Shown here: positions 1 through 64,000 of the stretch, in pieces
Position numbering within the stretch: position 1 is the first letter of the stretch
How the letters are laid out: every line of letters begins with the position of its first letter
Source of the DNA: Tardiphaga sp. vice304
Lineage (GTDB): Bacteria > Pseudomonadota > Alphaproteobacteria > Rhizobiales > Xanthobacteraceae
Assembly: GCF_007018905.1 (NCBI RefSeq)
Contig: NZ_CP041402.1
Location: 3,398,001-3,462,000 of the forward strand
Direction: 5' to 3'
Length of the DNA: 64,000 nt
Translations under genes and position numbers: made by a program
Notes under the pieces: model-generated
What the model saw: only the letters and a program-made list of their open reading frames with translations
What the model was told of the DNA's origin: nothing
Database searches by the model: none

Positions 1-428
1 ACCATGTCCACGCCGTGATCGAGCCGGCGCTGGCGCAGGGCGTCTGGGTTTTGTGCGACCGCTTTTCGGATTCGACGCGCGCCTATCAGGGCCAGTTGGG
101 CTCCGTCCCGCCTGCGCTGCTCAACGCCATGGAGCGCGTCACCATCGGCGGCCTCAAGCCGGACCTCACCATCATTCTCGACGTCCCCGTCGAGATCGGC
201 ATGCAACGCGCCGCCGCGCGCCGCGGGCAGGGCACCCCGGATCGCTTCGAGGCCGAGGGCGTGCTGTTTCACCAGCAGCTGCGCGAGGCGTTTCGACTGA
301 TCGCCGTCAACGCCCCGCAACGCTGCGTGCTGATCGATGCCAATACCGACGCCGACATCGTTGCCGGCAAAATCTGGGCGACGCTGACCGAGCGGCTGCT
401 TACCCAACCCGAGACCGTATCCGCATGA
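1..428 (+). CDS. tmk: Thymidylate kinase, 3' part (5' end outside window)
   Basis: This is the last ~141 codons of dTMP kinase, which phosphorylates dTMP to dTDP in the cytoplasm for DNA synthesis. The reading frame is already open at base 3, so the start and P-loop lie upstream of the window. The family signature DRFSDSTRAYQG (substrate-binding/DRx region) is visible near fragment residues 19-30. It is followed by a LID-type stretch rich in arginine (QRAAARRGQGTPDRFE). The stop TGA (426-428) overlaps the ATG of the next gene, so tmk and holB are probably translationally coupled, an arrangement usual in alphaproteobacteria. The identification is firm; only the missing 5' end limits it. Confidence 0.95.
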   Translation, partial: HVHAVIEPALAQGVWVLCDRFSDSTRAYQGQLGSVPPALLNAMERVTIGGLKPDLTIILDVPVEIGMQRAAARRGQGTPDRFEAEGVLFHQQLREAFRLIAVNAPQRCVLIDANTDADIVAGKIWATLTERLLTQPETVSA

Positions 429-1474
429 GCGCCGCCCGCACCAGTGAGCCGCAGGTGGCCGTGCCGCTGCCGCGCGAGACCACCGCTCTGTTCGGCCATC
501 ACACCGCCGAGCAGACGCTGCTGGATGCCTATCGCGGCGGGCGCATTCCGCATGCCTGGCTGATGTCCGGCGCGCAGGGCATCGGCAAGGCGACGCTGGC
601 CTACCGGATGGCGCGCTTCGTGCTCGCAAATTCCGATCCGCTATCTGCCAAGGTGCAGGCGGCCACGACGCTTGAGATCGACCCGTTGCATCCGGTGACC
701 CGCCAGGTCGCGTCCGGTGCCCATGGCGGGCTGCTGGTGCTGGAGCGCACCGTCAACGAGAAGGGCGTGATGCCGACCTTCGTCGCCGTCGGCGAGGTCC
801 GCAAGACCGTGCCGTTCTTCGGCTCGACCGCGGCGGTCGATGGCTGGCGGGTGTGCATCGTCGATACCGTCGACGAGATGAACGCCAATGCCGCCAACGC
901 GCTTTTGAAGGTGCTTGAGGAGCCGCCGCAGCGCTCGCTTTTCCTGCTGCTCTCCAGTTCGCCCGCGCGGCTGCTGCCGACCATCCAGTCGCGCTGCCGA
1001 AAGCTCGCGCTCCGGCCGCTGGCCATCGACGACGTCGTCCATGCCGCCGCGCTGGCCGGCGGGATGGACCAGCACGATCCTCTGCTGGAAGAGGCCGCAC
1101 AGGCGGCCGAGGGGTCGGTGTCGCGGGCGATCAACCTGCTTGGCGGCGGCGCACTGAAACTGCACCAGCGCACTTCTGCCCTGCTCGATACGCTGCCGCA
1201 TGTCGATCCGCGCGAACTGCACGCGCTGGGCGATGCGCTCGGCGGCAGCGACCGCGCGATCCTGGCGGCCTTCGTCGACAGCGTCGATCGCTGGGTCGGC
1301 GAGCAGATGCGGTCCGACGGCGCCCATGCCAACGCCAACCTGCCGCGTCTTGCGCGGCTGGCGGAGGTATGGGAAAAGATCAACCGTGCCGCGCGCGAGA
1401 CCGAATCCTACAATCTCGAGCGAAAACCGCTGGTTTTCTCGGTGTTCGGGCTTCTCGCGGAAGCAGTGCGCTGA
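425..1474 (+). CDS. holB: DNA polymerase III subunit delta'
   Basis: This encodes the 349-aa clamp-loader subunit delta', which with DnaX and HolA loads the beta sliding clamp during replication. The ATG at 425 is chosen because it overlaps the tmk stop (ATGA); the frame is open further upstream but there it lies inside tmk. The N-terminal AAA+ domain shows a P-loop-like GAQGIGKAT near residues 48-56. The clamp-loader SRC motif (PTIQSRC) is near residue 190, and the ANALLKVLEEPP segment is typical of HolB/DnaX. Its place between tmk and metG/tatD matches the conserved tmk-holB-metG-tatD cluster of Rhizobiales. Confidence 0.95.
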   Translation: MSAARTSEPQVAVPLPRETTALFGHHTAEQTLLDAYRGGRIPHAWLMSGAQGIGKATLAYRMARFVLANSDPLSAKVQAATTLEIDPLHPVTRQVASGAHGGLLVLERTVNEKGVMPTFVAVGEVRKTVPFFGSTAAVDGWRVCIVDTVDEMNANAANALLKVLEEPPQRSLFLLLSSSPARLLPTIQSRCRKLALRPLAIDDVVHAAALAGGMDQHDPLLEEAAQAAEGSVSRAINLLGGGALKLHQRTSALLDTLPHVDPRELHALGDALGGSDRAILAAFVDSVDRWVGEQMRSDGAHANANLPRLARLAEVWEKINRAARETESYNLERKPLVFSVFGLLAEAVR

Positions 1475-1529
1475 TCTCGGCGCGCCGCTCCGGTGCTGTC
1501 TTCACATGCGATGAAAGGCCTTCGCAGTC

Positions 1530-3092
1530 ATGGCGAATGCGACCAATAATTCCCGCGGCTCCTATTACATCACGACCGCGATTGCCTATCCCAACGGCGT
1601 GCCGCATATCGGCCACGCCTATGAGGCGATCGCGACCGATGCCCTGGCGCGCTTCCAGCGGCTCGATGGCAAGGATGTGTTCTTCCTGACCGGCACCGAC
1701 GAGCACGGCCAGAAGATGGTGCAGACCGCGGTGAAGGAAGGCCTGACGCCGTCGGAGCTGGCGACGCGCAACGCCACGCAGTTCAAGGACATGGACCGCG
1801 TCCTCAACATTTCCTACGATCGCTTCATCCGCACCTCGGAGGAACAGCACCATCGCTCCAGCCAGGCGATCTGGCAGCGCATGGCGGACAATGGCGACAT
1901 CTATCTCGACTCTTACGCCGGCTGGTACTCGGTGCGCGACGAGGCCTACTACGCCGAGGACGAGACCGTAGTCGGCGAGGACAAGGTGCGCCGCGGACCG
2001 CAGGGCACGCCGGTCGAATGGGTCGAGGAATCGAGCTACTTCTTCAAGCTCGCGTCCTATCAGGACAAGCTCCTCAAGCTCTATGAGGAGCAGCCGGACT
2101 TTATTGGCCCGGACACCCGCCGCAACGAGGTGATGAGCTTCGTCAAGGGCGGCCTCAAGGACCTGTCGATCTCGCGCACCACCTTCGACTGGGGCGTCAA
2201 GGTGCCCGGCGACGACAAGCACGTGATGTATGTCTGGGTCGATGCGCTGACCAACTACATCACCGGCGTCGGCTTCCCCGACAAGGGCGACGCGAACTGG
2301 CGCTACTGGCCGGCGGACGCGCACATCATCGGCAAGGACATCATCCGCTTCCACGCGGTGTACTGGCCGGCATTCCTGATGTCGGCCGGCATCGCGCTGC
2401 CGAAGCGCGTCTATGCGCACGGCTTCCTGTTCAACAAGGGCGAGAAGATGTCGAAGTCGGTCGGCAATGTCGTCGATCCCTTCAATCTGGCTGTGCAGTA
2501 CGGCGTCGATCAGCTGCGCTACTTCCTGCTGCGCGAAGTGCCGTTCGGCCAGGACGGCAGCTACAATCACGAGGCCATCGTAAACCGCACCAATGCCGAT
2601 CTCGCCAACGACCTCGGCAATCTGGCGCAGCGATCATTGTCGATGATCGCCAAACAATATGCCGGCGTGCTGCCGGAGCCCGGCGACTTCAGCGACAACG
2701 ACAAGGCCATCCTGGCGCAGGCCGACGGCATGCTCGATCTGGCGCGCGCTGCGATGGCGACGCAGCAGATCCATCAGGCGCTGAACGCGGTGTGGAACGT
2801 GGTCGCGGAAGCCAACCGCTATTTTGCCGGCGAGGCGCCGTGGGCGCTGGCCAAGACCGATCCGAAGAAGCAGGGCACCGTATTGTACGTCACCGCCGAA
2901 GTGGTGCGGCAGGTCGCGATCCTGGCGCAGCCGGCGATACCGGACAGTGCGGGCAAGCTGCTCGACGTGCTCGGCGTGGCCGCGGACGCGCGCGACTTCG
3001 CGGCGCTGGCGACGCGGCTGAAGTCCGGCGCGACGCTACCGACGCCGACCGGCGTGTTTCCGCGCTACGTCGAACCGACTCCGGCGGCCTGA
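1530..3092 (+). CDS. metG: Methionyl-tRNA synthetase
   Basis: This is a 520-aa class I aminoacyl-tRNA synthetase that charges tRNA-Met. The HIGH-type motif appears as PHIGHAY near residue 25, and the KMSKS loop as [10 protein letters not shown] near residue 306. The length and absence of a C-terminal tRNA-binding extension fit the short alphaproteobacterial form. It follows holB after 55 nt and is followed by tatD after 4 nt, so it is probably in the same operon. The ATG at 1530 places the first conserved block ([21 protein letters not shown]) about 10 residues in, as expected for the family. Confidence 0.97.
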
Positions 3093-3096
3093 TCGC

Positions 3097-3888
3097 ATGC
3101 TGGTCGATAGTCACTGCCATCTCGACTTCCCGGACTTTGCCGACGAACTTGACGGCATCGTCGCACGCGCGGAGGCGGCCGGCGTCGGCCGTCTCGTCAC
3201 CATCTCGACACGGGTGAAGCAGTTTCCGAGACTGCTGGCGATCGCCGAGCGTTTCCCCAACGTCTTTTGCTCGGTCGGCACGCACCCCGGTCATGTGGAT
3301 GAGGAGGACGGCATCACGGCGGAAGAACTGATCGAGCTGACCAAGCATCCGAAGGTCGTTGCACTCGGAGAAGCGGGTCTCGACAATTTCTACGGCACCG
3401 ATTTCAACGAAGCGCAGGAGCGCGGCTTTCGCGCGCATATCGCAGCAGCCCGCGCGACCGGCCTGCCGCTGGTGATCCACACCCGCGTCGCCGACGAGCA
3501 ATGCGGCCGTATCCTCCAGGACGAGATGGGGAAGGGCGCCTTCCGCGCGGTGCTGCATTGCTACACCGGCGGACGCGAGCTCGCGATGCAGGCGATCGAG
3601 CTTGGCCTGTCGATCTCCTTTACCGGCATCCTGACCTTCAAGAAGTCGCAGGAACTGCGCGACCTTGCCGCCGAGCTGCCGGCCGACCGCATCATGGTCG
3701 AGACCGACGCGCCCTATCTGGCGCCCGGCAAATTCCGCGGCAAACGCTGCGAGCCGGCCTACGTCGTCGAGACCGCGAAGGTGCTCGCGGAAACCCGCGG
3801 CGTCTCGCTGGAAGAGATATCGAAGCAGACTACGGAAAACTTCTTCCGGCTGTTCAGCAAGGTGCCGCCGCCGGATGCCGCGTCATGA
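3097..3888 (+). CDS. tatD: TatD-family metal-dependent deoxyribonuclease
   Basis: This is a 263-aa TIM-barrel hydrolase of the TatD/YcfH family. Members are divalent-metal-dependent phosphodiesterases with DNase or DNA-quality-control activity. The metal-binding N-terminal DSHCHLDF (residues 4-11) is seen. The conserved GEAGLD segment, a histidine-bearing VIHTR strand and the C-terminal ETDAPYLAP motif are also present. It begins 4 nt after metG and its TGA overlaps the ATG of the next hydrolase (ATGA), which suggests coupled translation. In Rhizobiales this gene regularly sits between metG and a metallo-beta-lactamase-fold gene. The precise substrate cannot be read from sequence. Confidence 0.93.
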   Translation: MLVDSHCHLDFPDFADELDGIVARAEAAGVGRLVTISTRVKQFPRLLAIAERFPNVFCSVGTHPGHVDEEDGITAEELIELTKHPKVVALGEAGLDNFYGTDFNEAQERGFRAHIAAARATGLPLVIHTRVADEQCGRILQDEMGKGAFRAVLHCYTGGRELAMQAIELGLSISFTGILTFKKSQELRDLAAELPADRIMVETDAPYLAPGKFRGKRCEPAYVVETAKVLAETRGVSLEEISKQTTENFFRLFSKVPPPDAAS

Positions 3889-4682
3889 CGGTGACGCTGA
3901 CCATTCTCGGCTGCGGCTCGTCGGCCGGCGTGCCGCGCCCGGCGCTCGGCTGGGGTGCCTGCGATCCGACCAACCCGAAGAACCGCCGCCGCCGCTGCTC
4001 GATCATGGCGGAGCGAGAGGGCGAACACGGCATCACCCGCGTGGTGATCGACACCTCGCCGGATTTGCGCGAGCAGTTGATCGACGCGCAGGTCTATCAC
4101 ATCGACGCGGTGTTCCTGACCCATGAGCACGCCGACCAGACGCATGGGATCGACGATTTGCGCTCGGTGGTCATCCATCAGCGCCGGCGGATTCCGTTTC
4201 ATCTCAACCAGGCGACCGCCAGGGACATCCTGCCGCGGTTCTCCTATTGCTTCACGTCGCCGGAGGGCAGCGACTACCCTCCGATCCTCGAACAGAAATC
4301 GATCGAGGCCGGCGAGAGCCGCACCATCGAGGGTCCCGGCGGCGCGCTGACGCTGACGCCGTTCCTGGTCCAGCACGGCAACATCCCGGCGCTCGGCTAC
4401 CGGATCGGCAACGCCGCCTACACGCCCGACGTCCACGACATTCCGGAGGAGAGTTGGCCGGCGCTCGAGGGCCTCGATCTCTGGGTGATCGACGGGCTGC
4501 GCTACACCCAGCACCCCAGCCATTTCTCGATCCCCGACGCGCTGTCGTGGGTCGCCCGCTTCAAGCCGAAGCGGACGGTGATCACCAACATGACCGCGGA
4601 TGTGGATTACGAGGAACTGCAGCAGCAACTGCCGGACGGCGTGGTGCCTGCGTATGACGGAATGCGGCTGGTGATCGAGTAG
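3885..4682 (+). CDS. MBL-fold metallo-hydrolase (PhnP/RNase Z-like)
   Basis: This is a 265-aa protein of the metallo-beta-lactamase fold. The ATG at 3885 overlaps the tatD stop, whereas the longer upstream frame lies inside tatD. N-terminal LGCGSSAGVPRP and the zinc ligand motif THEHADQTHGID (HxHxDH type) near residues 82-93 are diagnostic of the fold. A TPDVHDIP segment and a terminal TNMTADVDY stretch resemble the phosphoribosyl cyclic phosphodiesterase (PhnP) / RNase Z side of the superfamily. No phn genes are nearby, so a phosphonate role is not supported; nucleic-acid or cyclic-phosphate hydrolysis is an inference. It closes the tmk-holB-metG-tatD run. Confidence 0.88.
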   Translation: MTVTLTILGCGSSAGVPRPALGWGACDPTNPKNRRRRCSIMAEREGEHGITRVVIDTSPDLREQLIDAQVYHIDAVFLTHEHADQTHGIDDLRSVVIHQRRRIPFHLNQATARDILPRFSYCFTSPEGSDYPPILEQKSIEAGESRTIEGPGGALTLTPFLVQHGNIPALGYRIGNAAYTPDVHDIPEESWPALEGLDLWVIDGLRYTQHPSHFSIPDALSWVARFKPKRTVITNMTADVDYEELQQQLPDGVVPAYDGMRLVIE

Positions 4683-4690
4683 CCCCAAAC

Positions 4691-4808
4691 TGTCATTCCG
4701 GGGCGCGAGCGCGCCAGCAGCGAGCGACCCCGGAACCTCGACATGTTCATCGTCCCATCTCGAGGTTCCGGGTTCGCTCAGGCTGCGCCTTCGCGCCCCG
4801 GAACGACA
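4691..4808. repeat. Nested palindromic intergenic repeat between convergent genes
   Basis: Two nested inverted repeats fill the gap between convergent genes. The outer 18-nt arms (4691-4708 and 4791-4808) match at 17 of 18 positions. The inner arms (4724-4741 and 4760-4777) also match at 17 of 18, around an 18-nt loop. The transcript could fold into a long cruciform-like hairpin and may end transcription in both directions. The form resembles the dispersed palindromic elements of Bradyrhizobium-type genomes; family membership is inferred. Confidence 0.75.
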
Positions 4809-4819
4809 ATGTATCTGTT

Positions 4820-6469
4820 CTACCCCGAAATCGCCGTCGCCGACTTCGCCTGATCGCGCAGCATGAACTTCTGAATCTTGCCCGTGGACGTCTTCGGAAT
4901 CGCCGAGAACACCACCTTCTTCGGTGTCTTGAAGCCCGGCATGTGCTCGCGGCAGAACGCGATGATGTCGGCTTCGGTCGCACTCGCCCCCGCCTTCAGC
5001 TCGATAAAGGCGCAGGGCACCTCGCCCCATTTGGCGTCGGGCTGCGCCACCACGGCGGCGAACAGCACCGCGGGATGGCGGTACAGCACGTCCTCGACCT
5101 CGACCGACGAGATATTCTCGCCGCCGGAGATGATGATGTCCTTGGAGCGGTCCTTGATGATGACGTAGCCGAATTCGTCGAGCACACCGAGGTCGCCGGT
5201 GTGGAACCAGCCGCCTTCGAACGCCTCCTGGGTCGCCTTCTCGTTCTTCAGATAGCCCTTCATGACGATGTTGCCGCGGAACATCACCTCGCCGATGGTC
5301 TCGCCGTCGCGCGGCACTTCCCGCATGGTTTCGGGATCGAGCACGGTGACGGCTTCCTGCAGCGGGTAGGGCACGCCCTGCCGGCGCTTCAGCCTGGCGC
5401 GCTCGGCGGGAGGCAACTCGTCCCAGCCGGGCTGCTCGGCGCAGACCGAGGCCGGGCCGTAGACTTCGGTCAAGCCGTAGACATGGGTCAGCTTGATGCC
5501 GATGTTCTCGGCGCCCGATAGCACCGCCATCGGCGGCGGCGCGCCGGCGATCGAGCCCTGCACCATCCGGCCGCCGGCGTAGGTCGGCGCATCCGGCGCA
5601 TTGATCAGCGTGGCGTAGACGATCGGCGCGCCGGACATGTGGGTGACGCCATGCTCCTTCATCAGCGCGAAGATTTTGGTCGGATCGACCTTGCGCAGGC
5701 AGACGTTGATGCCGGCGGTAGCCGCCAGCGTCCACGGGAAGCACCAGCCGTTGCAATGGAACATCGGCAGCGTCCACAGATAGACCGGGTGCTGGCCGAG
5801 GCCAGCGGCGAGGATATTCGAGACGGCGTTGAGATAGGCGCCACGGTGATGCGTCACCACGCCCTTCGGATTGCCCGTGGTGCCAGACGTGTAACCCAGC
5901 GCAATGGCGTCCCATTCGTCGAGCGGGTAGGGGCTGGTGAAGGTGGGATCGCCGGACGTTACGGCGTCCTCATATTCGATCTCGCCAATGCCGGCCGACG
6001 GGCCGAACGCGACGTCATCGACGTCGATCACGACAGGCTTCGGCTGCGTCATCAGTTCCAGCGCGTCGGTAATAACGGCGGCGAACTCCGGATCGACCAG
6101 CAGGATTTTTGCGCCGCCATGGTCGAGTTGGAACGCGATCGAGGCGGGGTCGAGCCGGATGTTCAGCGCGTTGAGCACGGCGCCGGCCATCAGCACCGCG
6201 AAATGGGCTTCGTTCATCGCCGGCAGGTTCGGCAGCATGGCGGCGACTGTGTCGCCGCGGCCGATGCCGCGTGCAGCGAGGTACGAAGCAAACCGCCGGC
6301 AGCGCTGATAGGTCTGCGCCCAGGTGAAGCGGCGGCCCTCATAGACCGTACTGGTGTGGTCCGGATAGACCGCCGCGCTGCGCGCCAGAAAGCTCAGCGG
6401 CGACAGCGGGACGAAGTTAGCCTTGTTCTGGTCAAGGCCGATACTGTAGGCACCTTGCGACTCAACCAT
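4820..6469 (-). CDS. Acyl-CoA synthetase (AMP-forming, fatty-acid/methylmercaptopropionate-CoA ligase type)
   Basis: This is a 549-aa adenylate-forming enzyme that activates a carboxylic acid to its CoA thioester through an acyl-AMP. The P-loop-like AMP motif YTSGTTGNPKG lies near residues 191-203, and the YGLTEVYGP motif (A5) near 330. The GWFHTGDLG hinge motif is near 425, and the C-terminal catalytic lysine region is KTSTGKIQKF. The overall form matches medium-chain or DmdB-like acyl-CoA ligases; the substrate is not determinable. It lies 117 nt downstream of a TRAP transporter on the same strand, so it may activate the acid imported by that system (inference). Confidence 0.9.
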   Translation of the reverse strand: MVESQGAYSIGLDQNKANFVPLSPLSFLARSAAVYPDHTSTVYEGRRFTWAQTYQRCRRFASYLAARGIGRGDTVAAMLPNLPAMNEAHFAVLMAGAVLNALNIRLDPASIAFQLDHGGAKILLVDPEFAAVITDALELMTQPKPVVIDVDDVAFGPSAGIGEIEYEDAVTSGDPTFTSPYPLDEWDAIALGYTSGTTGNPKGVVTHHRGAYLNAVSNILAAGLGQHPVYLWTLPMFHCNGWCFPWTLAATAGINVCLRKVDPTKIFALMKEHGVTHMSGAPIVYATLINAPDAPTYAGGRMVQGSIAGAPPPMAVLSGAENIGIKLTHVYGLTEVYGPASVCAEQPGWDELPPAERARLKRRQGVPYPLQEAVTVLDPETMREVPRDGETIGEVMFRGNIVMKGYLKNEKATQEAFEGGWFHTGDLGVLDEFGYVIIKDRSKDIIISGGENISSVEVEDVLYRHPAVLFAAVVAQPDAKWGEVPCAFIELKAGASATEADIIAFCREHMPGFKTPKKVVFSAIPKTSTGKIQKFMLRDQAKSATAISG

Positions 6470-6586
6470 AACAATCTCCTTTAATCGCAGTAGCTTACAC
6501 GGATAAATTCATCTGATTGGCAGCGAGTCAAGAAAGCTCAAGTCGATTCTCTTAAAGTCGGATTAACTAGCTGGAATAGCGATCTT

Positions 6587-8473
6587 TTAGAGAAACCCGA
6601 TCGAGATCCACGGAAAGATCGCCACAATGATTAATCCGGCCAGCAGCGCCAGCAGGTAGCCAAGGATCGGCCGGATGCCTTCCGCCGGATCGACTCGCCC
6701 GATGGCACAGGCCGCATAATACCCCACGCCGAACGGCGGCGCGAACAGTCCGATGCCCATCGCCAGGATCACGACCATCGCATAATGCACCTCGTGCACC
6801 CCGACGAGCCGGGCGATCGGGAACAGCAGCGGCCCGAACAGGACGATCGCCGGAATGCCCTCGAGCACGCTGCCGAGGATGATGAAGGCGACGATCGAAA
6901 CCGCGATGAAGGTCGCGCCGCCGCCGGGCAGGCCGGTCATGGCGGCGGCCAGCGCGCGCGAAAAACCGGACTGCGTCAGACCCCAGGCCATGCCGGTCGC
7001 CGTGCCGATGATCAGCAGGATCGCGCCGGACAGGCACGCCGTGTCGATCAGCATCGGCATCAGCCGCTTCACCGGGAACTGGCGATAGATCAGCAGGCCG
7101 GCCAGCACCGCATAGACGATGCCGATGGTGGAGACTTCGGTGGCGGTGGCCACGCCCTCGACCACGGCGGCGCGGATCACGAACGGCAATGCGATGGCGG
7201 GCAGGGAGATGATAAAGGCTCGGCCGATCTCGCGGCCCGACGCCCGTGTGACGTGGCTTAGATCCTCGTCGCGGTAGCGCCACCACACCAGCGCGCCGAG
7301 CGTGATCGCCAGCACGACGCCCGGCAGCAGCCCGCCGGTGAAAAGCGCAGAGATCGACACGCCGGTGACCGATCCGATGGTGATCAGCACCAGGCTCGGC
7401 GGGATGGTTTCGGTCTGCGCGCCGGTCGCCGAGAGCAGGGCGACCAGATCGCCGGGCTTGGCGCCGCGCGCCTTCATTTCGGGGAACAGCACCGGGGCCA
7501 CCGCGGCCATGTCGGCCGCCTTGGAGCCGGAAATCCCGGACACCAGATACATCGCGCCGATCAGCACATAATGCAGTCCGCCGCGGACATGGCCCAAAAG
7601 GCTGGCGAGAAACGCGACCATCGCGCGCGCCATGCCGGTCATCTCGATCAAGAGACCCAGGAACACGAACAGCGGCACCGACAGCAGGATCAAATGGCTC
7701 ATGCCCTCGTCCATGCGACCGACCAGCACCATGATCGGCGTGTTGGTGGTCAGCGCCATGTAGCCGAAGATGGCCAGACCGAAGCCGAAGGCGATCGGCA
7801 CGCCGGCGAACACGCACAGGCCGACCACGCCGACGAAGAAGATGATCAGGTTGAGATTGCCGAGTGTGCGCAGCAGCGGCTGCGCCAGCCAGAACGCGCC
7901 CATGATGGCGATCACCGTCGCCAGCGCCAACAGCATCGTGCGCCGGTCGCCGTAGCGGGCGAGGCGAAGCAGGGCGAACAATGCCATGATGGTGATGCCG
8001 ACCGGCAGCGCGGCGGCGCGGAACGAGTTGGCGATCTGCAGCGCCGGCGTGGTGATGTAGCTTTCCTCATAGGCGTATTCGTAGGACGGCGCGACGATCA
8101 TCAGCAGGAAGGCCAGCGCCGAGATGGTGGCGACGACATCGAGGAAAGCCCAAATCCGCGGCCCGGCCATGGCGACCAAAGCCGTCATCCGCATGTGCTC
8201 GCCGCGCCGGAACGCGACCGCCGAGCCCAGCATCGCCAGCCACAGGAACAGGATCGACGCCAGTTCGTCCGACCACACCAGTGGTCGGTGCACCACGTAG
8301 CGCGCCACCACTCCGGCGAACAAAATGATGATCTCGGCGACCACCAGCAGCGCGGCCGGCACCTCGACCAGCCGCGCCAGAATCGACTCCAGCGAGGTAA
8401 GGAACGCGCGCGGGCGAGGGACCTCCGCGGTCACCTCGCCCGCCTCCGGAGCCGCGATATCGGCATGGGCCAT
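6587..8473 (-). CDS. dctQM: TRAP transporter permease, fused small (DctQ) and large (DctM) subunits
   Basis: This 628-aa polytopic inner-membrane protein carries both membrane parts of a tripartite ATP-independent periplasmic transporter in one chain. Residues ~30-190 form the four-helix DctQ-like domain (with WSDELASILFLWLAMLGSA). From ~205 to the end it is the DctM-like ion-coupled permease, with the typical SGSKAADMAAVAPVLFPEM and ATGAQTETIPPS segments. It starts 6 nt after the stop of the binding-protein gene and is clearly co-transcribed with it. TRAP systems import organic acids using a Na+ or H+ gradient. Confidence 0.94.
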   Translation of the reverse strand: MAHADIAAPEAGEVTAEVPRPRAFLTSLESILARLVEVPAALLVVAEIIILFAGVVARYVVHRPLVWSDELASILFLWLAMLGSAVAFRRGEHMRMTALVAMAGPRIWAFLDVVATISALAFLLMIVAPSYEYAYEESYITTPALQIANSFRAAALPVGITIMALFALLRLARYGDRRTMLLALATVIAIMGAFWLAQPLLRTLGNLNLIIFFVGVVGLCVFAGVPIAFGFGLAIFGYMALTTNTPIMVLVGRMDEGMSHLILLSVPLFVFLGLLIEMTGMARAMVAFLASLLGHVRGGLHYVLIGAMYLVSGISGSKAADMAAVAPVLFPEMKARGAKPGDLVALLSATGAQTETIPPSLVLITIGSVTGVSISALFTGGLLPGVVLAITLGALVWWRYRDEDLSHVTRASGREIGRAFIISLPAIALPFVIRAAVVEGVATATEVSTIGIVYAVLAGLLIYRQFPVKRLMPMLIDTACLSGAILLIIGTATGMAWGLTQSGFSRALAAAMTGLPGGGATFIAVSIVAFIILGSVLEGIPAIVLFGPLLFPIARLVGVHEVHYAMVVILAMGIGLFAPPFGVGYYAACAIGRVDPAEGIRPILGYLLALLAGLIIVAIFPWISIGFL

Positions 8474-8479
8474 GAAGCG

Positions 8480-9499
8480 CTACGCCAGCTTGCCGACGGA
8501 TTTCTCCAGCAGCTCCCACGCCTGCTCGCCGTATTTGCCCTTCCATTCCGCGTAGAACCCGGCCTGGCGCAGCTTGTCGCGGAACGGCGCCACGGTGGGC
8601 TGGTTGAAGATCAGGCCCTTGGCGGTCAGGTCCTCGCGCACGTTGGCGTTGAGCTTGGCGGTATCGACGCGCTCGTTGACCGCGGCGGCGTTGATGTTCT
8701 TGGCCACGATGGTGCGCAGGTCGGCCGGCAGTTTTTCCCAAGCGCGGCGGTTGGCGAGGAACCAGAAACCGTCCCACATGTGGTTGGTCATCGAGCAGTA
8801 TTTCTGCACTTCGTACAGCTTGGCGGTGGAGATCAGCGCCAGCGGATTTTCCTGGCCCTCGACGACCCGCGTCTGCAGCGCGGAATACACTTCGCTGAAA
8901 TTGATGGAGGCGGGCGACGCATCGAACGCCTTGAACATCGAGGTCCACAAAGGCGATACCGGCACCCGGATCTTGAAGCCCTTGAAGTCCTCGGGGCCAT
9001 TGATCGGCCGCGACGACGACGTGGTCTGACGGAAGCCGTTGTCCCAGATCTTGTCCATCACAACGAGGTTCGCCTTGGTGATCTCGCCGCGCACATAGGC
9101 TCCGAGATCGCCGTCCATGGCCTTCCAGACGGTGTCGTAATCCGGGAACGCGAAGCCGATGCCGTTGATCGAGGCCGCCGGCACCAGGGTCGCCAGGATC
9201 AGGCCGGACAACGTGAAGAACTCGACGCCGCCGGAGCGGATCTGGCTCAGCATGTCGGTGTCGGAGCCGAGCTGGTTGTTCGGGAAAACCTGCAAATCGA
9301 CGCGGCCCTGGGTCTCGGCCTTGATCGCCGCCGACATTTCGCGGGCGCGGACGTTGAGCGGATGGGTGTCGGGCAGGTTGTTGGCATATTTGTAGACGAA
9401 TTCGGCGCTCTGGGCGCGCGCCACGAACGGCATGCCGACGCCACCCAGCACAGTCGCTGCGGCAGACGCTTTCAATATCGTACGACGTGAAATGCTCAT
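8480..9499 (-). CDS. dctP: TRAP transporter periplasmic substrate-binding protein (DctP family)
   Basis: This is a 339-aa periplasmic receptor for the fused DctQM permease encoded 6 nt downstream. The N-terminus SRRTILKASAAATVLGG with a following AXA-like site (ARAQSAEF) looks like a twin-arginine signal peptide, so export through Tat is plausible. The mature part starts FVYKYANNLPDTHPLN, and the central IRVPVSPLW segment holds the arginine that in DctP proteins forms a salt bridge with the carboxylate ligand. This implies a carboxylate substrate. The neighbouring acyl-CoA synthetase fits a scheme of uptake followed by CoA activation, but the ligand is unknown. Confidence 0.93.
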   Translation of the reverse strand: MSISRRTILKASAAATVLGGVGMPFVARAQSAEFVYKYANNLPDTHPLNVRAREMSAAIKAETQGRVDLQVFPNNQLGSDTDMLSQIRSGGVEFFTLSGLILATLVPAASINGIGFAFPDYDTVWKAMDGDLGAYVRGEITKANLVVMDKIWDNGFRQTTSSSRPINGPEDFKGFKIRVPVSPLWTSMFKAFDASPASINFSEVYSALQTRVVEGQENPLALISTAKLYEVQKYCSMTNHMWDGFWFLANRRAWEKLPADLRTIVAKNINAAAVNERVDTAKLNANVREDLTAKGLIFNQPTVAPFRDKLRQAGFYAEWKGKYGEQAWELLEKSVGKLA

Positions 9500-10024
9500 G
9501 CGGATTCTCCCTGACTTTTATTGTTGGCTGGGATCTCAGGGATCCCTTGCTGTCTGGTCATCATGGTATCGATGAGCGGTCAAGTTGTTTCGGCTTTGGA
9601 TGGTAGCCAGTCCGCCGTGGCAAGGTGGTCACGACGATGGCAACGCGCGCGATGCTGGCGCAGCGGCGTCGAACGCAGCCAGGCAGCGCCGGTGCCGAAC
9701 CCATTCGGTGGTCAGCCATATGGACGGCAGCGGCGAGGCTGCCGCACGCAACGAGGCTGCAACCATTGGCTTTGTCCGCAATTTGAACTAAGTCCTTGAG
9801 ATCATTTGAGGATAATATATTCCATAATATACCTTATGCGAATCCGGGATATGAACTTGCCGTTCTGCCCCGCCCGACACCCTCTTGTCAAAGCTCATGT
9901 CTGTTGCGCGGCTCGTGCCTGTCGTCGTCCGTCCGATGGCGTGGCACCGACCGGACAGACTGCATGCCGTAGCGGCCGCCGGCGTGATGCCACCGTTTCC
10001 GTACACGTGGCGTTTGGCGCGCGG
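9500..10024. other. 525-nt intergenic region upstream of the TRAP operon, no supported gene
   Basis: No frame here has convincing coding character; the short plus-strand frame at 9521-9799 is rich in W, R and C and starts without context. The region holds the promoter side of the dctP-dctQM unit. A strikingly AT-rich patch at 9811-9838 contains two copies of ataatata 12 bp apart (9812-9819 and 9824-9831). It could be a regulator-binding or promoter site in otherwise GC-rich DNA; this is only a suggestion. Confidence 0.5.
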
Positions 10025-10468
10025 CTACTGCCGAACCGCCGACAGCGGTGACGAGTGATGATGCAAAATCATCCAGCGGCCCTCGCGCCTCACAACAACC
10101 ATCGTGAACCGCGACGGTCGCGGCGCATCGTTTTCCGCAGCTCTGGCGAAACGATAAAATCCGGTTCCAACGACGGCGTTCTGGTCCAGGACGATGGTGC
10201 GTCTCTCCACGATCGTATTTTTTCGTCCGCTGCCGGGAAGGTCCTTGAAGTACTCTTTGATGGCGTCGCGCCCTTCCGAAATCACAGGACTGGTGGTGCC
10301 GAGCAAGACCGCGTCCGCGGCATAGAGATCCAGCAATCCCGCAGTGTCATTCGCGCTGTATTTCGCAGACCATTGGTCGATCACCGCGTTGGCCTCGTCA
10401 GCGGCCCCTGCAGCAGCGGTGGTCGCGGATGCCAGCGATATCAGCAAGGCCAATCCATGTCGTTGCAT
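10025..10468 (-). CDS. Exported SnoaL/DUF4440-like (NTF2 fold) protein
   Basis: This is a 147-aa protein with an N-terminal Sec signal (MQRHGLALLISLASATTAAAGA) followed by an NTF2-like domain. The helix ANAVIDQWSAKYSANDTAGLLDLYAADAVLLG, the GRDAIKEYFKD turn and the terminal RREGRWMILHHHSSP strand are characteristic of the SgcJ/EcaC and DUF4440 groups. Members form small cone-shaped dimers with a ligand pocket, and many are of unknown function. The signal peptide implies a periplasmic location. It stands alone between intergenic stretches, and nothing in the context defines its role. Confidence 0.78.
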   Translation of the reverse strand: MQRHGLALLISLASATTAAAGAADEANAVIDQWSAKYSANDTAGLLDLYAADAVLLGTTSPVISEGRDAIKEYFKDLPGSGRKNTIVERRTIVLDQNAVVGTGFYRFARAAENDAPRPSRFTMVVVRREGRWMILHHHSSPLSAVRQ

Positions 10469-10635
10469 CGTCCTCTCCGTGGAAATGGATAGGGAAACTT
10501 CTACAGTTCCATCATATCACGTATTGACAGGAATTTGAGGATGGCTTCGCGGATCGCGCGCAAAGTCATGCCACCCGCCGCGTGGTCACCTGTCGTGCCC
10601 ATACCAGGCCGCCTGCCCGCGCTCGCTCGGTCCGT

Positions 10636-11388
10636 TTACAGATGCCCGGAGCGCTCGGGCTTTCTGTCAGTCGGCTGAAAGCGGACCGTCGTGCCGACCG
10701 TGATCCAGTCGGCGTTTTCGCCGGTGATGTTGTGGCCGTAGATCACGTCGATGGAAAAGATCTCGTTCGGTCGGTAACGAATGCCGGTCTGCAATTTGGG
10801 CTGCACGACGCTGCGAATTTCGGATGGGCCGGCCTGCCCGTACATCTCGATCGTGTACTGGAACAGATCGGTCAGCTTCCAGTCGAAGCCGATGCCATAA
10901 GTCAGATAATGCCGATCGACGGTGCGGTCCCACAGCCAGCCGGCATTGAGATTGATCCGCATGACTTCCGACAGCCGGTAGGTCGCCGGGATTTCCGCGA
11001 ACAGCGCCGTGGTCTGGCCGGTCTGGGCGTCAAAAGCGACGCTGCCCAGCGCCGAGACGCCGAATTTGCCAATTCCGGTCGGGATCAGGTTGATCTTGGC
11101 CTTGGGCGTGACGCTGGTGCCCCAGTCGCCGTCGGCACGAAACCGGTTGGTCAGTACGCTGAGTTCGACCGGGCGCACGATTTCCGCCACGCAGGACGGA
11201 TTGGCGACGGCCGAAAAATCCGAATTCGTGGCGGTAGCGAGCCAGCTCTCGACCTTGCAGCTACCAACGTCGGAAATATCCGCGGCGTCCACGGCATAGG
11301 CGCCGTTGGCGGCGTGCGCGGCGCCGGCGCCGGCCAGCATCACGGCAAGGGTCGCAAGCGCCGGCAATCGTGATCTTGAGTACGCCAT
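10636..11388 (-). CDS. Exported putative outer-membrane beta-barrel protein
   Basis: This is a 250-aa protein with a clear Sec signal peptide (MAYSRSRLPALATLAVMLAG, AHA cleavage region). The mature part alternates hydrophobic and polar residues in short strands, such as FGVSALGSVAFD, IDVIYGHNITG and WITVGTTVRF, as in small outer-membrane barrels of alphaproteobacteria. Two cysteines (residues ~44 and 65) could form a disulfide near the N-terminus. I do not recognise a named family. It is transcribed on its own, 74 nt downstream of queC on the same strand, with no functional link evident. Confidence 0.65.
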   Translation of the reverse strand: MAYSRSRLPALATLAVMLAGAGAAHAANGAYAVDAADISDVGSCKVESWLATATNSDFSAVANPSCVAEIVRPVELSVLTNRFRADGDWGTSVTPKAKINLIPTGIGKFGVSALGSVAFDAQTGQTTALFAEIPATYRLSEVMRINLNAGWLWDRTVDRHYLTYGIGFDWKLTDLFQYTIEMYGQAGPSEIRSVVQPKLQTGIRYRPNEIFSIDVIYGHNITGENADWITVGTTVRFQPTDRKPERSGHL

Positions 11389-11462
11389 TCGCTAGCACTA
11401 GCTTAGTCCACAAAAGACGCCAGCTCTATTTGCACCCTAGCGTATGCAACGCACAGCGGGCT

Positions 11463-12179
11463 TTACGCCGCGGTTGCCGAATACTCACGCCAGCCCTTGG
11501 CGCGCAACTCGCAGGCTGGGCACTGGCCGCAGCCGTAACCCCAGTCGTGCAGGGCGCCCCGCTCGCCGAGATAGCAGGTGTGGGAATGCTCACGGATCAG
11601 GTCAACGAGGCCCTGCCCGCCAAGTTCATCGGCCAGCGCCCAGGTCGCCGCCTTGTCGCGCCACATCAGCGGCGTGTGCAGATGGAATTGCCGGTCCATG
11701 CCGAGGTTGAGCGCCTGCTGCAGCGCGCGGATGGTGTCGTCGCGGCAGTCGGGATAGCCGGAATAGTCGGTCTCGCACATGCCGCCGATGATGTGCGTGA
11801 TGCCGCGGCGATAGGCCAGCGCCGCCGCAAAGGTCAGAAAGACGAGGTTACGGCCGGGCACGAAGGTGTTGGGCAGGCCGCCTGCCCCCATCTCGATCGC
11901 GACGTCGCGCGTCAGCGCGGTGTCGGAGATCACGCTCAGCGTCGGGATATCCAGCGTGTGGCTGTCGCCGAGCTTGGCCGCCCAATCGGGATCAAGCGCG
12001 CGCAGGCCGTCAAGCAGCTTTTCGCGGCTGTCGAGTTCGATCAGATGGCGCTGGCCATAGCTGAAACCCAGCATCTCGACGCGGGCAAAGCGCGCCAGCG
12101 CCCAGGCCAGGCAGGTGGCGGAATCCTGGCCGCCGGAGAACAGCACCAGGGCGGTTTGGTCGGGGAATGTGTCGGTCAT
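11463..12179 (-). CDS. queC: 7-cyano-7-deazaguanine synthase
   Basis: This 238-aa enzyme converts 7-carboxy-7-deazaguanine to preQ0 with ammonia and ATP, a step in queuosine tRNA-modification synthesis. The PP-loop ATP motif [16 protein letters not shown] starts near residue 13. The C-terminal zinc site [12 protein letters not shown] supplies clustered cysteines, with an upstream CY as the likely fourth ligand. SxTxxxCY-type active-site residues (REHSHTCY) are seen. No other queuosine genes are in the window, and I see no preQ1 riboswitch in the 104-nt gap to the divergent mazG. Confidence 0.96.
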
Positions 12180-12193
12180 GGCGAACTTGTAGC

Positions 12194-12218
12194 CCGGATG
12201 GAGCGAAGCGCAATCCGG
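12194..12218. repeat. Short palindromic repeat in the queC-mazG divergent gap
   Basis: A dyad with arms ccggat (12194-12199) and atccgg (12213-12218) encloses inner gcg/gcg pairs. It resembles the small repeats common between genes of Bradyrhizobium relatives. It could influence the divergent promoters of queC and mazG. Confidence 0.5.
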
Positions 12219-12283
12219 TCCACGATGACTTTTACTTCTGCCTGCGGCATACCGGACGGGTCTTCCCCCAGCTTCGGTGCCTC

Positions 12284-13117
12284 ATGACCCCTTCCCGCGA
12301 TATTGCCGGCCTGATCGACATCATGGCGCGGCTGCGCACCCCCGTCACCGGTTGCCCGTGGGACCTCGAACAGAACTTTGCCAGCATTGCGCCGTACACC
12401 ATCGAGGAAGCCTATGAGGTCGCCGACGCCATAGCGAGGCACGATCTTGGCGATCTCTGCGAAGGGCTCGGCGACCTGCTATTGCAGGTGGTGTTTCATG
12501 CCCGCATGGCCGAGGAGCAGAATGCGTTTGCGTTCGGTGACGTCGTCGAGGCGATCACGCGAAAAATGATCCGGCGGCATCCGCATGTGTTTGCCGACAA
12601 GGACGGCAAGCTCACGCCGGCGGAGGTGAAAGGCGCGTGGGCGCGGATCAAGGCCGAGGAGAAGGCGGAACGCGCGGCGCGGCAGCCAGCGGGCAAGGCT
12701 GCGCCCTCCTCCTTGCTCGCCTCGATCAAGGCCGGGCAGCCGTCGCTGACCCAGGCGATGGCGTTGCAGCGGAAAGCGTCCAGCGTCGGCTTCGACTGGA
12801 ACGACCCGCGTGCGGTGCTGGCAAAGATCCGCGAAGAGGCCGACGAGATCGAGGCCGCGCTCGATCGTGGCGATGCGCAAGAAGTCGCGGCCGAGACCGG
12901 CGACCTGATGTTCGCGCTGGTCAATCTCGCGCGCCATGTCGGCGCCGATCCCGATCTCGCACTGCGCGGCACAAATGTGAAATTCGAGCGCCGCTTCGGC
13001 TATATCGAACAGGCGCTGGCGGCGCAGGGCCGCACGCTGCAGGATGCGTCGCTGCAAGAGATGGATGCGTTGTGGGACGAGGCGAAAAAGACCGAGGCTG
13101 TCGTCCCGGCCGGGTGA
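12284..13117 (+). CDS. mazG: Nucleoside triphosphate pyrophosphohydrolase
   Basis: This is a 277-aa all-alpha NTP pyrophosphohydrolase that hydrolyses (d)NTPs to monophosphates and removes damaged nucleotides. The start at 12284 puts the family N-terminus (DIMARLRTPVTGCPWDLEQ) 12 residues in; the upstream open frame lacks homology-like sequence. The first MazG domain has CPWDLEQ...IEEAYEVADAI and LGDLLLQVVFHARMA, which carry the Mg-binding acidic residues. A second related half with REEADEIEAAL and ETGDLMFALVNLARH gives the tandem two-domain layout of MazG proper. It is divergent from queC and convergent with hflX. Confidence 0.95.
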   Translation: MTPSRDIAGLIDIMARLRTPVTGCPWDLEQNFASIAPYTIEEAYEVADAIARHDLGDLCEGLGDLLLQVVFHARMAEEQNAFAFGDVVEAITRKMIRRHPHVFADKDGKLTPAEVKGAWARIKAEEKAERAARQPAGKAAPSSLLASIKAGQPSLTQAMALQRKASSVGFDWNDPRAVLAKIREEADEIEAALDRGDAQEVAAETGDLMFALVNLARHVGADPDLALRGTNVKFERRFGYIEQALAAQGRTLQDASLQEMDALWDEAKKTEAVVPAG

Positions 13118-13175
13118 GCGAGACTAGATTGCAACTACACTTCAGCTAATTTTGTGTAGCGCGAGGCCAGTGGTC

Positions 13176-13343
13176 TCCCTCCCCCTTGCGGGGAGGGTCG
13201 GCCGAACGAGCGATGATGCGATAGCATCATCGAGAGTGGAGGCCGGGGTGGGGGTTGCCACGGGCGACGGCGCTTGTGGCACCCCCACCCGACCCGGCTT
13301 CTCTTCGTTGCGCCGGGCTACCCTCCCCGCAAGGGGGGAGGGA
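13176..13343. repeat. Long palindromic repeat between mazG and hflX
   Basis: C-rich arms at 13176-13198 and 13320-13343 are inverted copies differing by one inserted C. They enclose ~120 nt with further short complementary blocks (for example gatgatgcgatagcatcatc). The element lies between convergent genes and can form a very stable hairpin. It may act as a bidirectional transcription end and has the form of the dispersed palindromic elements of this bacterial group. Confidence 0.72.
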
Positions 13344-13410
13344 AAAGAAAGAGCCGCCACCGCTCGCACTGTTGCGAGCAAACTTTACTACGATCAAAAG
13401 CAAGCCGTGC

Positions 13411-14802
13411 TTACGCCGTCGCGTCATCCACCGGATGCAGCACGGCGCCGAACTTGTTCATGACGATGTCACGCTTGGTCTCGTCGACCCGCACAACCAT
13501 GTCGAACTGGCCTTCGTGCAGCTCCTTCACCAGTACTTCGGCGTTGCGATGCAGCCAGCTTACGCCGGCGCCGTCGGAAGCATCGACCGACAGGTCGAGC
13601 GTGATGCGCGTCGCGGCCAGTCGGGTCTCGATCGCCGCCAGCAATTCATCAACGCCCTCGCCGGTTTCCGCCGAGACCAGGAAGCACGGCTTCTCCGGCG
13701 GACGGCGGGCGGCGATGTTGGCGATGTTCTCGCGCTGATCGGCATCGAAGCGGTCGATCTTGTTCCAGACTTCCAGGATACGTTCGCTGGCGTCGGTGTC
13801 GATGCCGAGTTGCCGCAGCACCTTGTCGACGTCGCTCTGCTGCGCGTCCGCATCCTCATGCGCGATGTCGCGGACATGCAGGATGATATCGGCTTCCAGC
13901 ACCTCTTCCAGCGTGGCACGGAATGCGGCCACGAGTTGCGTCGGCAGGTTGGAGATGAAGCCGACCGTGTCCGACAGCATCGCCTTGCCGCCATGCGGCA
14001 GCGTCAACGCGCGCAGCGTCGGGTCCAGCGTCGCGAACAGCATATCCTCGGCGGTGACGTCGGCATGCGTCAGACGGTTGAATAGCGTCGACTTGCCGGC
14101 ATTGGTGTAGCCGACCAGCGCCACCACCCGATATGGCACGCGTTGCCGCCCGGCACGGTGCAGCCGGCGCGTCGCCTGAACCTTCTTGATCTCGTTCTCG
14201 ATGCGCGTGATGCGATCGCCGATCAGGCGACGATCGGCCTCGATCTGGGTCTCGCCGGGGCCGCCCATGAAGCCGAAGCCGCCGCGCTGGCGCTCCAGAT
14301 GGGTCCAGGACCGCACCAGACGGCTGCGCTGGTAATTGAGATGGGCGAGTTCGACCTGCAGCGTGCCCTCCTTCGTCTTGGCGCGGCGGCCGAAGATTTC
14401 CAGAATGAGGCCGGTGCGGTCGAGCACCTTGGTGTTCCATTCCTTCTCGAGGTTGCGCTGCTGGATCGGCGACAGAGCGCAATCCATTACCACCAGCTCG
14501 ATGTCGTGGCCGGTTATCAGGCCGAGAATTTCCTCGACCTTGCCCTTGCCGAGATAGGTCGCGGGGCGGATCTGGCCGAGCGGCGCCGCCACGGCTTCGG
14601 CGATGGTCAGGCCGATGGCACGGGCGAGGCCAGTGGCTTCCTCGAGCCGCGCTTCGGAATCGCGGACATGGCTGTCCGCCTGCGTATCGGCATTGCCGCG
14701 CCGTTCCCGCAGATAGGGACCGATGACAACCACCCGTCCCGTCGATTCACCCGGCGCCGGCCGTGGTCGGTCGGCAGCCCCATCGAAGCTTTTATGTTCC
14801 AA
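13411..14802 (-). CDS. hflX: Ribosome-associated GTPase HflX
   Basis: This 463-aa GTPase binds the large ribosomal subunit and splits stalled or inactive 70S ribosomes under stress. The N-terminal HflX domain (~residues 20-200) contains PATYLGKGKVEEI, the glycine-rich segment GGFGFMGGPGETQIEADRR and an ATP/ribosome-contact helix. The G domain has P-loop GYTNAGKST (~229-237), the G3 motif DTVGF and the G4 motif NKID. A C-terminal subdomain follows. It lies 11 nt after hfq on the same strand, the conserved hfq-hflX pair. Confidence 0.96.
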   Translation of the reverse strand: MEHKSFDGAADRPRPAPGESTGRVVVIGPYLRERRGNADTQADSHVRDSEARLEEATGLARAIGLTIAEAVAAPLGQIRPATYLGKGKVEEILGLITGHDIELVVMDCALSPIQQRNLEKEWNTKVLDRTGLILEIFGRRAKTKEGTLQVELAHLNYQRSRLVRSWTHLERQRGGFGFMGGPGETQIEADRRLIGDRITRIENEIKKVQATRRLHRAGRQRVPYRVVALVGYTNAGKSTLFNRLTHADVTAEDMLFATLDPTLRALTLPHGGKAMLSDTVGFISNLPTQLVAAFRATLEEVLEADIILHVRDIAHEDADAQQSDVDKVLRQLGIDTDASERILEVWNKIDRFDADQRENIANIAARRPPEKPCFLVSAETGEGVDELLAAIETRLAATRITLDLSVDASDGAGVSWLHRNAEVLVKELHEGQFDMVVRVDETKRDIVMNKFGAVLHPVDDATA

Positions 14803-14813
14803 TTAAATCAATC

Positions 14814-15062
14814 TCACGTTGGTGCATCTTCGCCGCCTTCGAACAACTGAATCGGTGCACCCGGCATGATGGTCGAAATCGCGTGCTTGTAGACAAGCTG
14901 CGAATGGCCATCGCGACGGAGCAGCAGACAGAAATTGTCGAACCATGTGACGATCCCCTGAAGCTTCACTCCGTTCACCAGAAAGATCGTCAAAGGCGTT
15001 TTTGTTTTGCGAACGTGATTGAGGAACGTGTCTTGTAGGTTTTGTGCGCGGTCGGCCGCCAT
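14814..15062 (-). CDS. hfq: RNA chaperone Hfq
   Basis: This is an 82-aa Sm-like protein that forms hexamer rings and promotes pairing of small RNAs with mRNAs. In rhizobia it also supports nitrogen-fixation gene control. The start at 15062 ([14 protein letters not shown]) is preferred over an in-frame codon 27 nt upstream because it gives the family N-terminus. Sm1 ([28 protein letters not shown]) and Sm2 ([10 protein letters not shown]) are intact. It lies immediately upstream of hflX and downstream of the ntr genes, matching alphaproteobacterial order. Confidence 0.96.
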
Positions 15063-15249
15063 TGTTTTTATCCCGCAGTCTGATTGCATCTTTTATTTTT
15101 AAACCAGGCCCGCCCTCTACGGGGCATCTCCTCGCTGCCGTGCTTTCCCCTGAGATCCCCCTCCGGGCACACGACGAAATGATTAGATGGCAGGCGCGCT
15201 TTTTAGGCAAGTCAGAACAGTTGGCGCCGGCCCAAAACCCGGTCAATTC

Positions 15250-16107
15250 TCAGGAAATGGCCGCAAACTTATGGAATTCCTCACGCAACCGCTTGGCAAT
15301 ACCGCCCGGCTTGCCGTCGCCGATGGCGTGGCCGTCGATGTTGACGACGGGCATGACGATCTGGGAAGCCGAGGACACGAAAGCCTCGGTTGCGTGATAC
15401 GCCTCGTCCGGCGTGAAATTGCGCTCTTCCAGCGTTAGTTGCATCGCTGCCAGCACGTCGATCAGCACCGCGCGGGTGATGCCGGCGAGAATGCCGGAGG
15501 TAGCCGTGCGGGTCACGACCTTGCCGTCTTTGGTCACGATCCAAGCATTGCACGAGGCGCCCTCGGTGACGAATCCGTTGCCGTCGACGTACCAGGCCTC
15601 ATAGGCGCCCTTGTCGCGCGCTTCCTGGCGCGCCAGCACGTTGGGCAACAGGCCCACGGTCTTGATATCGACCCGCGGCCAGCGATTCTCGGCGGTGGTG
15701 ATGACCTTCACGCCGCGCTCGGCCTGGGCCTGGTTCCTGGCGAAATTCAGCGACTTGGCGGTGACGACCAAGCTGGGCTTCACTTCGGGCGCCGGAAAGC
15801 CGTGGTCGCGATGCGCGACGCCGCGCGATATCTGCAGATAGACGATGCCGTAGCGGATGCGGTTGCGGCGGACCACCTCCTGCATCACGACCTTGAGCGA
15901 GGCCAGCGGCATCGCTTCGGCGATCCGCAATTCGCGCAATGAGCGCTGCATCCGCGCCATGTGTCGAGGGAAATCGACCATCTTGCCGCCGACGATCTCG
16001 CAGACCTCGTAGATGCCGTCGGCGAACTGGTAGCCGCGGTCCTCGACGTTGACGGCGGCGTCGCGCAGAGGGGTGTAATGACCGTTCACATAGGCAATGC
16101 GCGACAT
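15250..16107 (-). CDS. dat: D-amino-acid aminotransferase
   Basis: This is a 285-aa fold-type IV PLP enzyme that interconverts D-amino acids and 2-oxo acids, usually D-alanine with 2-oxoglutarate to give D-glutamate. The N-terminal VEDRGYQFADGIYEV motif, the PLP lysine context (VDIKTVGLLPNVLARQ) and the TEGASCNAW segment are those of D-amino-acid transaminases rather than IlvE. It lies 55 nt downstream of ntrX and before hfq on the same strand, an order conserved in Bradyrhizobium relatives. Branched-chain aminotransferase activity is the less likely alternative. Confidence 0.9.
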   Translation of the reverse strand: MSRIAYVNGHYTPLRDAAVNVEDRGYQFADGIYEVCEIVGGKMVDFPRHMARMQRSLRELRIAEAMPLASLKVVMQEVVRRNRIRYGIVYLQISRGVAHRDHGFPAPEVKPSLVVTAKSLNFARNQAQAERGVKVITTAENRWPRVDIKTVGLLPNVLARQEARDKGAYEAWYVDGNGFVTEGASCNAWIVTKDGKVVTRTATSGILAGITRAVLIDVLAAMQLTLEERNFTPDEAYHATEAFVSSASQIVMPVVNIDGHAIGDGKPGGIAKRLREEFHKFAAIS

Positions 16108-16162
16108 GGGACTTCCCGTTGATGGCTGGTGCGATGGTGGGATGCGATGGTGGGAGTGGTGT

Positions 16163-17533
16163 TTAACCGACGCCGAGGGCCTTGAGCTTGCGGTGCAGCG
16201 CCGAGCGCTCCATGCCGACGAATTCGGCAGTGCGTGAGATGTTACCCGAGAACCTCGAGATCTGCGCGATCAGATAATCGCGCTCGAACACTTCGCGGGC
16301 TTCGCGCAGCGGCAGGCCCATGATGTGCTCGCCATTATTGCTGGTCGGCATCGACGGCACCATCGAGCCGACATCCTGCGGCAGCATGTCGGCGGTGATG
16401 ATCACCTCCGGGCCGCCGCCGGCGAGAATCATGACACGCTCGACGTTATTGCGGAGCTGGCGGACATTGCCGGGCCAGACGTGCGATTGCAGCACGGCCA
16501 TCGCGTCCTGACCGATCTGGCGCTTGGGTAGACCCGTGGCGACCGAGATCTGCTCCATGAAATATTCGATCAGATCCGGAATATCCTCGCGGTGCTCGGA
16601 CAAAGGCGGCACCCGGATCGGGACCACGGACAGCCGATGATAGAGGTCCTCGCGGAAACGACCCTCCGCGATCTCTTCCTCGAGATTACGCGCGGTCGAG
16701 GAAATGATGCGGACGTCGACATGCACCTTGGTGGTGCCCCCTGCCCGCGTGAAGGTCTGATCGACAAGGACGCGAAGAATCTTGTTCTGGGTCTCGCGCG
16801 GCAGATCGCCGATTTCGTCGAGGAACAGCGTGCCGCCATGGGCCTCTTCGAGCGCGCCGGCCTTGCGCGCCTGTTCGCCGTTCGACTGCTCGATGCCAAA
16901 CAGTTCGAGCTCCATCCGCTCCGGCGTGATCGCCGCCGCATTGATGACGACGAACGGGCCTTCGGAACGCTGGGAGGCGTTGTGCAGCGTGCGCGCGGCC
17001 AGTTCCTTGCCGGCGCCGGAGGGGCCGACGATCAGGATGCGGCTGTTGGCCTTGGCGGCGCGATCGATGGTCTGGCGCAACTGGTTCATCGCGGCGGAAC
17101 GGCCGGTCAGCGAGCTCGCCACCGGCGCCAGTTGCTTCAGCTCCTTGACCTCACGCTTCAGCCTGGAGGTTTCCAGCGCGCGGTTGGCGACCAGGATCAG
17201 CCGGTCGGCCTTGAACGGTTTTTCGATGAAGTCATAGGCGCCGCGCTTGATCGCCGCGACCGCGGTCTCGATGTTGCCGTGGCCGGAGATCATCACGACC
17301 GGCAATTCGGAGTGGTCGCGCTTGATCTGCTCAAGCAGTTGCAGCCCGTCGAGCTTGCTGCCCTGCAGCCAGATGTCGAGGAATACCATATTGGGCCGGC
17401 GATTGGAGATTTCGCCGAGCGCCGAATCGCTGTCGCGCGCCGTGCGCGTGGAGAATCCCTCGTCGTCGAGAATGCCCGCGACAAGGTCGCGGATGTCGGC
17501 TTCGTCATCGACGATCAGAATGTCATTGGCCAT
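16163..17533 (-). CDS. ntrX: Response regulator NtrX
   Basis: This is the 456-aa partner of the membrane kinase NtrY, linked in alphaproteobacteria to nitrogen, redox and envelope control. It has a receiver domain (residues ~3-120, phospho-site in MVFLDIW), an AAA+ domain with P-loop VGPSGAGKE near 170, and a C-terminal Fis-type HTH (SGNISRTAEFVGMERSALHRKLKALG). The L1 loop that carries GAFTGA in sigma-54 activators is replaced here (around GIEQSNGEQARKAGALEEA), so contact with sigma-54 is unlikely. It begins 17 nt after the ntrY stop. Confidence 0.95.
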   Translation of the reverse strand: MANDILIVDDEADIRDLVAGILDDEGFSTRTARDSDSALGEISNRRPNMVFLDIWLQGSKLDGLQLLEQIKRDHSELPVVMISGHGNIETAVAAIKRGAYDFIEKPFKADRLILVANRALETSRLKREVKELKQLAPVASSLTGRSAAMNQLRQTIDRAAKANSRILIVGPSGAGKELAARTLHNASQRSEGPFVVINAAAITPERMELELFGIEQSNGEQARKAGALEEAHGGTLFLDEIGDLPRETQNKILRVLVDQTFTRAGGTTKVHVDVRIISSTARNLEEEIAEGRFREDLYHRLSVVPIRVPPLSEHREDIPDLIEYFMEQISVATGLPKRQIGQDAMAVLQSHVWPGNVRQLRNNVERVMILAGGGPEVIITADMLPQDVGSMVPSMPTSNNGEHIMGLPLREAREVFERDYLIAQISRFSGNISRTAEFVGMERSALHRKLKALGVG

Positions 17534-17550
17534 GATTCAAGCTCTGTCTG

Positions 17551-19866
17551 TCAGCTGCCGGAGACGGTTTCGGGTGTTGGTTTGTTCGCTGGCGGCGCTT
17601 CAGGTTCGGTGGCTTCGGCGTCCGGCTTTTGCCCCGAAATCGCAAACCGCAATCGCATCCAGGCGCCGCGGGCGCCCGGACGAATGTTCGAGGCGTCGTT
17701 GAGTTCGATTCGGCCGCCGTGATCTTCCAGCACCCGACCCACGATTGCCAGCCCGAGGCCGGTGCCCTTCTCGCGGGTCGTGACATAGGGCTCCAGCAGC
17801 CGCGAGCGGCTGACGGTCGGCAGGCCGATGCCATTGTCGATCACGTCAATCACGATGTCTTCGTTCTCCCTGAAAGCGATGACCTCAATGCGACCCTTTC
17901 CGAGCGTTTCCGCGGGCACCACCTCGATCGCCTCGGTGGCGTTCTTGATGATGTTGGTCAGCGCCTGCGAGATCAGCCGGCGGTCGAATCGCGCCCGCAT
18001 CGGCTCGTCCCGGATTTCGGTCTCAATCTCGACGTCGGGATGGCCGACGCGCATCAGGAACACGACCTGGCGCACGGTGTCGGCGACGTCCTCGCCCTCG
18101 ATCACCGGCTTCGGCATCCGCGCAAACTTCGAGAATTCATCGACCATGCGCCGGATGTCGTCGACCTGGCGGATGATGGTGTCGGTGCATTGCTCGAAGA
18201 TCGCCTTGTCGGCGATAATCACCTTGCCGAATTTGCGCTTGATGCGCTCGGCCGAGAGCTGGATCGGCGTCAGCGGGTTCTTGATCTCGTGCGCGATGCG
18301 GCGGGCGACGTCGGCCCAGGCCGAGGTGCGCTGCGCGGACACCAGTTCGGTGATGTCGTCCAGCGTGATGATGTAGCTGTCGCGCGACTGGCTGGTCTGT
18401 TCGGCGCTGATCCGCACCGACAACACGCGTTCCTGGCTGTCGCGGGTAATCGTGATCTGGCCCTGCACCAGCCGCTGCGAGCCCTCGCGCGCATTTTGCA
18501 TCATCTCGTCGAGCTCGGGCACCACCTCCGACAGCGAATGGCCGAGCGTCTCGGACTCCGAATGGCCGATCAGCTTTTCGGCGGAGCGGTTGAGAATGCC
18601 GACCCGGCCTGCCCCGTCGACGCCGATGATGCCGGCGCTGGCCGACGACAGCACCGCCTCGATGAAACGGCGGCGGCTGTCGATGACGTCGGAGGCGGAC
18701 ACCAGTTCGTCGCGCTGGGTGCGCAACTCCTGGGTCATCGTGTTGAAGGTCTCGCCGAGATGGGCAAGGTCGCCCTCCGACTGGATCACCGGCACCTGGA
18801 CATGCAGGTCGCCGGCCGATACCGCATTGGCCGCGCCCATCAGGCGGCGGATCGGCGCCACCAGCCAGTTGGCGAAATTCAGCCCGATCAGCACCGCGGA
18901 CATCAGCACCGTCAGGGCGATCACGGTGAACATCAGCACGAAGGCGACCTGGATGCCCAGGCGCCGCGCCTCGATGTCGGCATATTCGGCGACGCTGGCC
19001 TGGGTCTGCCGCAGTTGCGCGACGACGCGGGGGTCGAGAAGCCGCGCCACGTAGAGAAACGTGTCGTCGAAGGCGCGCAGCCGGATCACGGCAGCGACAT
19101 AATTCGCCTCGATGAACACCGCGATCTGCGGCTCGCTGTCATCGACGTTCTTGAGAAACTCCGGCGCCGGCGTGGTGAACGCCTGTTTCATGCCGGTATT
19201 GGCGGGCTCGATCAGATTGCTGTCCTTGTCGAGGATCATTGCCCCCGGCAAATTGCGCGACGCGGCGCTGGCTTTCAGCACGCTGAGAAAGGTGCCGCGG
19301 TCCTGGTCGAACAGCGGCCGCGCCAGCGAGATGTCGTTGGCCATGCCGAGAATGTCGCCGCGGATCAACTGCGCGTGCTCGTGCAAATAGGCATTGGCGA
19401 CGATCAGCGAATTCTGGATCACCGCACGCGTCGGCCCGGAGAACAGCCGGTCAAGGCCGCGGTCCAGCGTGACGTTGGCGACGATCGACACCAGCACCGC
19501 AGGAATCACCGCGATCACCGAGAACAGGCTGACGATCTGGACATGCAGCCGTGCCGCGGCGCGACCGCGGCGGCGGGCCTGCACGACTTTCCAGACCTCG
19601 CGGGCAATGATCAGCAGCAGCAGGAAGACGGTGCCGGCATTGATCAGCAGGAAGGTGACCACCACCTCGTGGGTCGGCGAGATCGGCGCCAGACCGTTCA
19701 GCACCACGAAGGTCAGGAACGCCGACAATAGCGCCAGCACGACGGCGGCCGGCACGAACCATCGGCGCAGCGGTGACCGCCGCGGCTCCGTCGCCGACAA
19801 TGGATCGGCGGGGGCCGGCGTTGCGGCGCCGGTCATCATGTTTGCGGACGTTGCTGCGCTGGTCAT
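17551..19866 (-). CDS. ntrY: Membrane sensor histidine kinase NtrY
   Basis: This 771-aa inner-membrane kinase phosphorylates NtrX. Several N-terminal transmembrane helices (within ~35-150) precede a periplasmic sensor stretch. A further helix (~310-335, LMFTVIALTVLMSAVLIGLNF) leads to a HAMP linker (WLVAPIRRLMGAANAVSAGDL). A PAS domain (~385-490) follows, with the H-box HEIKNPLTPIQLSAERIKRK near 525 and the N/G1/G2 boxes of the ATPase domain (IIKNATEA, DNGIGLP, GTGLGLAIV). It is separated from ntrC by 176 nt, which contains a likely ntrC terminator and presumably its own promoter. Confidence 0.95.
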   Translation of the reverse strand: MTSAATSANMMTGAATPAPADPLSATEPRRSPLRRWFVPAAVVLALLSAFLTFVVLNGLAPISPTHEVVVTFLLINAGTVFLLLLIIAREVWKVVQARRRGRAAARLHVQIVSLFSVIAVIPAVLVSIVANVTLDRGLDRLFSGPTRAVIQNSLIVANAYLHEHAQLIRGDILGMANDISLARPLFDQDRGTFLSVLKASAASRNLPGAMILDKDSNLIEPANTGMKQAFTTPAPEFLKNVDDSEPQIAVFIEANYVAAVIRLRAFDDTFLYVARLLDPRVVAQLRQTQASVAEYADIEARRLGIQVAFVLMFTVIALTVLMSAVLIGLNFANWLVAPIRRLMGAANAVSAGDLHVQVPVIQSEGDLAHLGETFNTMTQELRTQRDELVSASDVIDSRRRFIEAVLSSASAGIIGVDGAGRVGILNRSAEKLIGHSESETLGHSLSEVVPELDEMMQNAREGSQRLVQGQITITRDSQERVLSVRISAEQTSQSRDSYIITLDDITELVSAQRTSAWADVARRIAHEIKNPLTPIQLSAERIKRKFGKVIIADKAIFEQCTDTIIRQVDDIRRMVDEFSKFARMPKPVIEGEDVADTVRQVVFLMRVGHPDVEIETEIRDEPMRARFDRRLISQALTNIIKNATEAIEVVPAETLGKGRIEVIAFRENEDIVIDVIDNGIGLPTVSRSRLLEPYVTTREKGTGLGLAIVGRVLEDHGGRIELNDASNIRPGARGAWMRLRFAISGQKPDAEATEPEAPPANKPTPETVSGS

Positions 19867-19982
19867 TCCGGAATTTTGGTGAGCGTGAACGCCTGGCCGC
19901 TATCGATGCACCGACAGCGCACTGATGCAATCGTACAACATTGTTGCTCAATTACGACAATTCCACGGCGCGCGAAAGCCGC

Positions 19983-20005
19983 GAAAAACGCCCTTGCGGG
20001 GTTTC
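19983..20005 (-). terminator. Probable rho-independent terminator of dusB-ntrB-ntrC
   Basis: On the minus strand a short G/C stem (accccgcaagggcgt) runs directly into a row of T residues, 40-60 nt after the ntrC stop. The stem has one bulge. This would separate the ntrBC transcript from ntrYX. Confidence 0.4.
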
Positions 20006-20042
20006 TCATGGCTTTCGGATGGAAGAGTTCGAGCGAAATCGA

Positions 20043-21485
<1,443 letters not shown>

Positions 21486-21495
21486 TACTTAGTCC

Positions 21496-22680
21496 TCATC
21501 GTGCATCATGTGAGGTGTGCGCCGATGTCGCCGGGACATCGCCGTTGCTCGGATCAAGGTTCTTGTCATCAAACTGCTTGGCAGGATTGTACATCGGCAG
21601 CAGCACCCGGAACGTCGTCTTTCGCGGTTGCGATTCGCATTCGATGATCCCGCCATGGTCGCCGACGATCTTCGCAACCAATGCAAGACCCAGGCCGCTT
21701 CCGGTGGGCTTTGTCGTCACAAAGGGATCGAACAGGTTCGGCAGCAGGTCTTCCGGCACGCCAGGCCCGTTGTCCTTGACGCAGAACTCCAGCGGCAGCG
21801 AGACGCGCGACTTCTTGCCGGGCACCGAGAGCCGCACGCCCGGCCGAAACGCGGTGGTAAGTTGAATCTCGCCGTCATGGCCGAGTTCGGCAACCGCCTC
21901 GGCGGCGTTCTTGACCAGGTTGAGAAACACCTGAATCAGCTGGTCCTGATTGGCCAGCACCGGCGGCAGCGACGGGTCGTAGTCCTCGATGAAACGGATG
22001 TTGCGCGCAAAGCCGGACTGCGCGAGGCGCTTCACGTGGTCGAGTACCGAATGGATGTTGACCGGGCCGCGGGCCACCGGGCGGTCGTCGCCGAACACTT
22101 CCATGCGATCGACCAGCGTGACGATGCGGTCGGCCTCGTCGCAGATCAGCCGCGTCAGCATGCGGTCTTCGGACGATGCCGCCTGCTCCAGAAGCTGCGC
22201 GGCGCCGCGGATGCCGGACAAGGGGTTCTTGATCTCGTGCGCCAGCATCGCCGCAAGTGCGATCACCGAGCGCGCCGCGCTGCGATGGGTGAGCTGGCGG
22301 TCCATCTTGTCGGCAATGGTGCGCTCCTGCAGCATCACCACGATATGGCCGGGGCGCTCCGTCAGCGGCGCGACGTGCAGATCGACCTGGCGGTCGCGGC
22401 CGATCCGCGGCGTGCCGAGATCGACCTTGAACTCATTGACCGGCGAGTTGCTGTCACGAACCTGTTCGATCAGCGCCAGAAGCGGACTGCCGAACGGCAC
22501 CAGCTCCTTCAGCGACTGGCGCCGCAGGAACTGGGCAGAAATCTCGAAGAAGGATTCGGCGGCCATGTTGGCATCGACAATCTTCCCGTCGGGAGCGATC
22601 AGCAGTACCGGATTGGGCAAGGCGTTGAGAATAGCCTCGCTGTCGCCCGGTAAGGGACGGCGGCCTGCAACGGCGGTCAT
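21496..22680 (-). CDS. ntrB: Nitrogen sensor histidine kinase NtrB
   Basis: This 394-aa soluble kinase/phosphatase adjusts NtrC phosphorylation in response to PII. The start at 22680 is chosen because this ATG overlaps the dusB stop (ATGA); the longer frame extends into dusB. An N-terminal PAS domain ([22 protein letters not shown]) is followed by the H-box [20 protein letters not shown] near residue 147. The ATPase N box NLVKNAAEA and G boxes DNGPGVP and GSGLGLAL are also present. No transmembrane helix is present, as expected. The coupling with dusB and ntrC is the classic alphaproteobacterial nifR3-ntrBC operon. Confidence 0.96.
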
Positions 22681-23714
22681 GCGGCGGCACTCCATGCAAA
22701 ATCGGTATAGGCCTCGTCGAGTAGCCGATGCACGGCGGCGGGATTTTCCGAGGTCAGGATGGTCTGCTTCCAACGCTTCAGCACGGCCTCCGGCGCGAGC
22801 TGCGTGATCGCGGCGGCGTCCAGCGACCAGCCGAGATGTTTTCGCGCGTGACGCAGGCCGATGTGGACGCCGTAATGGCTGAGAATGTCGTCATAGAGCC
22901 GACGGATATAGCCGAGCTGCACCGTGAGCGTCGGCGCAGGCTCCGCCACCCCGGTCTCAAACTGCCGCGCGATCTGGCCGGGCAGCCAGGGCCGCCCATA
23001 GGCGCCCCGCCCCACCATCACGGCATCGGCGCCGGACATTTCTAGCGCGGTGACCGCGCTGTCGTGGGAGGTGATGTCACCGTTGACGATAAGCGGAAGC
23101 GCGATCGCTTCGCGCACCGCGCGGACGGCGCCCCAGTCGGCCTCGCCCTTGTAGAACTGGCAGCGGGTGCGGCCATGCACGGTAATCAGTTGCACGCCGG
23201 CCAGCTCGGCGCGACGCGCCAGCTCCGGCGCGTTGATCGTGTGGTCGTCCCAGCCGAGCCGCATTTTCAGCGTGACCGGCACCTTGACGGCCGCGATCGT
23301 CGCCTCGATCAGCTTCAGCGCGTGGTCGAGGTCGCGCATCAGCGCCGAGCCGGACTGACCGGTGCCACCGGTCACCTTGCGGGCCGGACAGCCCATGTTG
23401 ATATCGACGATGTCGGCGCCGGAAGCCTCGGCGATCCGCGCGCCTTCGGCCATCCATCGCGCCTCGCAGCCGGCCAACTGCACGACATGCGGCCCGAGCC
23501 CGGTGGCCTCGCAGCGCAGGACCGAGGACGGCTTGCCATTCACCAGATCGGCGCTAGCGGTCATTTCTGATACGACCAGCCCGGCGCCGAGCTCGGCCAC
23601 GAGCCGGCGAACCGGCACATCGGTGATCCCCGTCATCGGTGCCAGCAAAACGCGGTTGCCGATCTCGATGTCGCCTATGCGCAATGGCTGATGGGCATGC
23701 GGGGCGGTGGTCAA
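22677..23714 (-). CDS. dusB: tRNA dihydrouridine synthase B (NifR3)
   Basis: This 345-aa flavin enzyme reduces specific uridines of tRNA to dihydrouridine using NADPH. The FMN-binding TIM barrel begins with [17 protein letters not shown]. The catalytic cysteine lies in [11 protein letters not shown] near residue 106, and the phosphate-binding [17 protein letters not shown] segment is intact. Known historically as nifR3, it heads the ntrBC operon in Rhodobacter and rhizobia. Here too its stop overlaps the ntrB start. A divergent promoter region separates it from ispDF. Confidence 0.95.
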
Positions 23715-23945
23715 TGACCTGCTCGTCGTTCTCTGCGTCCGCTACATTGCGAACAAGGGGCATAATGCGCACGTTTGTTGTGCAGTCAACTACCTTGCCT
23801 ACAGTTTAGACAGGTCTGTTGCTTTTGCAAGTGCAGCGCAGCAATGCGTAATTAATGGCCCACGAGAATGTAATCTTACTGCAGGCGCGGCGGCCCGTGC
23901 TATGGGCTGTGCGCCTCCTGCTTACCCCTCAATCAGCTGAATAAA
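23715..23945. promoter_or_regulatory. Divergent promoter region between dusB-ntrBC and ispDF
   Basis: This 231-nt gap is the only place for the divergent promoters of the dusB-ntrB-ntrC operon (minus) and ispDF (plus). It is AT-richer than its flanks. I could not pick out a convincing sigma-54 -24/-12 or NtrC palindrome by eye, so no individual site is claimed. Confidence 0.45.
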
Positions 23946-25127
23946 ATGACCGAAACCCTGAAAACTGCTGCCATTATCGTTGCCGCCGGCCGTGGCCTCC
24001 GTGCCGGCTCGGGCGGCCCCAAGCAATATCGCAGCATCGCCGGCCGCACGGTGATCTCACGGGCAATGGAGCCCTTTTGCGGGCACCCCGACGTGTTCGC
24101 GGTGCAGCCGGTGCTCAATCCCGACGACACGGTGATGTTCAACGAGGCAGTGGCCGAACTGCATTACCAGCCGCCGACCGCCGGCGGCGCGACGCGGCAG
24201 GCCTCGGTTCATGCCGGCCTGGAGGCGCTGGCCGGCCACGCGCCGGATATCGTGCTGATCCATGACGCCGCGCGTCCGTTCGTCACCCCGGCCCTGATTG
24301 CGCGTGCCATCGCAGCGGCGACGCAGACCGGCGCGGCGGTGCCTGCGGTGCCGGTGACCGACACCATCAAGCAGGTCGGCGACACCGGCCATGTCGAGGC
24401 GACGCCGGAGCGGGCGCGCTTGCGTATCGCGCAGACACCGCAGGCGTTTCGTTTCGATGTCATCCTTGAGGCGCATCGTCGGGCCGCGCGCGAAGGTCGC
24501 GACGATTTCACCGACGACGCCGCACTCGCCGAATGGGCGGGATTGACGGTGGCAACCTTTGAAGGCGATGTTGCAAACATGAAGCTCACCACACCGGAAG
24601 ATTTTGTACGCGAGGAAGCCCGCCTCGCGGCGGCCCTCGGCGATATCCGCATGGGCACCGGCTACGACGTGCACGCCTTCGGCGACGGCGATCATCTGAT
24701 GATCTGCGGCGTCCGCGTGCCGCACACCCGCGGCTTCCTGGCGCATTCCGACGGCGACGTCGGCCTGCATGCGCTGGTCGATGCGATCCTCGGCGCGCTG
24801 GCGGATGGCGACATCGGCTCGCACTTTCCGCCGTCTGACGACAAGTGGAAGGGGGCTGCCTCCGACGCCTTCCTGAAATACGCCGTCGAGCGCGTCACCG
24901 CGCGTGGCGGGCGCATCAGTAATCTCGAAGTGACGCTGATCTGCGAACGGCCGAAGATCGGCCCGCTGCGCGACGCGATGCGTGCGCGCATCAGTGAGAT
25001 CACCGGCGTGGCGCTGTCCCGCGTCGCAGTGAAGGCGACCACCAGTGAGCGGCTCGGCTTCACCGGCCGCGAGGAAGGCATCGCCGCGACCGCGGCGGCC
25101 ACCATCCGCCTTCCCTGGACGGAATGA
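23946..25127 (+). CDS. ispDF: Bifunctional IspD/IspF isoprenoid enzyme
   Basis: This 393-aa fusion catalyses two non-consecutive steps of the MEP isoprenoid pathway. Residues 1-~230 are the CTP:MEP cytidylyltransferase, with nucleotide motif [16 protein letters not shown] and HDAARPFV. Residues ~236-393 are the MECDP synthase, with [10 protein letters not shown] metal site, [15 protein letters not shown] and a C-terminal [17 protein letters not shown]. The fusion is typical of alphaproteobacteria. The cinA-like gene begins one base after its stop, indicating co-transcription. Confidence 0.97.
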
Positions 25128-25128
25128 C

Positions 25129-25749
25129 ATGAGCGGCAGCGATCCCAGGGCCCTGTCGCGCGCGCTGCTGGATCTCTGCCGCGGCCGCAAGCTGACGATC
25201 GCGACCGCCGAATCCTGCACCGGCGGCCTCGTCGCCGCGGCGCTGACGGAGATCCCAGGCTCATCCGACGTGATCGACCGCGGCTTCGTCACCTACTCCA
25301 ACGACGCCAAGCGCGCGATGCTGGGGGTCAAGGCGACCACGCTTGAGAGCTTCGGCGCGGTCAGCAAGGAGACCGCGATGCAGATGGCGGTCGGCGCGCT
25401 GGAAGAAGCCGACGTCGATCTGGCGGTCTCGATCACCGGCATCGCCGGCCCCGGTGGTGCGACGCCCGGCAAGCCGGTCGGCCTCGTGCATTTCGCCGTC
25501 GCTGCGCGCGACGGCCGCATCGTTCACAAGGAATGCCGCTTCGGTGCGATCGGCCGCAGCCAAGTGCGCGCGCGCTCGGTGCTGGAAGCGTTGCGGATGC
25601 TGACCGAACTGGCGCGTGGGCCAAAACCGGCAGCGAAGAAGCGCGCGGTCGCAGGTCTCGCGCAGCCGCGTGTGGCGCGATCGCCGCGGCGCACGGCGGT
25701 GAAGCGACGGCTGGTGAAAGCGCCGGTCAAGCCGAAGCCAGCGAAGTAA
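25129..25749 (+). CDS. pncC: CinA-family (PncC-type) nicotinamide-nucleotide amidase with basic tail
   Basis: This 206-aa protein is equivalent to the C-terminal domain of CinA, an NMN deamidase recycling pyridine nucleotides. The signature TAESCTGGLVAAALTEIPGSS starts near residue 25, and SITGIAGPGGATPGKPVGLV is intact. ATG 25129 starts one nt after the ispDF stop; the longer upstream frame overlaps ispF. Beyond the expected domain end (~165) the protein carries about 40 extra residues rich in K, R, P and A, a disordered histone-like tail whose role is unknown. Confidence 0.88.
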   Translation: MSGSDPRALSRALLDLCRGRKLTIATAESCTGGLVAAALTEIPGSSDVIDRGFVTYSNDAKRAMLGVKATTLESFGAVSKETAMQMAVGALEEADVDLAVSITGIAGPGGATPGKPVGLVHFAVAARDGRIVHKECRFGAIGRSQVRARSVLEALRMLTELARGPKPAAKKRAVAGLAQPRVARSPRRTAVKRRLVKAPVKPKPAK

Positions 25750-25758
25750 CACCGCGCT

Positions 25759-25795
25759 CTCGGCCGTCGTCCCGGCGAACGCCGGACGACGAGAG
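25759..25795. terminator. Hairpin between convergent pncC and ratA
   Basis: Arms cgtcgtcc (25765-25772) and ggacgacg (25784-25791), extended by ggc/gcc, form a strong stem in the 47-nt gap between convergent genes. It probably ends transcription in both directions. A T-tract is weak on either strand. Confidence 0.55.
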
Positions 25796-25796
25796 T

Positions 25797-26270
25797 TTAG
25801 GTCGTCGCCGGCGAGCGCTTCACGCCGTACACCTGATCGGCGCGCTTCTCGAACGCCGACGACAGACGCTGGAACGCGGTATCGAACATCGTGCCCATCA
25901 GCATGCCGAGCATGCGGCTCTTGAATTCATAGGAAATGAAAAAGCCGACATCGCACTCGGTCTCGGACCGCGGCTCGAACGTCCAGCGGTTCTCGAGATG
26001 GCTGAACGGACCCTGCAGATACTCCACCAGGATCCTGCCGCCGACGCGATCGAGCGTGTTGCGGGTACTGAACGTCTCGCGGACCAGTTTGAACGACACC
26101 GTCATGTCGGCAATGACGACCTCGGTGCCATCCGGCTTGGGCGTGCGCTGCCGGATCTTCAGCGATTTGCACAGCGGCACGAATTCCGGATAGCGCTCAC
26201 AATCGGCGACGAGGTCGAACATCTGGGCCGCGCTGTGGTGGACGCGGCGCTTGTTTGAAAACTGCGGCAT
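25797..26270 (-). CDS. RatA/COQ10-type START-domain protein
   Basis: This is a 157-aa member of the polyketide-cyclase/START superfamily, annotated either as ubiquinone-binding COQ10 or as RatA, a toxin interfering with ribosome subunit joining. The N-terminus FSNKRRVHHSAAQMFDLVADCERYPEFVPLC and the later GPFSHLENRWTFEP and VGFFISYEFKSRMLG segments are those of the family. In alphaproteobacteria it follows lipA, as here (7 nt after the lipA stop). A COQ10-like role in quinone function is the more likely of the two, by context. Confidence 0.88.
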   Translation of the reverse strand: MPQFSNKRRVHHSAAQMFDLVADCERYPEFVPLCKSLKIRQRTPKPDGTEVVIADMTVSFKLVRETFSTRNTLDRVGGRILVEYLQGPFSHLENRWTFEPRSETECDVGFFISYEFKSRMLGMLMGTMFDTAFQRLSSAFEKRADQVYGVKRSPATT

Positions 26271-26277
26271 GGCGAAT

Positions 26278-27237
26278 TCAGCGCTTCAAGGCCGCGCGGG
26301 CGGCCTGCAACTTGGCGAAATCATCGCCGGCGTGATGCGACGAGCGCGTCAGCGGGCTGGCCGATACCATCAGGAAGCCCTTGGTATAGGCGACCTTTTC
26401 ATAGCCCGAAAACTCGTCCGGCGTGACGTAGCGCGACACCACGTGGTGCTTGAGCGTCGGCTGCAAGTACTGGCCGATGGTCAGGAAATCGATGTCAGCC
26501 GAGCGCATATCGTCCATCACCTGCAGCACCTCGGGGCGCTCCTCGCCAAGACCGACCATGATGCCGGACTTGGTGAAGATGGTGGCGTCGAGCTCCTTGA
26601 CCTTCTGCAGCAGGCGCAGCGAATGGAAGTAGCGCGCGCCCGGACGCACCGTCAGATATTGCGACGGCACGGTTTCCAGGTTGTGATTGAACACGTCCGG
26701 CTTGGCTTCGACCACGATTTCCATCGCGCCCGGCTTGCGCAGGAAGTCCGGCGTGAGAATCTCGATCGTGGTGGTCGGGCATGCCGCACGGATCGCCTTG
26801 ATCGTCTGCGCAAAATGTTCGGCGCCGCCATCGGCGAGGTCGTCGCGATCGACCGAAGTGATGACGACGTGATGCAGCCCGAGCTTCGACACCGCGAGCG
26901 CGACATGCTCGGGCTCGGCTGCGTCGAGCGCGCCCGGCATCCCGGTCTTGACGTTACAGAACGCGCAGGCGCGGGTGCAGGTGTCGCCCATGATCATGAA
27001 GGTGGCGTGCTTCTTCTGCCAGCACTCGCCGATATTCGGGCAGCCGGCCTCTTCGCACACGGTAACGAGGCCGTTTTCCTTGACGATCTTACGGGTCTCG
27101 CCATAGCCGCGGCTGGTCGGCGCGCGGACCCGGATCCAGTCCGGTTTCTGCGGCGAAAACGCATCCGGCCGGTTCACCTTTTCGGGGTGACGCGGGCGCA
27201 ACGGGGTGTGGGAGACGGTATCGAGGACGACGACCAT
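26278..27237 (-). CDS. lipA: Lipoyl synthase
   Basis: This 319-aa radical-SAM enzyme inserts two sulfurs into octanoyl groups on lipoate-dependent proteins. The auxiliary-cluster motif [12 protein letters not shown] begins near residue 59, and the radical-[11 protein letters not shown] motif near 84. The C-terminal [10 protein letters not shown] carries the conserved RSSYxA-type serine ligand region. Full length for the family. It is divergent from the AAG glycosylase gene across 100 nt and is followed closely by the RatA/COQ10 gene. Confidence 0.97.
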
Positions 27238-27337
27238 AAACTGTCCAATCTGGCTGACGCTCTAGCTAGTCTGCCGGGCACGTTCCCGCAACCCGCTCTC
27301 GCCTTGCGCAGCATTGCATCCTAGCATACCGGGCAGA

Positions 27338-27952
27338 ATGGCTCAAAAACCTGGATCAAAAACAAAGTTGCTCGGCCCTGCCCTGACGCGCGATTTCTTC
27401 GACCGCAGCGTCCACGAGGTGGCGCCCGAGCTGGTCGGCGCCACGATGCTGTTCGGCGGCGCCGGCGGCACCATCGTCGAGGTCGAGGCCTATCACCACA
27501 CGGATCCCGCCTCGCACTCCTACGTCCGCCGGACCCCGCGCAACGGCGTAATGTTCGGCCCGCCCGGCTTTGCCTATGTCTATCGCTCCTACGGCATCCA
27601 TTGGTGCGTCAATTTCGTCTGCGAGGCGGAGGGATCAGCCAGCGCGGTGCTGGTCCGCGCGATCCAGCCGGAGGCCGGCATCCCGGCCATGCAGCTTCGC
27701 CGCGGGCTGCAGGATGTGAGGTCGCTGTGCTCGGGGCCGGGCAAATTATGCGCGGCGCTCGGCATCACCGGCGCCCACGACGGCGCGCCGCTGGATCGCA
27801 AGCCGTTCGCGCTTAATGCCCGGCAGGCCGAACCGCAGATGGTGATCGGCGTGCGAATCGGGATCACCAAGGGCGTCGAGCTGCCATGGCGCTTCGGGCT
27901 GAAGGGCTCACGGTTTTTCAGCAGGGCGTTTCCGAAAGCGCCAAATCTGTAG
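27338..27952 (+). CDS. DNA-3-methyladenine glycosylase (AAG type)
   Basis: This 204-aa monofunctional glycosylase removes alkylated purines to start base-excision repair. The motifs [44 protein letters not shown] (catalytic glutamate and substrate pocket) and [20 protein letters not shown] are characteristic. The C-terminal [11 protein letters not shown] is also present. ATG 27338 is preferred over an in-frame TTG at 27314. The stop codon lies inside the left arm of a dispersed inverted repeat (27948-27963), so the last codons may have been shaped by the repeat's arrival. Confidence 0.93.
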
Positions 27953-28043
27953 GGTGGGCAAAGGCGCTCTTGCGCCGTGCCCACCGCCCATCGATCGAGC
28001 GCCGACGTAGGGTGGTGGCGCGCTACGCTTTGCCCACCCTACA
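27948..28043. repeat. Inverted repeat with exact 16-nt arms between AAG glycosylase gene and valS
   Basis: The arms tgtagggtgggcaaag (27948-27963) and its exact reverse complement (28028-28043) enclose 64 nt that themselves contain related copies (gtagggtgg near 28008). The left arm includes the stop codon of the glycosylase gene. The genes are convergent, so it may serve as a bidirectional terminator. Confidence 0.75.
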
Positions 28044-28055
28044 ACGAGCCCAGCA

Positions 28056-30929
28056 TTACACCGCGCCCTTCAGGCGCTCCATCGCCTCCAGCACCTTGGC
28101 CTTGCGCGCCACGGCCTCAGCGCGCTTTTCCTTTTCTTCCTCGACGATTTCTTCCGGCGCGTTGGCGACGAATTTCTCGTTCGAGAGCTTGGCATCGACG
28201 CGCTTGATGTCGGCCTCGGCCTTCGCTAGCTCCTTAGCGAGGCGGGCTTGTTCGGCGCCGAGGTCGATCACACCGATCAGCGGCAGGGCGGCCACTTCAC
28301 CGCGGATCAGAAGCTGCACTGCGCCGTCCGGGGCGCGGTCGGCGAACGAAATCTCACCGAGCCGGGCGAGCCGCTTCATCACGTCGCTCCAGCGCAGCGC
28401 GCGGGAGTGGGTCTCGGCGGAAGCGCCGACCAGCACCAAGGGTGTGAGCGTCGCCGGCACGATGTTCATCTCGGAGCGCACCGAACGCACCGCGGTGACG
28501 AGGTCCACCACCCAGCCGATCTCGGCCTCGGCAGCGTCATCCTTGAAATCGGCCTGCAGTTCGGGCTCGGCGAGCATGATCGGCACCAGCAGCGGGTCGC
28601 TGGACGCCGACGAAATAATCAGCGCCTCCTGCTCCACGGTGAGGCCGCGCGGCTTCAGCGGCCACGGTGCCAGCGCCAGCAGGCCCGAGCGCGGCGCGGT
28701 CACGGCCCACAGCTCTTCGGTGATGAAGGGCATGAAAGGATGCAGCAGCTTCAGGATCTCGTCGCGCGCCCAGGCGACCATGGCGCGGGTCTCGGTCCGG
28801 GCGGGACTGCCCTCGCCCATCATGACGGGCTTGGCGAGTTCGATGTACCAGTCGCAATACACGTTCCAGACGAAGCGATAGGCGGCGCCCGCGGCATCGT
28901 TGAAGCGATACGCCTCGATCGCCTCGGTGACCTCGCGCGTGGCGCGCGCGGTCTCGTGCGCGATCCAGCGGTTGACGACTTCGGTCGCCTTGGTCGGCTC
29001 AAACCCCGGCGGCACGAAGCACTCGTTCATCTCGGCGAAGCGGCAGGAATTCCACAGCTTGGTCGCGAAGTTGCGGTAGCCTTCGACGCGCTGCGTCGCC
29101 AGCTTGATGTCGCGGCCCTGGGCGGCCATCGCGGCCAGCGTGAAGCGCAGCGCATCGGCACCGTACTGGTCGATCAGCTGCAGCGGGTCGATGACGTTGC
29201 CTTTCGACTTCGACATCTTGGCGCCCTTCTCGTCGCGGACGAGGGCGTGCATGTAGACGGTCGGGAAAGGCACTTCCTTCATGAAATGCAGGCCGAACAT
29301 CATCATCCGGGCAACCCAGAAGAAGATGATGTCGAAGCCGGTGACCAGCACGTTGGTCGGGTAGTAGCGCTCGACGTCGGTGGTGTCGTCGGGCCAGCCC
29401 AGCGTCGAGAACGGCCACAGCGCCGACGAGAACCAGGTGTCGAGCACGTCCTCGTCGCGCGTGATGAAGCCTTCGCGCAACGCCGGATCCAGCGCCATGT
29501 CATGGCCCTGCTCTGCCGTGATCACTTCCTGCTCGACATAATAGCCGAGCGCATTGCCGACGGCCTCTTCTTCGGTTTCGGCGACGAACACACGGCCGTC
29601 CGGGCCGTACCAGGCCGGGATCTGATGGCCCCACCACAGCTGGCGCGAGATGCACCACGGCTGGATGTTCTCCATCCACTCGTAATAGGTCTTCTCCCAG
29701 TTCTTCGGCACGAACTCGGTCGCGCCCGAGCGCACCGCGGCGATCGCCGGCTGCGCCATCGTCTTGGCGTCGACATACCACTGGTCGGTGAGATAGGGCT
29801 CGATCACGACGTTGGAACGATCGCCATGCGGCACCGCATGGGTGTGCGGCTCGATCTTTTCGAGGAAGCCGAAATCCTCCAGCCGCGCCACAATGCTCTT
29901 GCGCGCGACGAAACGATCGAGGCCGTGCAGCTCGTCGACCAGTTGCTCGGAGCCGACTGGCAGGCCGCGCAGATAGTCCTCGTTGTCGACGAGCGCTATC
30001 TTGCCTTCGATATCGAGGACGTTGATCTGTGGCAGGTTGTGACGGCGGCCGACCTCGAAGTCGTTGAAGTCGTGCGCCGGCGTGATCTTCACCGCGCCGG
30101 AGCCCTTCTCCGGATCGGAATATTCGTCGGCGACGATCGGGATCAGGCGACCGACCAATGGCAGCACGACGTGCTTGCCGATCAGATGGGTGTAGCGCTC
30201 GTCGTCCGGATTCACCGCCACGGCGGAATCGCCCAGCATCGTCTCCGGCCGCGTGGTGGCGACGACGATGAACGAGGTCGGATCTTCCGGATTGAAGGTC
30301 TTGCCTTCCAGCGGATAGCGCAGGTGCCAGAGGTGACCCTTGACCTCGATCTGCTGTACTTCGATGTCCGACACCGCGGTCAGCAGCTTCGGGTCCCAGT
30401 TCACCAGGCGCTTGTCCTTGTAGATCAGGCCCTCGCGGTGCAGCTGCACGAATACTTTGACGACGGCTCGCGACAGGCCCTCGTCCATCGTGAAGCGCTC
30501 GCGCGACCAGTCGCAGGAGGCGCCAAGGCGCTTCAACTGGTTGACGATGACGCCGCCGCTCTCGGCCTTCCACTGCCAGACACGCTCAAGAAACTTCTCG
30601 CGGCCCATGTCGCGGCGGCCGGGCTCCTTGCGCTCCATCAGCTGGCGCTCGACCACCATCTGGGTCGCGATCCCCGCATGATCGGTGCCGGGCTGCCACA
30701 GCACGTCGCGACCGCGCATCCGCTCGAAGCGGCACAGGATGTCCTGCAGGGTGTTGTTGAGCGCGTGGCCCATATGCAGCGAGCCGGTGACGTTCGGCGG
30801 CGGGATCACGATCGTATAGGGCTGGGCGTCGACGCGGTCGGCGCGGCCGGCCTTGAACGCGCCGGCCTGTTCCCAGGCGGCGGCCATGCGGCTTTCAATA
30901 TCGGCGGGCTGATAGGTCTTTTCGATCAT
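28056..30929 (-). CDS. valS: Valyl-tRNA synthetase
   Basis: This 957-aa class I synthetase charges tRNA-Val and edits mischarged threonine. The HIGH-type motif is GSLHMGHAL near residues 46-54, and the KMSKS motif is [10 protein letters not shown] near 570. The editing domain lies between, with [22 protein letters not shown]. The C-terminal coiled-coil ([24 protein letters not shown]...) that stabilises tRNA binding is intact. A long open frame on the opposite strand is only a GC-bias shadow. Confidence 0.98.
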
Positions 30930-31060
30930 GACAATGCAATCAGGTCAGGAGTTTGGGCGCGTTGGCAGAGGCGCATGCCTAGACCGCTAGAAACCCGCCG
31001 TCACGGGTCAAGTCAACAGCAGGCTGCCAATGCGCGTCGGCTACGCGCAGCCCCCTCACC

Positions 31061-31101
31061 CGGATTGCTTCTCAATCCGACCTCTCCCCAACGGGGAGAG
31101 G
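31061..31101. terminator. Double hairpin between popZ and valS
   Basis: Two adjacent perfect stems are present: cggattg/caatccg (31061-31067 and 31073-31079, 5-nt loop) and cctctcccc/ggggagagg (31081-31089 and 31093-31101, 3-nt loop). They lie just past the popZ stop and upstream of valS on the same strand. They could end popZ transcription. The sequence also resembles other dispersed repeats in this window. Confidence 0.5.
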
Positions 31102-31138
31102 TGACAGAGCGCCATCGCCAATATCCAGGTTGGACGGA

Positions 31139-31897
31139 TTACCGCCCGCCGCGCGAAACGCGCTCGATCTCGGCCTTGACGATGCGCTCGACCAGACCCG
31201 GCAGATTGTCGTCGAGCCAGGATTTCAGCATCGGCCGCAGCATCTCCTTGACGAGATCCTCCAGCGTCCGCGCATTGTTGCTGAGCACGGTGTTGGCCAG
31301 CGTGTGGAAGGCGGATTCCACCGCGGACACGGTGGTCTGCGACAGCATCTGCGCCGACGGCTGCTGCGGCGCGTCGTAGGACGGCGGATCGAACATCGGC
31401 GTGCGAGGCCGCTCGGCGGGAGCGGCCACCGCTTCCGCGAATTCGAGGTCGTCCTGCAGTTCGACGCGCTGGAAGGACGGTGCCGGCTCGGGCTCGGGCT
31501 CGGGCTCGGGCAGCACCATCTCGTCGGTCAGTTCGAACACTTCGGGCTCGGGCTCGGGCGGCTGAACCTCTTCTTCGGCCGGAGCGGAGTCGAAGCCGGC
31601 GAGCATCGCGTCGATGTCGTCCTGGCTGTTGCTCGCCGCAGGCGCCGGCATCGGCGGCGGTGCCGGCTTCGGCGCGACCGGTGCCTTGGCGGCCGCTGCC
31701 TGGGCGGCGGGATTGACCGACGGCGGGATATTGCTCATGGCGGGCTTCGCTGCAGGTACTGCCGCCGGCGGCGCCGGCTTCGGCGCGGCGGCTGTCTCCG
31801 CCACAGCCGGCTTGGCTTCGTCGTCGGCGATGATCCGCCGGATCGACGCCAGAATCTCCTCCATCGAGGGTTCCTGGACCTTTGCAGGCTGCGTCAT
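31139..31897 (-). CDS. popZ: Polar organizing protein PopZ homologue (DUF2497)
   Basis: This 252-aa protein has the two conserved ends of PopZ. They are the N-terminal helix EPSMEEILASIRRIIADDEAKP (residues ~10-31), which binds client proteins, and the C-terminal helical module LKSWLDDNLPGLVERIVKAEIERVSR that drives self-assembly. The middle is low-complexity, rich in A, P and E (with a run of alternating EP), as in the disordered acidic linker of PopZ. In Caulobacter it forms the polar scaffold anchoring ParB and cell-cycle regulators. It lies upstream of valS, the usual alphaproteobacterial position, and downstream of tolC. Confidence 0.9.
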   Translation of the reverse strand: MTQPAKVQEPSMEEILASIRRIIADDEAKPAVAETAAAPKPAPPAAVPAAKPAMSNIPPSVNPAAQAAAAKAPVAPKPAPPPMPAPAASNSQDDIDAMLAGFDSAPAEEEVQPPEPEPEVFELTDEMVLPEPEPEPEPAPSFQRVELQDDLEFAEAVAAPAERPRTPMFDPPSYDAPQQPSAQMLSQTTVSAVESAFHTLANTVLSNNARTLEDLVKEMLRPMLKSWLDDNLPGLVERIVKAEIERVSRGGR

Positions 31898-32110
31898 TTC
31901 CGACTCCGCATCATCAACGCTCTCAAAGTATTACACCAGACGGGCCCGTCTTTGGCGGTTCTCGCTGGCGAAGGCGGAGTTTTCATGTCGCGCGCCCGAC
32001 TTGTCCCCAGATCAGGCGCCGCCGATCGCAGAGACAGCCACGTCACGCCATCACACTACGAATCGTTCTGTCACCTCGGGAAAAGGTACGTCATCGCAAC
32101 AATCGATTGC

Positions 32111-32137
32111 AAGCAAAGGGCCGCCGAAGCGGCCCCC
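32111..32137 (-). terminator. Terminator of the tolC-like gene
   Basis: A perfect 7-bp stem (32118-32124 / 32129-32135) closes a four-base loop reading ttcg on the minus strand and is followed by tttgc. It lies ~35 nt after the tolC-like stop. The stable tetraloop supports termination, though the T-tract is short. Confidence 0.5.
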
Positions 32138-32167
32138 GACTGATGTCATCGGATAAGGATGCGTTAA

Positions 32168-33565
32168 TCAGCGACCGTCGGGGGCGCGGACACCGACCCA
32201 GCTATCGCGCACCTGGTGGTAATGCACGCTCGGGTCATAGACCGTGGTCGAGAGCTTCAGCACCGCTGGCGACAGTCGGCCGACCGCATTGAGCACGGCG
32301 TAGGATGCGACCACGCGATCATGCTGCGCGATCACCAGCGAGTTGCGCGCGTTCACCAGCGCCTGCTGCGCGTTCAACACGTCGAGCGTGGTACGCTGTC
32401 CGGCGCGGGCTTCCTCGCGCACGCCGTTCAGCGCGATCTCGGACGCCTGAACCTGCGCCTGCGCGGATGATACCTGCGCCTTGCCGGCCTGCAACTGGCC
32501 CCAGGCCTGCACCACGCTGGCGCGGGTCTGGTCACGGGTCTGTTCGAGCACCAGACGCTGTTGCGCCAGGGTTTCCTTGGATTGCCGGATCAGCGAATAT
32601 TCCGCGCCGCCCTGGTAGATCGGCACCGAAATCTGCGCCACGCCGGACGCGCTGAACTGTCGCGAGATCGCGAAGGTCTGTTCGTAAGCCTGTTGCACGT
32701 TGGCCTGCAGCGTCACGGTCGGAAACAGCGCGCCCTCGTTGACCTTCACGTTGAGGTAGCTGACGTCGATGCCGAACATCGCCGCGGTGACGTTGGGATT
32801 TTCCGTGAGACCGAGATCGATCGCGCCGGGCAGATTGGCCGGCAGGAAACGATCGACCGGCGACCCCGCCTGCAGCGCGTTCGGCTCGATGCCGATGATG
32901 CGGCGGAAGTTCGAGCGCGTCGTGGTGAGGTTGGATTCGGCGGTGAGCTGCTGGGTGCGGCCGGCGGCGAGCTGGGCTTCGGACTGCGCCACGTCGGTGC
33001 GGGTGACTTCGCCGACATTGAAGCGGTCGCGCGTCTGCTTCAGCGTCTGCTCGAGCACGCGGGTATTGCTGCGCTGCACTTCGACGATCGCGGCGTCGCG
33101 CAGATAGTCCATGTAGATCGTGGCGGCGGACAGCAGCACCGACTGCTCGAGCACGCGCAGGCCCTCGCGGGCCGACGACACCTGGCCTTCGGCCGCCCGG
33201 GTACGATTCGCGGTCTGCTGACCGTTGAACACGGTCTGGCTGATGGTCGCGCCAACGGCGCGCGGGATCTGCGTGCCGTGGACATTCACACCGCCCGAGA
33301 TCGCATCGGCATACTGATAGCCGCCGCTGGCCGTGACCGAGACGCGCGGACGGTAGCCCGACAGCGCCTGCGGCACGTTTTCGTCGGTGACGCGCACCGA
33401 GGCGCGCTGGGCGTTGAGCTGCGGATTGTTCTGATAGGCGCGCACCAGCGACACCTCGATGGTCTCCGCGAGCACCGGCGACGTGCCAACAAATCCCAGC
33501 AAAAGCGCCGCCGCAGCGGCTCCGGTGAGAATTTTTACGCCAGCCATCCCAGGTAATCCGTTCAT
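32168..33565 (-). CDS. tolC: TolC-family outer-membrane channel protein
   Basis: This ~465-aa outer-membrane factor serves type I secretion or tripartite efflux. A signal peptide (VKILTGAAAAALLLGFVGTSPVLA) is followed by two repeats of the outer-membrane efflux domain. Each has the typical helical hairpin composition, with YQNNPQLNAQRASVRVTDENVPQALSGYRP starting the mature protein. The start at 33565 has a gga/ggtga-like site upstream, but ATG 33547 is also possible and a longer frame reaches 33634. It is monocistronic here with no adjacent pump genes, so it may serve several systems as E. coli TolC does. Confidence 0.9.
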   Translation of the reverse strand: MNGLPGMAGVKILTGAAAAALLLGFVGTSPVLAETIEVSLVRAYQNNPQLNAQRASVRVTDENVPQALSGYRPRVSVTASGGYQYADAISGGVNVHGTQIPRAVGATISQTVFNGQQTANRTRAAEGQVSSAREGLRVLEQSVLLSAATIYMDYLRDAAIVEVQRSNTRVLEQTLKQTRDRFNVGEVTRTDVAQSEAQLAAGRTQQLTAESNLTTTRSNFRRIIGIEPNALQAGSPVDRFLPANLPGAIDLGLTENPNVTAAMFGIDVSYLNVKVNEGALFPTVTLQANVQQAYEQTFAISRQFSASGVAQISVPIYQGGAEYSLIRQSKETLAQQRLVLEQTRDQTRASVVQAWGQLQAGKAQVSSAQAQVQASEIALNGVREEARAGQRTTLDVLNAQQALVNARNSLVIAQHDRVVASYAVLNAVGRLSPAVLKLSTTVYDPSVHYHQVRDSWVGVRAPDGR

Positions 33566-33762
33566 TCCGTTCACCGATCCAAATCGCGCACTGCGGCGGC
33601 CAGACCGGCTTCCCGTCTGTGAGTCTCCACTCACCTTATGCCGCCGACCTGCCGGACGGAACCTCCCGCGGCGTTATCCCGGTGGAAACTTGCCCGCTGG
33701 GACTTCCCGGCCACACTTGAATTGGGCGCAGGCGATCTTACCGCGGAACGGGCCCGGCCAGC

Positions 33763-34428
33763 TCAGAATACGAATGCCGGCAGCCGTTCCAGCCCCGGCA
33801 ACACCGGCACGGCGGCGTCGAACAGCGCCCTTGTGCCGTAATCATCCTGGCTGTGGGTCACCATCATCGCCCGCTGCGGCTGGGTCATGGCGAACACGCC
33901 GACCAGCCGGCCGCCTGGCGCGAGCTGCTGGTACAAGGTGCTGGGGATGATTTCGGTCGCGCCGACCAGCACGATGAGGTCATAGGGCCCGTTGGCGGCG
34001 AAGCCCTCGGCCGCCGGCGCTGCCTTGAACACGACATTGCCCAGGTCGAGATCGGCCAGGCAACGCGTGGCCTTGCCGATCAGCGACGGGTCTTCCTCGG
34101 TGGCGGTGACCCGGCCGGCGATCTTCGCGACGACGGCGGCGGAATAGCCGGTGGCACAGCCGACCACCAGCACATTGTCGGTCGCGGTGACCTCGGCGGC
34201 CTGCAGCATTCGGGCCAGCACCACCGGCTTGATCAGGAAGCGCTTCGCGCCGCCCGGCGCGCTGATGTCGAGGTCGATGTCGAGATAGGCCATCGCACGC
34301 TGGCTGGCGGGGACGAAGTCCTCGCGCGGCACAGCCAAAAGGGCTTCGAGGATGCGCAGATTGGTGACGTCGCTGGGACGCACCTGACCATCAACCATCT
34401 TCTGGCGCGCGGTTGAATATTCGGACAT
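33763..34428 (-). CDS. Protein-L-isoaspartate O-methyltransferase family protein
   Basis: This is a 221-aa SAM-dependent methyltransferase of the PIMT family. The SAM-binding motif I reads VLVVGCATGYSAAVVAKI near residue 86, with acidic post-I region TEEDPSL. N-terminal ARQKMVDGQVRPSDVTNLRILEALLAVPREDFVP is the segment shared by rhizobial PIMT-like proteins encoded next to tolC. Start 34428 gives this family N-terminus; the frame is open further upstream without similarity. True repair activity on isoaspartyl residues is not certain for this subgroup. Confidence 0.85.
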   Translation of the reverse strand: MSEYSTARQKMVDGQVRPSDVTNLRILEALLAVPREDFVPASQRAMAYLDIDLDISAPGGAKRFLIKPVVLARMLQAAEVTATDNVLVVGCATGYSAAVVAKIAGRVTATEEDPSLIGKATRCLADLDLGNVVFKAAPAAEGFAANGPYDLIVLVGATEIIPSTLYQQLAPGGRLVGVFAMTQPQRAMMVTHSQDDYGTRALFDAAVPVLPGLERLPAFVF

Positions 34429-34635
34429 GGGCGATCCCTTGGCATGCGGCTGGAGTTGCTCGATGGAATTACGGCAGGGGCAAGCCGGTGGCAAGAAGTC
34501 TGATGGCGGACGGGCACGGAAGCGACACGGGAACGATCGCCTGCCCGGCCGGTTGGGTCGGCAACATGCACTGCAATCGTGCGGCGGACGGCTCGTTTTT
34601 CCGGGCGTCCCCTTTCATGCCAGGGAGCAAACACC

Positions 34636-34788
34636 ATGTCGAAAGATGCCAACGGCACAGAGGTAAAATCGGCCATCAAGGCGCGCGGCGCCGAACGCGG
34701 CCCGACGACGCGCAACGTGCTGGTCTGGAGCCTCGGTCTCGTGGTGGTGGCGTTCGCGGTGATCTATATTTTCTTCTTCAACAGCTGA
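34636..34788 (+). CDS. Small single-pass membrane protein
   Basis: This is a 50-aa protein with a charged N-terminal half (MSKDANGTEVKSAIKARGAERG) and one C-terminal transmembrane helix (VLVWSLGLVVVAFAVIYIFFF). Its C-terminus would lie near the membrane surface. A purine-rich site (caggga, 34621-34626) precedes the ATG. I do not recognise a family. Codon use and the clean TM segment make it a probable real gene despite its size. It is divergent from the PIMT-family gene. Confidence 0.6.
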   Translation: MSKDANGTEVKSAIKARGAERGPTTRNVLVWSLGLVVVAFAVIYIFFFNS

Positions 34789-34868
34789 CGCACCCGCGGT
34801 TTCCGAAGGCTTAACCAATATCGTGATCGTCTGGGGAATGAGGACTTCTGAAGTCCTTGAAAAAATTT

Positions 34869-34943
34869 GGCTCCCCGGGCCGGATTCGAACCAGCGACCA
34901 TTCGATTAACAGTCGAATGCTCTACCACTGAGCTACCAGGGAA
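34869..34943 (-). tRNA. tRNA-Asn (GTT)
   Basis: The reverse complement folds as a 75-nt tRNA with encoded CCA. The acceptor stem is tccctgg/ccgggga, the D arm gctcagtggtagagc, and the anticodon loop ctgttaa with anticodon GTT. The T arm is ctggttcgaatccgg. The G-T wobble in the acceptor stem is tolerated. Confidence 0.95.
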
Positions 34944-35227
34944 CAGCGAAGCAAGCCTCGCTCGTCGCAGCGTATAACAAAGCGATCCGGGCTTGCAAAG
35001 CGGGAAATGCAAAGTGCCGCCTGCCACGCGGTATAAAACGAAAAGGATCGCATTACCGTGATTTACCGGGGGTTTTTCGTGATTCTGAAATCATGAACGA
35101 CCACAAAATCGGGAACTTGAGGCACAGCACGACACAACGTCATCGCCAAAACGTCGCAATCCGATCTAAAATTGAGCGGCGCGAGACGACAACCGGCCCC
35201 CAACTCCGAATCGCACAAGGTGACCAC

Positions 35228-35413
35228 ATGTCTGCCCTTCACAGCGCCCCTACCGCCGATCATTACGCCCTGCCCTTCATTAGCGACGATGAATGCCTGC
35301 TGCGGCTCGCTGCCGTGGTCGATCATCACCAGACCGACGCCACACCCGACGACGAGCATCTCGATGAGCTGGCCGGCCTGATCGGCCGTCTGGCGGTGCC
35401 AATCGAGCTGTAA
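35228..35413 (+). CDS. Small hypothetical protein upstream of tRNA-Cys
   Basis: This is a 61-aa acidic protein (MSALHSAPTADHYALPFISD then a D/E/H-rich helix ending LAGLIGRLAVPIEL). An aagg site precedes the ATG at 35228; the frame is open further upstream to 35093 but with poor coding character. The family is not recognised. Its acidic, histidine-containing composition and position between two tRNA genes resemble those of the following small ORF, and both may be chromosomal orphans. Confidence 0.4.
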   Translation: MSALHSAPTADHYALPFISDDECLLRLAAVVDHHQTDATPDDEHLDELAGLIGRLAVPIEL

Positions 35414-35560
35414 CGGTCCTGATCGATCGAATTTATAGGGACGCGTGCACGGCGAGGTAACCATCCTTCGCAGTGCAGGTGGATTGGTAAAATTTGAACG
35501 ATCCGCACAACGCGCCAGCAGAGTTCTTTCGCCAGATTGCATCCAACAAGGAGCAATCAA

Positions 35561-35740
35561 ATGAGCGAAGCCGAACTCGACCTCTTGCTGGACGCGGTCC
35601 GCACCGAAATCGAAGCCGAGGCGTTGGACGATCTGCGCAGCCAGGCGATGTTCCTGGCGCCGGTGCCGACCGCCGCCAATGACAATGGCCTCGAATGGCC
35701 GCTGGTCCCCTTCCCCGATGGCTGGGGCGCGTCCTGCTGA
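35561..35740 (+). CDS. Small hypothetical acidic protein upstream of tRNA-Cys
   Basis: This 59-aa protein is preceded by a good ribosome-binding site (aaggag, 35548-35553) 7 nt before the ATG, which favours a real gene. It is acidic in the first half (MSEAELDLLLDAVRTEIEAEALDDLR) and hydrophobic/aromatic in the second (LEWPLVPFPDGWGASC). No family is recognised. A stable hairpin follows the stop. It lies just outside the integrated element, 92 nt before tRNA-Cys. Confidence 0.5.
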   Translation: MSEAELDLLLDAVRTEIEAEALDDLRSQAMFLAPVPTAANDNGLEWPLVPFPDGWGASC

Positions 35741-35753
35741 ACGACGACGCTCT

Positions 35754-35772
35754 CGGCGCCGAAACGGCGCCG
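35754..35772. terminator. Hairpin downstream of the small ORF
   Basis: A perfect 8-bp GC stem with loop aaa (35754-35761 / 35765-35772) lies 14 nt after the stop of the 59-aa ORF. There is no T-tract on the plus strand, so a terminator role is only suggested. Confidence 0.35.
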
Positions 35773-35832
35773 GGAAAAATACAGTCGGGCATTGCCTAAA
35801 CGGCCATCCGACTGTAACAAAGCCGCCGATGG

Positions 35833-35906
35833 GGCCATGTGGCGGAGTGGTTACGCGCCGGTCTGCAAAACCGTTTATTCGGGTTCGATTCCCGACGTGG
35901 CCTCCA
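35833..35906 (+). tRNA. tRNA-Cys (GCA), integration target
   Basis: This 74-nt tRNA with encoded CCA has acceptor stem ggccatg/cgtggcc, D arm with gcggagtggttacgc, anticodon loop ctgcaaa (GCA), and T arm cgggttcgattcccg. Its 3' end, from the T-stem through the CCA, is the left attachment site of the adjoining element. The gene is kept intact because the element brought an identical 3' end. Confidence 0.95.
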
Positions 35907-35908
35907 TC
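35893..35908. other. attL: 16-bp core at the 3' end of tRNA-Cys
   Basis: The sequence cgacgtggcctccatc spans the end of the T arm, acceptor strand and CCA of tRNA-Cys. An identical copy occurs at 54022-54037 just beyond the integrase gene. The bases flanking the two copies differ, so the shared core is exactly 16 bp by eye. This defines the left boundary of the inserted element. Confidence 0.9.
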
Positions 35909-35985
35909 TAGTCATCCAAGCTATTGATATTGTTGATACTTTTTGGTCGGCGTCAGCTCTGCGCACATTTCAACGTACAATGAAA

Positions 35986-36017
35986 AACCCGCCGAGCTGG
36001 GGGGGCTCCGGCGGGTT
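35986..36017 (-). terminator. Terminator at the left end of the island
   Basis: A stem of aacccgccg/cggcgggtt with inner agc/gct pairs is followed on the minus strand by a run of five T. It would end transcripts of the minus-strand island genes before they enter tRNA-Cys. Confidence 0.7.
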
Positions 36018-36167
36018 CAGTCTATAGTCGCGGTGTGAGTTAGGAAGCCCGCTTGTAAGCTTATTGGCAGCCAGTCCTTAATAAAGGACCAGACGGCTCA
36101 GCAACGGCAGCCGCATACTAGCCTGCAGCGCCCATCGGGCCAGTTTTAAACGCATGCAGGAGTCGGA

Positions 36168-36479
36168 TCAGACGCACACCGTCCTCCATGCGATTGAGCG
36201 CCGAAGCGCTGCCAACGTCGACTCTCTAAAGTCCTGATATGGGATCGGCATCCCCAAAGAACGCCACGCGCCGTCAGGCAGATTCGCCAAATAGTCGAGT
36301 AAGGCCCGGCTATCATCGACGGTCGGAGTGCAGGCCAGAATGACCGCTCGCAGCGTGAACGGCGTGGCCAATTGCCGGTGTGCAGCGATTGCAACATCGG
36401 GCAGGACATTGACCGGGATGAAGCCGTTTACGCATCGCTCGATGACTGCAGCGGCGTCCAGTTCGCGGGGATCTGCCAT
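36168..36479 (-). CDS. Hypothetical protein at island left end
   Basis: This is a 103-aa soluble protein (MADPRELDAAAVIERCVNGFIPVNV...) without recognised domain. ATG 36479 overlaps the stop of the preceding gene (tgatg), though a GTG at 36482 is also possible. Helical segments such as DDSRALLDYLANLPDGAWRSLG suggest an all-alpha fold. It pairs with the acidic protein upstream, and the two are probably co-translated. A strong terminator lies ~150 nt downstream. Confidence 0.55.
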   Translation of the reverse strand: MADPRELDAAAVIERCVNGFIPVNVLPDVAIAAHRQLATPFTLRAVILACTPTVDDSRALLDYLANLPDGAWRSLGMPIPYQDFRESTLAALRRSIAWRTVCV

Positions 36480-36895
36480 CACAGCACCTCGCCAGATCGG
36501 CCATAGTGGCCGCCAACCTGCTCGGCTAGTCCGTCCATATCGGCAATGCCGCTAGCCTCGTCCCCACTCGGGTCCGCTTCCTCGTCATCCTCGCCTTCAC
36601 CGTGAAGGTGGGCGTTGACGCCATCGAGTTCGTCTTCATCGCAGGCGCCATCGTCTACCGCGTCCTCCAGCTCAAAGAACATGTAGGGGTCGGTTTGATC
36701 GAGAAAGGCCAGTAGCCGATCGATCTCGTCTCTGGCGGCCCTGCGGAGTCGTCCAATGGCCTTGAAGGCATCCTCGGGGGTAACGGGCGTCGGATAATAA
36801 AGCCCCTGTACGGGGCTCGCAGGGCTGTTGCTGGCGGGCGGAAGTACAGACGTGTTTGTGGGAAGCGTGCTATGCACGCTGTCAGCCTGGGTCAT
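36479..36895 (-). CDS. Acidic hypothetical protein
   Basis: This is a 138-aa protein with a proline/serine-rich disordered N-terminus. A helix APEDAFKAIGRLRRAARDEIDRLLAFLDQ-type segment near residues 40-65 and a very acidic C-terminal half (many D and E, including EGEDDEEADPSGDE) follow. Similar 'DEIDRLLAFLDQTDPYMFFELED' proteins recur in Bradyrhizobium accessory regions as far as I recall; function is unknown. An aagga site precedes the ATG. Its stop overlaps the next gene. The gene is divergent from the ribbon-helix-helix gene. Confidence 0.6.
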   Translation of the reverse strand: MTQADSVHSTLPTNTSVLPPASNSPASPVQGLYYPTPVTPEDAFKAIGRLRRAARDEIDRLLAFLDQTDPYMFFELEDAVDDGACDEDELDGVNAHLHGEGEDDEEADPSGDEASGIADMDGLAEQVGGHYGRSGEVL

Positions 36896-36967
36896 TGGAT
36901 TCCGCGTCCTTTGTGGCTTGGGTTAGAGCCGGGGCGGAAGTTGCAACCTTCCCCTCGGCTTGTTTTT

Positions 36968-37009
36968 GTGTTATCACAGCCACATGATCAAATCAAGTAG
37001 TGATAACAC
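36968..37009. promoter_or_regulatory. Perfect 10-bp inverted repeat over the start of the RHH gene (operator candidate)
   Basis: Arms gtgttatcac (36968-36977) and gtgataacac (37000-37009) are exact inverted copies separated by 22 nt. They flank the start codon (36984) of the small DNA-binding protein gene and sit in its divergent gap. Ribbon-helix-helix repressors commonly bind such paired sites and control themselves, so autoregulation is a reasonable inference. Confidence 0.6.
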
Positions 37010-37178
37010 AACCCCCCGCTGGAAGCGCTCTGCCGTAAAAGGGGCGCTGGTCGGCGTTCGATTGCAGCCGGAACAGCTTGCAGCGCTTGATCAGTGGATC
37101 GACAAGCAACCAGCATCTTTCACTCGACCGGAAGCGATGCGCGCGCTGATGGAGATCGGCCTCAGAACAAAAGCGTAA
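36984..37178 (+). CDS. Ribbon-helix-helix DNA-binding protein
   Basis: This is a 64-aa protein. A basic N-terminal arm (TTPRWKRSAVKG) leads into a beta-strand ALVGVRLQPEQL and two helices (AALDQWIDKQP, TRPEAMRALMEIGLRTK), the MetJ/Arc/CopG-like fold. Start 36984 is chosen; an in-frame upstream codon lies inside the operator-like arm. The gene reads plus, against the island's main direction, and is followed by a lipoprotein gene. It is likely a local repressor; a toxin partner is not evident next to it. Confidence 0.75.
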   Translation: MIKSSSDNTTPRWKRSAVKGALVGVRLQPEQLAALDQWIDKQPASFTRPEAMRALMEIGLRTKA

Positions 37179-37264
37179 TTCCCTTTCGGGCGCTGTCGCA
37201 CTTCTCCGGTGCCTTGCGCTGGCTTGCCGGTTGAGATTAGATCACTTTGGGCATGGGGATTTGA

Positions 37265-37684
37265 ATGCGCACTCTTTGGGTTGCCGGGCTTGCCATTTTA
37301 CTCTCTGGTTGCGCTGGCGGTGTCTCTCGGCAAGAGGTAGCTCAGCGACTAGGCGACCAATACAACGGCAAGCCCGTAGACAACTTGGTCGTCGAATTTG
37401 GTCCTCCTTCATCCCTATTCAAAATGAATAGCGGCGAAACTTCGTATGTCTGGCAGCTTGACTCGAGCACGAATGCGTACGTGACCGTGAACGGAGCTAA
37501 TGCCTCAGGTAGCTCATCGACCACGTTCTGCAAAGTGAGTGTCATCGCGTCGCCATCTGGCATCGTTACCAGGCTCACGACGGAAGATCAGGTCGGCTCT
37601 AACGGGTTGATAAGCCGAGCAACTGGCACCGACATGGTAGGAAGTATGTGCGCTCGCAGATTAGGCATGAAGCGCAGTAGCTAA
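37265..37684 (+). CDS. Putative lipoprotein (island cargo)
   Basis: This 139-aa protein has a type II signal peptide (MRTLWVAGLAILLSGC, lipobox LSGC, Cys16). The mature part (EVAQRLGDQYNGKPVDNLVVEFGPPSSLFKMNSGETSYVWQLDS) resembles the small lipoproteins that share a 'G.P...fg.P.....dG..yW' theme in rhizobia. A serine-rich middle and two further cysteines follow. It lies on the plus strand behind the RHH gene and ends convergent with the phage-like genes. It may be a moron gene altering the host envelope (inference). Confidence 0.65.
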   Translation: MRTLWVAGLAILLSGCAGGVSRQEVAQRLGDQYNGKPVDNLVVEFGPPSSLFKMNSGETSYVWQLDSSTNAYVTVNGANASGSSSTTFCKVSVIASPSGIVTRLTTEDQVGSNGLISRATGTDMVGSMCARRLGMKRSS

Positions 37685-37704
37685 AAATGACGAATAAGCC
37701 TAAT

Positions 37705-38028
37705 TCAATTTCTGTACGCACCTTCGGCATACTCGCCTTCAAAGGCTAACCGGCTTTTGCCCGTCGCTGCCTCTAGGGCACCTTCGGCCTTCCCCAGCAA
37801 CAGCAAGGCGATCTGCTGATATTGTGAGTTCTCGGCATCGGTAACGACGCTCGCCAGAATGCGCCGCGCAAATGTCGCCAGTGCCAGTGCGTCTGCCGGA
37901 CTGTGAGCGTCACTTTCCAGAATACGCAAAACCGCGTCGAGGACATTATCGTTCTGCACCTCCCGCCCTTGCGAGCTGGCACGGATCATGGCGCTGATTT
38001 CGAGCGCGATCGATTGAGTGGTGTCCAT
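37705..38028 (-). CDS. Hypothetical phage-type protein
   Basis: This is a 107-aa, mostly helical protein (MDTTQSIALEISAMIRASSQGREVQ...), rich in A and L, without recognised domain. A good aagga site precedes its ATG. It lies 11 nt after the stop of the interrupted virion-internal-like gene and is the last gene of the long minus-strand transcription unit. It could be a small accessory of the virion or regulatory; nothing more can be said. Confidence 0.55.
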   Translation of the reverse strand: MDTTQSIALEISAMIRASSQGREVQNDNVLDAVLRILESDAHSPADALALATFARRILASVVTDAENSQYQQIALLLLGKAEGALEAATGKSRLAFEGEYAEGAYRN

Positions 38029-38039
38029 TGTATTCCTTG

Positions 38040-38942
38040 CTACTGCTGATTCGAGAACGCGCCGATGCCCGCAGCTGTCCCCCGCGCCATGCTGCGGGCG
38101 ATGTTCTGCATGTGCTCTGCTCTCGCCACGACATCCTCCACCATCCGGTTAAGTTCTGGGCGGGAGAATGTCTGGCCGTTCTGAGTAAGGATGTTGGCGA
38201 CCTCCCGCCGCACAGATGGCGTGTTGCCGGTCATCACGTTACTGCCGGCCTGCAAGGCGTACCGGACGGCGCCGGTCATGTTGCCGGTGAGAACGTGCCC
38301 GATAAAAGCGGGATCAACCGCCATGCCGCCCTGATCCGCCAGATTGTCAGCGGTCCTAGATCCTCCAAGGGCATGGTTGCGCGTCTCGAACATCGTATTT
38401 TCGCGGGCAATGCGCTGATTCATCAGCGTTTGCGTTCGCATCGGTGCAATTGCCGCAACCTCATCGCGGAAAGCGTCGTTCATCAGCGGCCGGGCTTTGT
38501 TGACACCGTGCGCGGCGCCCTGTGCAGCTTCCACCAGCGGGTCAGCATAGCCAGCCCTGAAGCCCGCCTGGCCCTGCGGTGTCAGCGCACGGAACGCCGG
38601 CAGAATGTCCTCAGTGCGGCCACGCTGCGAAGCGGCGCGCCCCGTATCGACCGCCTCAATATTACGGCTGGCCTGGGCAAAGTTACGGTTGGCCTGCCGA
38701 TATCCGGCAGACACCCCTTCCATCGCGGTATCAAGTTCGCGAACGGCGTTGCCGATCATTCGGGACCGATTGCCGTAACCGCTCTGTGCCGCGTTCTGTG
38801 CCGCATCGGACATATCGAAGCGAATGCGTTGCACAGCCTCGAAGTCGTCGGGGTTTACCCGTGCTAGACGCTGGCGGAACGGGGTCAGAATGGCCTCAAT
38901 ACTGTCGTTGGCCGGCGTGATGACCTGCCCCGGCTGCGTTCC
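38040..38942 (-). pseudogene. 3' part of IS21-interrupted virion-internal-like gene
   Basis: About 300 codons make up the C-terminal part of a protein split by the IS element at 38943-41585. The frame enters from the IS end, and after one target-copy base set it continues as TQPGQVITPANDSIEAILTPFRQRLARVNPDDFEAVQRIRFDMSDAAQ. The rest is long, Ala/Asn/Arg-rich helical sequence without recognised enzymatic motifs, of the type found in podoviral internal (ejection) proteins. A start codon within the IS end gives an artificial 312-codon open frame here, which is not the native gene. Confidence 0.8.
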
Positions 38943-41446
<2,504 letters not shown>

Positions 41447-41539
41447 TTGTCGCTCCACGACAATCAACTCCACGACACGCAATTATCACTTGCGTTATCG
41501 TCAGGCCGCGACAATCATCCCCACGCCGCGACCGCTAAA

Positions 41540-41585
41540 TTGCCATCCTGATTGTCGCGCTTCCCATCCAGATTGACGCGCTACA
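41540..41585. repeat. IS21 right end with terminal-repeat copies
   Basis: Two diverged inverted copies of the left-end unit (41544-41559 and 41564-41581) lead to the tip cgcgctaca ending at 41585. The target duplication copy cgttcc follows directly. Confidence 0.85.
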
Positions 41586-42698
41586 CGTTCCGATGGTGCG
41601 GTCGAGATGATTGATCGGGCCGACTAGATCGACAGGCTCCGAAGCGTTGCGCACCGCCCCATATTCAGCATCGGCACGAGTGGTACGCGCTGCCGTCATT
41701 CGGGCTTCCGTCTGAATAGCCGTTTGCGGGCTGTCAAAGCCCTCCATGATGGCATTGGAGATGCGTCGGCCCTGCCCCGCCTGCCGGTTCTCTAAAGCGT
41801 TCACGACCGCTGTACGGCCTTCCCCGGGCGCTCTGGCTACGGTCGAGAGCATACGCTGACCGGGATTGCCGAGAGCGTCGGCCAGCATGAACTGGCCCTG
41901 CCCCGCTGCGCTCGCATCACCGATTTCCCGCGCGATATCGTCAACGCTGCGACCGCTTTCCGAGATAGCCCGCCCTACCTGCCGTTCCGCGTAGCCGGCT
42001 GGATTCCGCCACGCCATCAAGTTCGCCATGATCGGGGACAGAGCGCGTCCGGTAACGCTCAGCACTGCCGGTGCCGCACCTCCAACCACTCCGCCAAGTA
42101 CGCTGCCGCCAATTGCGCCGCCAACCCTCGAGCCGGGATCGGCACTCAGCGCACCTTGTGCGGCACCCAGCGCCGTTCCATCGATCACCGATCCGAGAAT
42201 TGTCCGGCCAAGGCCAGTGCCGGCGCCTGCCGCTCTTGCGCCAAGAGAGACGGCGCCAAGCGGCAACACGCCTGCAACGGCGCCGCCGAGATTGCCGGCC
42301 ATAGTCGAGCCGGGATATTGCTGCTCAGCCGTTTTATATTCGGCTGCCGCGCGACCTCTGCCTGCCTCGTAACCCTCAGTCCCCGTTCCGGTCATGTAGC
42401 GATAGCCGCCGCGAAGCAAGCTGCCGAGCGACATTGGCTCGTCCGGCTTGATGCCGCCCGCCTCTGCAAGCCCTCGCATTTCATCGTAACCGCCAAGCGT
42501 AAGACCTTGCGCCACGCCGCGCCCGATCGCCGTGCCCCTGCCCACGTCAGGCTCCGCAGGCTTGATACCTACCTTGGCTTCAAAATCCGACTTAGGAATA
42601 TCGGAATAGAACTTCTTGTGCAGAGCGTCGGCCAACGCGCTGTCACTCATATCGGCATAGTCGGGGAACTGCTGACGGATCTCTGCAATGGTCGGCAT
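41586..42698 (-). pseudogene. 5' part of IS21-interrupted virion-internal-like gene
   Basis: These are the first 371 codons of the split gene. The N-terminus (MPTIAEIRQQFPDYADMSDSALADALHKKFYSDIPKSDFEAKVGIKP) is a motif seen at the start of many phage internal or ejection-associated proteins. It is followed by glycine/alanine-rich membrane-like stretches (GGAIGGSVLGGVVGGAAPAVLSV) and helical segments. The native frame runs into the IS after DRTIGT. Joining to 38936 after removing the IS and one cgttcc copy continues in frame, giving one 669-aa protein. The ATG overlaps the stop of the preceding gene by one base. Confidence 0.85.
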
Positions 42699-43792
42699 TA
42701 GCGGATTCCCAGCGGATCAGGCGTTGCGGCCGTTGCCGGCGACTGAACACCGGCCGATGCCCTTGCTTTGCCGTGCGCTCGCAGCATTCCGGTATTGATG
42801 ACCTCCTTAAGATCCTTCAATGCTGAGTTGAAAGCGTCCGGCGTCTGCGCATCGTTCAGCCGCGCAATCGAGGCGGTGCCCTTGGCGCCTTCAATATCAG
42901 TGATCGCGCCGCCACCCCTCAAAGTCTGGTAGGCCTGCATGAAGGTCTGACCCTGCAACTGGCCTAGCTGAGTTCTAAAATTAGCCTGTTCGGTGCCGGG
43001 GATGGTCGGCAACATGGCATACTTGCCGAGTGACCAGCCTTTGCCGGGATGGTTGTCAATCTGGTCGATCGTCTTCATCATGAGGTTTGAGGCGTCCACA
43101 ATCTGCGGCAGCGCCGACTTTCCATCAACTCGGTTCTTGGCGTCCGCTTCCTGTTCGACAACACCGCCGACATCCTTCGGAACGTTTCTGATTTCCTGCC
43201 GTGTGATCGGATCTACCAGCGATGTGCCGGTGCCGGTGTTGATCTGAAGCGGACTCTTTGAGATCGCAAAGCCCTTCGGCAACGGCACAGGCTGCGAGCC
43301 GCCATGATTGCTAAGCTGGACCATGGCCGGGTTGCCAGCCTCGTCAGTGCCGAATACCGGGTTCATCGAATATTTGGGCGCGTCTTCCTTCTTCAGACTT
43401 TCCGCGAAAGCTGGGTTCTGCTGACCGAAATTAAAGTTCTTGATCTTGTCCGTGATGCCGCCATTGGCAAGATCGTACAGCTTCTTTGCCGAGTCGATAT
43501 CGCCGGATGCAATGAAAGCATTAGTAAGCTGAGCAATCTTTGTCTGCTGATCGCCGGGGGCGCTCATGATCTGCGAGAATGCAGCCTGAGTGCGTCCACC
43601 CGGATCGGCGCGCTGTCCGGTAGCGAGACCGATACCGCCATTGATGATTGCAGAACCTAGCCCGCCGCTATTGGCAAAGCTCTGCAAGCCGGAAATGAGA
43701 TGATCGCCAAAGCCGGGGCCACTAGCCTGCGATGGCTGCGCCGCCGGCCCGATCGGAGAATTGCCGCCGAATAGAGCGTCGAGAATGCCCAT
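42698..43792 (-). CDS. Virion-internal-like phage protein
   Basis: This is a 364-aa Gly/Asn/Gln-rich protein (MGILDALFGGNSPIGP...). It has a conserved-looking middle (FGTDEAGNPAMVQLSNHG, IDNHPGKGWSLGKYAMLPTIPGTEQANFRTQLGQLQGQTFMQAYQTLRGGGAITDIEGAKG). The latter segment recurs in phage proteins encoded beside podoviral internal virion genes, to my recollection. No catalytic motif is seen. It begins 9 nt after the stop of the 331-aa gene and its stop overlaps the next ATG. A role in the ejected core or tail stub is inferred from position and composition. Confidence 0.6.
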   Translation of the reverse strand: MGILDALFGGNSPIGPAAQPSQASGPGFGDHLISGLQSFANSGGLGSAIINGGIGLATGQRADPGGRTQAAFSQIMSAPGDQQTKIAQLTNAFIASGDIDSAKKLYDLANGGITDKIKNFNFGQQNPAFAESLKKEDAPKYSMNPVFGTDEAGNPAMVQLSNHGGSQPVPLPKGFAISKSPLQINTGTGTSLVDPITRQEIRNVPKDVGGVVEQEADAKNRVDGKSALPQIVDASNLMMKTIDQIDNHPGKGWSLGKYAMLPTIPGTEQANFRTQLGQLQGQTFMQAYQTLRGGGAITDIEGAKGTASIARLNDAQTPDAFNSALKDLKEVINTGMLRAHGKARASAGVQSPATAATPDPLGIR

Positions 43793-43800
43793 ATGCTGAC

Positions 43801-44796
43801 CTACTTCCCTTTCGGAAAAAACGAATTGAAGACATCGCCCCAGCCCTGCATCGTTTCCATCAGGCTCGGCTGCTTAGTCGTCGTGCTGGTACCGGTTGCG
43901 TTGATTTTCGAAGTGCCATTTGCCGTTGCGGTCGAGTTCCCGTTCTGACTGGTAGATCCGGTAGCCGTCCCGCCAAGCCCTGCAATGGGAAGCCCGATCT
44001 GCGCAAGCAGGCTGAGCGCTTGAGCCGGAAGCTGCTGCTGAAGCGTGCCGGCACTAATCAGCGAATTGGCGCCGTAGTTGTTGGCGTCGTTTGCGGCACC
44101 GGCCGCCGAGATGCCGGCCTGCTGATTTGCCAGGCCCTGCTGCGCCAGACCCGACTGCATACCTGCCGTTGTGTTGCCGGCTCCGTAGAGAGTGCCCGCC
44201 GCGCTGATCTGGTTTGCAACGTCCTGGTTATACTGGTTTGCGATGATAGGCGCCTGTGCAGCAGTGACGCCGCGCGCCACAGCATTCTGATTATATCCGG
44301 AGAAGTCGCGACCGGCGGCGGCAAAGCTGCCGTTGATATTGTTTGCAGTGTCGCTTCCGGCCTGATCCAACTGCGCCTTGAGGCCTGGATTATTGCCGAT
44401 TTGAAGGCCGTTGGCATAGGAGCCAAGGCGCGCTTTTAGATCATCCAGGGTACCGGCGATGTTGCCGGCCTGCCCGGTTGCACCGCCGCCGCTCAAAAGA
44501 TTGTTCGCGACACCGCCGATCTGGCTGGCAAACGGGTTGCCGTTGGAAGCGTTGGCTTTGAGCTGATCGATACCGGACTGTTGGGTGGAGTTGATGCCGC
44601 TATTAGAAATAAGCGGGTTAAGCTGCCCCAAGATGCCGTTGATCGTCGGCATCGCGTTTTCCCACGGGTTCTTCGTGGCTGACGTGCTACCGATCTGATT
44701 GTCAGACCGATTGGAAAGCATACTGGTCAAGCCGTTCTGGCTCGAACTGCTATCGGTAGTCTGTGAACTCTTGCCGCCCATAATTCCTCCTGGCAT
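43801..44796 (-). CDS. Low-complexity phage structural-like protein
   Basis: This is a 331-aa protein rich in S, N, Q, G and A (MPGGIMGGKSSQTTDSSSSQNGLTSML...). It has coiled or repetitive middle segments (NQYNQDVANQISAAGTLYGAGNTTAGMQSGLAQQGLANQQAGISAAGAANDANNYG is the type) and a T/S-rich tail before a C-terminal helix. Such proteins stand next to tail or internal virion genes in podovirus-like prophages. A precise role cannot be assigned. It lies in the same minus-strand operon, 2 nt after the small RHH-like gene. Confidence 0.55.
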   Translation of the reverse strand: MPGGIMGGKSSQTTDSSSSQNGLTSMLSNRSDNQIGSTSATKNPWENAMPTINGILGQLNPLISNSGINSTQQSGIDQLKANASNGNPFASQIGGVANNLLSGGGATGQAGNIAGTLDDLKARLGSYANGLQIGNNPGLKAQLDQAGSDTANNINGSFAAAGRDFSGYNQNAVARGVTAAQAPIIANQYNQDVANQISAAGTLYGAGNTTAGMQSGLAQQGLANQQAGISAAGAANDANNYGANSLISAGTLQQQLPAQALSLLAQIGLPIAGLGGTATGSTSQNGNSTATANGTSKINATGTSTTTKQPSLMETMQGWGDVFNSFFPKGK

Positions 44797-44798
44797 GA

Positions 44799-44975
44799 TT
44801 AAACCGCCGCCGACAGCTCGACGCCATCAGCTTTCAGCCGGTCGATTACGGACTGGCGAACGTATTCAGATGAAGTGGTGAGTTTGCGCGTTGCCGCGAT
44901 GCGGATTGCCGTCGATAACGATGCAGGCGTGCGAACCTGCAGCAAGTCTTCGTATTTTAGACGATCTGCTCTCAT
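44799..44975 (-). CDS. Small ribbon-helix-helix-like protein
   Basis: This is a 58-aa protein (MRADRLKYEDLLQVRTPASLSTAIRIAATRKLTTSSEYVRQSVIDRLKADG...). The pattern of one strand (LLQVRTPASLSTAIRIAA) followed by two helices with TTSSEYVRQSVIDRL matches Arc/CopG-type folds. The ATG at 44975 follows a near-perfect aaggaggtga site, which decides against the overlapping upstream GTG. It may bind DNA and regulate the late genes that follow it. Confidence 0.65.
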   Translation of the reverse strand: MRADRLKYEDLLQVRTPASLSTAIRIAATRKLTTSSEYVRQSVIDRLKADGVELSAAV

Positions 44976-45057
44976 GGTGATCACCTCCTTGTAAACCTTA
45001 TACTGTAGTTACATCTGGCTTACAGAGTTCGGTTAGTACGTCTTGCTAGTAATGATA

Positions 45058-45345
45058 TTATTGTGCGTTCTGAGAGCAAACAGCGTACCTATTTAGGTAC
45101 TTTGCGACTACCGAAGACGTGCGGTCTCCCTCGAAGTACGCAGCGAGCGCCGCGTGGTCTCCATCAAGGAACATCGCCAAGGCAGCGCGGCTGACATACC
45201 ACCGGCCGGCGATCATTCGACCGATGGCGCGCGCTTCGCACCAGTTGCGGATCGTGTTGACGGTTCGACCGGCAATCTCGGCGGCCTGCTTGAGCGTCAT
45301 TGCTTCCGAGCGCTCGAAAGGCACCAGGCAGTGATTTTCAATCAT
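45058..45345 (-). CDS. Helix-turn-helix (excisionase/Nu1-like) protein
   Basis: This 95-aa protein contains MTLKQAAEIAGRTVNTIRNWCEARAIGRMIAGRWYVSRAAL, a MerR/excisionase-type winged HTH. Such domains occur in phage Xis, in AlpA and in the DNA-binding part of lambda-type small terminases. ATG 45345 overlaps the preceding stop (atga). Its position among packaging and late genes makes a terminase-associated or regulatory role equally possible. It is a second candidate small terminase. Confidence 0.6.
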   Translation of the reverse strand: MIENHCLVPFERSEAMTLKQAAEIAGRTVNTIRNWCEARAIGRMIAGRWYVSRAALAMFLDGDHAALAAYFEGDRTSSVVAKYLNRYAVCSQNAQ

Positions 45346-45686
45346 TGTACCACCTGCTTTTTAAGTTTTTCGTAAACCTTCATGAGATCGCGGGCGCCCG
45401 CCTGCCATGGATCACCCCGGCTTTTGGTCCAGTTGCGTATCAAGACGATCTCCGCATTTGACAGCCCCGGCGTCCCAAGGTGCGAAGTGCAAAATTGCAG
45501 CATCGCGGTCCACTTCTGTATTTCATGTTGCCATTCGGGGCCGCCGACAGGTTGCGGGCAGAATTGCGGGAAAACGGAAACATCAGCAGTGTCGTGTTGG
45601 CGCTGGAGCGCGCGCCGAGCTGCTTCCCGCTCTCCCGGGAAAGTGCTGCTCTCCAGCAGCGCGGAAATTTTGTCACGCCGCGACAT
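45342..45686 (-). CDS. Hypothetical protein, possible DUF2786-like N-terminus
   Basis: This 114-aa protein starts MSRRDKISALLESSTFPGEREAARRALQRQHD. That arrangement recalls the short DUF2786 helix-loop-helix found in phage proteins, though the match is weak. The C-terminal part (GPEWQHEIQKWTAMLQFCTSHLGTPGLSNAEIVLIRNW) is helical with conserved tryptophans. It overlaps the upstream gene by 14 nt and the downstream gene by 4 nt, indicating tight coupling. Function is unknown. Confidence 0.55.
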   Translation of the reverse strand: MSRRDKISALLESSTFPGEREAARRALQRQHDTADVSVFPQFCPQPVGGPEWQHEIQKWTAMLQFCTSHLGTPGLSNAEIVLIRNWTKSRGDPWQAGARDLMKVYEKLKKQVVQ

Positions 45687-46227
45687 CGTTCCACCGAAGC
45701 GGCACCTTGCCGTCAGGAAACATGTCGATAGCCTTGCCCGGCACGGCTTGGGGCATGTCGAGCAATTGGACATCATCTCGCAAGGCGGCTTTAGCGTAGA
45801 CCAGCGCGCGCATGAACGCATTCCATACGGTCTTGAGCATATGGCGCGGCGGATGCTTCGCGAAGTCGTGAACCACGGTGATATACCGCTGCAAATAGCG
45901 CACTTCATGTTGCGGCATCCCGTCGCGATGAAGCTGCAGGAGGTACAAGACAATCTGTCCCTCGGAGGCCGGCAAGACTGGCAATCCGGCGGCCTCGCAC
46001 CATGCCGCGTAAGCATCGAAGGGCTTCATATCGATGTTTTGCAGCTTGGCCTCTGCCGTAACCCGTTCGCGAAGCGCCGCGCGCCATTCCTTAGCCCGCT
46101 CGGCATCTTCGGGAACGGTTTCGATCCACTCGCCAAAGGCGATAAGCTTGTGCGCTCGGTCATAGTCCATCGTTTTGATGTTGCCGGTAGTAAGATGCAG
46201 CACTGTAACATCGTGGATATTGGTCAT
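45673..46227 (-). CDS. Protein resembling a tyrosine-recombinase core-binding domain without catalytic domain
   Basis: This is a 184-aa protein. Residues ~70-145 (FDAYAAWCEAAGLPVLPASE, then a YLLQLHRDG helix and a RYLQRYITVVHDF helix) have the layout of the N-terminal SAM-like core-binding domain of phage-type tyrosine recombinases. No R...HxxR...Y catalytic part follows; the gene ends at 45673 and the next frame is unrelated. It lies 12 nt downstream of the terminase large subunit gene. It could be a stand-alone DNA-binding accessory or a remnant. The resemblance is by eye and needs testing. Confidence 0.5.
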   Translation of the reverse strand: MTNIHDVTVLHLTTGNIKTMDYDRAHKLIAFGEWIETVPEDAERAKEWRAALRERVTAEAKLQNIDMKPFDAYAAWCEAAGLPVLPASEGQIVLYLLQLHRDGMPQHEVRYLQRYITVVHDFAKHPPRHMLKTVWNAFMRALVYAKAALRDDVQLLDMPQAVPGKAIDMFPDGKVPLRWNDVAA

Positions 46228-46239
46228 AAGGCTTCCTTT

Positions 46240-47715
46240 CTATGCGACCATACGTGGCTTGAACTTCCAAGCGCGTGCTGTGGCCGGGTTGGATGGGCTG
46301 CTAAGAGCCGCGAGCGTAACCGCGCCGGCAACGGCGTTCGCTACGTCATCGTGCATTCCTTTGGGATGGTCCACGATATCGCGGCCGGTACCGCGCCCGA
46401 CGCGCCGCTCGAGGCTGGTCAACTGTCGGGTAAGGCGGTCATCGTCCAGCAAATCGACGCCGCGCGAATTAAGTAGCGGTAGCATGTCGAGATAGATCGC
46501 AGATTTAACCCGCTCGGAATGCTGGTAGTTGATACTCTGCTTTCGGAACGCCTCGGCCACCCATTCTGCGCCGTAGCGGTCGCCATAGACGGTACTGATC
46601 CGGTATCGCTTCATGACCTCGGCAAATTCGGCAACTGCAGCCTCTGGCGAAAAAGGTGGCTTAATCTCGCGTATCAAGTCGAGAATGGCCGTATCGCCTT
46701 CCTTATGGGCAATCGCCAGGGTCATGGAGTCGGCGCTTCCGCCGCTTGGATCTGTAAAGGCTACATAGCTGTGCAACCGTTCCGGCGGTCGCTCGAAAAC
46801 GCCATCCACAACGCAAGCCTGCACAGCTTCAATGTTGATTAAGGATTCAAGGTCGGAACGGAACTCTGCCCCAAATTCGGCGCTGGCCGATTCTGGGTCG
46901 TCGGCGTATGCCTCGCTGACTAGATTGCCATCGCGCGTTATGGCGGGATTCATGATCCATGTTGGCGCTTGGACAACTAGAACCTTGCCTGGCTTTCCGT
47001 AGTATTTTTGATACCGCTTCCACAAAAGCCCACGGCGCGCATAGGGGCTGGAAATCGCAATAACCATAGCACCAGGCATGGTTGCCATTGCCGGCTTTAC
47101 CGCGCGGTGCACGTCGATATCTGGAGAGGTACTGTTTTCCGATCGCCAGAAAGCGACTTCGTCGTAAACCGCAGCGACCACGGTGCGGCCTCGCACCCGG
47201 CGCTGGTCGGCGGTCGTCACTTCCACCGCAAAGCCGTTATTTAGCTCGATACTATCGGACGTAATGCGCGTAACCATCTTACGAAAGATTGGCTTCCGAA
47301 AGAAACCGCGAATGTAACCAAATGCAATCCCGGCCTGATCGCGGTCTACCGCGAGCAACTGGACAACGCCGGTTTCGCCTTCAACTAGCTTTTTCCGCCA
47401 ACCGTATGCCTCCACGCCAATGGTTGAAAGATAGGTACACAACGCGGCGCTTTTCACATTTTTGCCGCCACGGCGCCCGATGACAAGCCACACTTCCTCC
47501 GCCTGCGCTTCCGGGGCCTCTGTGCGCCCCGTCAGGCCGTGGAACACCCGCAGTTCATTCTCATCCAGCGGCAACCCAAAGATTGCCTTGTCAATAACGC
47601 GCCAATTAGCCCACGTTGGGCCAGTGAACACGTCGCCAAACAAGTTGGGGTCTAGGCAGGCATCGGCGAATGAGATGGCGGTATCAGTCAAAGTCCACCG
47701 CCATGGCGTCAGCAA
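46240..47715 (-). CDS. terL: Terminase large subunit
   Basis: This 491-aa DNA-packaging motor/nuclease has an N-terminal ATPase domain. It shows a degenerate Walker A (VIGRRGGKN, ~residue 79) and Walker B (VVAAVYDEVAFW, ~182), followed by a coupling segment VIAISSPYARRG. The C-terminal RNase H-like nuclease has FTDPSGGSADSMTLA (~322), VYGDRYGAEWV and the acidic pair in GMHDDVANA. Length and motifs suggest a full protein. ATG 47715 lies 32 nt inside the preceding gene. It provides motor and cleavage functions, but no portal gene to dock it is found in the island. Confidence 0.88.
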   Translation of the reverse strand: MLTPWRWTLTDTAISFADACLDPNLFGDVFTGPTWANWRVIDKAIFGLPLDENELRVFHGLTGRTEAPEAQAEEVWLVIGRRGGKNVKSAALCTYLSTIGVEAYGWRKKLVEGETGVVQLLAVDRDQAGIAFGYIRGFFRKPIFRKMVTRITSDSIELNNGFAVEVTTADQRRVRGRTVVAAVYDEVAFWRSENSTSPDIDVHRAVKPAMATMPGAMVIAISSPYARRGLLWKRYQKYYGKPGKVLVVQAPTWIMNPAITRDGNLVSEAYADDPESASAEFGAEFRSDLESLINIEAVQACVVDGVFERPPERLHSYVAFTDPSGGSADSMTLAIAHKEGDTAILDLIREIKPPFSPEAAVAEFAEVMKRYRISTVYGDRYGAEWVAEAFRKQSINYQHSERVKSAIYLDMLPLLNSRGVDLLDDDRLTRQLTSLERRVGRGTGRDIVDHPKGMHDDVANAVAGAVTLAALSSPSNPATARAWKFKPRMVA

Positions 47716-48562
47716 GCGTTCCGCTTCTGCTGAGACGATCTAGGTTGCTGGTGGTCCGTTTTGCTGGCCGGGGCTGCTGTCGTGGACGCGGGGCTGGACG
47801 ATCCGTCTTTTCCAGTCCGATCGATGCAAGGTGTGCCAGCCGGAACAGACGATGGTCGACAACGTCGCGTAACTCGCTATCGCTGAAGTCGCAGGCATAG
47901 ACTGCCTCTCGCACCCTTCCCAAGAACTTCTCGCGCTCGGCTTCGTCGACACACTCAGGGAAGGCTTTGAGCAGGGCTCTGCCTTCGCGTGCCATTCGGC
48001 CGGCATGGTGCTGGCTCGCCACTGTGGCGGTGCTCTGCCCTACCTGGCTGGCCATCTGCAGGATCTGCTGGACGATACCGTGCGTCTCGTCGTGAACGGC
48101 CTTAAGCCGGGTGTACGCAACCGGATCAGCCACGCTCAGCTCAGCGCTGGGCAGGCCGGGCAGCTTGGAATTGATGTAGCCAGCGAGCGCCAGAGCGCCT
48201 TGGACCACGTTCTGAGCGGCGTCGACCACCTTGCCATAGTCTTCGTAAAGGCCGGTGACTGCATCCTGCCGGGCAACGCCCTGGACATACCCGTTGACCA
48301 GATCAGCCATGGTGAGCGGCTGGCCGCCAACGGTGACGACGACAGGTTGTCCCCTTGACACCGTGACAGGGGCACCATCCTCGTCAAACTCGTCGACAGC
48401 CTGCTCCAGTGACAGGCCGCCGGCAGTAATCTCTCCGCTTTCCAACGTGCCGGGGTCATAAGTAGGCGCATGCTCGCTCTGCTCTGCCGGGACCAGATCG
48501 TGCGTCGTGTAGTCGTCCTCCATGGAGGATGCGGCCTGGTCGATTGTGAGAGTATCTGACAT
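47684..48562 (-). CDS. Acidic scaffold-like phage protein
   Basis: This is a 292-aa protein with an acidic N-terminal half (MSDTLTIDQAASSMEDDYTTHDLVPAEQ...) and a long helical middle. A basic C-terminal region (RPAPRPRQQPRPAKRTTSNLDRLSRSGTLADAMAVDFD) follows. Acidic, alpha-helical proteins with a basic C-terminal tail are typical of capsid scaffolds, and position near terminase fits. No sequence motif proves this. Its ATG overlaps the TerS-like stop (tgatg), and its end overlaps terL by 32 nt. Confidence 0.5.
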   Translation of the reverse strand: MSDTLTIDQAASSMEDDYTTHDLVPAEQSEHAPTYDPGTLESGEITAGGLSLEQAVDEFDEDGAPVTVSRGQPVVVTVGGQPLTMADLVNGYVQGVARQDAVTGLYEDYGKVVDAAQNVVQGALALAGYINSKLPGLPSAELSVADPVAYTRLKAVHDETHGIVQQILQMASQVGQSTATVASQHHAGRMAREGRALLKAFPECVDEAEREKFLGRVREAVYACDFSDSELRDVVDHRLFRLAHLASIGLEKTDRPAPRPRQQPRPAKRTTSNLDRLSRSGTLADAMAVDFD

Positions 48563-48945
48563 CAGGTGCCAACCTTTCGGTTCACGTAGTGGTCAATTGA
48601 GGGGGTGAGGTCGCGGGCAACCCGCTTGAGGCCTAACGTCTCCAGCAAGCGGCGCTCGGCATTGCCAAGCGTGGCAAACAGCGCCGGGTCGATCTGCTGG
48701 CCCATCAGCCAGCGCGCGGCCAGGTCTTCCGACATGGCGGCAGTGATGGCTACCTTGCGGATCAGTAGCTGCTCGCCAGTGCTGAGGTGGTCGGCGCCGC
48801 CGAGGTCGGAGGTGATGGCGTCGATGGTCCTGCTGACCAACTGAGCGGCGCGGGTTCGGCCGTCTAGATCATCGATGCACAGCAGCCGCACCTTGCCTTT
48901 ACCGCCGTCAGGCTTGGCTTCTATCTCGGCGGCATCTGCCGGCAT
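48562..48945 (-). CDS. Terminase small-subunit-like protein
   Basis: This is a 127-aa, mainly helical protein. DLDGRTRAAQLVSRTIDAI followed by DLGGADHLSTGEQLLIRKVA and FATLGNAERRLLETLGLKRVARD is a pattern I recall from proteins encoded directly upstream of terL in phages of Rhizobiales. It is often annotated hypothetical or TerS-like. It heads the packaging cluster (TerS-like, scaffold-like, TerL), each overlapping the next. The assignment rests on position and recalled family pattern, not on a tested match. Confidence 0.55.
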   Translation of the reverse strand: MPADAAEIEAKPDGGKGKVRLLCIDDLDGRTRAAQLVSRTIDAITSDLGGADHLSTGEQLLIRKVAITAAMSEDLAARWLMGQQIDPALFATLGNAERRLLETLGLKRVARDLTPSIDHYVNRKVGT

Positions 48946-49235
48946 TCATCGCGCTCCGCATCAAATAGACTGCGGCCAGTATAGCGAAAAAGGAGCGTTA
49001 TTCCAAGTTTGTTTGTGCGTAGAGATGTACGCAGTAAGACTGCATAAGACGATGCGATTGATTTTATTTGAGTTTATTTCGTCAATTGAGGACGGATGAT
49101 CCGCCGCAAGCGATTAATGCGAGGTGGAACTGAATGCAGTCAAAGCCTCTCGCCAGAAAAAAACTGCGTTGGAACCCGGCTCCGCACGTACCTCAAACAT
49201 CCTCTCTCGCCATAGTCATGCGACAGCCCCCCTGC
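48946..49235. other. Intergenic region between packaging and replication genes, AT-richer part
   Basis: No gene is supported here. The stretch is AT-richer than its surroundings, especially around 49000-49080 (ttatttgagtttatttcgtcaat type sequence). It may hold the promoter of the minus-strand packaging genes. A frame at 49140-49388 (minus) lacks coding character. Confidence 0.4.
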
Positions 49236-49368
49236 CTGCCACACCTGCCACACCTGAGGTGAGGCAAAGTTCGGCAGACTGAGGCAGCCAGTTGCCACAC
49301 CACCACCCCTCTTAGGGGTGTGGGGGTGGGGCGTGGCGAGAAAACATTGAAGAGTGAGGTGAGGCAAA
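49236..49368. other. Repeat-rich gap next to rep: candidate replication origin
   Basis: The stretch directly after the RepA-like gene holds several repeats. Two tandem copies of ctgccacac (49236-49253) and a related one near 49293 are present. The palindrome cacctgaggtg lies at 49251-49261. Two exact copies of tgaggtgaggcaaa lie exactly 100 bp apart (49255-49268 and 49355-49368), and a perfect hairpin caccccT/Aggggtg with 3-nt loop spans 49304-49320. Iteron-like repeats beside a replication gene suggest an origin. The hairpin could equally be the rep terminator. Confidence 0.45.
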
Positions 49369-50688
49369 TCATGCCGCCACCTGCACATACTTACGCGTCA
49401 TTCGCTTCTCGTCTTGATCCTCAACCACAACAAGACTGCCCTGACCTATCCAGATTTTAACAAGGCCGTTGACCTTTGCCCTATCCGGTTTGCTGTCGAG
49501 GTCTAGGCGCAATGCCTTAGCGATGGGGCGCCCAACCCAATCGGTTGCCTGGTTGCTTTCTCGCCAGCGCCCCCTGCCGATCTCTACTGCGGCAGCCTCG
49601 AAGTCTGAGCCGCTAATGCCGTCCAAGGGGTCGGGCCACTTCCACCGCGTGACCACACCCACACTGTCACCGGCTGGCGCAACGCTGGGGCCGTTTCCGA
49701 GCGATACAGGCACTATCTGATACCAGTCCTTCCCCTCGGGGGGCGGGCCTAGATTGATCTTGCCGTTATCGACACTGAAATAGGATCGGTGATTAGCAAC
49801 TCCGCTCTTTGCCGCGTCGGCCTCACTCATCTTGTTGAGCACCTGAGCTGATCGAACGGCGTTGAGAACGGCTACTGCCCCTCGTCCGTCTTCAACCGTG
49901 GCGTCGGCACCACCGGTCTTTTTGGTGTGGTGGATCAACTCAATTGCGGTGTTCGTTTCACCTGCAATCGCTGTCCACTTCTTAGCCACCATATCCATGG
50001 CGCCATTGTCGTTTTCGGTCACGCGGTGCGATGAAACGAAGGGGTCGATAATCACCACGTCGATTTCATTGTCGAGGATGGTATCGACCAACGATTTTAC
50101 CATGGGGATAGCGATAGAAGTCCCGCTTTTCGGGTTTTGGGTAGCAATAATGATTTCCTGATCTCTGCCGCTATCGGTCCAGAGCCATCCTTCGAGCATG
50201 GTACCGTCAATGCCGAAATGCAGACAGATAGCGGCGACGCGACGGTCGGTCTCTTCCTGGGGATCTTCGCCGTTCCAGTACCAGACCTTGCACCGCTTTG
50301 CCGGCGCCACACCCAGCAATGCGCGGCCGGTGGCAAGTGCGATTGCTTCAGCCAGTGCCAAAGCAGACTTGCCGACACCCCCCGCCGCAAACTTGGCAGA
50401 GGCAAACTTGCGGATCAGATGGGTTCCATAAAGAAACTCTCTGCGGGGCATGTCTGCAGGGTCACGCCAGACGTATGGCGTTGCCTTCAACTCTTTGGCC
50501 TTCGGCGGGATGCAAGCCGGCTCTGCGCCGGGGTATTGATCCCACCATGCCCGAATTACTTCCGGGTCGCTGCTGGCCTTTGAGATATCCAAAAGCGGCT
50601 CGCCTGTGCGGGCGTCTGCCGGCAATACGGCAAACCCATTGGCGGCTGCGTTAAGCGCGTCATAAACTCCCACCCGTTCCACTTTCAT
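49369..50688 (-). CDS. RepA-like AAA ATPase (helicase) with reduced prim-pol-like N-terminus
   Basis: This is a 439-aa replication protein. Residues 9-60 (YDALNAAANGFAVLPADARTGEPLL, then a segment ending IRAWWDQYPGAEPACIP) match the first part of prim-pol domains, but the catalytic acidic core is absent. Residues ~80-330 form a RecA-like hexameric helicase of the AAA_25/RepA type: P-loop GGVGKS at 103-108, Walker B VVIIDPF, and ELIHHTKKTGG. ATG 50688 overlaps the upstream stop (atga). It probably drives replication of the excised island, with the repeats immediately downstream as a possible origin. Confidence 0.8.
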   Translation of the reverse strand: MKVERVGVYDALNAAANGFAVLPADARTGEPLLDISKASSDPEVIRAWWDQYPGAEPACIPPKAKELKATPYVWRDPADMPRREFLYGTHLIRKFASAKFAAGGVGKSALALAEAIALATGRALLGVAPAKRCKVWYWNGEDPQEETDRRVAAICLHFGIDGTMLEGWLWTDSGRDQEIIIATQNPKSGTSIAIPMVKSLVDTILDNEIDVVIIDPFVSSHRVTENDNGAMDMVAKKWTAIAGETNTAIELIHHTKKTGGADATVEDGRGAVAVLNAVRSAQVLNKMSEADAAKSGVANHRSYFSVDNGKINLGPPPEGKDWYQIVPVSLGNGPSVAPAGDSVGVVTRWKWPDPLDGISGSDFEAAAVEIGRGRWRESNQATDWVGRPIAKALRLDLDSKPDRAKVNGLVKIWIGQGSLVVVEDQDEKRMTRKYVQVAA

Positions 50689-51194
50689 GCGGCCTCCGGC
50701 GGGGTCATGCAATGAGTGACGGGCAGTTCGTTGCTGCCTCGAATAGCCTTGATCCGCTCTTTCCATGCGTTGCTCTGGTTGGGTCGAGTTTCGATCAGCA
50801 AGACATTCTTGCGATGTTTGGCGGCCATAGTGGCGACCATTCGATAGGGGTACGGTTCAGGTCCGCTCGAGACTATGACGGCGTAACTGGCTTCGTTTAT
50901 CGCCTTGTCCAGCGAGTCCGCCGGAAAGGCTCTTGGTCCCCAAACAAAATGCAGGTCATCGCCTAGGTAGAGGATCCAAGGAGAGCGCGGCAGCTCGAAA
51001 GTTTCGCATCCCTGCGGCGCGATCAGAAACGAGCATGCAAAGTTCGCAACTGCGTCAAATAGTGGGAACAGATGCGATCGGCGGATAGCCCGGTCTCGTT
51101 TGATCGCGGCTCTAGCCTTGTCCGGTTCAATCGTGACAAGCGGCATTTCCGGCAACAGAACGGTCATGCCTTCGGCTTCAATGGTGATGCTCAT
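50685..51194 (-). CDS. Hypothetical protein of replication module
   Basis: This is a 169-aa protein (MSITIEAEGMTVLLPEMPLVTIEPDKARAAIKRDRAIRRSHLFPLFDAVANF...) with alternating strands and helices and an ASYAVIVSSGPEPYPYRMVATMAAKHRKNVLLIETRP segment suggesting a Rossmann-like alpha/beta fold. No named domain is recognised. It overlaps the genes on both sides by 4 nt and lies directly upstream of rep, so an accessory replication role is plausible but unproven. Confidence 0.55.
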   Translation of the reverse strand: MSITIEAEGMTVLLPEMPLVTIEPDKARAAIKRDRAIRRSHLFPLFDAVANFACSFLIAPQGCETFELPRSPWILYLGDDLHFVWGPRAFPADSLDKAINEASYAVIVSSGPEPYPYRMVATMAAKHRKNVLLIETRPNQSNAWKERIKAIRGSNELPVTHCMTPPEAA

Positions 51195-51457
51195 TCGTCA
51201 CCGCCTTCCAGGCCAGCCACAATCATCTTGTGAATCAGCCCGTCACCGTGTGCGATAACCAGCCCGTTCGCTTCTGCGACGGTGTAGAGGAAGTCACAGA
51301 TTTCCGTCTGTCGTGTTCGCTCGTAAGCGAGCATTGCGCCAAGCCGTTTGCACTCATCCTCGAATGCCCAAATGCGGGCGTTGGCGATATTGCGCTGGGC
51401 ATCCTGTTTTGCGGCGTTGAAGTCAGGTTCAATCCTGATCGCTGCAACGTTAGTCAT
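51191..51457 (-). CDS. Small hypothetical protein
   Basis: This is an 88-aa protein (MTNVAAIRIEPDFNAAKQDAQRNIANARIWAFEDECKRLGAMLAYERTRQTEICDFL...), mostly one long helix with charged residues followed by a short GLVIAHGDGLIHKMI segment. The start overlaps the preceding stop (taatg) and the end overlaps the next ATG by 4 nt. No family is recognised. It is part of the early module between alpA and rep. Confidence 0.55.
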   Translation of the reverse strand: MTNVAAIRIEPDFNAAKQDAQRNIANARIWAFEDECKRLGAMLAYERTRQTEICDFLYTVAEANGLVIAHGDGLIHKMIVAGLEGGDE

Positions 51458-51639
51458 TAGCGCACCTCCCCAAAGACGAGAGGGGCAATGATGGCAGCCA
51501 TCGCAGCGCTGATCGCGCAGCGGCGGGTAATTCTGGATACTTGATATTCTCTGGTGGCTGTGACATACTCCAAATTGTCCTGGCAGACATCAGCATTCGG
51601 AAGAAGCTCGCCCCACTGGCGGGCTTTTTCTTTGGTCAT
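51457..51639 (-). CDS. Small hypothetical protein
   Basis: This is a 60-aa protein (MTKEKARQWGELLPNADVCQDNLEYVTATREYQVSRITRRCAISAAMAAIIAPLVFGEVR). The ATG at 51639 lies 4 nt after the alpA stop; the frame is open further upstream inside alpA. A C-terminal hydrophobic stretch (CAISAAMAAIIAPLVFG) could be a membrane segment. Function is unknown. Confidence 0.45.
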   Translation of the reverse strand: MTKEKARQWGELLPNADVCQDNLEYVTATREYQVSRITRRCAISAAMAAIIAPLVFGEVR

Positions 51640-51643
51640 GAGA

Positions 51644-51850
51644 TCAAGCGGCCTCCGTCTGGAGGGCTGCGGCCTGAATGGCAGCAATCTCATCATCGAA
51701 CCAGACAACAATGTTGCCGTCTGGATTAAGCTTCTTGCCTTTTGGGTAGACGCCTTTCTTGATGCCCGCGTACCAGGTGGCCTTGCTGCAGGCTAACGCA
51801 TCGAGAACAGCAGGAAGCCGAAGTGCCTTCCGAACCATATCAAACTCCAT
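51644..51850 (-). CDS. alpA: AlpA-family transcriptional regulator
   Basis: This is a 68-aa protein whose body (KALRLPAVLDALACSKATWYAGIKKGVYPKG, then NIVVWFDDEIAAI) is the compact winged-HTH of AlpA proteins. These regulate or assist excision in prophages, P4-like elements and Gram-negative phage-inducible islands. ATG 51850 is chosen because the longer frame overlaps the upstream gene and lacks similarity; 51838 is an alternative. Its place between int and rep is the hallmark arrangement of those islands. Confidence 0.82.
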   Translation of the reverse strand: MEFDMVRKALRLPAVLDALACSKATWYAGIKKGVYPKGKKLNPDGNIVVWFDDEIAAIQAAALQTEAA

Positions 51851-51923
51851 TAGGCCGGGATGGCCTATGGGTCGAACATGATGTTTTTGGGCGGGCGGCT
51901 CACGGGTTAGGCTTTCAGAAATT

Positions 51924-52628
51924 TTACGGAGCTTTAACCCGGCGAGCGGTCTTGTAATGGGAACGGACAGTTTCGACGCTGATGTCATCGCGGATGGCGG
52001 TTGCCTGCAGCGCCTTGCGAACAAAGGAAATGCCGTCCGTAGTCGTCTCGGTTCGGATTGAAAATCTGCCCATAAACTTTTCGTACAGGCTCGGCAGCCT
52101 TGATCCGGCCGCCCACACAATTCCGGATTGATCTGGCCTCTCATCAATTTCAGCGGCAATCACCTTTTGTGCATCGGACGCGATCCGATGAACTGTTGCT
52201 GCGATTCCAAAAAAGCTGCTGATCACCTCTGCCGATCCGTAGTCTATTAGATGGTCCGCACCTGCGATGCGCGAAGGTTTGAAATTGACCGGTAGCGTTT
52301 CGGAATAGTGCTTTGCCCAGATCTCTCCCATCTGCGCGACAGCCAGCATTGCTGCGGACGCGTGAGCGTCGCCGTTGTCGATCGACTTACTGAAATCTGC
52401 GATGCGCTTAATGCTCTGAAGCATTTCCCCTATCTTAGCGGCAACGGCTGTATTCTTTACCGCATTCGCTTCTTGCTCGCGGCAGTCATACATGACGCGC
52501 AAGTCGATTAGCAGAAAGCATAGCCGCGCCTGTCGACGCCACGGAAGCTCCGCATAAGACGCAAAGTCCCGCAATTGTTCGTGGAGGGTTTTTGGCGTGA
52601 TGCCGTCATAACTGCGGATGATCATCAT
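51924..52628 (-). CDS. Hypothetical protein coupled to integrase
   Basis: This is a 234-aa soluble helical protein (MMIIRSYDGITPKTLHEQLRDFASYAELPWRRQARLCFLLIDLRVMYDCREQEANAVKN...). I recognise no domain. The ATG overlaps the integrase stop (atga), so both are made from one message. It ends 73 nt before the alpA start. The C-terminal ISVETVRSHYKTARR helix looks like an HTH recognition helix, so DNA binding is possible. Confidence 0.55.
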   Translation of the reverse strand: MMIIRSYDGITPKTLHEQLRDFASYAELPWRRQARLCFLLIDLRVMYDCREQEANAVKNTAVAAKIGEMLQSIKRIADFSKSIDNGDAHASAAMLAVAQMGEIWAKHYSETLPVNFKPSRIAGADHLIDYGSAEVISSFFGIAATVHRIASDAQKVIAAEIDERPDQSGIVWAAGSRLPSLYEKFMGRFSIRTETTTDGISFVRKALQATAIRDDISVETVRSHYKTARRVKAP

Positions 52629-53872
52629 ACCCGCCCATCGCAGTACGCAGCCCAGTCTTCCATCAGCCGGCGCCGCTTTTCGATCATGTCGCCTCGGCGA
52701 TAGGCAGCCTCTGTCTTGTCGGGGACGGTGTGAGCGTAGGCATACTCGACCAGATCGGTTGGGTAGTCCGTTTGCTCAGTTGCCCAGTCTTTGAAGGTGG
52801 ACCGAAAGCCGTGAACCGTGGCGACCGTGCCGGGATATCCCATGCCCTTCAGGAGTTGATCCATCGCGGCGCTCGACAGGCCTTTGCCCGGCTTCCCGCC
52901 CGGGAAGACAAATCCGCCCTCGCTGGACACCTCCTTGAGGAATGCCACGGCTCGCGCCGTCAGTGGAATTACCAGATCCCGCCGCTCCTTCCCCTTTCGG
53001 CCCTTGAGCCGCTTGCCTGAAATCGTCCATGTCGCTTTCTCCAGATCCATCTCTGGCAGCGTGGCGCCAATAGTCGCGTCGGTCCGCATCGCGGTCAGGA
53101 TGGTCAGTTCGAGCGCCCGTGCACTCACACAATCGTTGGCTCGCAGCTTTTTCATAAAATTCGGCAAGTCGGCGTAGGGCATGGCCGGATAATGGGTTAC
53201 AGGCGATACCTGCTCGCGTGCCGGCAGCACCTGATCAATGAAGCCCGTCCACCGCGCCGGATTATCCCCCGACCGGTGTCCATGCACCTTTGCCCAATCC
53301 AGCACGTTCTCAATTCTGTTTCGGACCCGGCTCGCGGTTTCTGTTTTTTCCGACCAAAACTGCCCTAGCTCGGTTTTGTTGCCTTTTTTATTTACTTGTT
53401 GCTTGAGAACTTTGAGCACCAGCGCCAGACTGACATCGCTAACTGGCAGATGCCCGATGGTCGGATAGGCATACCGCTCTAGACTTGATGTCCATTGCTC
53501 AGCATGCCGGGGGCTCTTCCAACCTTCCTCCCGGTCGGCAATGCACTGCGTGGCGCATTCCTTAAAGGTGAGGGCCTTGGTGTCCACGGCCTGCGAGGCC
53601 CGCACCGCATCGCGGGCAGCGATAGGGTCGATCCCGTCCACGACTAAACTGTACGCAGCCTGGGCCTTCTTGCGGGCGTCAGCGAGCTTCACCCGTTCAA
53701 AATCGCCAAGCCCCATTTTCCTCGCGTGACCGCGTATCATGAAGCGGAACACCCATGCCTTGGTGCTCGAACTCGAAACCTGCAGATACAATCCGCCGCC
53801 GTCACCATATAGGCCGGGGGGCAGCATCTTCTCGCAGAACTTCACCGAAAGCTTATTAGCAGCGCGACCCAC
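52625..53872 (-). CDS. int: Tyrosine-type integrase (DUF4102 N-terminus)
   Basis: This is a 415-aa site-specific recombinase of the P4/CP4-57 kind that typically targets tRNA 3' ends. The arm-binding N-terminus includes LYLQVSSSSTKAWVFRF and GLGDFERVKLADARKKA (DUF4102). The core-binding domain spans ~100-200, and the catalytic domain has arginine in AMRTDAT (~258), HGFRSTFKDWA (~351) and the tyrosine near AAYRRGD (~392). It sits next to attR and reads inward. It is full length and apparently intact, so excision may still be possible. Confidence 0.93.
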   Translation of the reverse strand: MGRAANKLSVKFCEKMLPPGLYGDGGGLYLQVSSSSTKAWVFRFMIRGHARKMGLGDFERVKLADARKKAQAAYSLVVDGIDPIAARDAVRASQAVDTKALTFKECATQCIADREEGWKSPRHAEQWTSSLERYAYPTIGHLPVSDVSLALVLKVLKQQVNKKGNKTELGQFWSEKTETASRVRNRIENVLDWAKVHGHRSGDNPARWTGFIDQVLPAREQVSPVTHYPAMPYADLPNFMKKLRANDCVSARALELTILTAMRTDATIGATLPEMDLEKATWTISGKRLKGRKGKERRDLVIPLTARAVAFLKEVSSEGGFVFPGGKPGKGLSSAAMDQLLKGMGYPGTVATVHGFRSTFKDWATEQTDYPTDLVEYAYAHTVPDKTEAAYRRGDMIEKRRRLMEDWAAYCDGRV

Positions 53873-53920
53873 CGGAGGCTCCGAGTCAAATATACGTACA
53901 AATCAGACTTGGAACGTAGT

Positions 53921-54008
53921 GGACCAGCCTAGACCTGTCTAGACTAGATATGGCCTGTAATTTACGAGGTTTTGAAACGAATCAGACGGCGCTAGACCAG
54001 GCTGGTCC
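53921..54008. repeat. Inverted and direct repeats near attR (arm-type site candidates)
   Basis: Exact 10-bp inverted arms ggaccagcct (53921-53930) and aggctggtcc (53999-54008) lie between the integrase start and attR. The hexamer ctagac recurs at about 53929, 53939 and 53992. Such short repeats beside an attachment core are typical of integrase arm sites or Xis/AlpA sites. Confidence 0.5.
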
Positions 54009-54021
54009 TGTAGTTGAAGGA

Positions 54022-54037
54022 CGACGTGGCCTCCATC
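54022..54037. other. attR: 16-bp copy of the tRNA-Cys 3' end
   Basis: The sequence is identical to 35893-35908 (cgacgtggcctccatc), but here it is not part of a tRNA; the upstream bases cannot form the rest of tRNA-Cys. It marks the right boundary of the island. Core DNA with GC-rich coding sequence resumes beyond it. Confidence 0.9.
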
Positions 54038-54198
54038 CTTTCAAACACATATTGTGAAAAGCTGAAGCACGTTGCGAGGATTGCAGCGGCGATTGGGCGT
54101 GGCGTAGGCATTGCCGTGCCGCCCCGGATCGGGCCGACACGATCAAAATGCGTTTCCGAGAAGGGTGGCTGGCTCCGCCGTTGCAGCGCAGGCCGGGT

Positions 54199-54921
54199 TC
54201 AGGCGCTCTTTTTGCGGCGCCAGTCGCGCTTCTTCGGCTTCAGTTCCGGCATCACGCTCTGGGCTTCCTGGTATTTCGCGAGCATGCGGACGAAGCTGGC
54301 ATTCAGCGTCTCCGCGATCTCCGGGCGCTTTTCCAGATTCGACAGCAACATGCCGGCGGCCTCGATCGTCGAGAGGCCGTCCTTGCGCGGTTCCTTGCGC
54401 AGCTTGCCGTACAGCGACGGCTTGGCGGGCCCGAGAATCACCCGCTGGCACTTCAGCATCCAGGCGTTGCGCCACCACAGCGCCTTGGCCTGACTCCAGG
54501 TCCCGTCGAGCAGCACAATGCCCTGGATCTCCTTGAGCAGCGCGCGCTGGTTCTCCTCGGCTTCGCCCTTGCGGTCGATGGCCAGAAGATCGCGGTCGGT
54601 CTCGAAATCGGAGACTTTTGCGGAGCCGAGATAGAGCACGGCCCAGCGCGACGGGTCGGCGATCGGCCGGCCCAGCGCCTTGGCCAGGCTCGGCCACGAC
54701 AGCCCGACCTTCACCACGGCGTTCTTGAAATGCGCGGCGGTCACGCGGGCGGTGCCGAGCGCACGGTCCTGTTCCTGCGGGTGCTGCAGGATGAGCAGGC
54801 CGATGCGGCTCTCGATGGTCGGAATGCTGTCGCAGATGCACAGAGGCACCGGCTTCATGCAACGCGGGCATTCCGGGATCGCATCTAGCTCACCGGCTTT
54901 CAGTTCTGAAATCTTGGACAT
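54199..54921 (-). CDS. DTW-domain protein, tRNA-uridine aminocarboxypropyltransferase
   Basis: This is a 240-aa protein of the DTW/TapT family, which transfers the 3-amino-3-carboxypropyl group of SAM to a tRNA uridine. The zinc-site cysteines (CPRCMKPVPLCIC, residues ~19-31) and QHPQEQDRALGTARV near the N-terminus are seen, as is the family signature LDGTWSQAKALWWRN near 140. The C-terminus is basic (PELKPKKRDWRRKKSA), consistent with RNA binding. It is the first core gene to the right of attR. Confidence 0.87.
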   Translation of the reverse strand: MSKISELKAGELDAIPECPRCMKPVPLCICDSIPTIESRIGLLILQHPQEQDRALGTARVTAAHFKNAVVKVGLSWPSLAKALGRPIADPSRWAVLYLGSAKVSDFETDRDLLAIDRKGEAEENQRALLKEIQGIVLLDGTWSQAKALWWRNAWMLKCQRVILGPAKPSLYGKLRKEPRKDGLSTIEAAGMLLSNLEKRPEIAETLNASFVRMLAKYQEAQSVMPELKPKKRDWRRKKSA

Positions 54922-54978
54922 GGCCCGCTATACGCCGCGCGGCCCCCCGCTTCAACCACCGTGACGGCCCGGAGATGC

Positions 54979-57900
54979 CTATTCGGCCGGCGCGGGCAGC
55001 GCCAGCGGTCGCGGCCGGCGGCGCAGCCGGTCCATCAGGAGGTAGATCACCGGCGTGCTGTACAGCGTCAGGATCTGCGAGATCAGCAGCCCGCCGATGA
55101 TGGTAATGCCGAGCGGCCGGCGCAATTCGGTACCCGGCCCGGTCGCCACCACCAGCGGTATGGCGGCGAAGGCCGCCGCCAGCGTGGTCATCAGGATCGG
55201 CCGGAACCGCACGCTGCAGGCCTCGAAGATCGCTTCGGCCGGCGACAGCCCGCGATGGCGCTCCGCGTCGATGGCGAAATCCACCATCATGATGCCGTTC
55301 TTCTTGACGATGCCGATCAAGAGGATGATGCCGATGAAGGCGATCACGGTGAGCGGCGTATTGGTGATCTGCAGCGCCAGCAGCGCGCCGAGGCCCGCCG
55401 AAGGCAGCGTCGAGATGATGGTCAAGGGGTGCACCAGGCTCTCATAGAGCACGCCGAGCACGATATACATCGCGATCAGCGCGCCCAGGATCAGCAGCGG
55501 CTGCCGGCCGGAGGTCTTGCTGAAGTCGCCGGCGCTGCCGTCGAAGCCGCCGCGGATGCCTTCCGGCATGTGCAATTCATCGACCGCGCGCTGGATGGCG
55601 CCGGTCACGGCGTCGAGCTGCACGCCGGGCAACGTGTTGAACGACACGGTGGTCGAGGGAAATCCGCCGGAATGCGCCACCGACAGCGCCGCCAGCGTCC
55701 GTTCGGCGCGCACCACGGCCGACAGCGGCACCTGCGCGCCACCCGCGCCGGCCACAAAGATACGGTCGAGGTCGGAGGGATCGTTCTGGAACTTGCCGTC
55801 GATCTCCATGATCACTTTATACTGGTTGCGCTGGGTGTAGATCGTCGAGATCTGGCGCTGCGAGAACGCATTGTTGAGCGCGTTGTCGATGTCCTGCACC
55901 TTCACGCCGAGGCTTGACGCGGTCTTGCGGTCGATCGCCAGCGTCAATTGCAGGCCGCCGGGATCGCGGTCGCTGGAGACGTCGGTGATGCCCTCGACGG
56001 TCTCCAGCCGCTTGCCGACCAGCGGCGCCCATTTCTGCAGCAGATCGAGATCGGTCGAGGTCAGGGTGTACTGGTAGTTGGAATCGCTCTGCCGGCCGCC
56101 GGCACGCAAATCCTGCGCAGCAAACATGAACAGCCGGATCCCCGGCACCACGCCGAGTTCGCGGCGCAGCCGGTTGATGACATCGTCGGTCGAGGCGCCA
56201 TTGCGCTCCTCCGGCGGTTTCAGGCTGATGAACATGATGCCGCGGCTGGCCCCGCCACCGCCCGGACCGCCGGAGCCGCCCAGCGACGAGCCGACGCCGG
56301 CGACGGCGGGATCGGCCAGCACGATGTCAGCGAGGCGTTGCTGCAGGCCCAGCATGGCCTGAAAAGAGGTGTCCGCCGAGGCGCGGGTCGATCCGATCAC
56401 GAAGCCCGAGTCGTCGCTGGGGAACAGTCCTTTCGGCGTCTTGATGTACAGCACGACCGTGAGCGCGATGGTGGCGAAGAACACCAAGAGCGTCAGCAGC
56501 GGAAAGCCGAGAACGACGCGCAGCGAGCGTTCGTAGAACGCCACGACGCGCGACAGCGTGCCCTCGACGATGCGGTCGAACCTTGTCTCTGTGCTGGAAA
56601 TCCCGGTTTTGATGTACCGCGCGCAGATCATCGGCGTCACGGTCAGCGACACCACGGTGGAGACGATGATCGAAAACGTCAGCGTCAGCGAGAATTCGCG
56701 CAGCAGACGGCCGACCAAACCGTCCATGAAGATCAGCGGCGTGAACGCCGCGATCAGCGACAGCGAGATCGACAGCACCGTGAAGCCGATCTGGCGCGCA
56801 CCCTCGAGCGCGGCATGCAGCGGCGCCATGCCCTCCTCCAGGTTGCGGTACATGTTCTCGATCATGACGATGGCGTCATCGACCACGAAGCCGACCGAGA
56901 TCGCCAGCGCCATCAAGGACAGGTTGTTGATCGAGAACCCGGCCAGCCACATCCCGGCGCAGGTGCCGGCCAGCGCCAGAGGCACAGACACGCCGGCCGC
57001 GATGGTGGGAATGCCGCGCCGCAGGAACAGAAACACCACCGCCATTACCAGCGCGGCGGTTGCCACCAGCGTCCACTCCATGTCCTCGACCGAGGCCCGG
57101 ATCGTGCCGGTGCGGTCGGTCAGCACCGAGATCTCGATGCCGGCAGGAATCCATTGCTTGAGATCGGGGATCAGCGCCTTGACCCTATCGACGGTGTCGA
57201 TGACGTTGGCGTCGCCCTGTTTGGTGATCTGGATCAATACCGCCGGCTGCTTGTTGAACCAGGCGATCGAGCGGCTGTTGCGGGTGGCGTCCTGCACGTC
57301 GGCAATATCCGACAGCCGCAAAAAGTTGCCGCTGGCACTCTTGACGATGATGTCGCGAAACTCTTCCGCGGTCCGCATCTGCGGGTTCATCGACAGCGTT
57401 TCGCTCTGCCGCCCGCCATTGAAGATGCCGACAGGCCCGAGCGGATTGGCGTTGACTATCGCGGTGCGGACATCGTCGGTGGAGATGCCGGCATTCGACA
57501 GCGCGATCGGGTTGAGCTGGATCCGCACCGCCGGCTGGTCGGCGCCGCTGGAGGTGACCTCGCCGACGCCCGGCACCTGCGAAAGGCGCTGCACGATCAC
57601 CGTATCGGCGACGTCGTAGATCGCGCTGGCCGACATCGTCTTCGAGGTCAGCGCCAGAATGAACACCGGGGCGGCCGACGGGTTGGCCTTGCGAAAATTC
57701 GGCAGCGCCGGCAGGTCGGTCGGCAGGTCGGCCAATGAGGCGTTGATCGCGGCCTGCACGTCGCGCGCGGCGCGGTCGACGCTGCGGCCGATGGCGAATT
57801 GAAGCTGGATCGAGGTCGAGCCCAGCGAAGAGGTCGAGGTGATCTGGTCGAGGCCTGCGATCACGCCGAGCCGGCGCTCCAGGGGGGCCGCGACCGTCGC

Positions 57901-58086
57901 GGCCATGATGGCCGGCGCCGCCCCCGGCCGCGTTGCCGACACCCGGATCATCGGGAAATCGACGTTGGGCACGGCCGCGACCGGCAGCAGATGGTAGGCG
58001 ACCGCGCCGATCAGAAACAGCCCGATGCCGAGCAGCGTGGTGCCGACCGGCCGGCGGATGAAGGGCTCGGAGATCGAGACGGCCAT
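54979..58086 (-). CDS. mdtC: RND efflux transporter, MdtC-like
   Basis: This 1035-aa inner-membrane proton-driven pump subunit has 12 transmembrane helices, and two large periplasmic loops are implied by the pattern. The N-terminus ISEPFIRRPVGTTLLGIGLFLIGAVAYHLLPVAAVPNVDFP and the proton-relay motif VVDDAIVMIENMYR near residue 399 are diagnostic. A PGFxSD-like segment is seen mid-protein as FPSDDSGFVIG. Two different RND proteins in tandem match the MdtABC system, in which B and C form a mixed trimer. The ATG overlaps the mdtB-like stop by one base (taatg). Confidence 0.93.
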   Translation of the reverse strand: MAVSISEPFIRRPVGTTLLGIGLFLIGAVAYHLLPVAAVPNVDFPMIRVSATRPGAAPAIMAATVAAPLERRLGVIAGLDQITSTSSLGSTSIQLQFAIGRSVDRAARDVQAAINASLADLPTDLPALPNFRKANPSAAPVFILALTSKTMSASAIYDVADTVIVQRLSQVPGVGEVTSSGADQPAVRIQLNPIALSNAGISTDDVRTAIVNANPLGPVGIFNGGRQSETLSMNPQMRTAEEFRDIIVKSASGNFLRLSDIADVQDATRNSRSIAWFNKQPAVLIQITKQGDANVIDTVDRVKALIPDLKQWIPAGIEISVLTDRTGTIRASVEDMEWTLVATAALVMAVVFLFLRRGIPTIAAGVSVPLALAGTCAGMWLAGFSINNLSLMALAISVGFVVDDAIVMIENMYRNLEEGMAPLHAALEGARQIGFTVLSISLSLIAAFTPLIFMDGLVGRLLREFSLTLTFSIIVSTVVSLTVTPMICARYIKTGISSTETRFDRIVEGTLSRVVAFYERSLRVVLGFPLLTLLVFFATIALTVVLYIKTPKGLFPSDDSGFVIGSTRASADTSFQAMLGLQQRLADIVLADPAVAGVGSSLGGSGGPGGGGASRGIMFISLKPPEERNGASTDDVINRLRRELGVVPGIRLFMFAAQDLRAGGRQSDSNYQYTLTSTDLDLLQKWAPLVGKRLETVEGITDVSSDRDPGGLQLTLAIDRKTASSLGVKVQDIDNALNNAFSQRQISTIYTQRNQYKVIMEIDGKFQNDPSDLDRIFVAGAGGAQVPLSAVVRAERTLAALSVAHSGGFPSTTVSFNTLPGVQLDAVTGAIQRAVDELHMPEGIRGGFDGSAGDFSKTSGRQPLLILGALIAMYIVLGVLYESLVHPLTIISTLPSAGLGALLALQITNTPLTVIAFIGIILLIGIVKKNGIMMVDFAIDAERHRGLSPAEAIFEACSVRFRPILMTTLAAAFAAIPLVVATGPGTELRRPLGITIIGGLLISQILTLYSTPVIYLLMDRLRRRPRPLALPAPAE

Positions 58087-61000
58087 TACGGCGCCCCCCT
58101 CGCCGCTCCCGCGACCGGCGACGTCGGCGGCACGATCACATCCGGCGCCTTCTCGAAGCGGCGGTTGATGCGGTCGAGTGCCAGATAGATCACCGGTGTG
58201 GTGTACAGCGTCAGGATCTGGCTCAGGACCAGGCCGCCGATGATCGAGACGCCGAGCGGGAACCGCAATTCCGCGCCGGTGCCGCTTTCAACTGCCAGCG
58301 GCAGCGCGCCGAACAACGCCGCCAGCGTGGTCATCATGATCGGGCGGAAGCGCAGCAGGCAAGCCTCGACGATGGCCTCCTCCGGCGTCCGGCCGTGATG
58401 CCGCTCCGCGTCGAGCGCGAAGTCGATCATCATGATCGCGTTCTTCTTGACGATGCCCATCAAGAGGATGATGCCGATCAGCCCGATGACCGAGAGGTCC
58501 TGCCCAGTCGCCATCAAGGCCAGGATCGCGCCGACGCCGGCCGAGGGCAGCGTCGACAGAATGGTGATCGGATGGATGTAGCTCTCATAGAGCACGCCAA
58601 GCACGATGTAGATCGTCACTAAGGCGGCGAGGATCAGCCAGGGCTGGCCGGACAGCGACTTGGAGAATTCCGCGGCGTCGCCGGCGAAAAAGCCGTTGAT
58701 GCTGCCAGGCATGCCGATGCGCTGCTCGATCTTCTTGACCTCCTCGACGGCATCGCCGAGCGCCTCGCGGGGAGCGAGGTTGAAGCTCAGCGAGATCGCC
58801 GGAAACTGCGCCTGATGCGAGATCGACAGCGGCGCCGTGGTGCGCGTCAACGTGGCCACCGCCGACAGCGGCACCTGCGCGCCAGCGGTACCCGGCAGAT
58901 AGAGTTTCGACAGCACGTCGGGATCGCGCTGCTGGCTCGGCAGCGCCTCCAGCACGACGCGGTACTGGTTGGCCTGGCCGTAGATCGTCGAAATCTGGCG
59001 CTGCGCGAAGGCGTCGTTCAGCGTGTCGTTGATGCCCTGCAGGCTGACGCCGAGCTGTCCGGCGCGTTGCCGGTTGATGTCAAGCGCGGCGCGCAGGCCG
59101 CCGGCCTGGTTCTCCGACGACACGTCGCGGAACATCGGATCGCGGCGCAGTTCGGCGACCAGTTTTTCCGACCATAGCCTGACCTGCGCCGCGTCGGTGC
59201 CGGTCAGCGTGTACTGGTACTGCGAGCGGCTGGCCTGGGTGCTGATCTGGATATCCTGCACCGGCTGGAAGTAGACCGTCATGCCGGGAATGCTGGCGAC
59301 GCTCTGCTTCAGCCGGTCGATCACCTTCGTAATCTCGTCAGGGCGCTCGCCACGCGGCCGCAGGTTGAGCACCAGCCGGCCAACATTGGTAGTCGGGTTG
59401 ACGGTGCCACCGCCGATCACCGAGACCACGCCGGTGACGTCGGGGTCGGCCTGAATGATAGTCGCCACCGCGGCCTGCCGGCTCTGCATCTCAGCGAAGG
59501 ACACGTCGGCGCCGGCTTCGGTCACCGCGATGATCGAGGCGGTGTCCTGCAGCGGCAGGAAGCCTTTGGGCGCGATGATATACAGGCCGAGCGTCGCGGC
59601 GACGGTCAGGAACGTCACCACCAATGTCGCCGGCTGATGCTTCAGCACCCACAGCAGGGTGCGGTGATAGAACGCCACCATGCGGTCGATGAAGCGGCTG
59701 ATGGCCGCCAGGCCCGGCACCTGCCACTCGTCATGGGTGTGTTTCAGCAGCCGCGAGCACATCATCGGCGTGAGAGTGAGGGATATGACGGCCGACACCA
59801 CCACCGCGATGGTCAACGTCAGCGCGAATTCGCGGAACATGCGGCCGACCAGCCCGGACATGAACAATAGCGGGATGAACACCGCGATCAGCGACACCGT
59901 CAGCGAGATCACCGTGAAGCCGATTTCACTGGCGCCGGACAGTGCCGCCTGCATCGGGCTTTCGCCGTCTTCCATGTGACGGACGATGTTCTCGATCATC
60001 ACGATGGCGTCGTCGACCACGAAGCCGGTGCCGATGGTCAGCGCCATCAGCGAGAGATTGTCGAGGCTGAAGCCGGCGAAATACATCACGCCGAACGAGG
60101 TGATCAGCGACAGCGGCAGCGCCACGCCGGCGATCAGCGTCGCGCGCAGCGAGCGCAGGAACAGCAGCACCACCAGCGTCACCAGAATTACCGACAGCAC
60201 CAGCGTAAACTGCACGTCGTGTACCGAGGCGCGGATGGTGACAGTGCGGTCGGACACCACCGACAGCTTGATGCCGGCCGGCATCGCGCGCTGTACCTTG
60301 GGGATTTCCTCGTTGATCTGCCGGACGACCTCGATGACGTTGGCGCCGGGCTGGCGCTGGATCTCGATGATCACCGCCGGCGTGCCCTGGTACCAGCCGC
60401 CCGTGCGGTCGTTTTCCAGCCCGTCGACGATCTGCGCGATGTCGCCGATCGTCACCGGGGCGCCGTTGCGGTAGGCGACGATGATCGGCCGGTAGGCATC
60501 GGCGGCGGCGATCTGGTCGTTGGCGGCGATGGTGTAGGCCTGCTGCGCGCCGTCGAGCGAGCCCTTCGGGCCGGACACGTTGGCGCCCGCGATCGCCGTG
60601 CGCAAATCCTCCATCGAGATGCCGTAGGCGGCCAGCCGCGACAAGTCGGCCTGCACCCGCACCGCCGGCTTCAGCCCGCCCAGCACCGCGACGCGACCTA
60701 CGCCAGAGATCTGGCTGAGCCGCTGGCCCAGCAACGTGTCGGAGATGTCGCTCATCGCCCGCAGCGATATGGTGTCGGAGGTCAGCGCCAGCGTCATCAC
60801 CGGCGCGTCGGCCGGGTTCACCTTGGCGTAGACCGGCGGGTACGGCAGGTTCTTCGGCAGCACGCCGGCCGCGGCATTGATCGCGGCCTGCACGTCCTGC
60901 GTGGCGCCGTCGATGTCGCGGTTGAGATCGAACTGCAGCGAGATCGAGCTGACGCCGAACGAACTGGTCGAGGTCATCGAGGTCATCGACGGGATCTGGC

Positions 61001-61214
61001 CGAGCTGGCGCTCCAGCGGCGCTGTGATCAGCGAGGCGATCACGTCCGGGCTGGCGCCGGGCAGTTGCGTCGAGACCTGCACCGTCGGGAAATCGACCTG
61101 CGGCAGCGCCGACACCGGCAGAGCCCAATAGCCCAGCGCGCCGCCGATCAGGAGCGCGATCCCCAGCAAGGAGGTCGCGACCGGCCGGCGGATGAAGGGT
61201 TCGGAGACGCTCAT
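58086..61214 (-). CDS. mdtB: RND efflux transporter, MdtB-like
   Basis: This 1042-aa RND pump has an N-terminus SEPFIRRPVATSLLGIALLIGGALGYWALPVSALPQVDFP. The TM4 acid pair is in VVDDAIVMIENIVR near residue 398, and the C-terminal half carries the second repeat. It is clearly related to but distinct from the following MdtC-like protein. With the adaptor gene upstream it forms the order mdtA-mdtB-mdtC. In E. coli that set exports bile salts, novobiocin and other compounds; the substrates here are unknown. Confidence 0.93.
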   Translation of the reverse strand: MSVSEPFIRRPVATSLLGIALLIGGALGYWALPVSALPQVDFPTVQVSTQLPGASPDVIASLITAPLERQLGQIPSMTSMTSTSSFGVSSISLQFDLNRDIDGATQDVQAAINAAAGVLPKNLPYPPVYAKVNPADAPVMTLALTSDTISLRAMSDISDTLLGQRLSQISGVGRVAVLGGLKPAVRVQADLSRLAAYGISMEDLRTAIAGANVSGPKGSLDGAQQAYTIAANDQIAAADAYRPIIVAYRNGAPVTIGDIAQIVDGLENDRTGGWYQGTPAVIIEIQRQPGANVIEVVRQINEEIPKVQRAMPAGIKLSVVSDRTVTIRASVHDVQFTLVLSVILVTLVVLLFLRSLRATLIAGVALPLSLITSFGVMYFAGFSLDNLSLMALTIGTGFVVDDAIVMIENIVRHMEDGESPMQAALSGASEIGFTVISLTVSLIAVFIPLLFMSGLVGRMFREFALTLTIAVVVSAVISLTLTPMMCSRLLKHTHDEWQVPGLAAISRFIDRMVAFYHRTLLWVLKHQPATLVVTFLTVAATLGLYIIAPKGFLPLQDTASIIAVTEAGADVSFAEMQSRQAAVATIIQADPDVTGVVSVIGGGTVNPTTNVGRLVLNLRPRGERPDEITKVIDRLKQSVASIPGMTVYFQPVQDIQISTQASRSQYQYTLTGTDAAQVRLWSEKLVAELRRDPMFRDVSSENQAGGLRAALDINRQRAGQLGVSLQGINDTLNDAFAQRQISTIYGQANQYRVVLEALPSQQRDPDVLSKLYLPGTAGAQVPLSAVATLTRTTAPLSISHQAQFPAISLSFNLAPREALGDAVEEVKKIEQRIGMPGSINGFFAGDAAEFSKSLSGQPWLILAALVTIYIVLGVLYESYIHPITILSTLPSAGVGAILALMATGQDLSVIGLIGIILLMGIVKKNAIMMIDFALDAERHHGRTPEEAIVEACLLRFRPIMMTTLAALFGALPLAVESGTGAELRFPLGVSIIGGLVLSQILTLYTTPVIYLALDRINRRFEKAPDVIVPPTSPVAGAARGAP

Positions 61215-61228
61215 GGCTGCGCGCTCTT

Positions 61229-61437
61229 TCTTCCCCTCTCCCCCGGCGCCGCAAAGCGGCGTTGGCGGAAGAGGGTGGCCGCGCGCAGCGCGGACGGGAG
61301 AGAGGGTGGAGCGGCAAACGCCGATGCCAGCGTTCCGCGTCGCCCCCCTCTCCCGTCTCGAACCCCGCTACGCGGAGCTTCGATCCACCCTCTCCCGCCC
61401 AGCGAAGCTTCGCCTCGCCGGTGGGAGAGGGGAAGAA
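61229..61437. repeat. Palindromic repeat between mdtA- and mdtB-like genes
   Basis: Arms of ~21 nt at 61229-61249 and 61417-61437 are near-perfect inverted copies (one insertion). Further gggagag/ctctccc blocks lie between them. It fills most of the 247-nt gap inside an otherwise compact operon and may reduce or process the mRNA between the adaptor and pump genes. Confidence 0.65.
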
Positions 61438-61461
61438 GGAAGCGCAAGCGCGCCATCATGG

Positions 61462-62826
61462 TTACTTGGCTCCGGCAGGTGCGGGCGTGCTGGGAGGCGC
61501 GGGTGCGAGGCCGGTCTGGCCCTTCTGGTCACCTGACGGCGTGCCCTCGCCGCGCTTACCGCGACGCTCGCCGCCCTCGCCGCGCTTGCTACCGCGCGCG
61601 CGCGGCGCCAGATCGGCGGTCGGCTCGGCGCTGTTGGTACCGACACTGACTTTCGAGCCGTCGGCCAGATTGGCGAAGCCGGTGGTGACCACGCGATCGG
61701 TCGGCGAAAGCCCCTTGGCGATCACGGCGTCGGTCTCGTTCTGCTGCGTCACCGTGACCGGCACGGCTTTGACGATATCGCCCTCCCCGATCACGTAGGA
61801 GAACGTGCCGGCAGGACCGCGCTGCACGGCGGAGGTCGGCACCACCATCGCCTGCGGCAGCGTCTCGACCTTGAGCCGGACGTTGACGAACTGGCCGGGC
61901 CATAGCTGGAATCTGGCGTTGGGAAATTCCGCCTTGATCTTGACCGTGCCGGTGGTGATATCGACCTGGTTGTCGATGCCGGTCAGCGTGCCGGTGTCGA
62001 CCACGGTGACTCCGTCATTGCCGAACACGTCGACGGTGAGCGGTCCCTTGGCGACCGCGGCATTGGCGCGCACGATCTGCTGCTGCGGCAGGCTGAACAG
62101 CACGGCGATCGGCTGCAACTGGGTGATGATGACGAGCCCGGTGGTGTCGGAAGATCGGATGATATTGCCCTGGTCGACCTGGCGCAGGCCGGCGCGGCCG
62201 GACAACGGCGCGATGATCTTGGTGTAGCTCAGGGTCGCCGCGGCGTTGTCGATGGCCGCCTGGTCGGAGTTCACCAGTGCCTCCTGCTGCGCCACGACGG
62301 ACTTCTGCGTATCGGCCTGCTGCTTGGAGCCGGCATTGGTGGCCGCAAGCTGCTGGTAGCGGGCGAGGTCGAGCTTCGCATTCGCCAGCGTTGCCTCGTC
62401 CTGCGCCTTCTTGGCGACGGCCTGGTCGTACAACGCCTTGTAGAGCACCGGATCGATCTCGCCGAGCACGTCGCCGGCCTTGACGTCCTGGCCTTCCGCA
62501 AAATTGACCTTGATCAGCTTGCCGTCGACCTGCGCGCGCACCGTTACGTTGTTCAGCGCCTTCACCGAGCCCACGCCGTCGAGATAGACCGGCACGTCCT
62601 GGATCTTCGGCGTCGCCGCCAGCACCGGCACGGTCATGTCCGGCCGCGGCCCGCGTCCCGTGGCGGCGGTCTGCTTCTGCTGCCACACGGTCCAGCCGAT
62701 ATAGCCAAGCCCGCCGAGGATCAGCAGCGTCACGAATATCGAGACCGTGCGGCGCCGCGCGCCGCCGCGGATACGGGCTGCGGTGCCGGACGCGTTCGCC
62801 TCGTTCGCTTCCGGCTTAAAGAGCAT
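61462..62826 (-). CDS. mdtA: RND efflux periplasmic adaptor, MdtA-like
   Basis: This is a 454-aa membrane-fusion protein. A single N-terminal membrane anchor (SIFVTLLILGGLGYIGWTVW, ~residues 29-48) is followed by the lipoyl-like halves (VKALNNVTVRAQVDGKLIKVNFAEGQDVKAGDVLGEIDP), a helical hairpin and beta-barrel domains. The C-terminal tail is basic and glycine-rich (PRARGSKRGEGGERRGKRGEG type), not part of the conserved fold. ATG 62826 overlaps the upstream stop by 11 nt; the frame is open further upstream inside that gene. Confidence 0.92.
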   Translation of the reverse strand: MLFKPEANEANASGTAARIRGGARRRTVSIFVTLLILGGLGYIGWTVWQQKQTAATGRGPRPDMTVPVLAATPKIQDVPVYLDGVGSVKALNNVTVRAQVDGKLIKVNFAEGQDVKAGDVLGEIDPVLYKALYDQAVAKKAQDEATLANAKLDLARYQQLAATNAGSKQQADTQKSVVAQQEALVNSDQAAIDNAAATLSYTKIIAPLSGRAGLRQVDQGNIIRSSDTTGLVIITQLQPIAVLFSLPQQQIVRANAAVAKGPLTVDVFGNDGVTVVDTGTLTGIDNQVDITTGTVKIKAEFPNARFQLWPGQFVNVRLKVETLPQAMVVPTSAVQRGPAGTFSYVIGEGDIVKAVPVTVTQQNETDAVIAKGLSPTDRVVTTGFANLADGSKVSVGTNSAEPTADLAPRARGSKRGEGGERRGKRGEGTPSGDQKGQTGLAPAPPSTPAPAGAK

Positions 62827-64000
62827 TGACCGGTCTCTCCATATTCGGCTCCCAGCCGCCGCCCAGCGCCTGATACAGGCTGATGATCGCCAGGAAGCGC
62901 GACAACTGCGCCTGCGACAGCGCATCCTCGGCCTGAAACAGTGTCAATTGGGTATTTAGCACGGTGACGATGTCGGCGGTGCCGGCGCGCAATTGCTGTT
63001 CGGACAGTTCGAAGGCGCGCCGCGACGCCGTCAGTACCTCGCGCAGCAGCCGCAGCCGCTCCGTGGTCTGCCGGATCGCCACCAGTGCGTTCTCCACATC
63101 GGTGAAGGCCGACACCACGGTCTTGCGATATGTCTGCAGCAATTCGTCCTGCTGCGCCTGGGTCAGGTTGAAATTGCCCCGGATCCGGCCGCCATCGAAA
63201 ATCGGCTGGGTCAGCCCGCCGACCAGGTTGAAGAACGCCGCGTTGGGCTGAAACAGCGAGGCCAGCGCGGCGCTCTGGTAGCCGCCGGAGCCGGTCAACT
63301 GGATGGTGGGAAAGAACTGCGCCCGCGCGCTACCGACATTGGCGGTCGCAGCCGCCAGCCGGGCCTCCTGGCGGCGGATATCCGGCCGCTGCGTCAGCAG
63401 GTCCGACGGTAGGCCGGCGGTCACCCGCGGCGACGAAATCGCGTTCAGCGAACCGCCATTGATGCGGATGCTGGCCGGGGGCCGCGCCACCAGCAGCGCC
63501 AGCGCGTTGGAATTCTGCTGCAGCGTCTGGCGCAGCAGCGGCACCGCGGCGCGCTGATTGGCCAGCACGCTCTGCTGCTGCGCGAGGTCGAGATCGGTGC
63601 CGGTACCGGCACTCAGCCGGGACTGGATCGCGTCCAGAATGCGCTGGGCGCTGGCGATGTTGCGCTCGGCCGTCTTGATGCGGTCCTGCGCGGCCAGCAC
63701 CTGGAAATAGGCATTGCCGACCGCGGCCAGCGTGGTCAGCGCAACGGTGTCGCGGTCGAACCGGCTGGCGGTGGCGGTTTCCTCGGCGGACAATGCGGCG
63801 TCGCGGTTCTTGCCCCAGAAATCCAGCTCGTAGCTCGCCGACAGCGAGGACGAATAGGTGACGATCTCGCGTCCGCTATTGGTCAGGCCACTCGAGCTGG
63901 AGCCGGAATTGCGCGAATAGGTCTCCTGCCCGCCGCCGCTGACGCTCGGCAGCAATGCTGCGCCCGTGATCCGCGCCTGCGCGTCGGCCTGCCGGATCCG
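62816..64000 (-). CDS. NodT-family outer-membrane efflux factor, 5' end outside window
   Basis: These are the last ~394 codons of a RND-type outer-membrane channel. The frame is still open at base 64000, so roughly 80-110 N-terminal residues including the lipoprotein or Sec signal are missing. SYELDFWGKNRDAALSAEETATASRFDRD and LTQRPDIRRQEARLAAATANVGSARAQFFPTIQLTGSGGYQS are hallmarks of the NodT/OprM group. It is the first gene of the four-gene efflux operon seen here and supplies the outer-membrane exit for the MdtBC-like pump. Confidence 0.93.
   Translation of the reverse strand, partial: RIRQADAQARITGAALLPSVSGGGQETYSRNSGSSSSGLTNSGREIVTYSSSLSASYELDFWGKNRDAALSAEETATASRFDRDTVALTTLAAVGNAYFQVLAAQDRIKTAERNIASAQRILDAIQSRLSAGTGTDLDLAQQQSVLANQRAAVPLLRQTLQQNSNALALLVARPPASIRINGGSLNAISSPRVTAGLPSDLLTQRPDIRRQEARLAAATANVGSARAQFFPTIQLTGSGGYQSAALASLFQPNAAFFNLVGGLTQPIFDGGRIRGNFNLTQAQQDELLQTYRKTVVSAFTDVENALVAIRQTTERLRLLREVLTASRRAFELSEQQLRAGTADIVTVLNTQLTLFQAEDALSQAQLSRFLAIISLYQALGGGWEPNMERPVNAL

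Follow-up and report, generated by a model that had tools for sequence, protein, structure and literature searches.

A candidate phage satellite at a tRNA-Cys gene of Tardiphaga sp. vice304 that carries packaging, scaffold and ejection genes

The window, a stretch of 64,000 nucleotides of the Tardiphaga sp. vice304 genome, contains an island that spans 18.1 kb between exact-repeat ends (15.5 kb minus a transposon). The 16-bp att repeats of the original prediction were borne out, and the left copy covers the final 14 bases, the 3' end, of a tRNA-Cys gene. Of 17 further genomes from the genus, 15 likewise have a tRNA-Cys near the flank gene. Read from the integrase end toward the tRNA, the features are as follows (evidence in brackets).

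54022..54037, att core, 16 bp, integrase side (exact repeat)
52625..53872, minus, tyrosine integrase, 415 aa (phrog_1 5.6e-37; PF22022, PF13356, PF00589)
51924..52628, minus, 234-aa gene after int (coding score, overlap with int)
51644..51850, minus, AlpA-like regulator, 68 aa (PF05930 at 18.8 bits, below the cut-off of 21)
51457..51639, minus, 60-aa ORF (coding score 8.4, gene-caller threshold 8)
51191..51457, minus, 88-aa gene (coding score)
50685..51194, minus, 169-aa gene (coding score)
49369..50766, minus, RepA-like AAA ATPase with a Prim-Pol-like N-terminus (AAA_25 4e-34; phrog_25693 3.9e-47)
48946..49368, no strand, rep-terS gap with a 14-bp direct repeat pair (weak)
48562..48945, minus, TerS-like, 127 aa (position beside TerL, alignment, fold model and Foldseek)
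47684..48562, minus, scaffolding protein, 292 aa (phrog_3927 1.5e-28; alignment)
46240..47715, minus, TerL, 491 aa, true start maybe further in (phrog_2 4.6e-19; alignment; tree)
45673..46227, minus, 184-aa gene with a homologue in island G116 (phmmer 2.8e-5)
45342..45686, minus, 114-aa gene (BLASTP 3e-12 to a G116 gene)
45058..45345, minus, HTH_17 protein, 95 aa (PF12728 4.5e-9; phrog_66 excisionase/regulator 1.2e-5)
44799..44984, minus, 61-aa ORF (ORF list)
43801..44796, minus, ejection cassette gene 1, 331 aa (relatives in podovirus-type prophages)
42698..43792, minus, ejection cassette gene 2, 364 aa, P22 gp20-like (phrog_2534 4.7e-17)
41535..42698, minus, ejection cassette gene 3, first half, 387-aa frame (phrog_5880 3e-55)
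38946..41561, no strand, IS21-type insertion, approximate ends (inverted repeats)
40637..41446, plus, IstB (PF01695 8.7e-66)
39006..40640, plus, IstA (PF22483 4.7e-7)
38040..38978, minus, ejection cassette gene 3, second half, 312-aa frame (phrog_5880 7.8e-41)
37705..38028, minus, 107-aa gene after the cassette (coding score)
36960..37684, plus, 72-aa and 139-aa ORFs (ORF list; rejected by the gene caller)
36168..36895, minus, 138-aa and 104-aa ORFs near the tRNA end (ORF list)
35893..35908, att core, 16 bp, tRNA side (exact repeat)
35833..35906, plus, tRNA-Cys(GCA), integration target, left intact (ARAGORN, sequence)

The integrase, the transcriptional regulator and the replication module stand in the order seen in Gram-negative PICIs. 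The integrase had been predicted to be intact, and its PHROG family and three Pfam integrase domains agree. The AlpA-like call held as well, the sub-threshold PF05930 score being joined by a match of 8.7e-8 to a profile of the AlpA-like genes of related islands, a profile that may contain this very gene. The predicted RepA-like ATPase is well founded and has a Prim-Pol match (3.8e-4, below the Pfam cut-off), but only weak repeats adjoin it, a 14-bp pair and a 10-bp tandem; the gap between rep and terS is a possible candidate for an origin or packaging site. The 169-aa gene gave no family in PHROG and Pfam scans.

The TerL and scaffold assignments were likewise upheld. In an alignment of 17 TerL sequences G80, K85, D185-E186, D322, D379 and D456-D457, which we take to be the catalytic residues, are invariant. 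The scaffold was predicted to be helical in a model of low confidence (mean pLDDT 63.5). The TerS-like call is drawn from where the gene lies, how it is conserved and a fold match of modest quality, and no family was found: among the first 17 loci its cluster adjoins TerL in 14, PHROG and Pfam scans gave no match, the best Foldseek hit among viral models had E 0.045 (not significant), and PDB profile and fold searches gave nothing of weight. Downstream of TerL the 114-aa gene, overlooked in the original prediction, gave no family in the Pfam scan, and relatives of the HTH_17 protein directly follow TerL in three viral contigs.

Three virion-internal-like genes had been predicted, and family assignments support them, the 387- and 312-aa frames falling in one and the same PHROG. 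These two frames align consecutively on the same phage proteins, the third ejection gene being split by the IS21-type element. By tblastn the 364-aa gene matches P22-like gp20 and Sf6 gp12 over 29-36% of the query. The 331-aa protein is 46-53% identical to four prophage homologues over 245-275 of its 331 residues, gave no match in viral contigs and, by its position in the cassette, may take the place of a gp14/gp7-like protein. A same-family prophage has the ejection trio in identical order. When the ejection proteins were compared singly with phages ppBeUSDA76-2 and RHph_N3_2, similarity was weak or absent, so that kinship with these phages is based on gene order and other searches. The IS21 element has 27 full-length matches in the vice304 genome, the island copy counted. 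As the island copy is identical, after rounding, to four others, the damage looks recent, and this island probably lost its third ejection protein recently by the insertion. The original observation largely stood, apart from the missed 114-aa gene and IS21 insertion; its single overlapping minus-strand gene series did not, because the plus-strand IS21 element interrupts it and plus-strand ORFs lie at 36960-37684. Of these last two ORFs, which gave no Pfam family, the 139-aa one matches phrog_3135 (2.2e-4). Closer to the tRNA the 138-aa gene is related to a gene within island G015 (4.7e-7), and the 104-aa ORF was rejected by the gene caller.

A PHROG scan of 20 ORFs of the window gave no portal, capsid or tail family below 0.001. 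The only such structural match up to E 0.1, and the sole PHROG match of the 234-aa gene, was a weak 'tail protein' hit (0.027). The 114-aa, 72-aa, IstA and IstB ORFs were scanned with Pfam only, and the 60-aa ORF lay outside the family scans. The predicted absence of portal, capsid and tail is matched by the lack of a convincing hit among the 20 ORFs. Within that scan the island lacks a full set of genes for a virion, and it is an integrated element with att repeats, its own integrase and a replication gene; both are marks of a satellite. Given no recognisable shell or tail, the island probably borrows both from a helper virus. We found no helper-type capsid in the vice304 genome (with a single capsid query and then a 12-row capsid profile) or in the other 17 of the genus; across the family it occurs in 22 of 391 genomes, 21 of these 22 being distant.

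The scaffold may indicate the type of helper. It is related to the scaffolds of RHph_N2/pCB2047-type podoviruses, its C-terminal half and last residues being conserved with the helper type and its N-terminal part not. Among 80 viral stretches with this scaffold family the capsid gene comes next in all 80 and the portal precedes the scaffold in 69. None of the 80 has a TerL of the island type, whereas 57 have one of the RHph_N2 or pCB2047-C type. The phage order is TerL-portal-scaffold-capsid, whereas in the island the scaffold lies upstream of TerL, and so simple deletion within a portal-scaffold-capsid phage cannot yield the island order. When 12 island genomes were searched the scaffold was seen in no other, hence scaffold exchange is not a family trait. 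As scaffold candidates in other islands, cluster c66 (a common gene after TerL) and the 274-aa gene of L001 and 328-aa gene of G116 were rejected for want of a profile link.

TerL recurs, together with TerS, on the chassis of many islands integrated at tRNA genes. Matches turned up in 12 genomes among 200 relatives, in 11 among 397 from the order and in 4 among 398 from the phylum, sets that overlap and that each include the vice304 genome. The comparison of TerL took in 29 genome loci, of which 27 carry an integrase marker. At 18 of the 29, repeats of 14-51 bp at tRNA genes lie 9.6-18.4 kb apart (median 14.65 kb), and in all 17 att-bounded loci with a detected integrase the integrase sits at the end away from the tRNA. 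A portal marker and a capsid marker were each found at one locus of 29, both within the att-bounded set, in which 16 of 18 islands have neither. In viral contigs exact peptides of one TerL sequence found nothing, and a 17-row profile found 105 relatives, of which 80 were kept. The TerL tree holds 94 of 109 loci (the others had no TerL call or fell outside 380-700 aa) and places vice304 in a clade of six rows with support of 100 and no portal marker; in the wider family 32 of the 94 rows are on contigs with portals. The nearest TerLs, L001 and G049a, stand on contigs ending within about 0.7 and 4.3 kb of TerL, and up to those ends no marker of capsid or portal was seen, so that absence of capsid genes there is shown in part only. 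Among the L001 island proteins one of 492 aa also hits the PHROG called major head protein (1.6e-28). Both capsid and protease markers occur in L083, a member of the closest TerL clade, and in G026, which sits in another part of the tree. Elements on the int-AlpA-rep-TerS-TerL chassis gain and lose genes for capsid, portal and protease. A second G015 island, at tRNA-Cys and with a related integrase, was set aside, having no recognisable TerL.

The island G116, att-bounded at tRNA-Lys in another genus, has genes of 328, 196, 107, 60, 362 and 630 aa after TerL, and vice304 has 184, 114, 95, 61, 331 and 364 aa followed by the split gene. Similarity was found for the pairs 196/184, 107/114 and 630/split gene, the 362- and 364-aa genes are both phrog_2534, and the 60-aa gene resembles the 61-aa ORF in placement only. 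The 328-aa gene is absent from vice304, and no counterpart of the 331-aa or HTH gene was detected in G116. Nearer to hand, the scaffold of Tardiphaga sp. vice352 is 97% identical to that of vice304. Its locus tag (15805) and that of the 331-aa homologue (15785), which is shortened with an altered end, have three tags between them, one of which, to judge from tag numbers, is presumably TerL. Relatives with a portal-capsid-tail block between terL and the 331-aa gene, named beforehand as contrary evidence, found no support as far as the comparison went, the vice352 tags leaving inferred room for three genes.

From the sequences, the best overall explanation, to which we give a probability of about 0.64, would be a satellite with its own motor, scaffold and injector in a helper podovirus shell. 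That it is a tRNA-integrated phage satellite rather than a broken prophage is very likely on the same grounds. These were the two readings left standing by the original prediction, and the TerS-TerL chassis and the 16 of 18 att-bounded islands without portal or capsid markers favour the former. The chimeric-virion mechanism as a whole we consider somewhat better than an even bet. When a helper podovirus of the RHph_N2/pCB2047 type grows in the cell, the island would excise and replicate. Its scaffold would vie with that of the helper for helper coat protein, perhaps making the shell smaller. Island TerS-TerL would dock on the helper portal and pack island DNA, and the island ejection proteins would be loaded instead of those of the helper to bring the DNA into the next cell. 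Such a chimeric particle would combine helper shell and tail with satellite motor, scaffold and injector.

Two alternatives seem about equally improbable. The island could be a relative of the capsid-forming satellites (cfPICIs) that has lost its capsid genes and now depends on borrowed ones, as the markers of L083 and G026 and the traffic of capsid, portal and protease genes on the chassis would allow; but L001 and G049a have no such marker within contig reach, and the vice304 scaffold goes with a different capsid family, that of RHph_N2. Or the scaffold and ejection proteins could poison helper assembly, as a form of defence or interference, and not be built into the island's own particles. 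Satellites do disturb assembly, since PLE11 Rta blocks ICP1 tail assembly in the part of the PLE report drawn on here (PMC12987554); however, a poison would hardly need a complete cassette in order, its second member resembling P22 gp20, and the 331-aa protein has kept its identity to four prophage homologues. Less likely still is a prophage minus its portal-capsid-tail block, the remainder being debris: the scaffold and the ejection cassette do resemble prophage genes, an IS interrupts one gene and the vice352 331-aa homologue is shortened, but the terminase pair is that of the island chassis, its TerL is absent from the 80 phage stretches with this scaffold, the scaffold before TerL departs from known phage order minus one block, G116 has several of the same genes in the same order after TerL, and the IS damage looks recent.

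Returning to the satellite with a helper shell, we tentatively suggest, at slightly less than even odds, a satellite family in the Alphaproteobacteria and beyond that joins one int-AlpA-rep-TerS-TerL chassis to an ejected inner part matched to the helper: a P22-type cassette for short-tailed helpers (vice304, G116, L001) and a tape measure protein for long-tailed ones (G240, G468, G216). The outer particle would be borrowed and control kept over what enters the cell with the DNA. If chassis islands do swap the whole injector of a short-tailed phage, satellites would have a general strategy in the replacement of inner ejected parts. For the search for more such elements in Hyphomicrobiales and related bacteria, the TerL clade combined with int-AlpA-rep can serve as a sequence handle.

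Several known systems resemble parts of the island. The passages cited from PMC6092414 give Gram-negative PICIs an int, AlpA, rep layout, about 12-15 kb and sometimes terS, and include the absence of phage structural genes among PICI criteria. The vice304 island shares the layout, measures 18.1 kb (15.5 kb without the IS) and, unlike these PICIs, carries TerL, scaffold and ejection genes. The earlier statement that most satellites carry TerS and not a full TerL needs qualification, having overlooked capsid-forming PICIs. These cfPICIs encode all proteins for their capsids, according to the sections used of PMC12409344; the island resembles them in its own packaging genes and in its chassis relatives G026 and L083, but has no capsid or portal match. 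In the same sections SaPI1 CpmB acts as a substitute internal scaffold and contends with the helper's own for coat protein (PMC12409344). The island scaffold is proposed as a similar rival, although it is nearly full size (292 aa) and of another family. Podoviruses of the RHph_N2, RHph_N3_2 and pCB2047-C types have homologous scaffold or ejection proteins but are complete with portal, capsid and tail, and in the island comparisons their TerLs had no match to that of vice304. Satellites are known mainly for redirecting packaging and shell size, and in the portions cited of a 2026 report PLEs also swap inner tail parts, forming chimeric tails with a PLE-encoded tape measure and replacing the tape measure, tail chaperone and hub of a contractile-tailed phage (PMC12987554). 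The likeness of the island to these Vibrio cholerae satellites is one of function only: they likewise give inner virion parts and borrow the shell and other tail parts (PMC12987554, as excerpted); the vice304 island differs in having a podovirus-type ejection cassette, a scaffold and a full terminase.

The island is delimited by exact 16-bp repeats, as the original prediction stated, and the left copy covers the last 14 bases of tRNA-Cys. Its G+C content is 0.587, versus 0.649 and 0.667 in the flanks. It is laid out as follows.

35893-54037: the island, repeat to repeat
Minus strand, from the integrase end: integrase, 234-aa protein, AlpA-like regulator, small genes, RepA-like ATPase, 423-bp gap, TerS-like protein, scaffold, TerL
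Minus strand, continuing past TerL: 184-aa protein, 114-aa protein, HTH protein, 61-aa protein, three-gene ejection cassette, 107-aa protein, cargo
38946-41561: IS21-type element interrupting the third gene of the ejection cassette

The predicted order of integrase, AlpA, RepA, TerS, scaffold, TerL and three virion-internal genes held, but the 114-aa gene had been overlooked and the third internal gene is cut by the insertion sequence. The gap between the rep and terS genes (48946-49368) might contain an origin or a packaging site. The IS21-type element has at least 27 full-length matches in the window genome at 95-100% identity, the window copy included (a lower bound, as 40 of 152 candidates were scored). 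Five copies, the window copy among them, are at 100% after rounding, and given this near-identity across the genome the insertion looks recent and the element is apparently active.

The nearest named protein points to Tardiphaga as the genus, and the right flank is present in all 18 genomes of that genus, the window genome counted. Among short loci from the 17 others, 15 have a tRNA-Cys close to the flank gene (the exceptions being L048 of genome G015 and L056 of G017), which fits empty sites. Alignment of the right flank to these sites fails over its first 175 to 255 bases, so the right edge is placed by the repeat. In G015 the site is occupied by a different island having a related integrase (75-78% identical in DNA to that of the window), an AlpA-like gene and a c56-type replication gene, with no recognisable TerL. 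This second island (contig C211, about 42.5-67 kb, L067 and L068) is not far from another that has a TerL and sits at tRNA-Asn.

Searches with TerL gave matches in 12 of 200 relatives (threshold 1e-3), 11 of the order's 397 genomes (1e-40) and 4 of 398 from the phylum (1e-40), the three sets overlapping and each counting the window genome. We compared 29 genome loci (17, L001 included, plus 12), two further partial G487 matches being left out. Repeats of 14-51 bp lie at tRNA genes (Cys, Lys, Arg, His, Asn, Ala, Glu, Gln, Ser or Leu) in 18 loci, with a spacing of 9598-18429 bp (median 14650); the weakest supported are the shortest, those of G736 (14 bp) and of the window (16 bp). The integrase marker was found in 27 of the 29 loci, and the integrase lay 106-578 bp from the att copy distal to the tRNA in all 17 testable islands. 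Of the first 17 loci, 14 have a TerS-like gene next to TerL, and in G351 TerL is split. Certain TerL residues, which we take to be those of the ATPase and nuclease sites, are invariant in 17 aligned sequences.

Downstream of TerL the gene content varies between islands. The portal marker was found in one of the 29 loci (G054), the capsid marker in one (G026) and the protease marker in G026, G036a and G036b; these markers were built from few clusters and will miss divergent genes, and contig ends truncate several loci (about 0.7 kb past TerL in L001 and 4.3 kb in G049a, the loci with the TerLs nearest that of the window). Among 24 further proteins scanned from L001, G049a and G116, none matched a PHROG for portal, capsid or tail at 0.001. 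Podovirus-type ejection proteins are found in the window, L001 and G116, an island of another genus. The 492-aa protein of L001 hits both a family labelled as major head protein (1.6e-28) and phrog_5880, an ejection family (2.2e-5), and we read it as a putative ejection protein. Tape measure markers were found in G240 and G468, with a TMP_3 match in G216 (1.8e-41) and weaker matches in G015 and G362. Ten of the 29 loci have the c66 marker, a protein of about 206-292 aa that is often encoded directly after or near TerL and has no link to the window's scaffold family. L001 also carries a PAPS-reductase-like gene (7254-8522; PF01507, 1.4e-14) with a same-cluster relative in the G054 island (L032:3298-3954), and the G098 island (L024:2826-4394) encodes a 522-aa dCMP-deaminase-like protein (phrog_9198, 4.8e-97).

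The window cassette runs 331 aa, 364 aa and split gene (phrog_5880). P22- and T7-type ejection proteins are encoded in the order gp14-like, gp15-like, gp16-like (PMC8954989). The C-terminal part of the 364-aa protein is related to P22-type gp20 and Sf6 gp12. A prophage of the same family (G119, L253) encodes proteins of 367, 428 and 665 aa in matching order, with identities of 47, 40 and 39-57% over the aligned parts. In G116 the 196-, 107- and 630-aa proteins resemble the window's 184-aa, 114-aa and split-gene products, and its 362-aa protein shares phrog_2534 with the 364-aa protein; a 328-aa gene is additional in G116, where no counterpart of the window's 331-aa or HTH gene was detected. 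At least 986 proteins are related to the 331-aa protein, which, unlike many of the 120 listed, lacks a C-terminal peptidase S74 domain; its position points to a putative outer-membrane role.

In a TerL tree of 94 of 109 loci (LG+G4, quick search, SH-aLRT as sole support) the window groups with L001 and G049a (support 96) inside a six-row clade (100) that also contains L082, G240 and L083. All six rows are free of the portal marker, and L083 bears those for capsid and protease. The portal label, found on 32 of the 94 rows, needs 12 changes on the tree versus 26.8 in shuffles. The wider family thus includes portal-bearing contigs, and the window's TerL type is not exclusive to satellites.

The island could alternatively be a broken prophage that lost its portal-capsid-tail block, as the original prediction allowed, but this is improbable. 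Complete phages with this scaffold family (circular records) have the order TerL, portal, small gene, scaffold, capsid, whereas in the island the scaffold precedes TerL. Moreover, the window's TerL type occurs in none of 80 scaffold-bearing viral stretches (the best 80 of 115 matches, mutually non-independent), 57 of which have TerLs of the RHph_N2 or pCB2047-C podovirus types. In all 80 the scaffold is directly followed by a gene of the RHph_N2 capsid family, and in 69 a portal lies ahead of it. The island scaffold aligns to phage scaffolds from about residue 74 through its last residues, the first ~70 being different; a low-confidence model gives it a disordered N-terminus together with long helices and, at the C-terminus, short ones. 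A search of 11 other island genomes did not recover the scaffold, and among 397 genomes of the order there were eight matches besides the window genome, all much weaker. A protein collection contains eight relatives, one named (Tardiphaga sp. vice352, 97%) and seven at 30-63%.

The best explanation is a phage satellite that would borrow the shell and tail of a helper podovirus. Because the island scaffold must fit the helper coat protein, a podovirus with an RHph_N2-type capsid would be the natural candidate for the helper. Among 391 genomes of the family, 22 have such capsid genes, one of the 22 being a close relative; the 18 of the genus have none.

In the open-licence literature, searched for satellites that carry ejection proteins, a tape measure or a terminase, we came across no account of this island type. 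The sources covered PICI criteria (PMC6092414), scaffold competition (PMC12409344), satellite families (PMC11389934) and AH14b, in which its authors could identify no terminase (PMC4936722). A tape measure in a satellite is in itself no novelty, since PLE-like elements and cfPICIs are already listed with putative tape measure genes in PMC12987554; that paper also provides the nearest precedent, the PLE chimeric tail.
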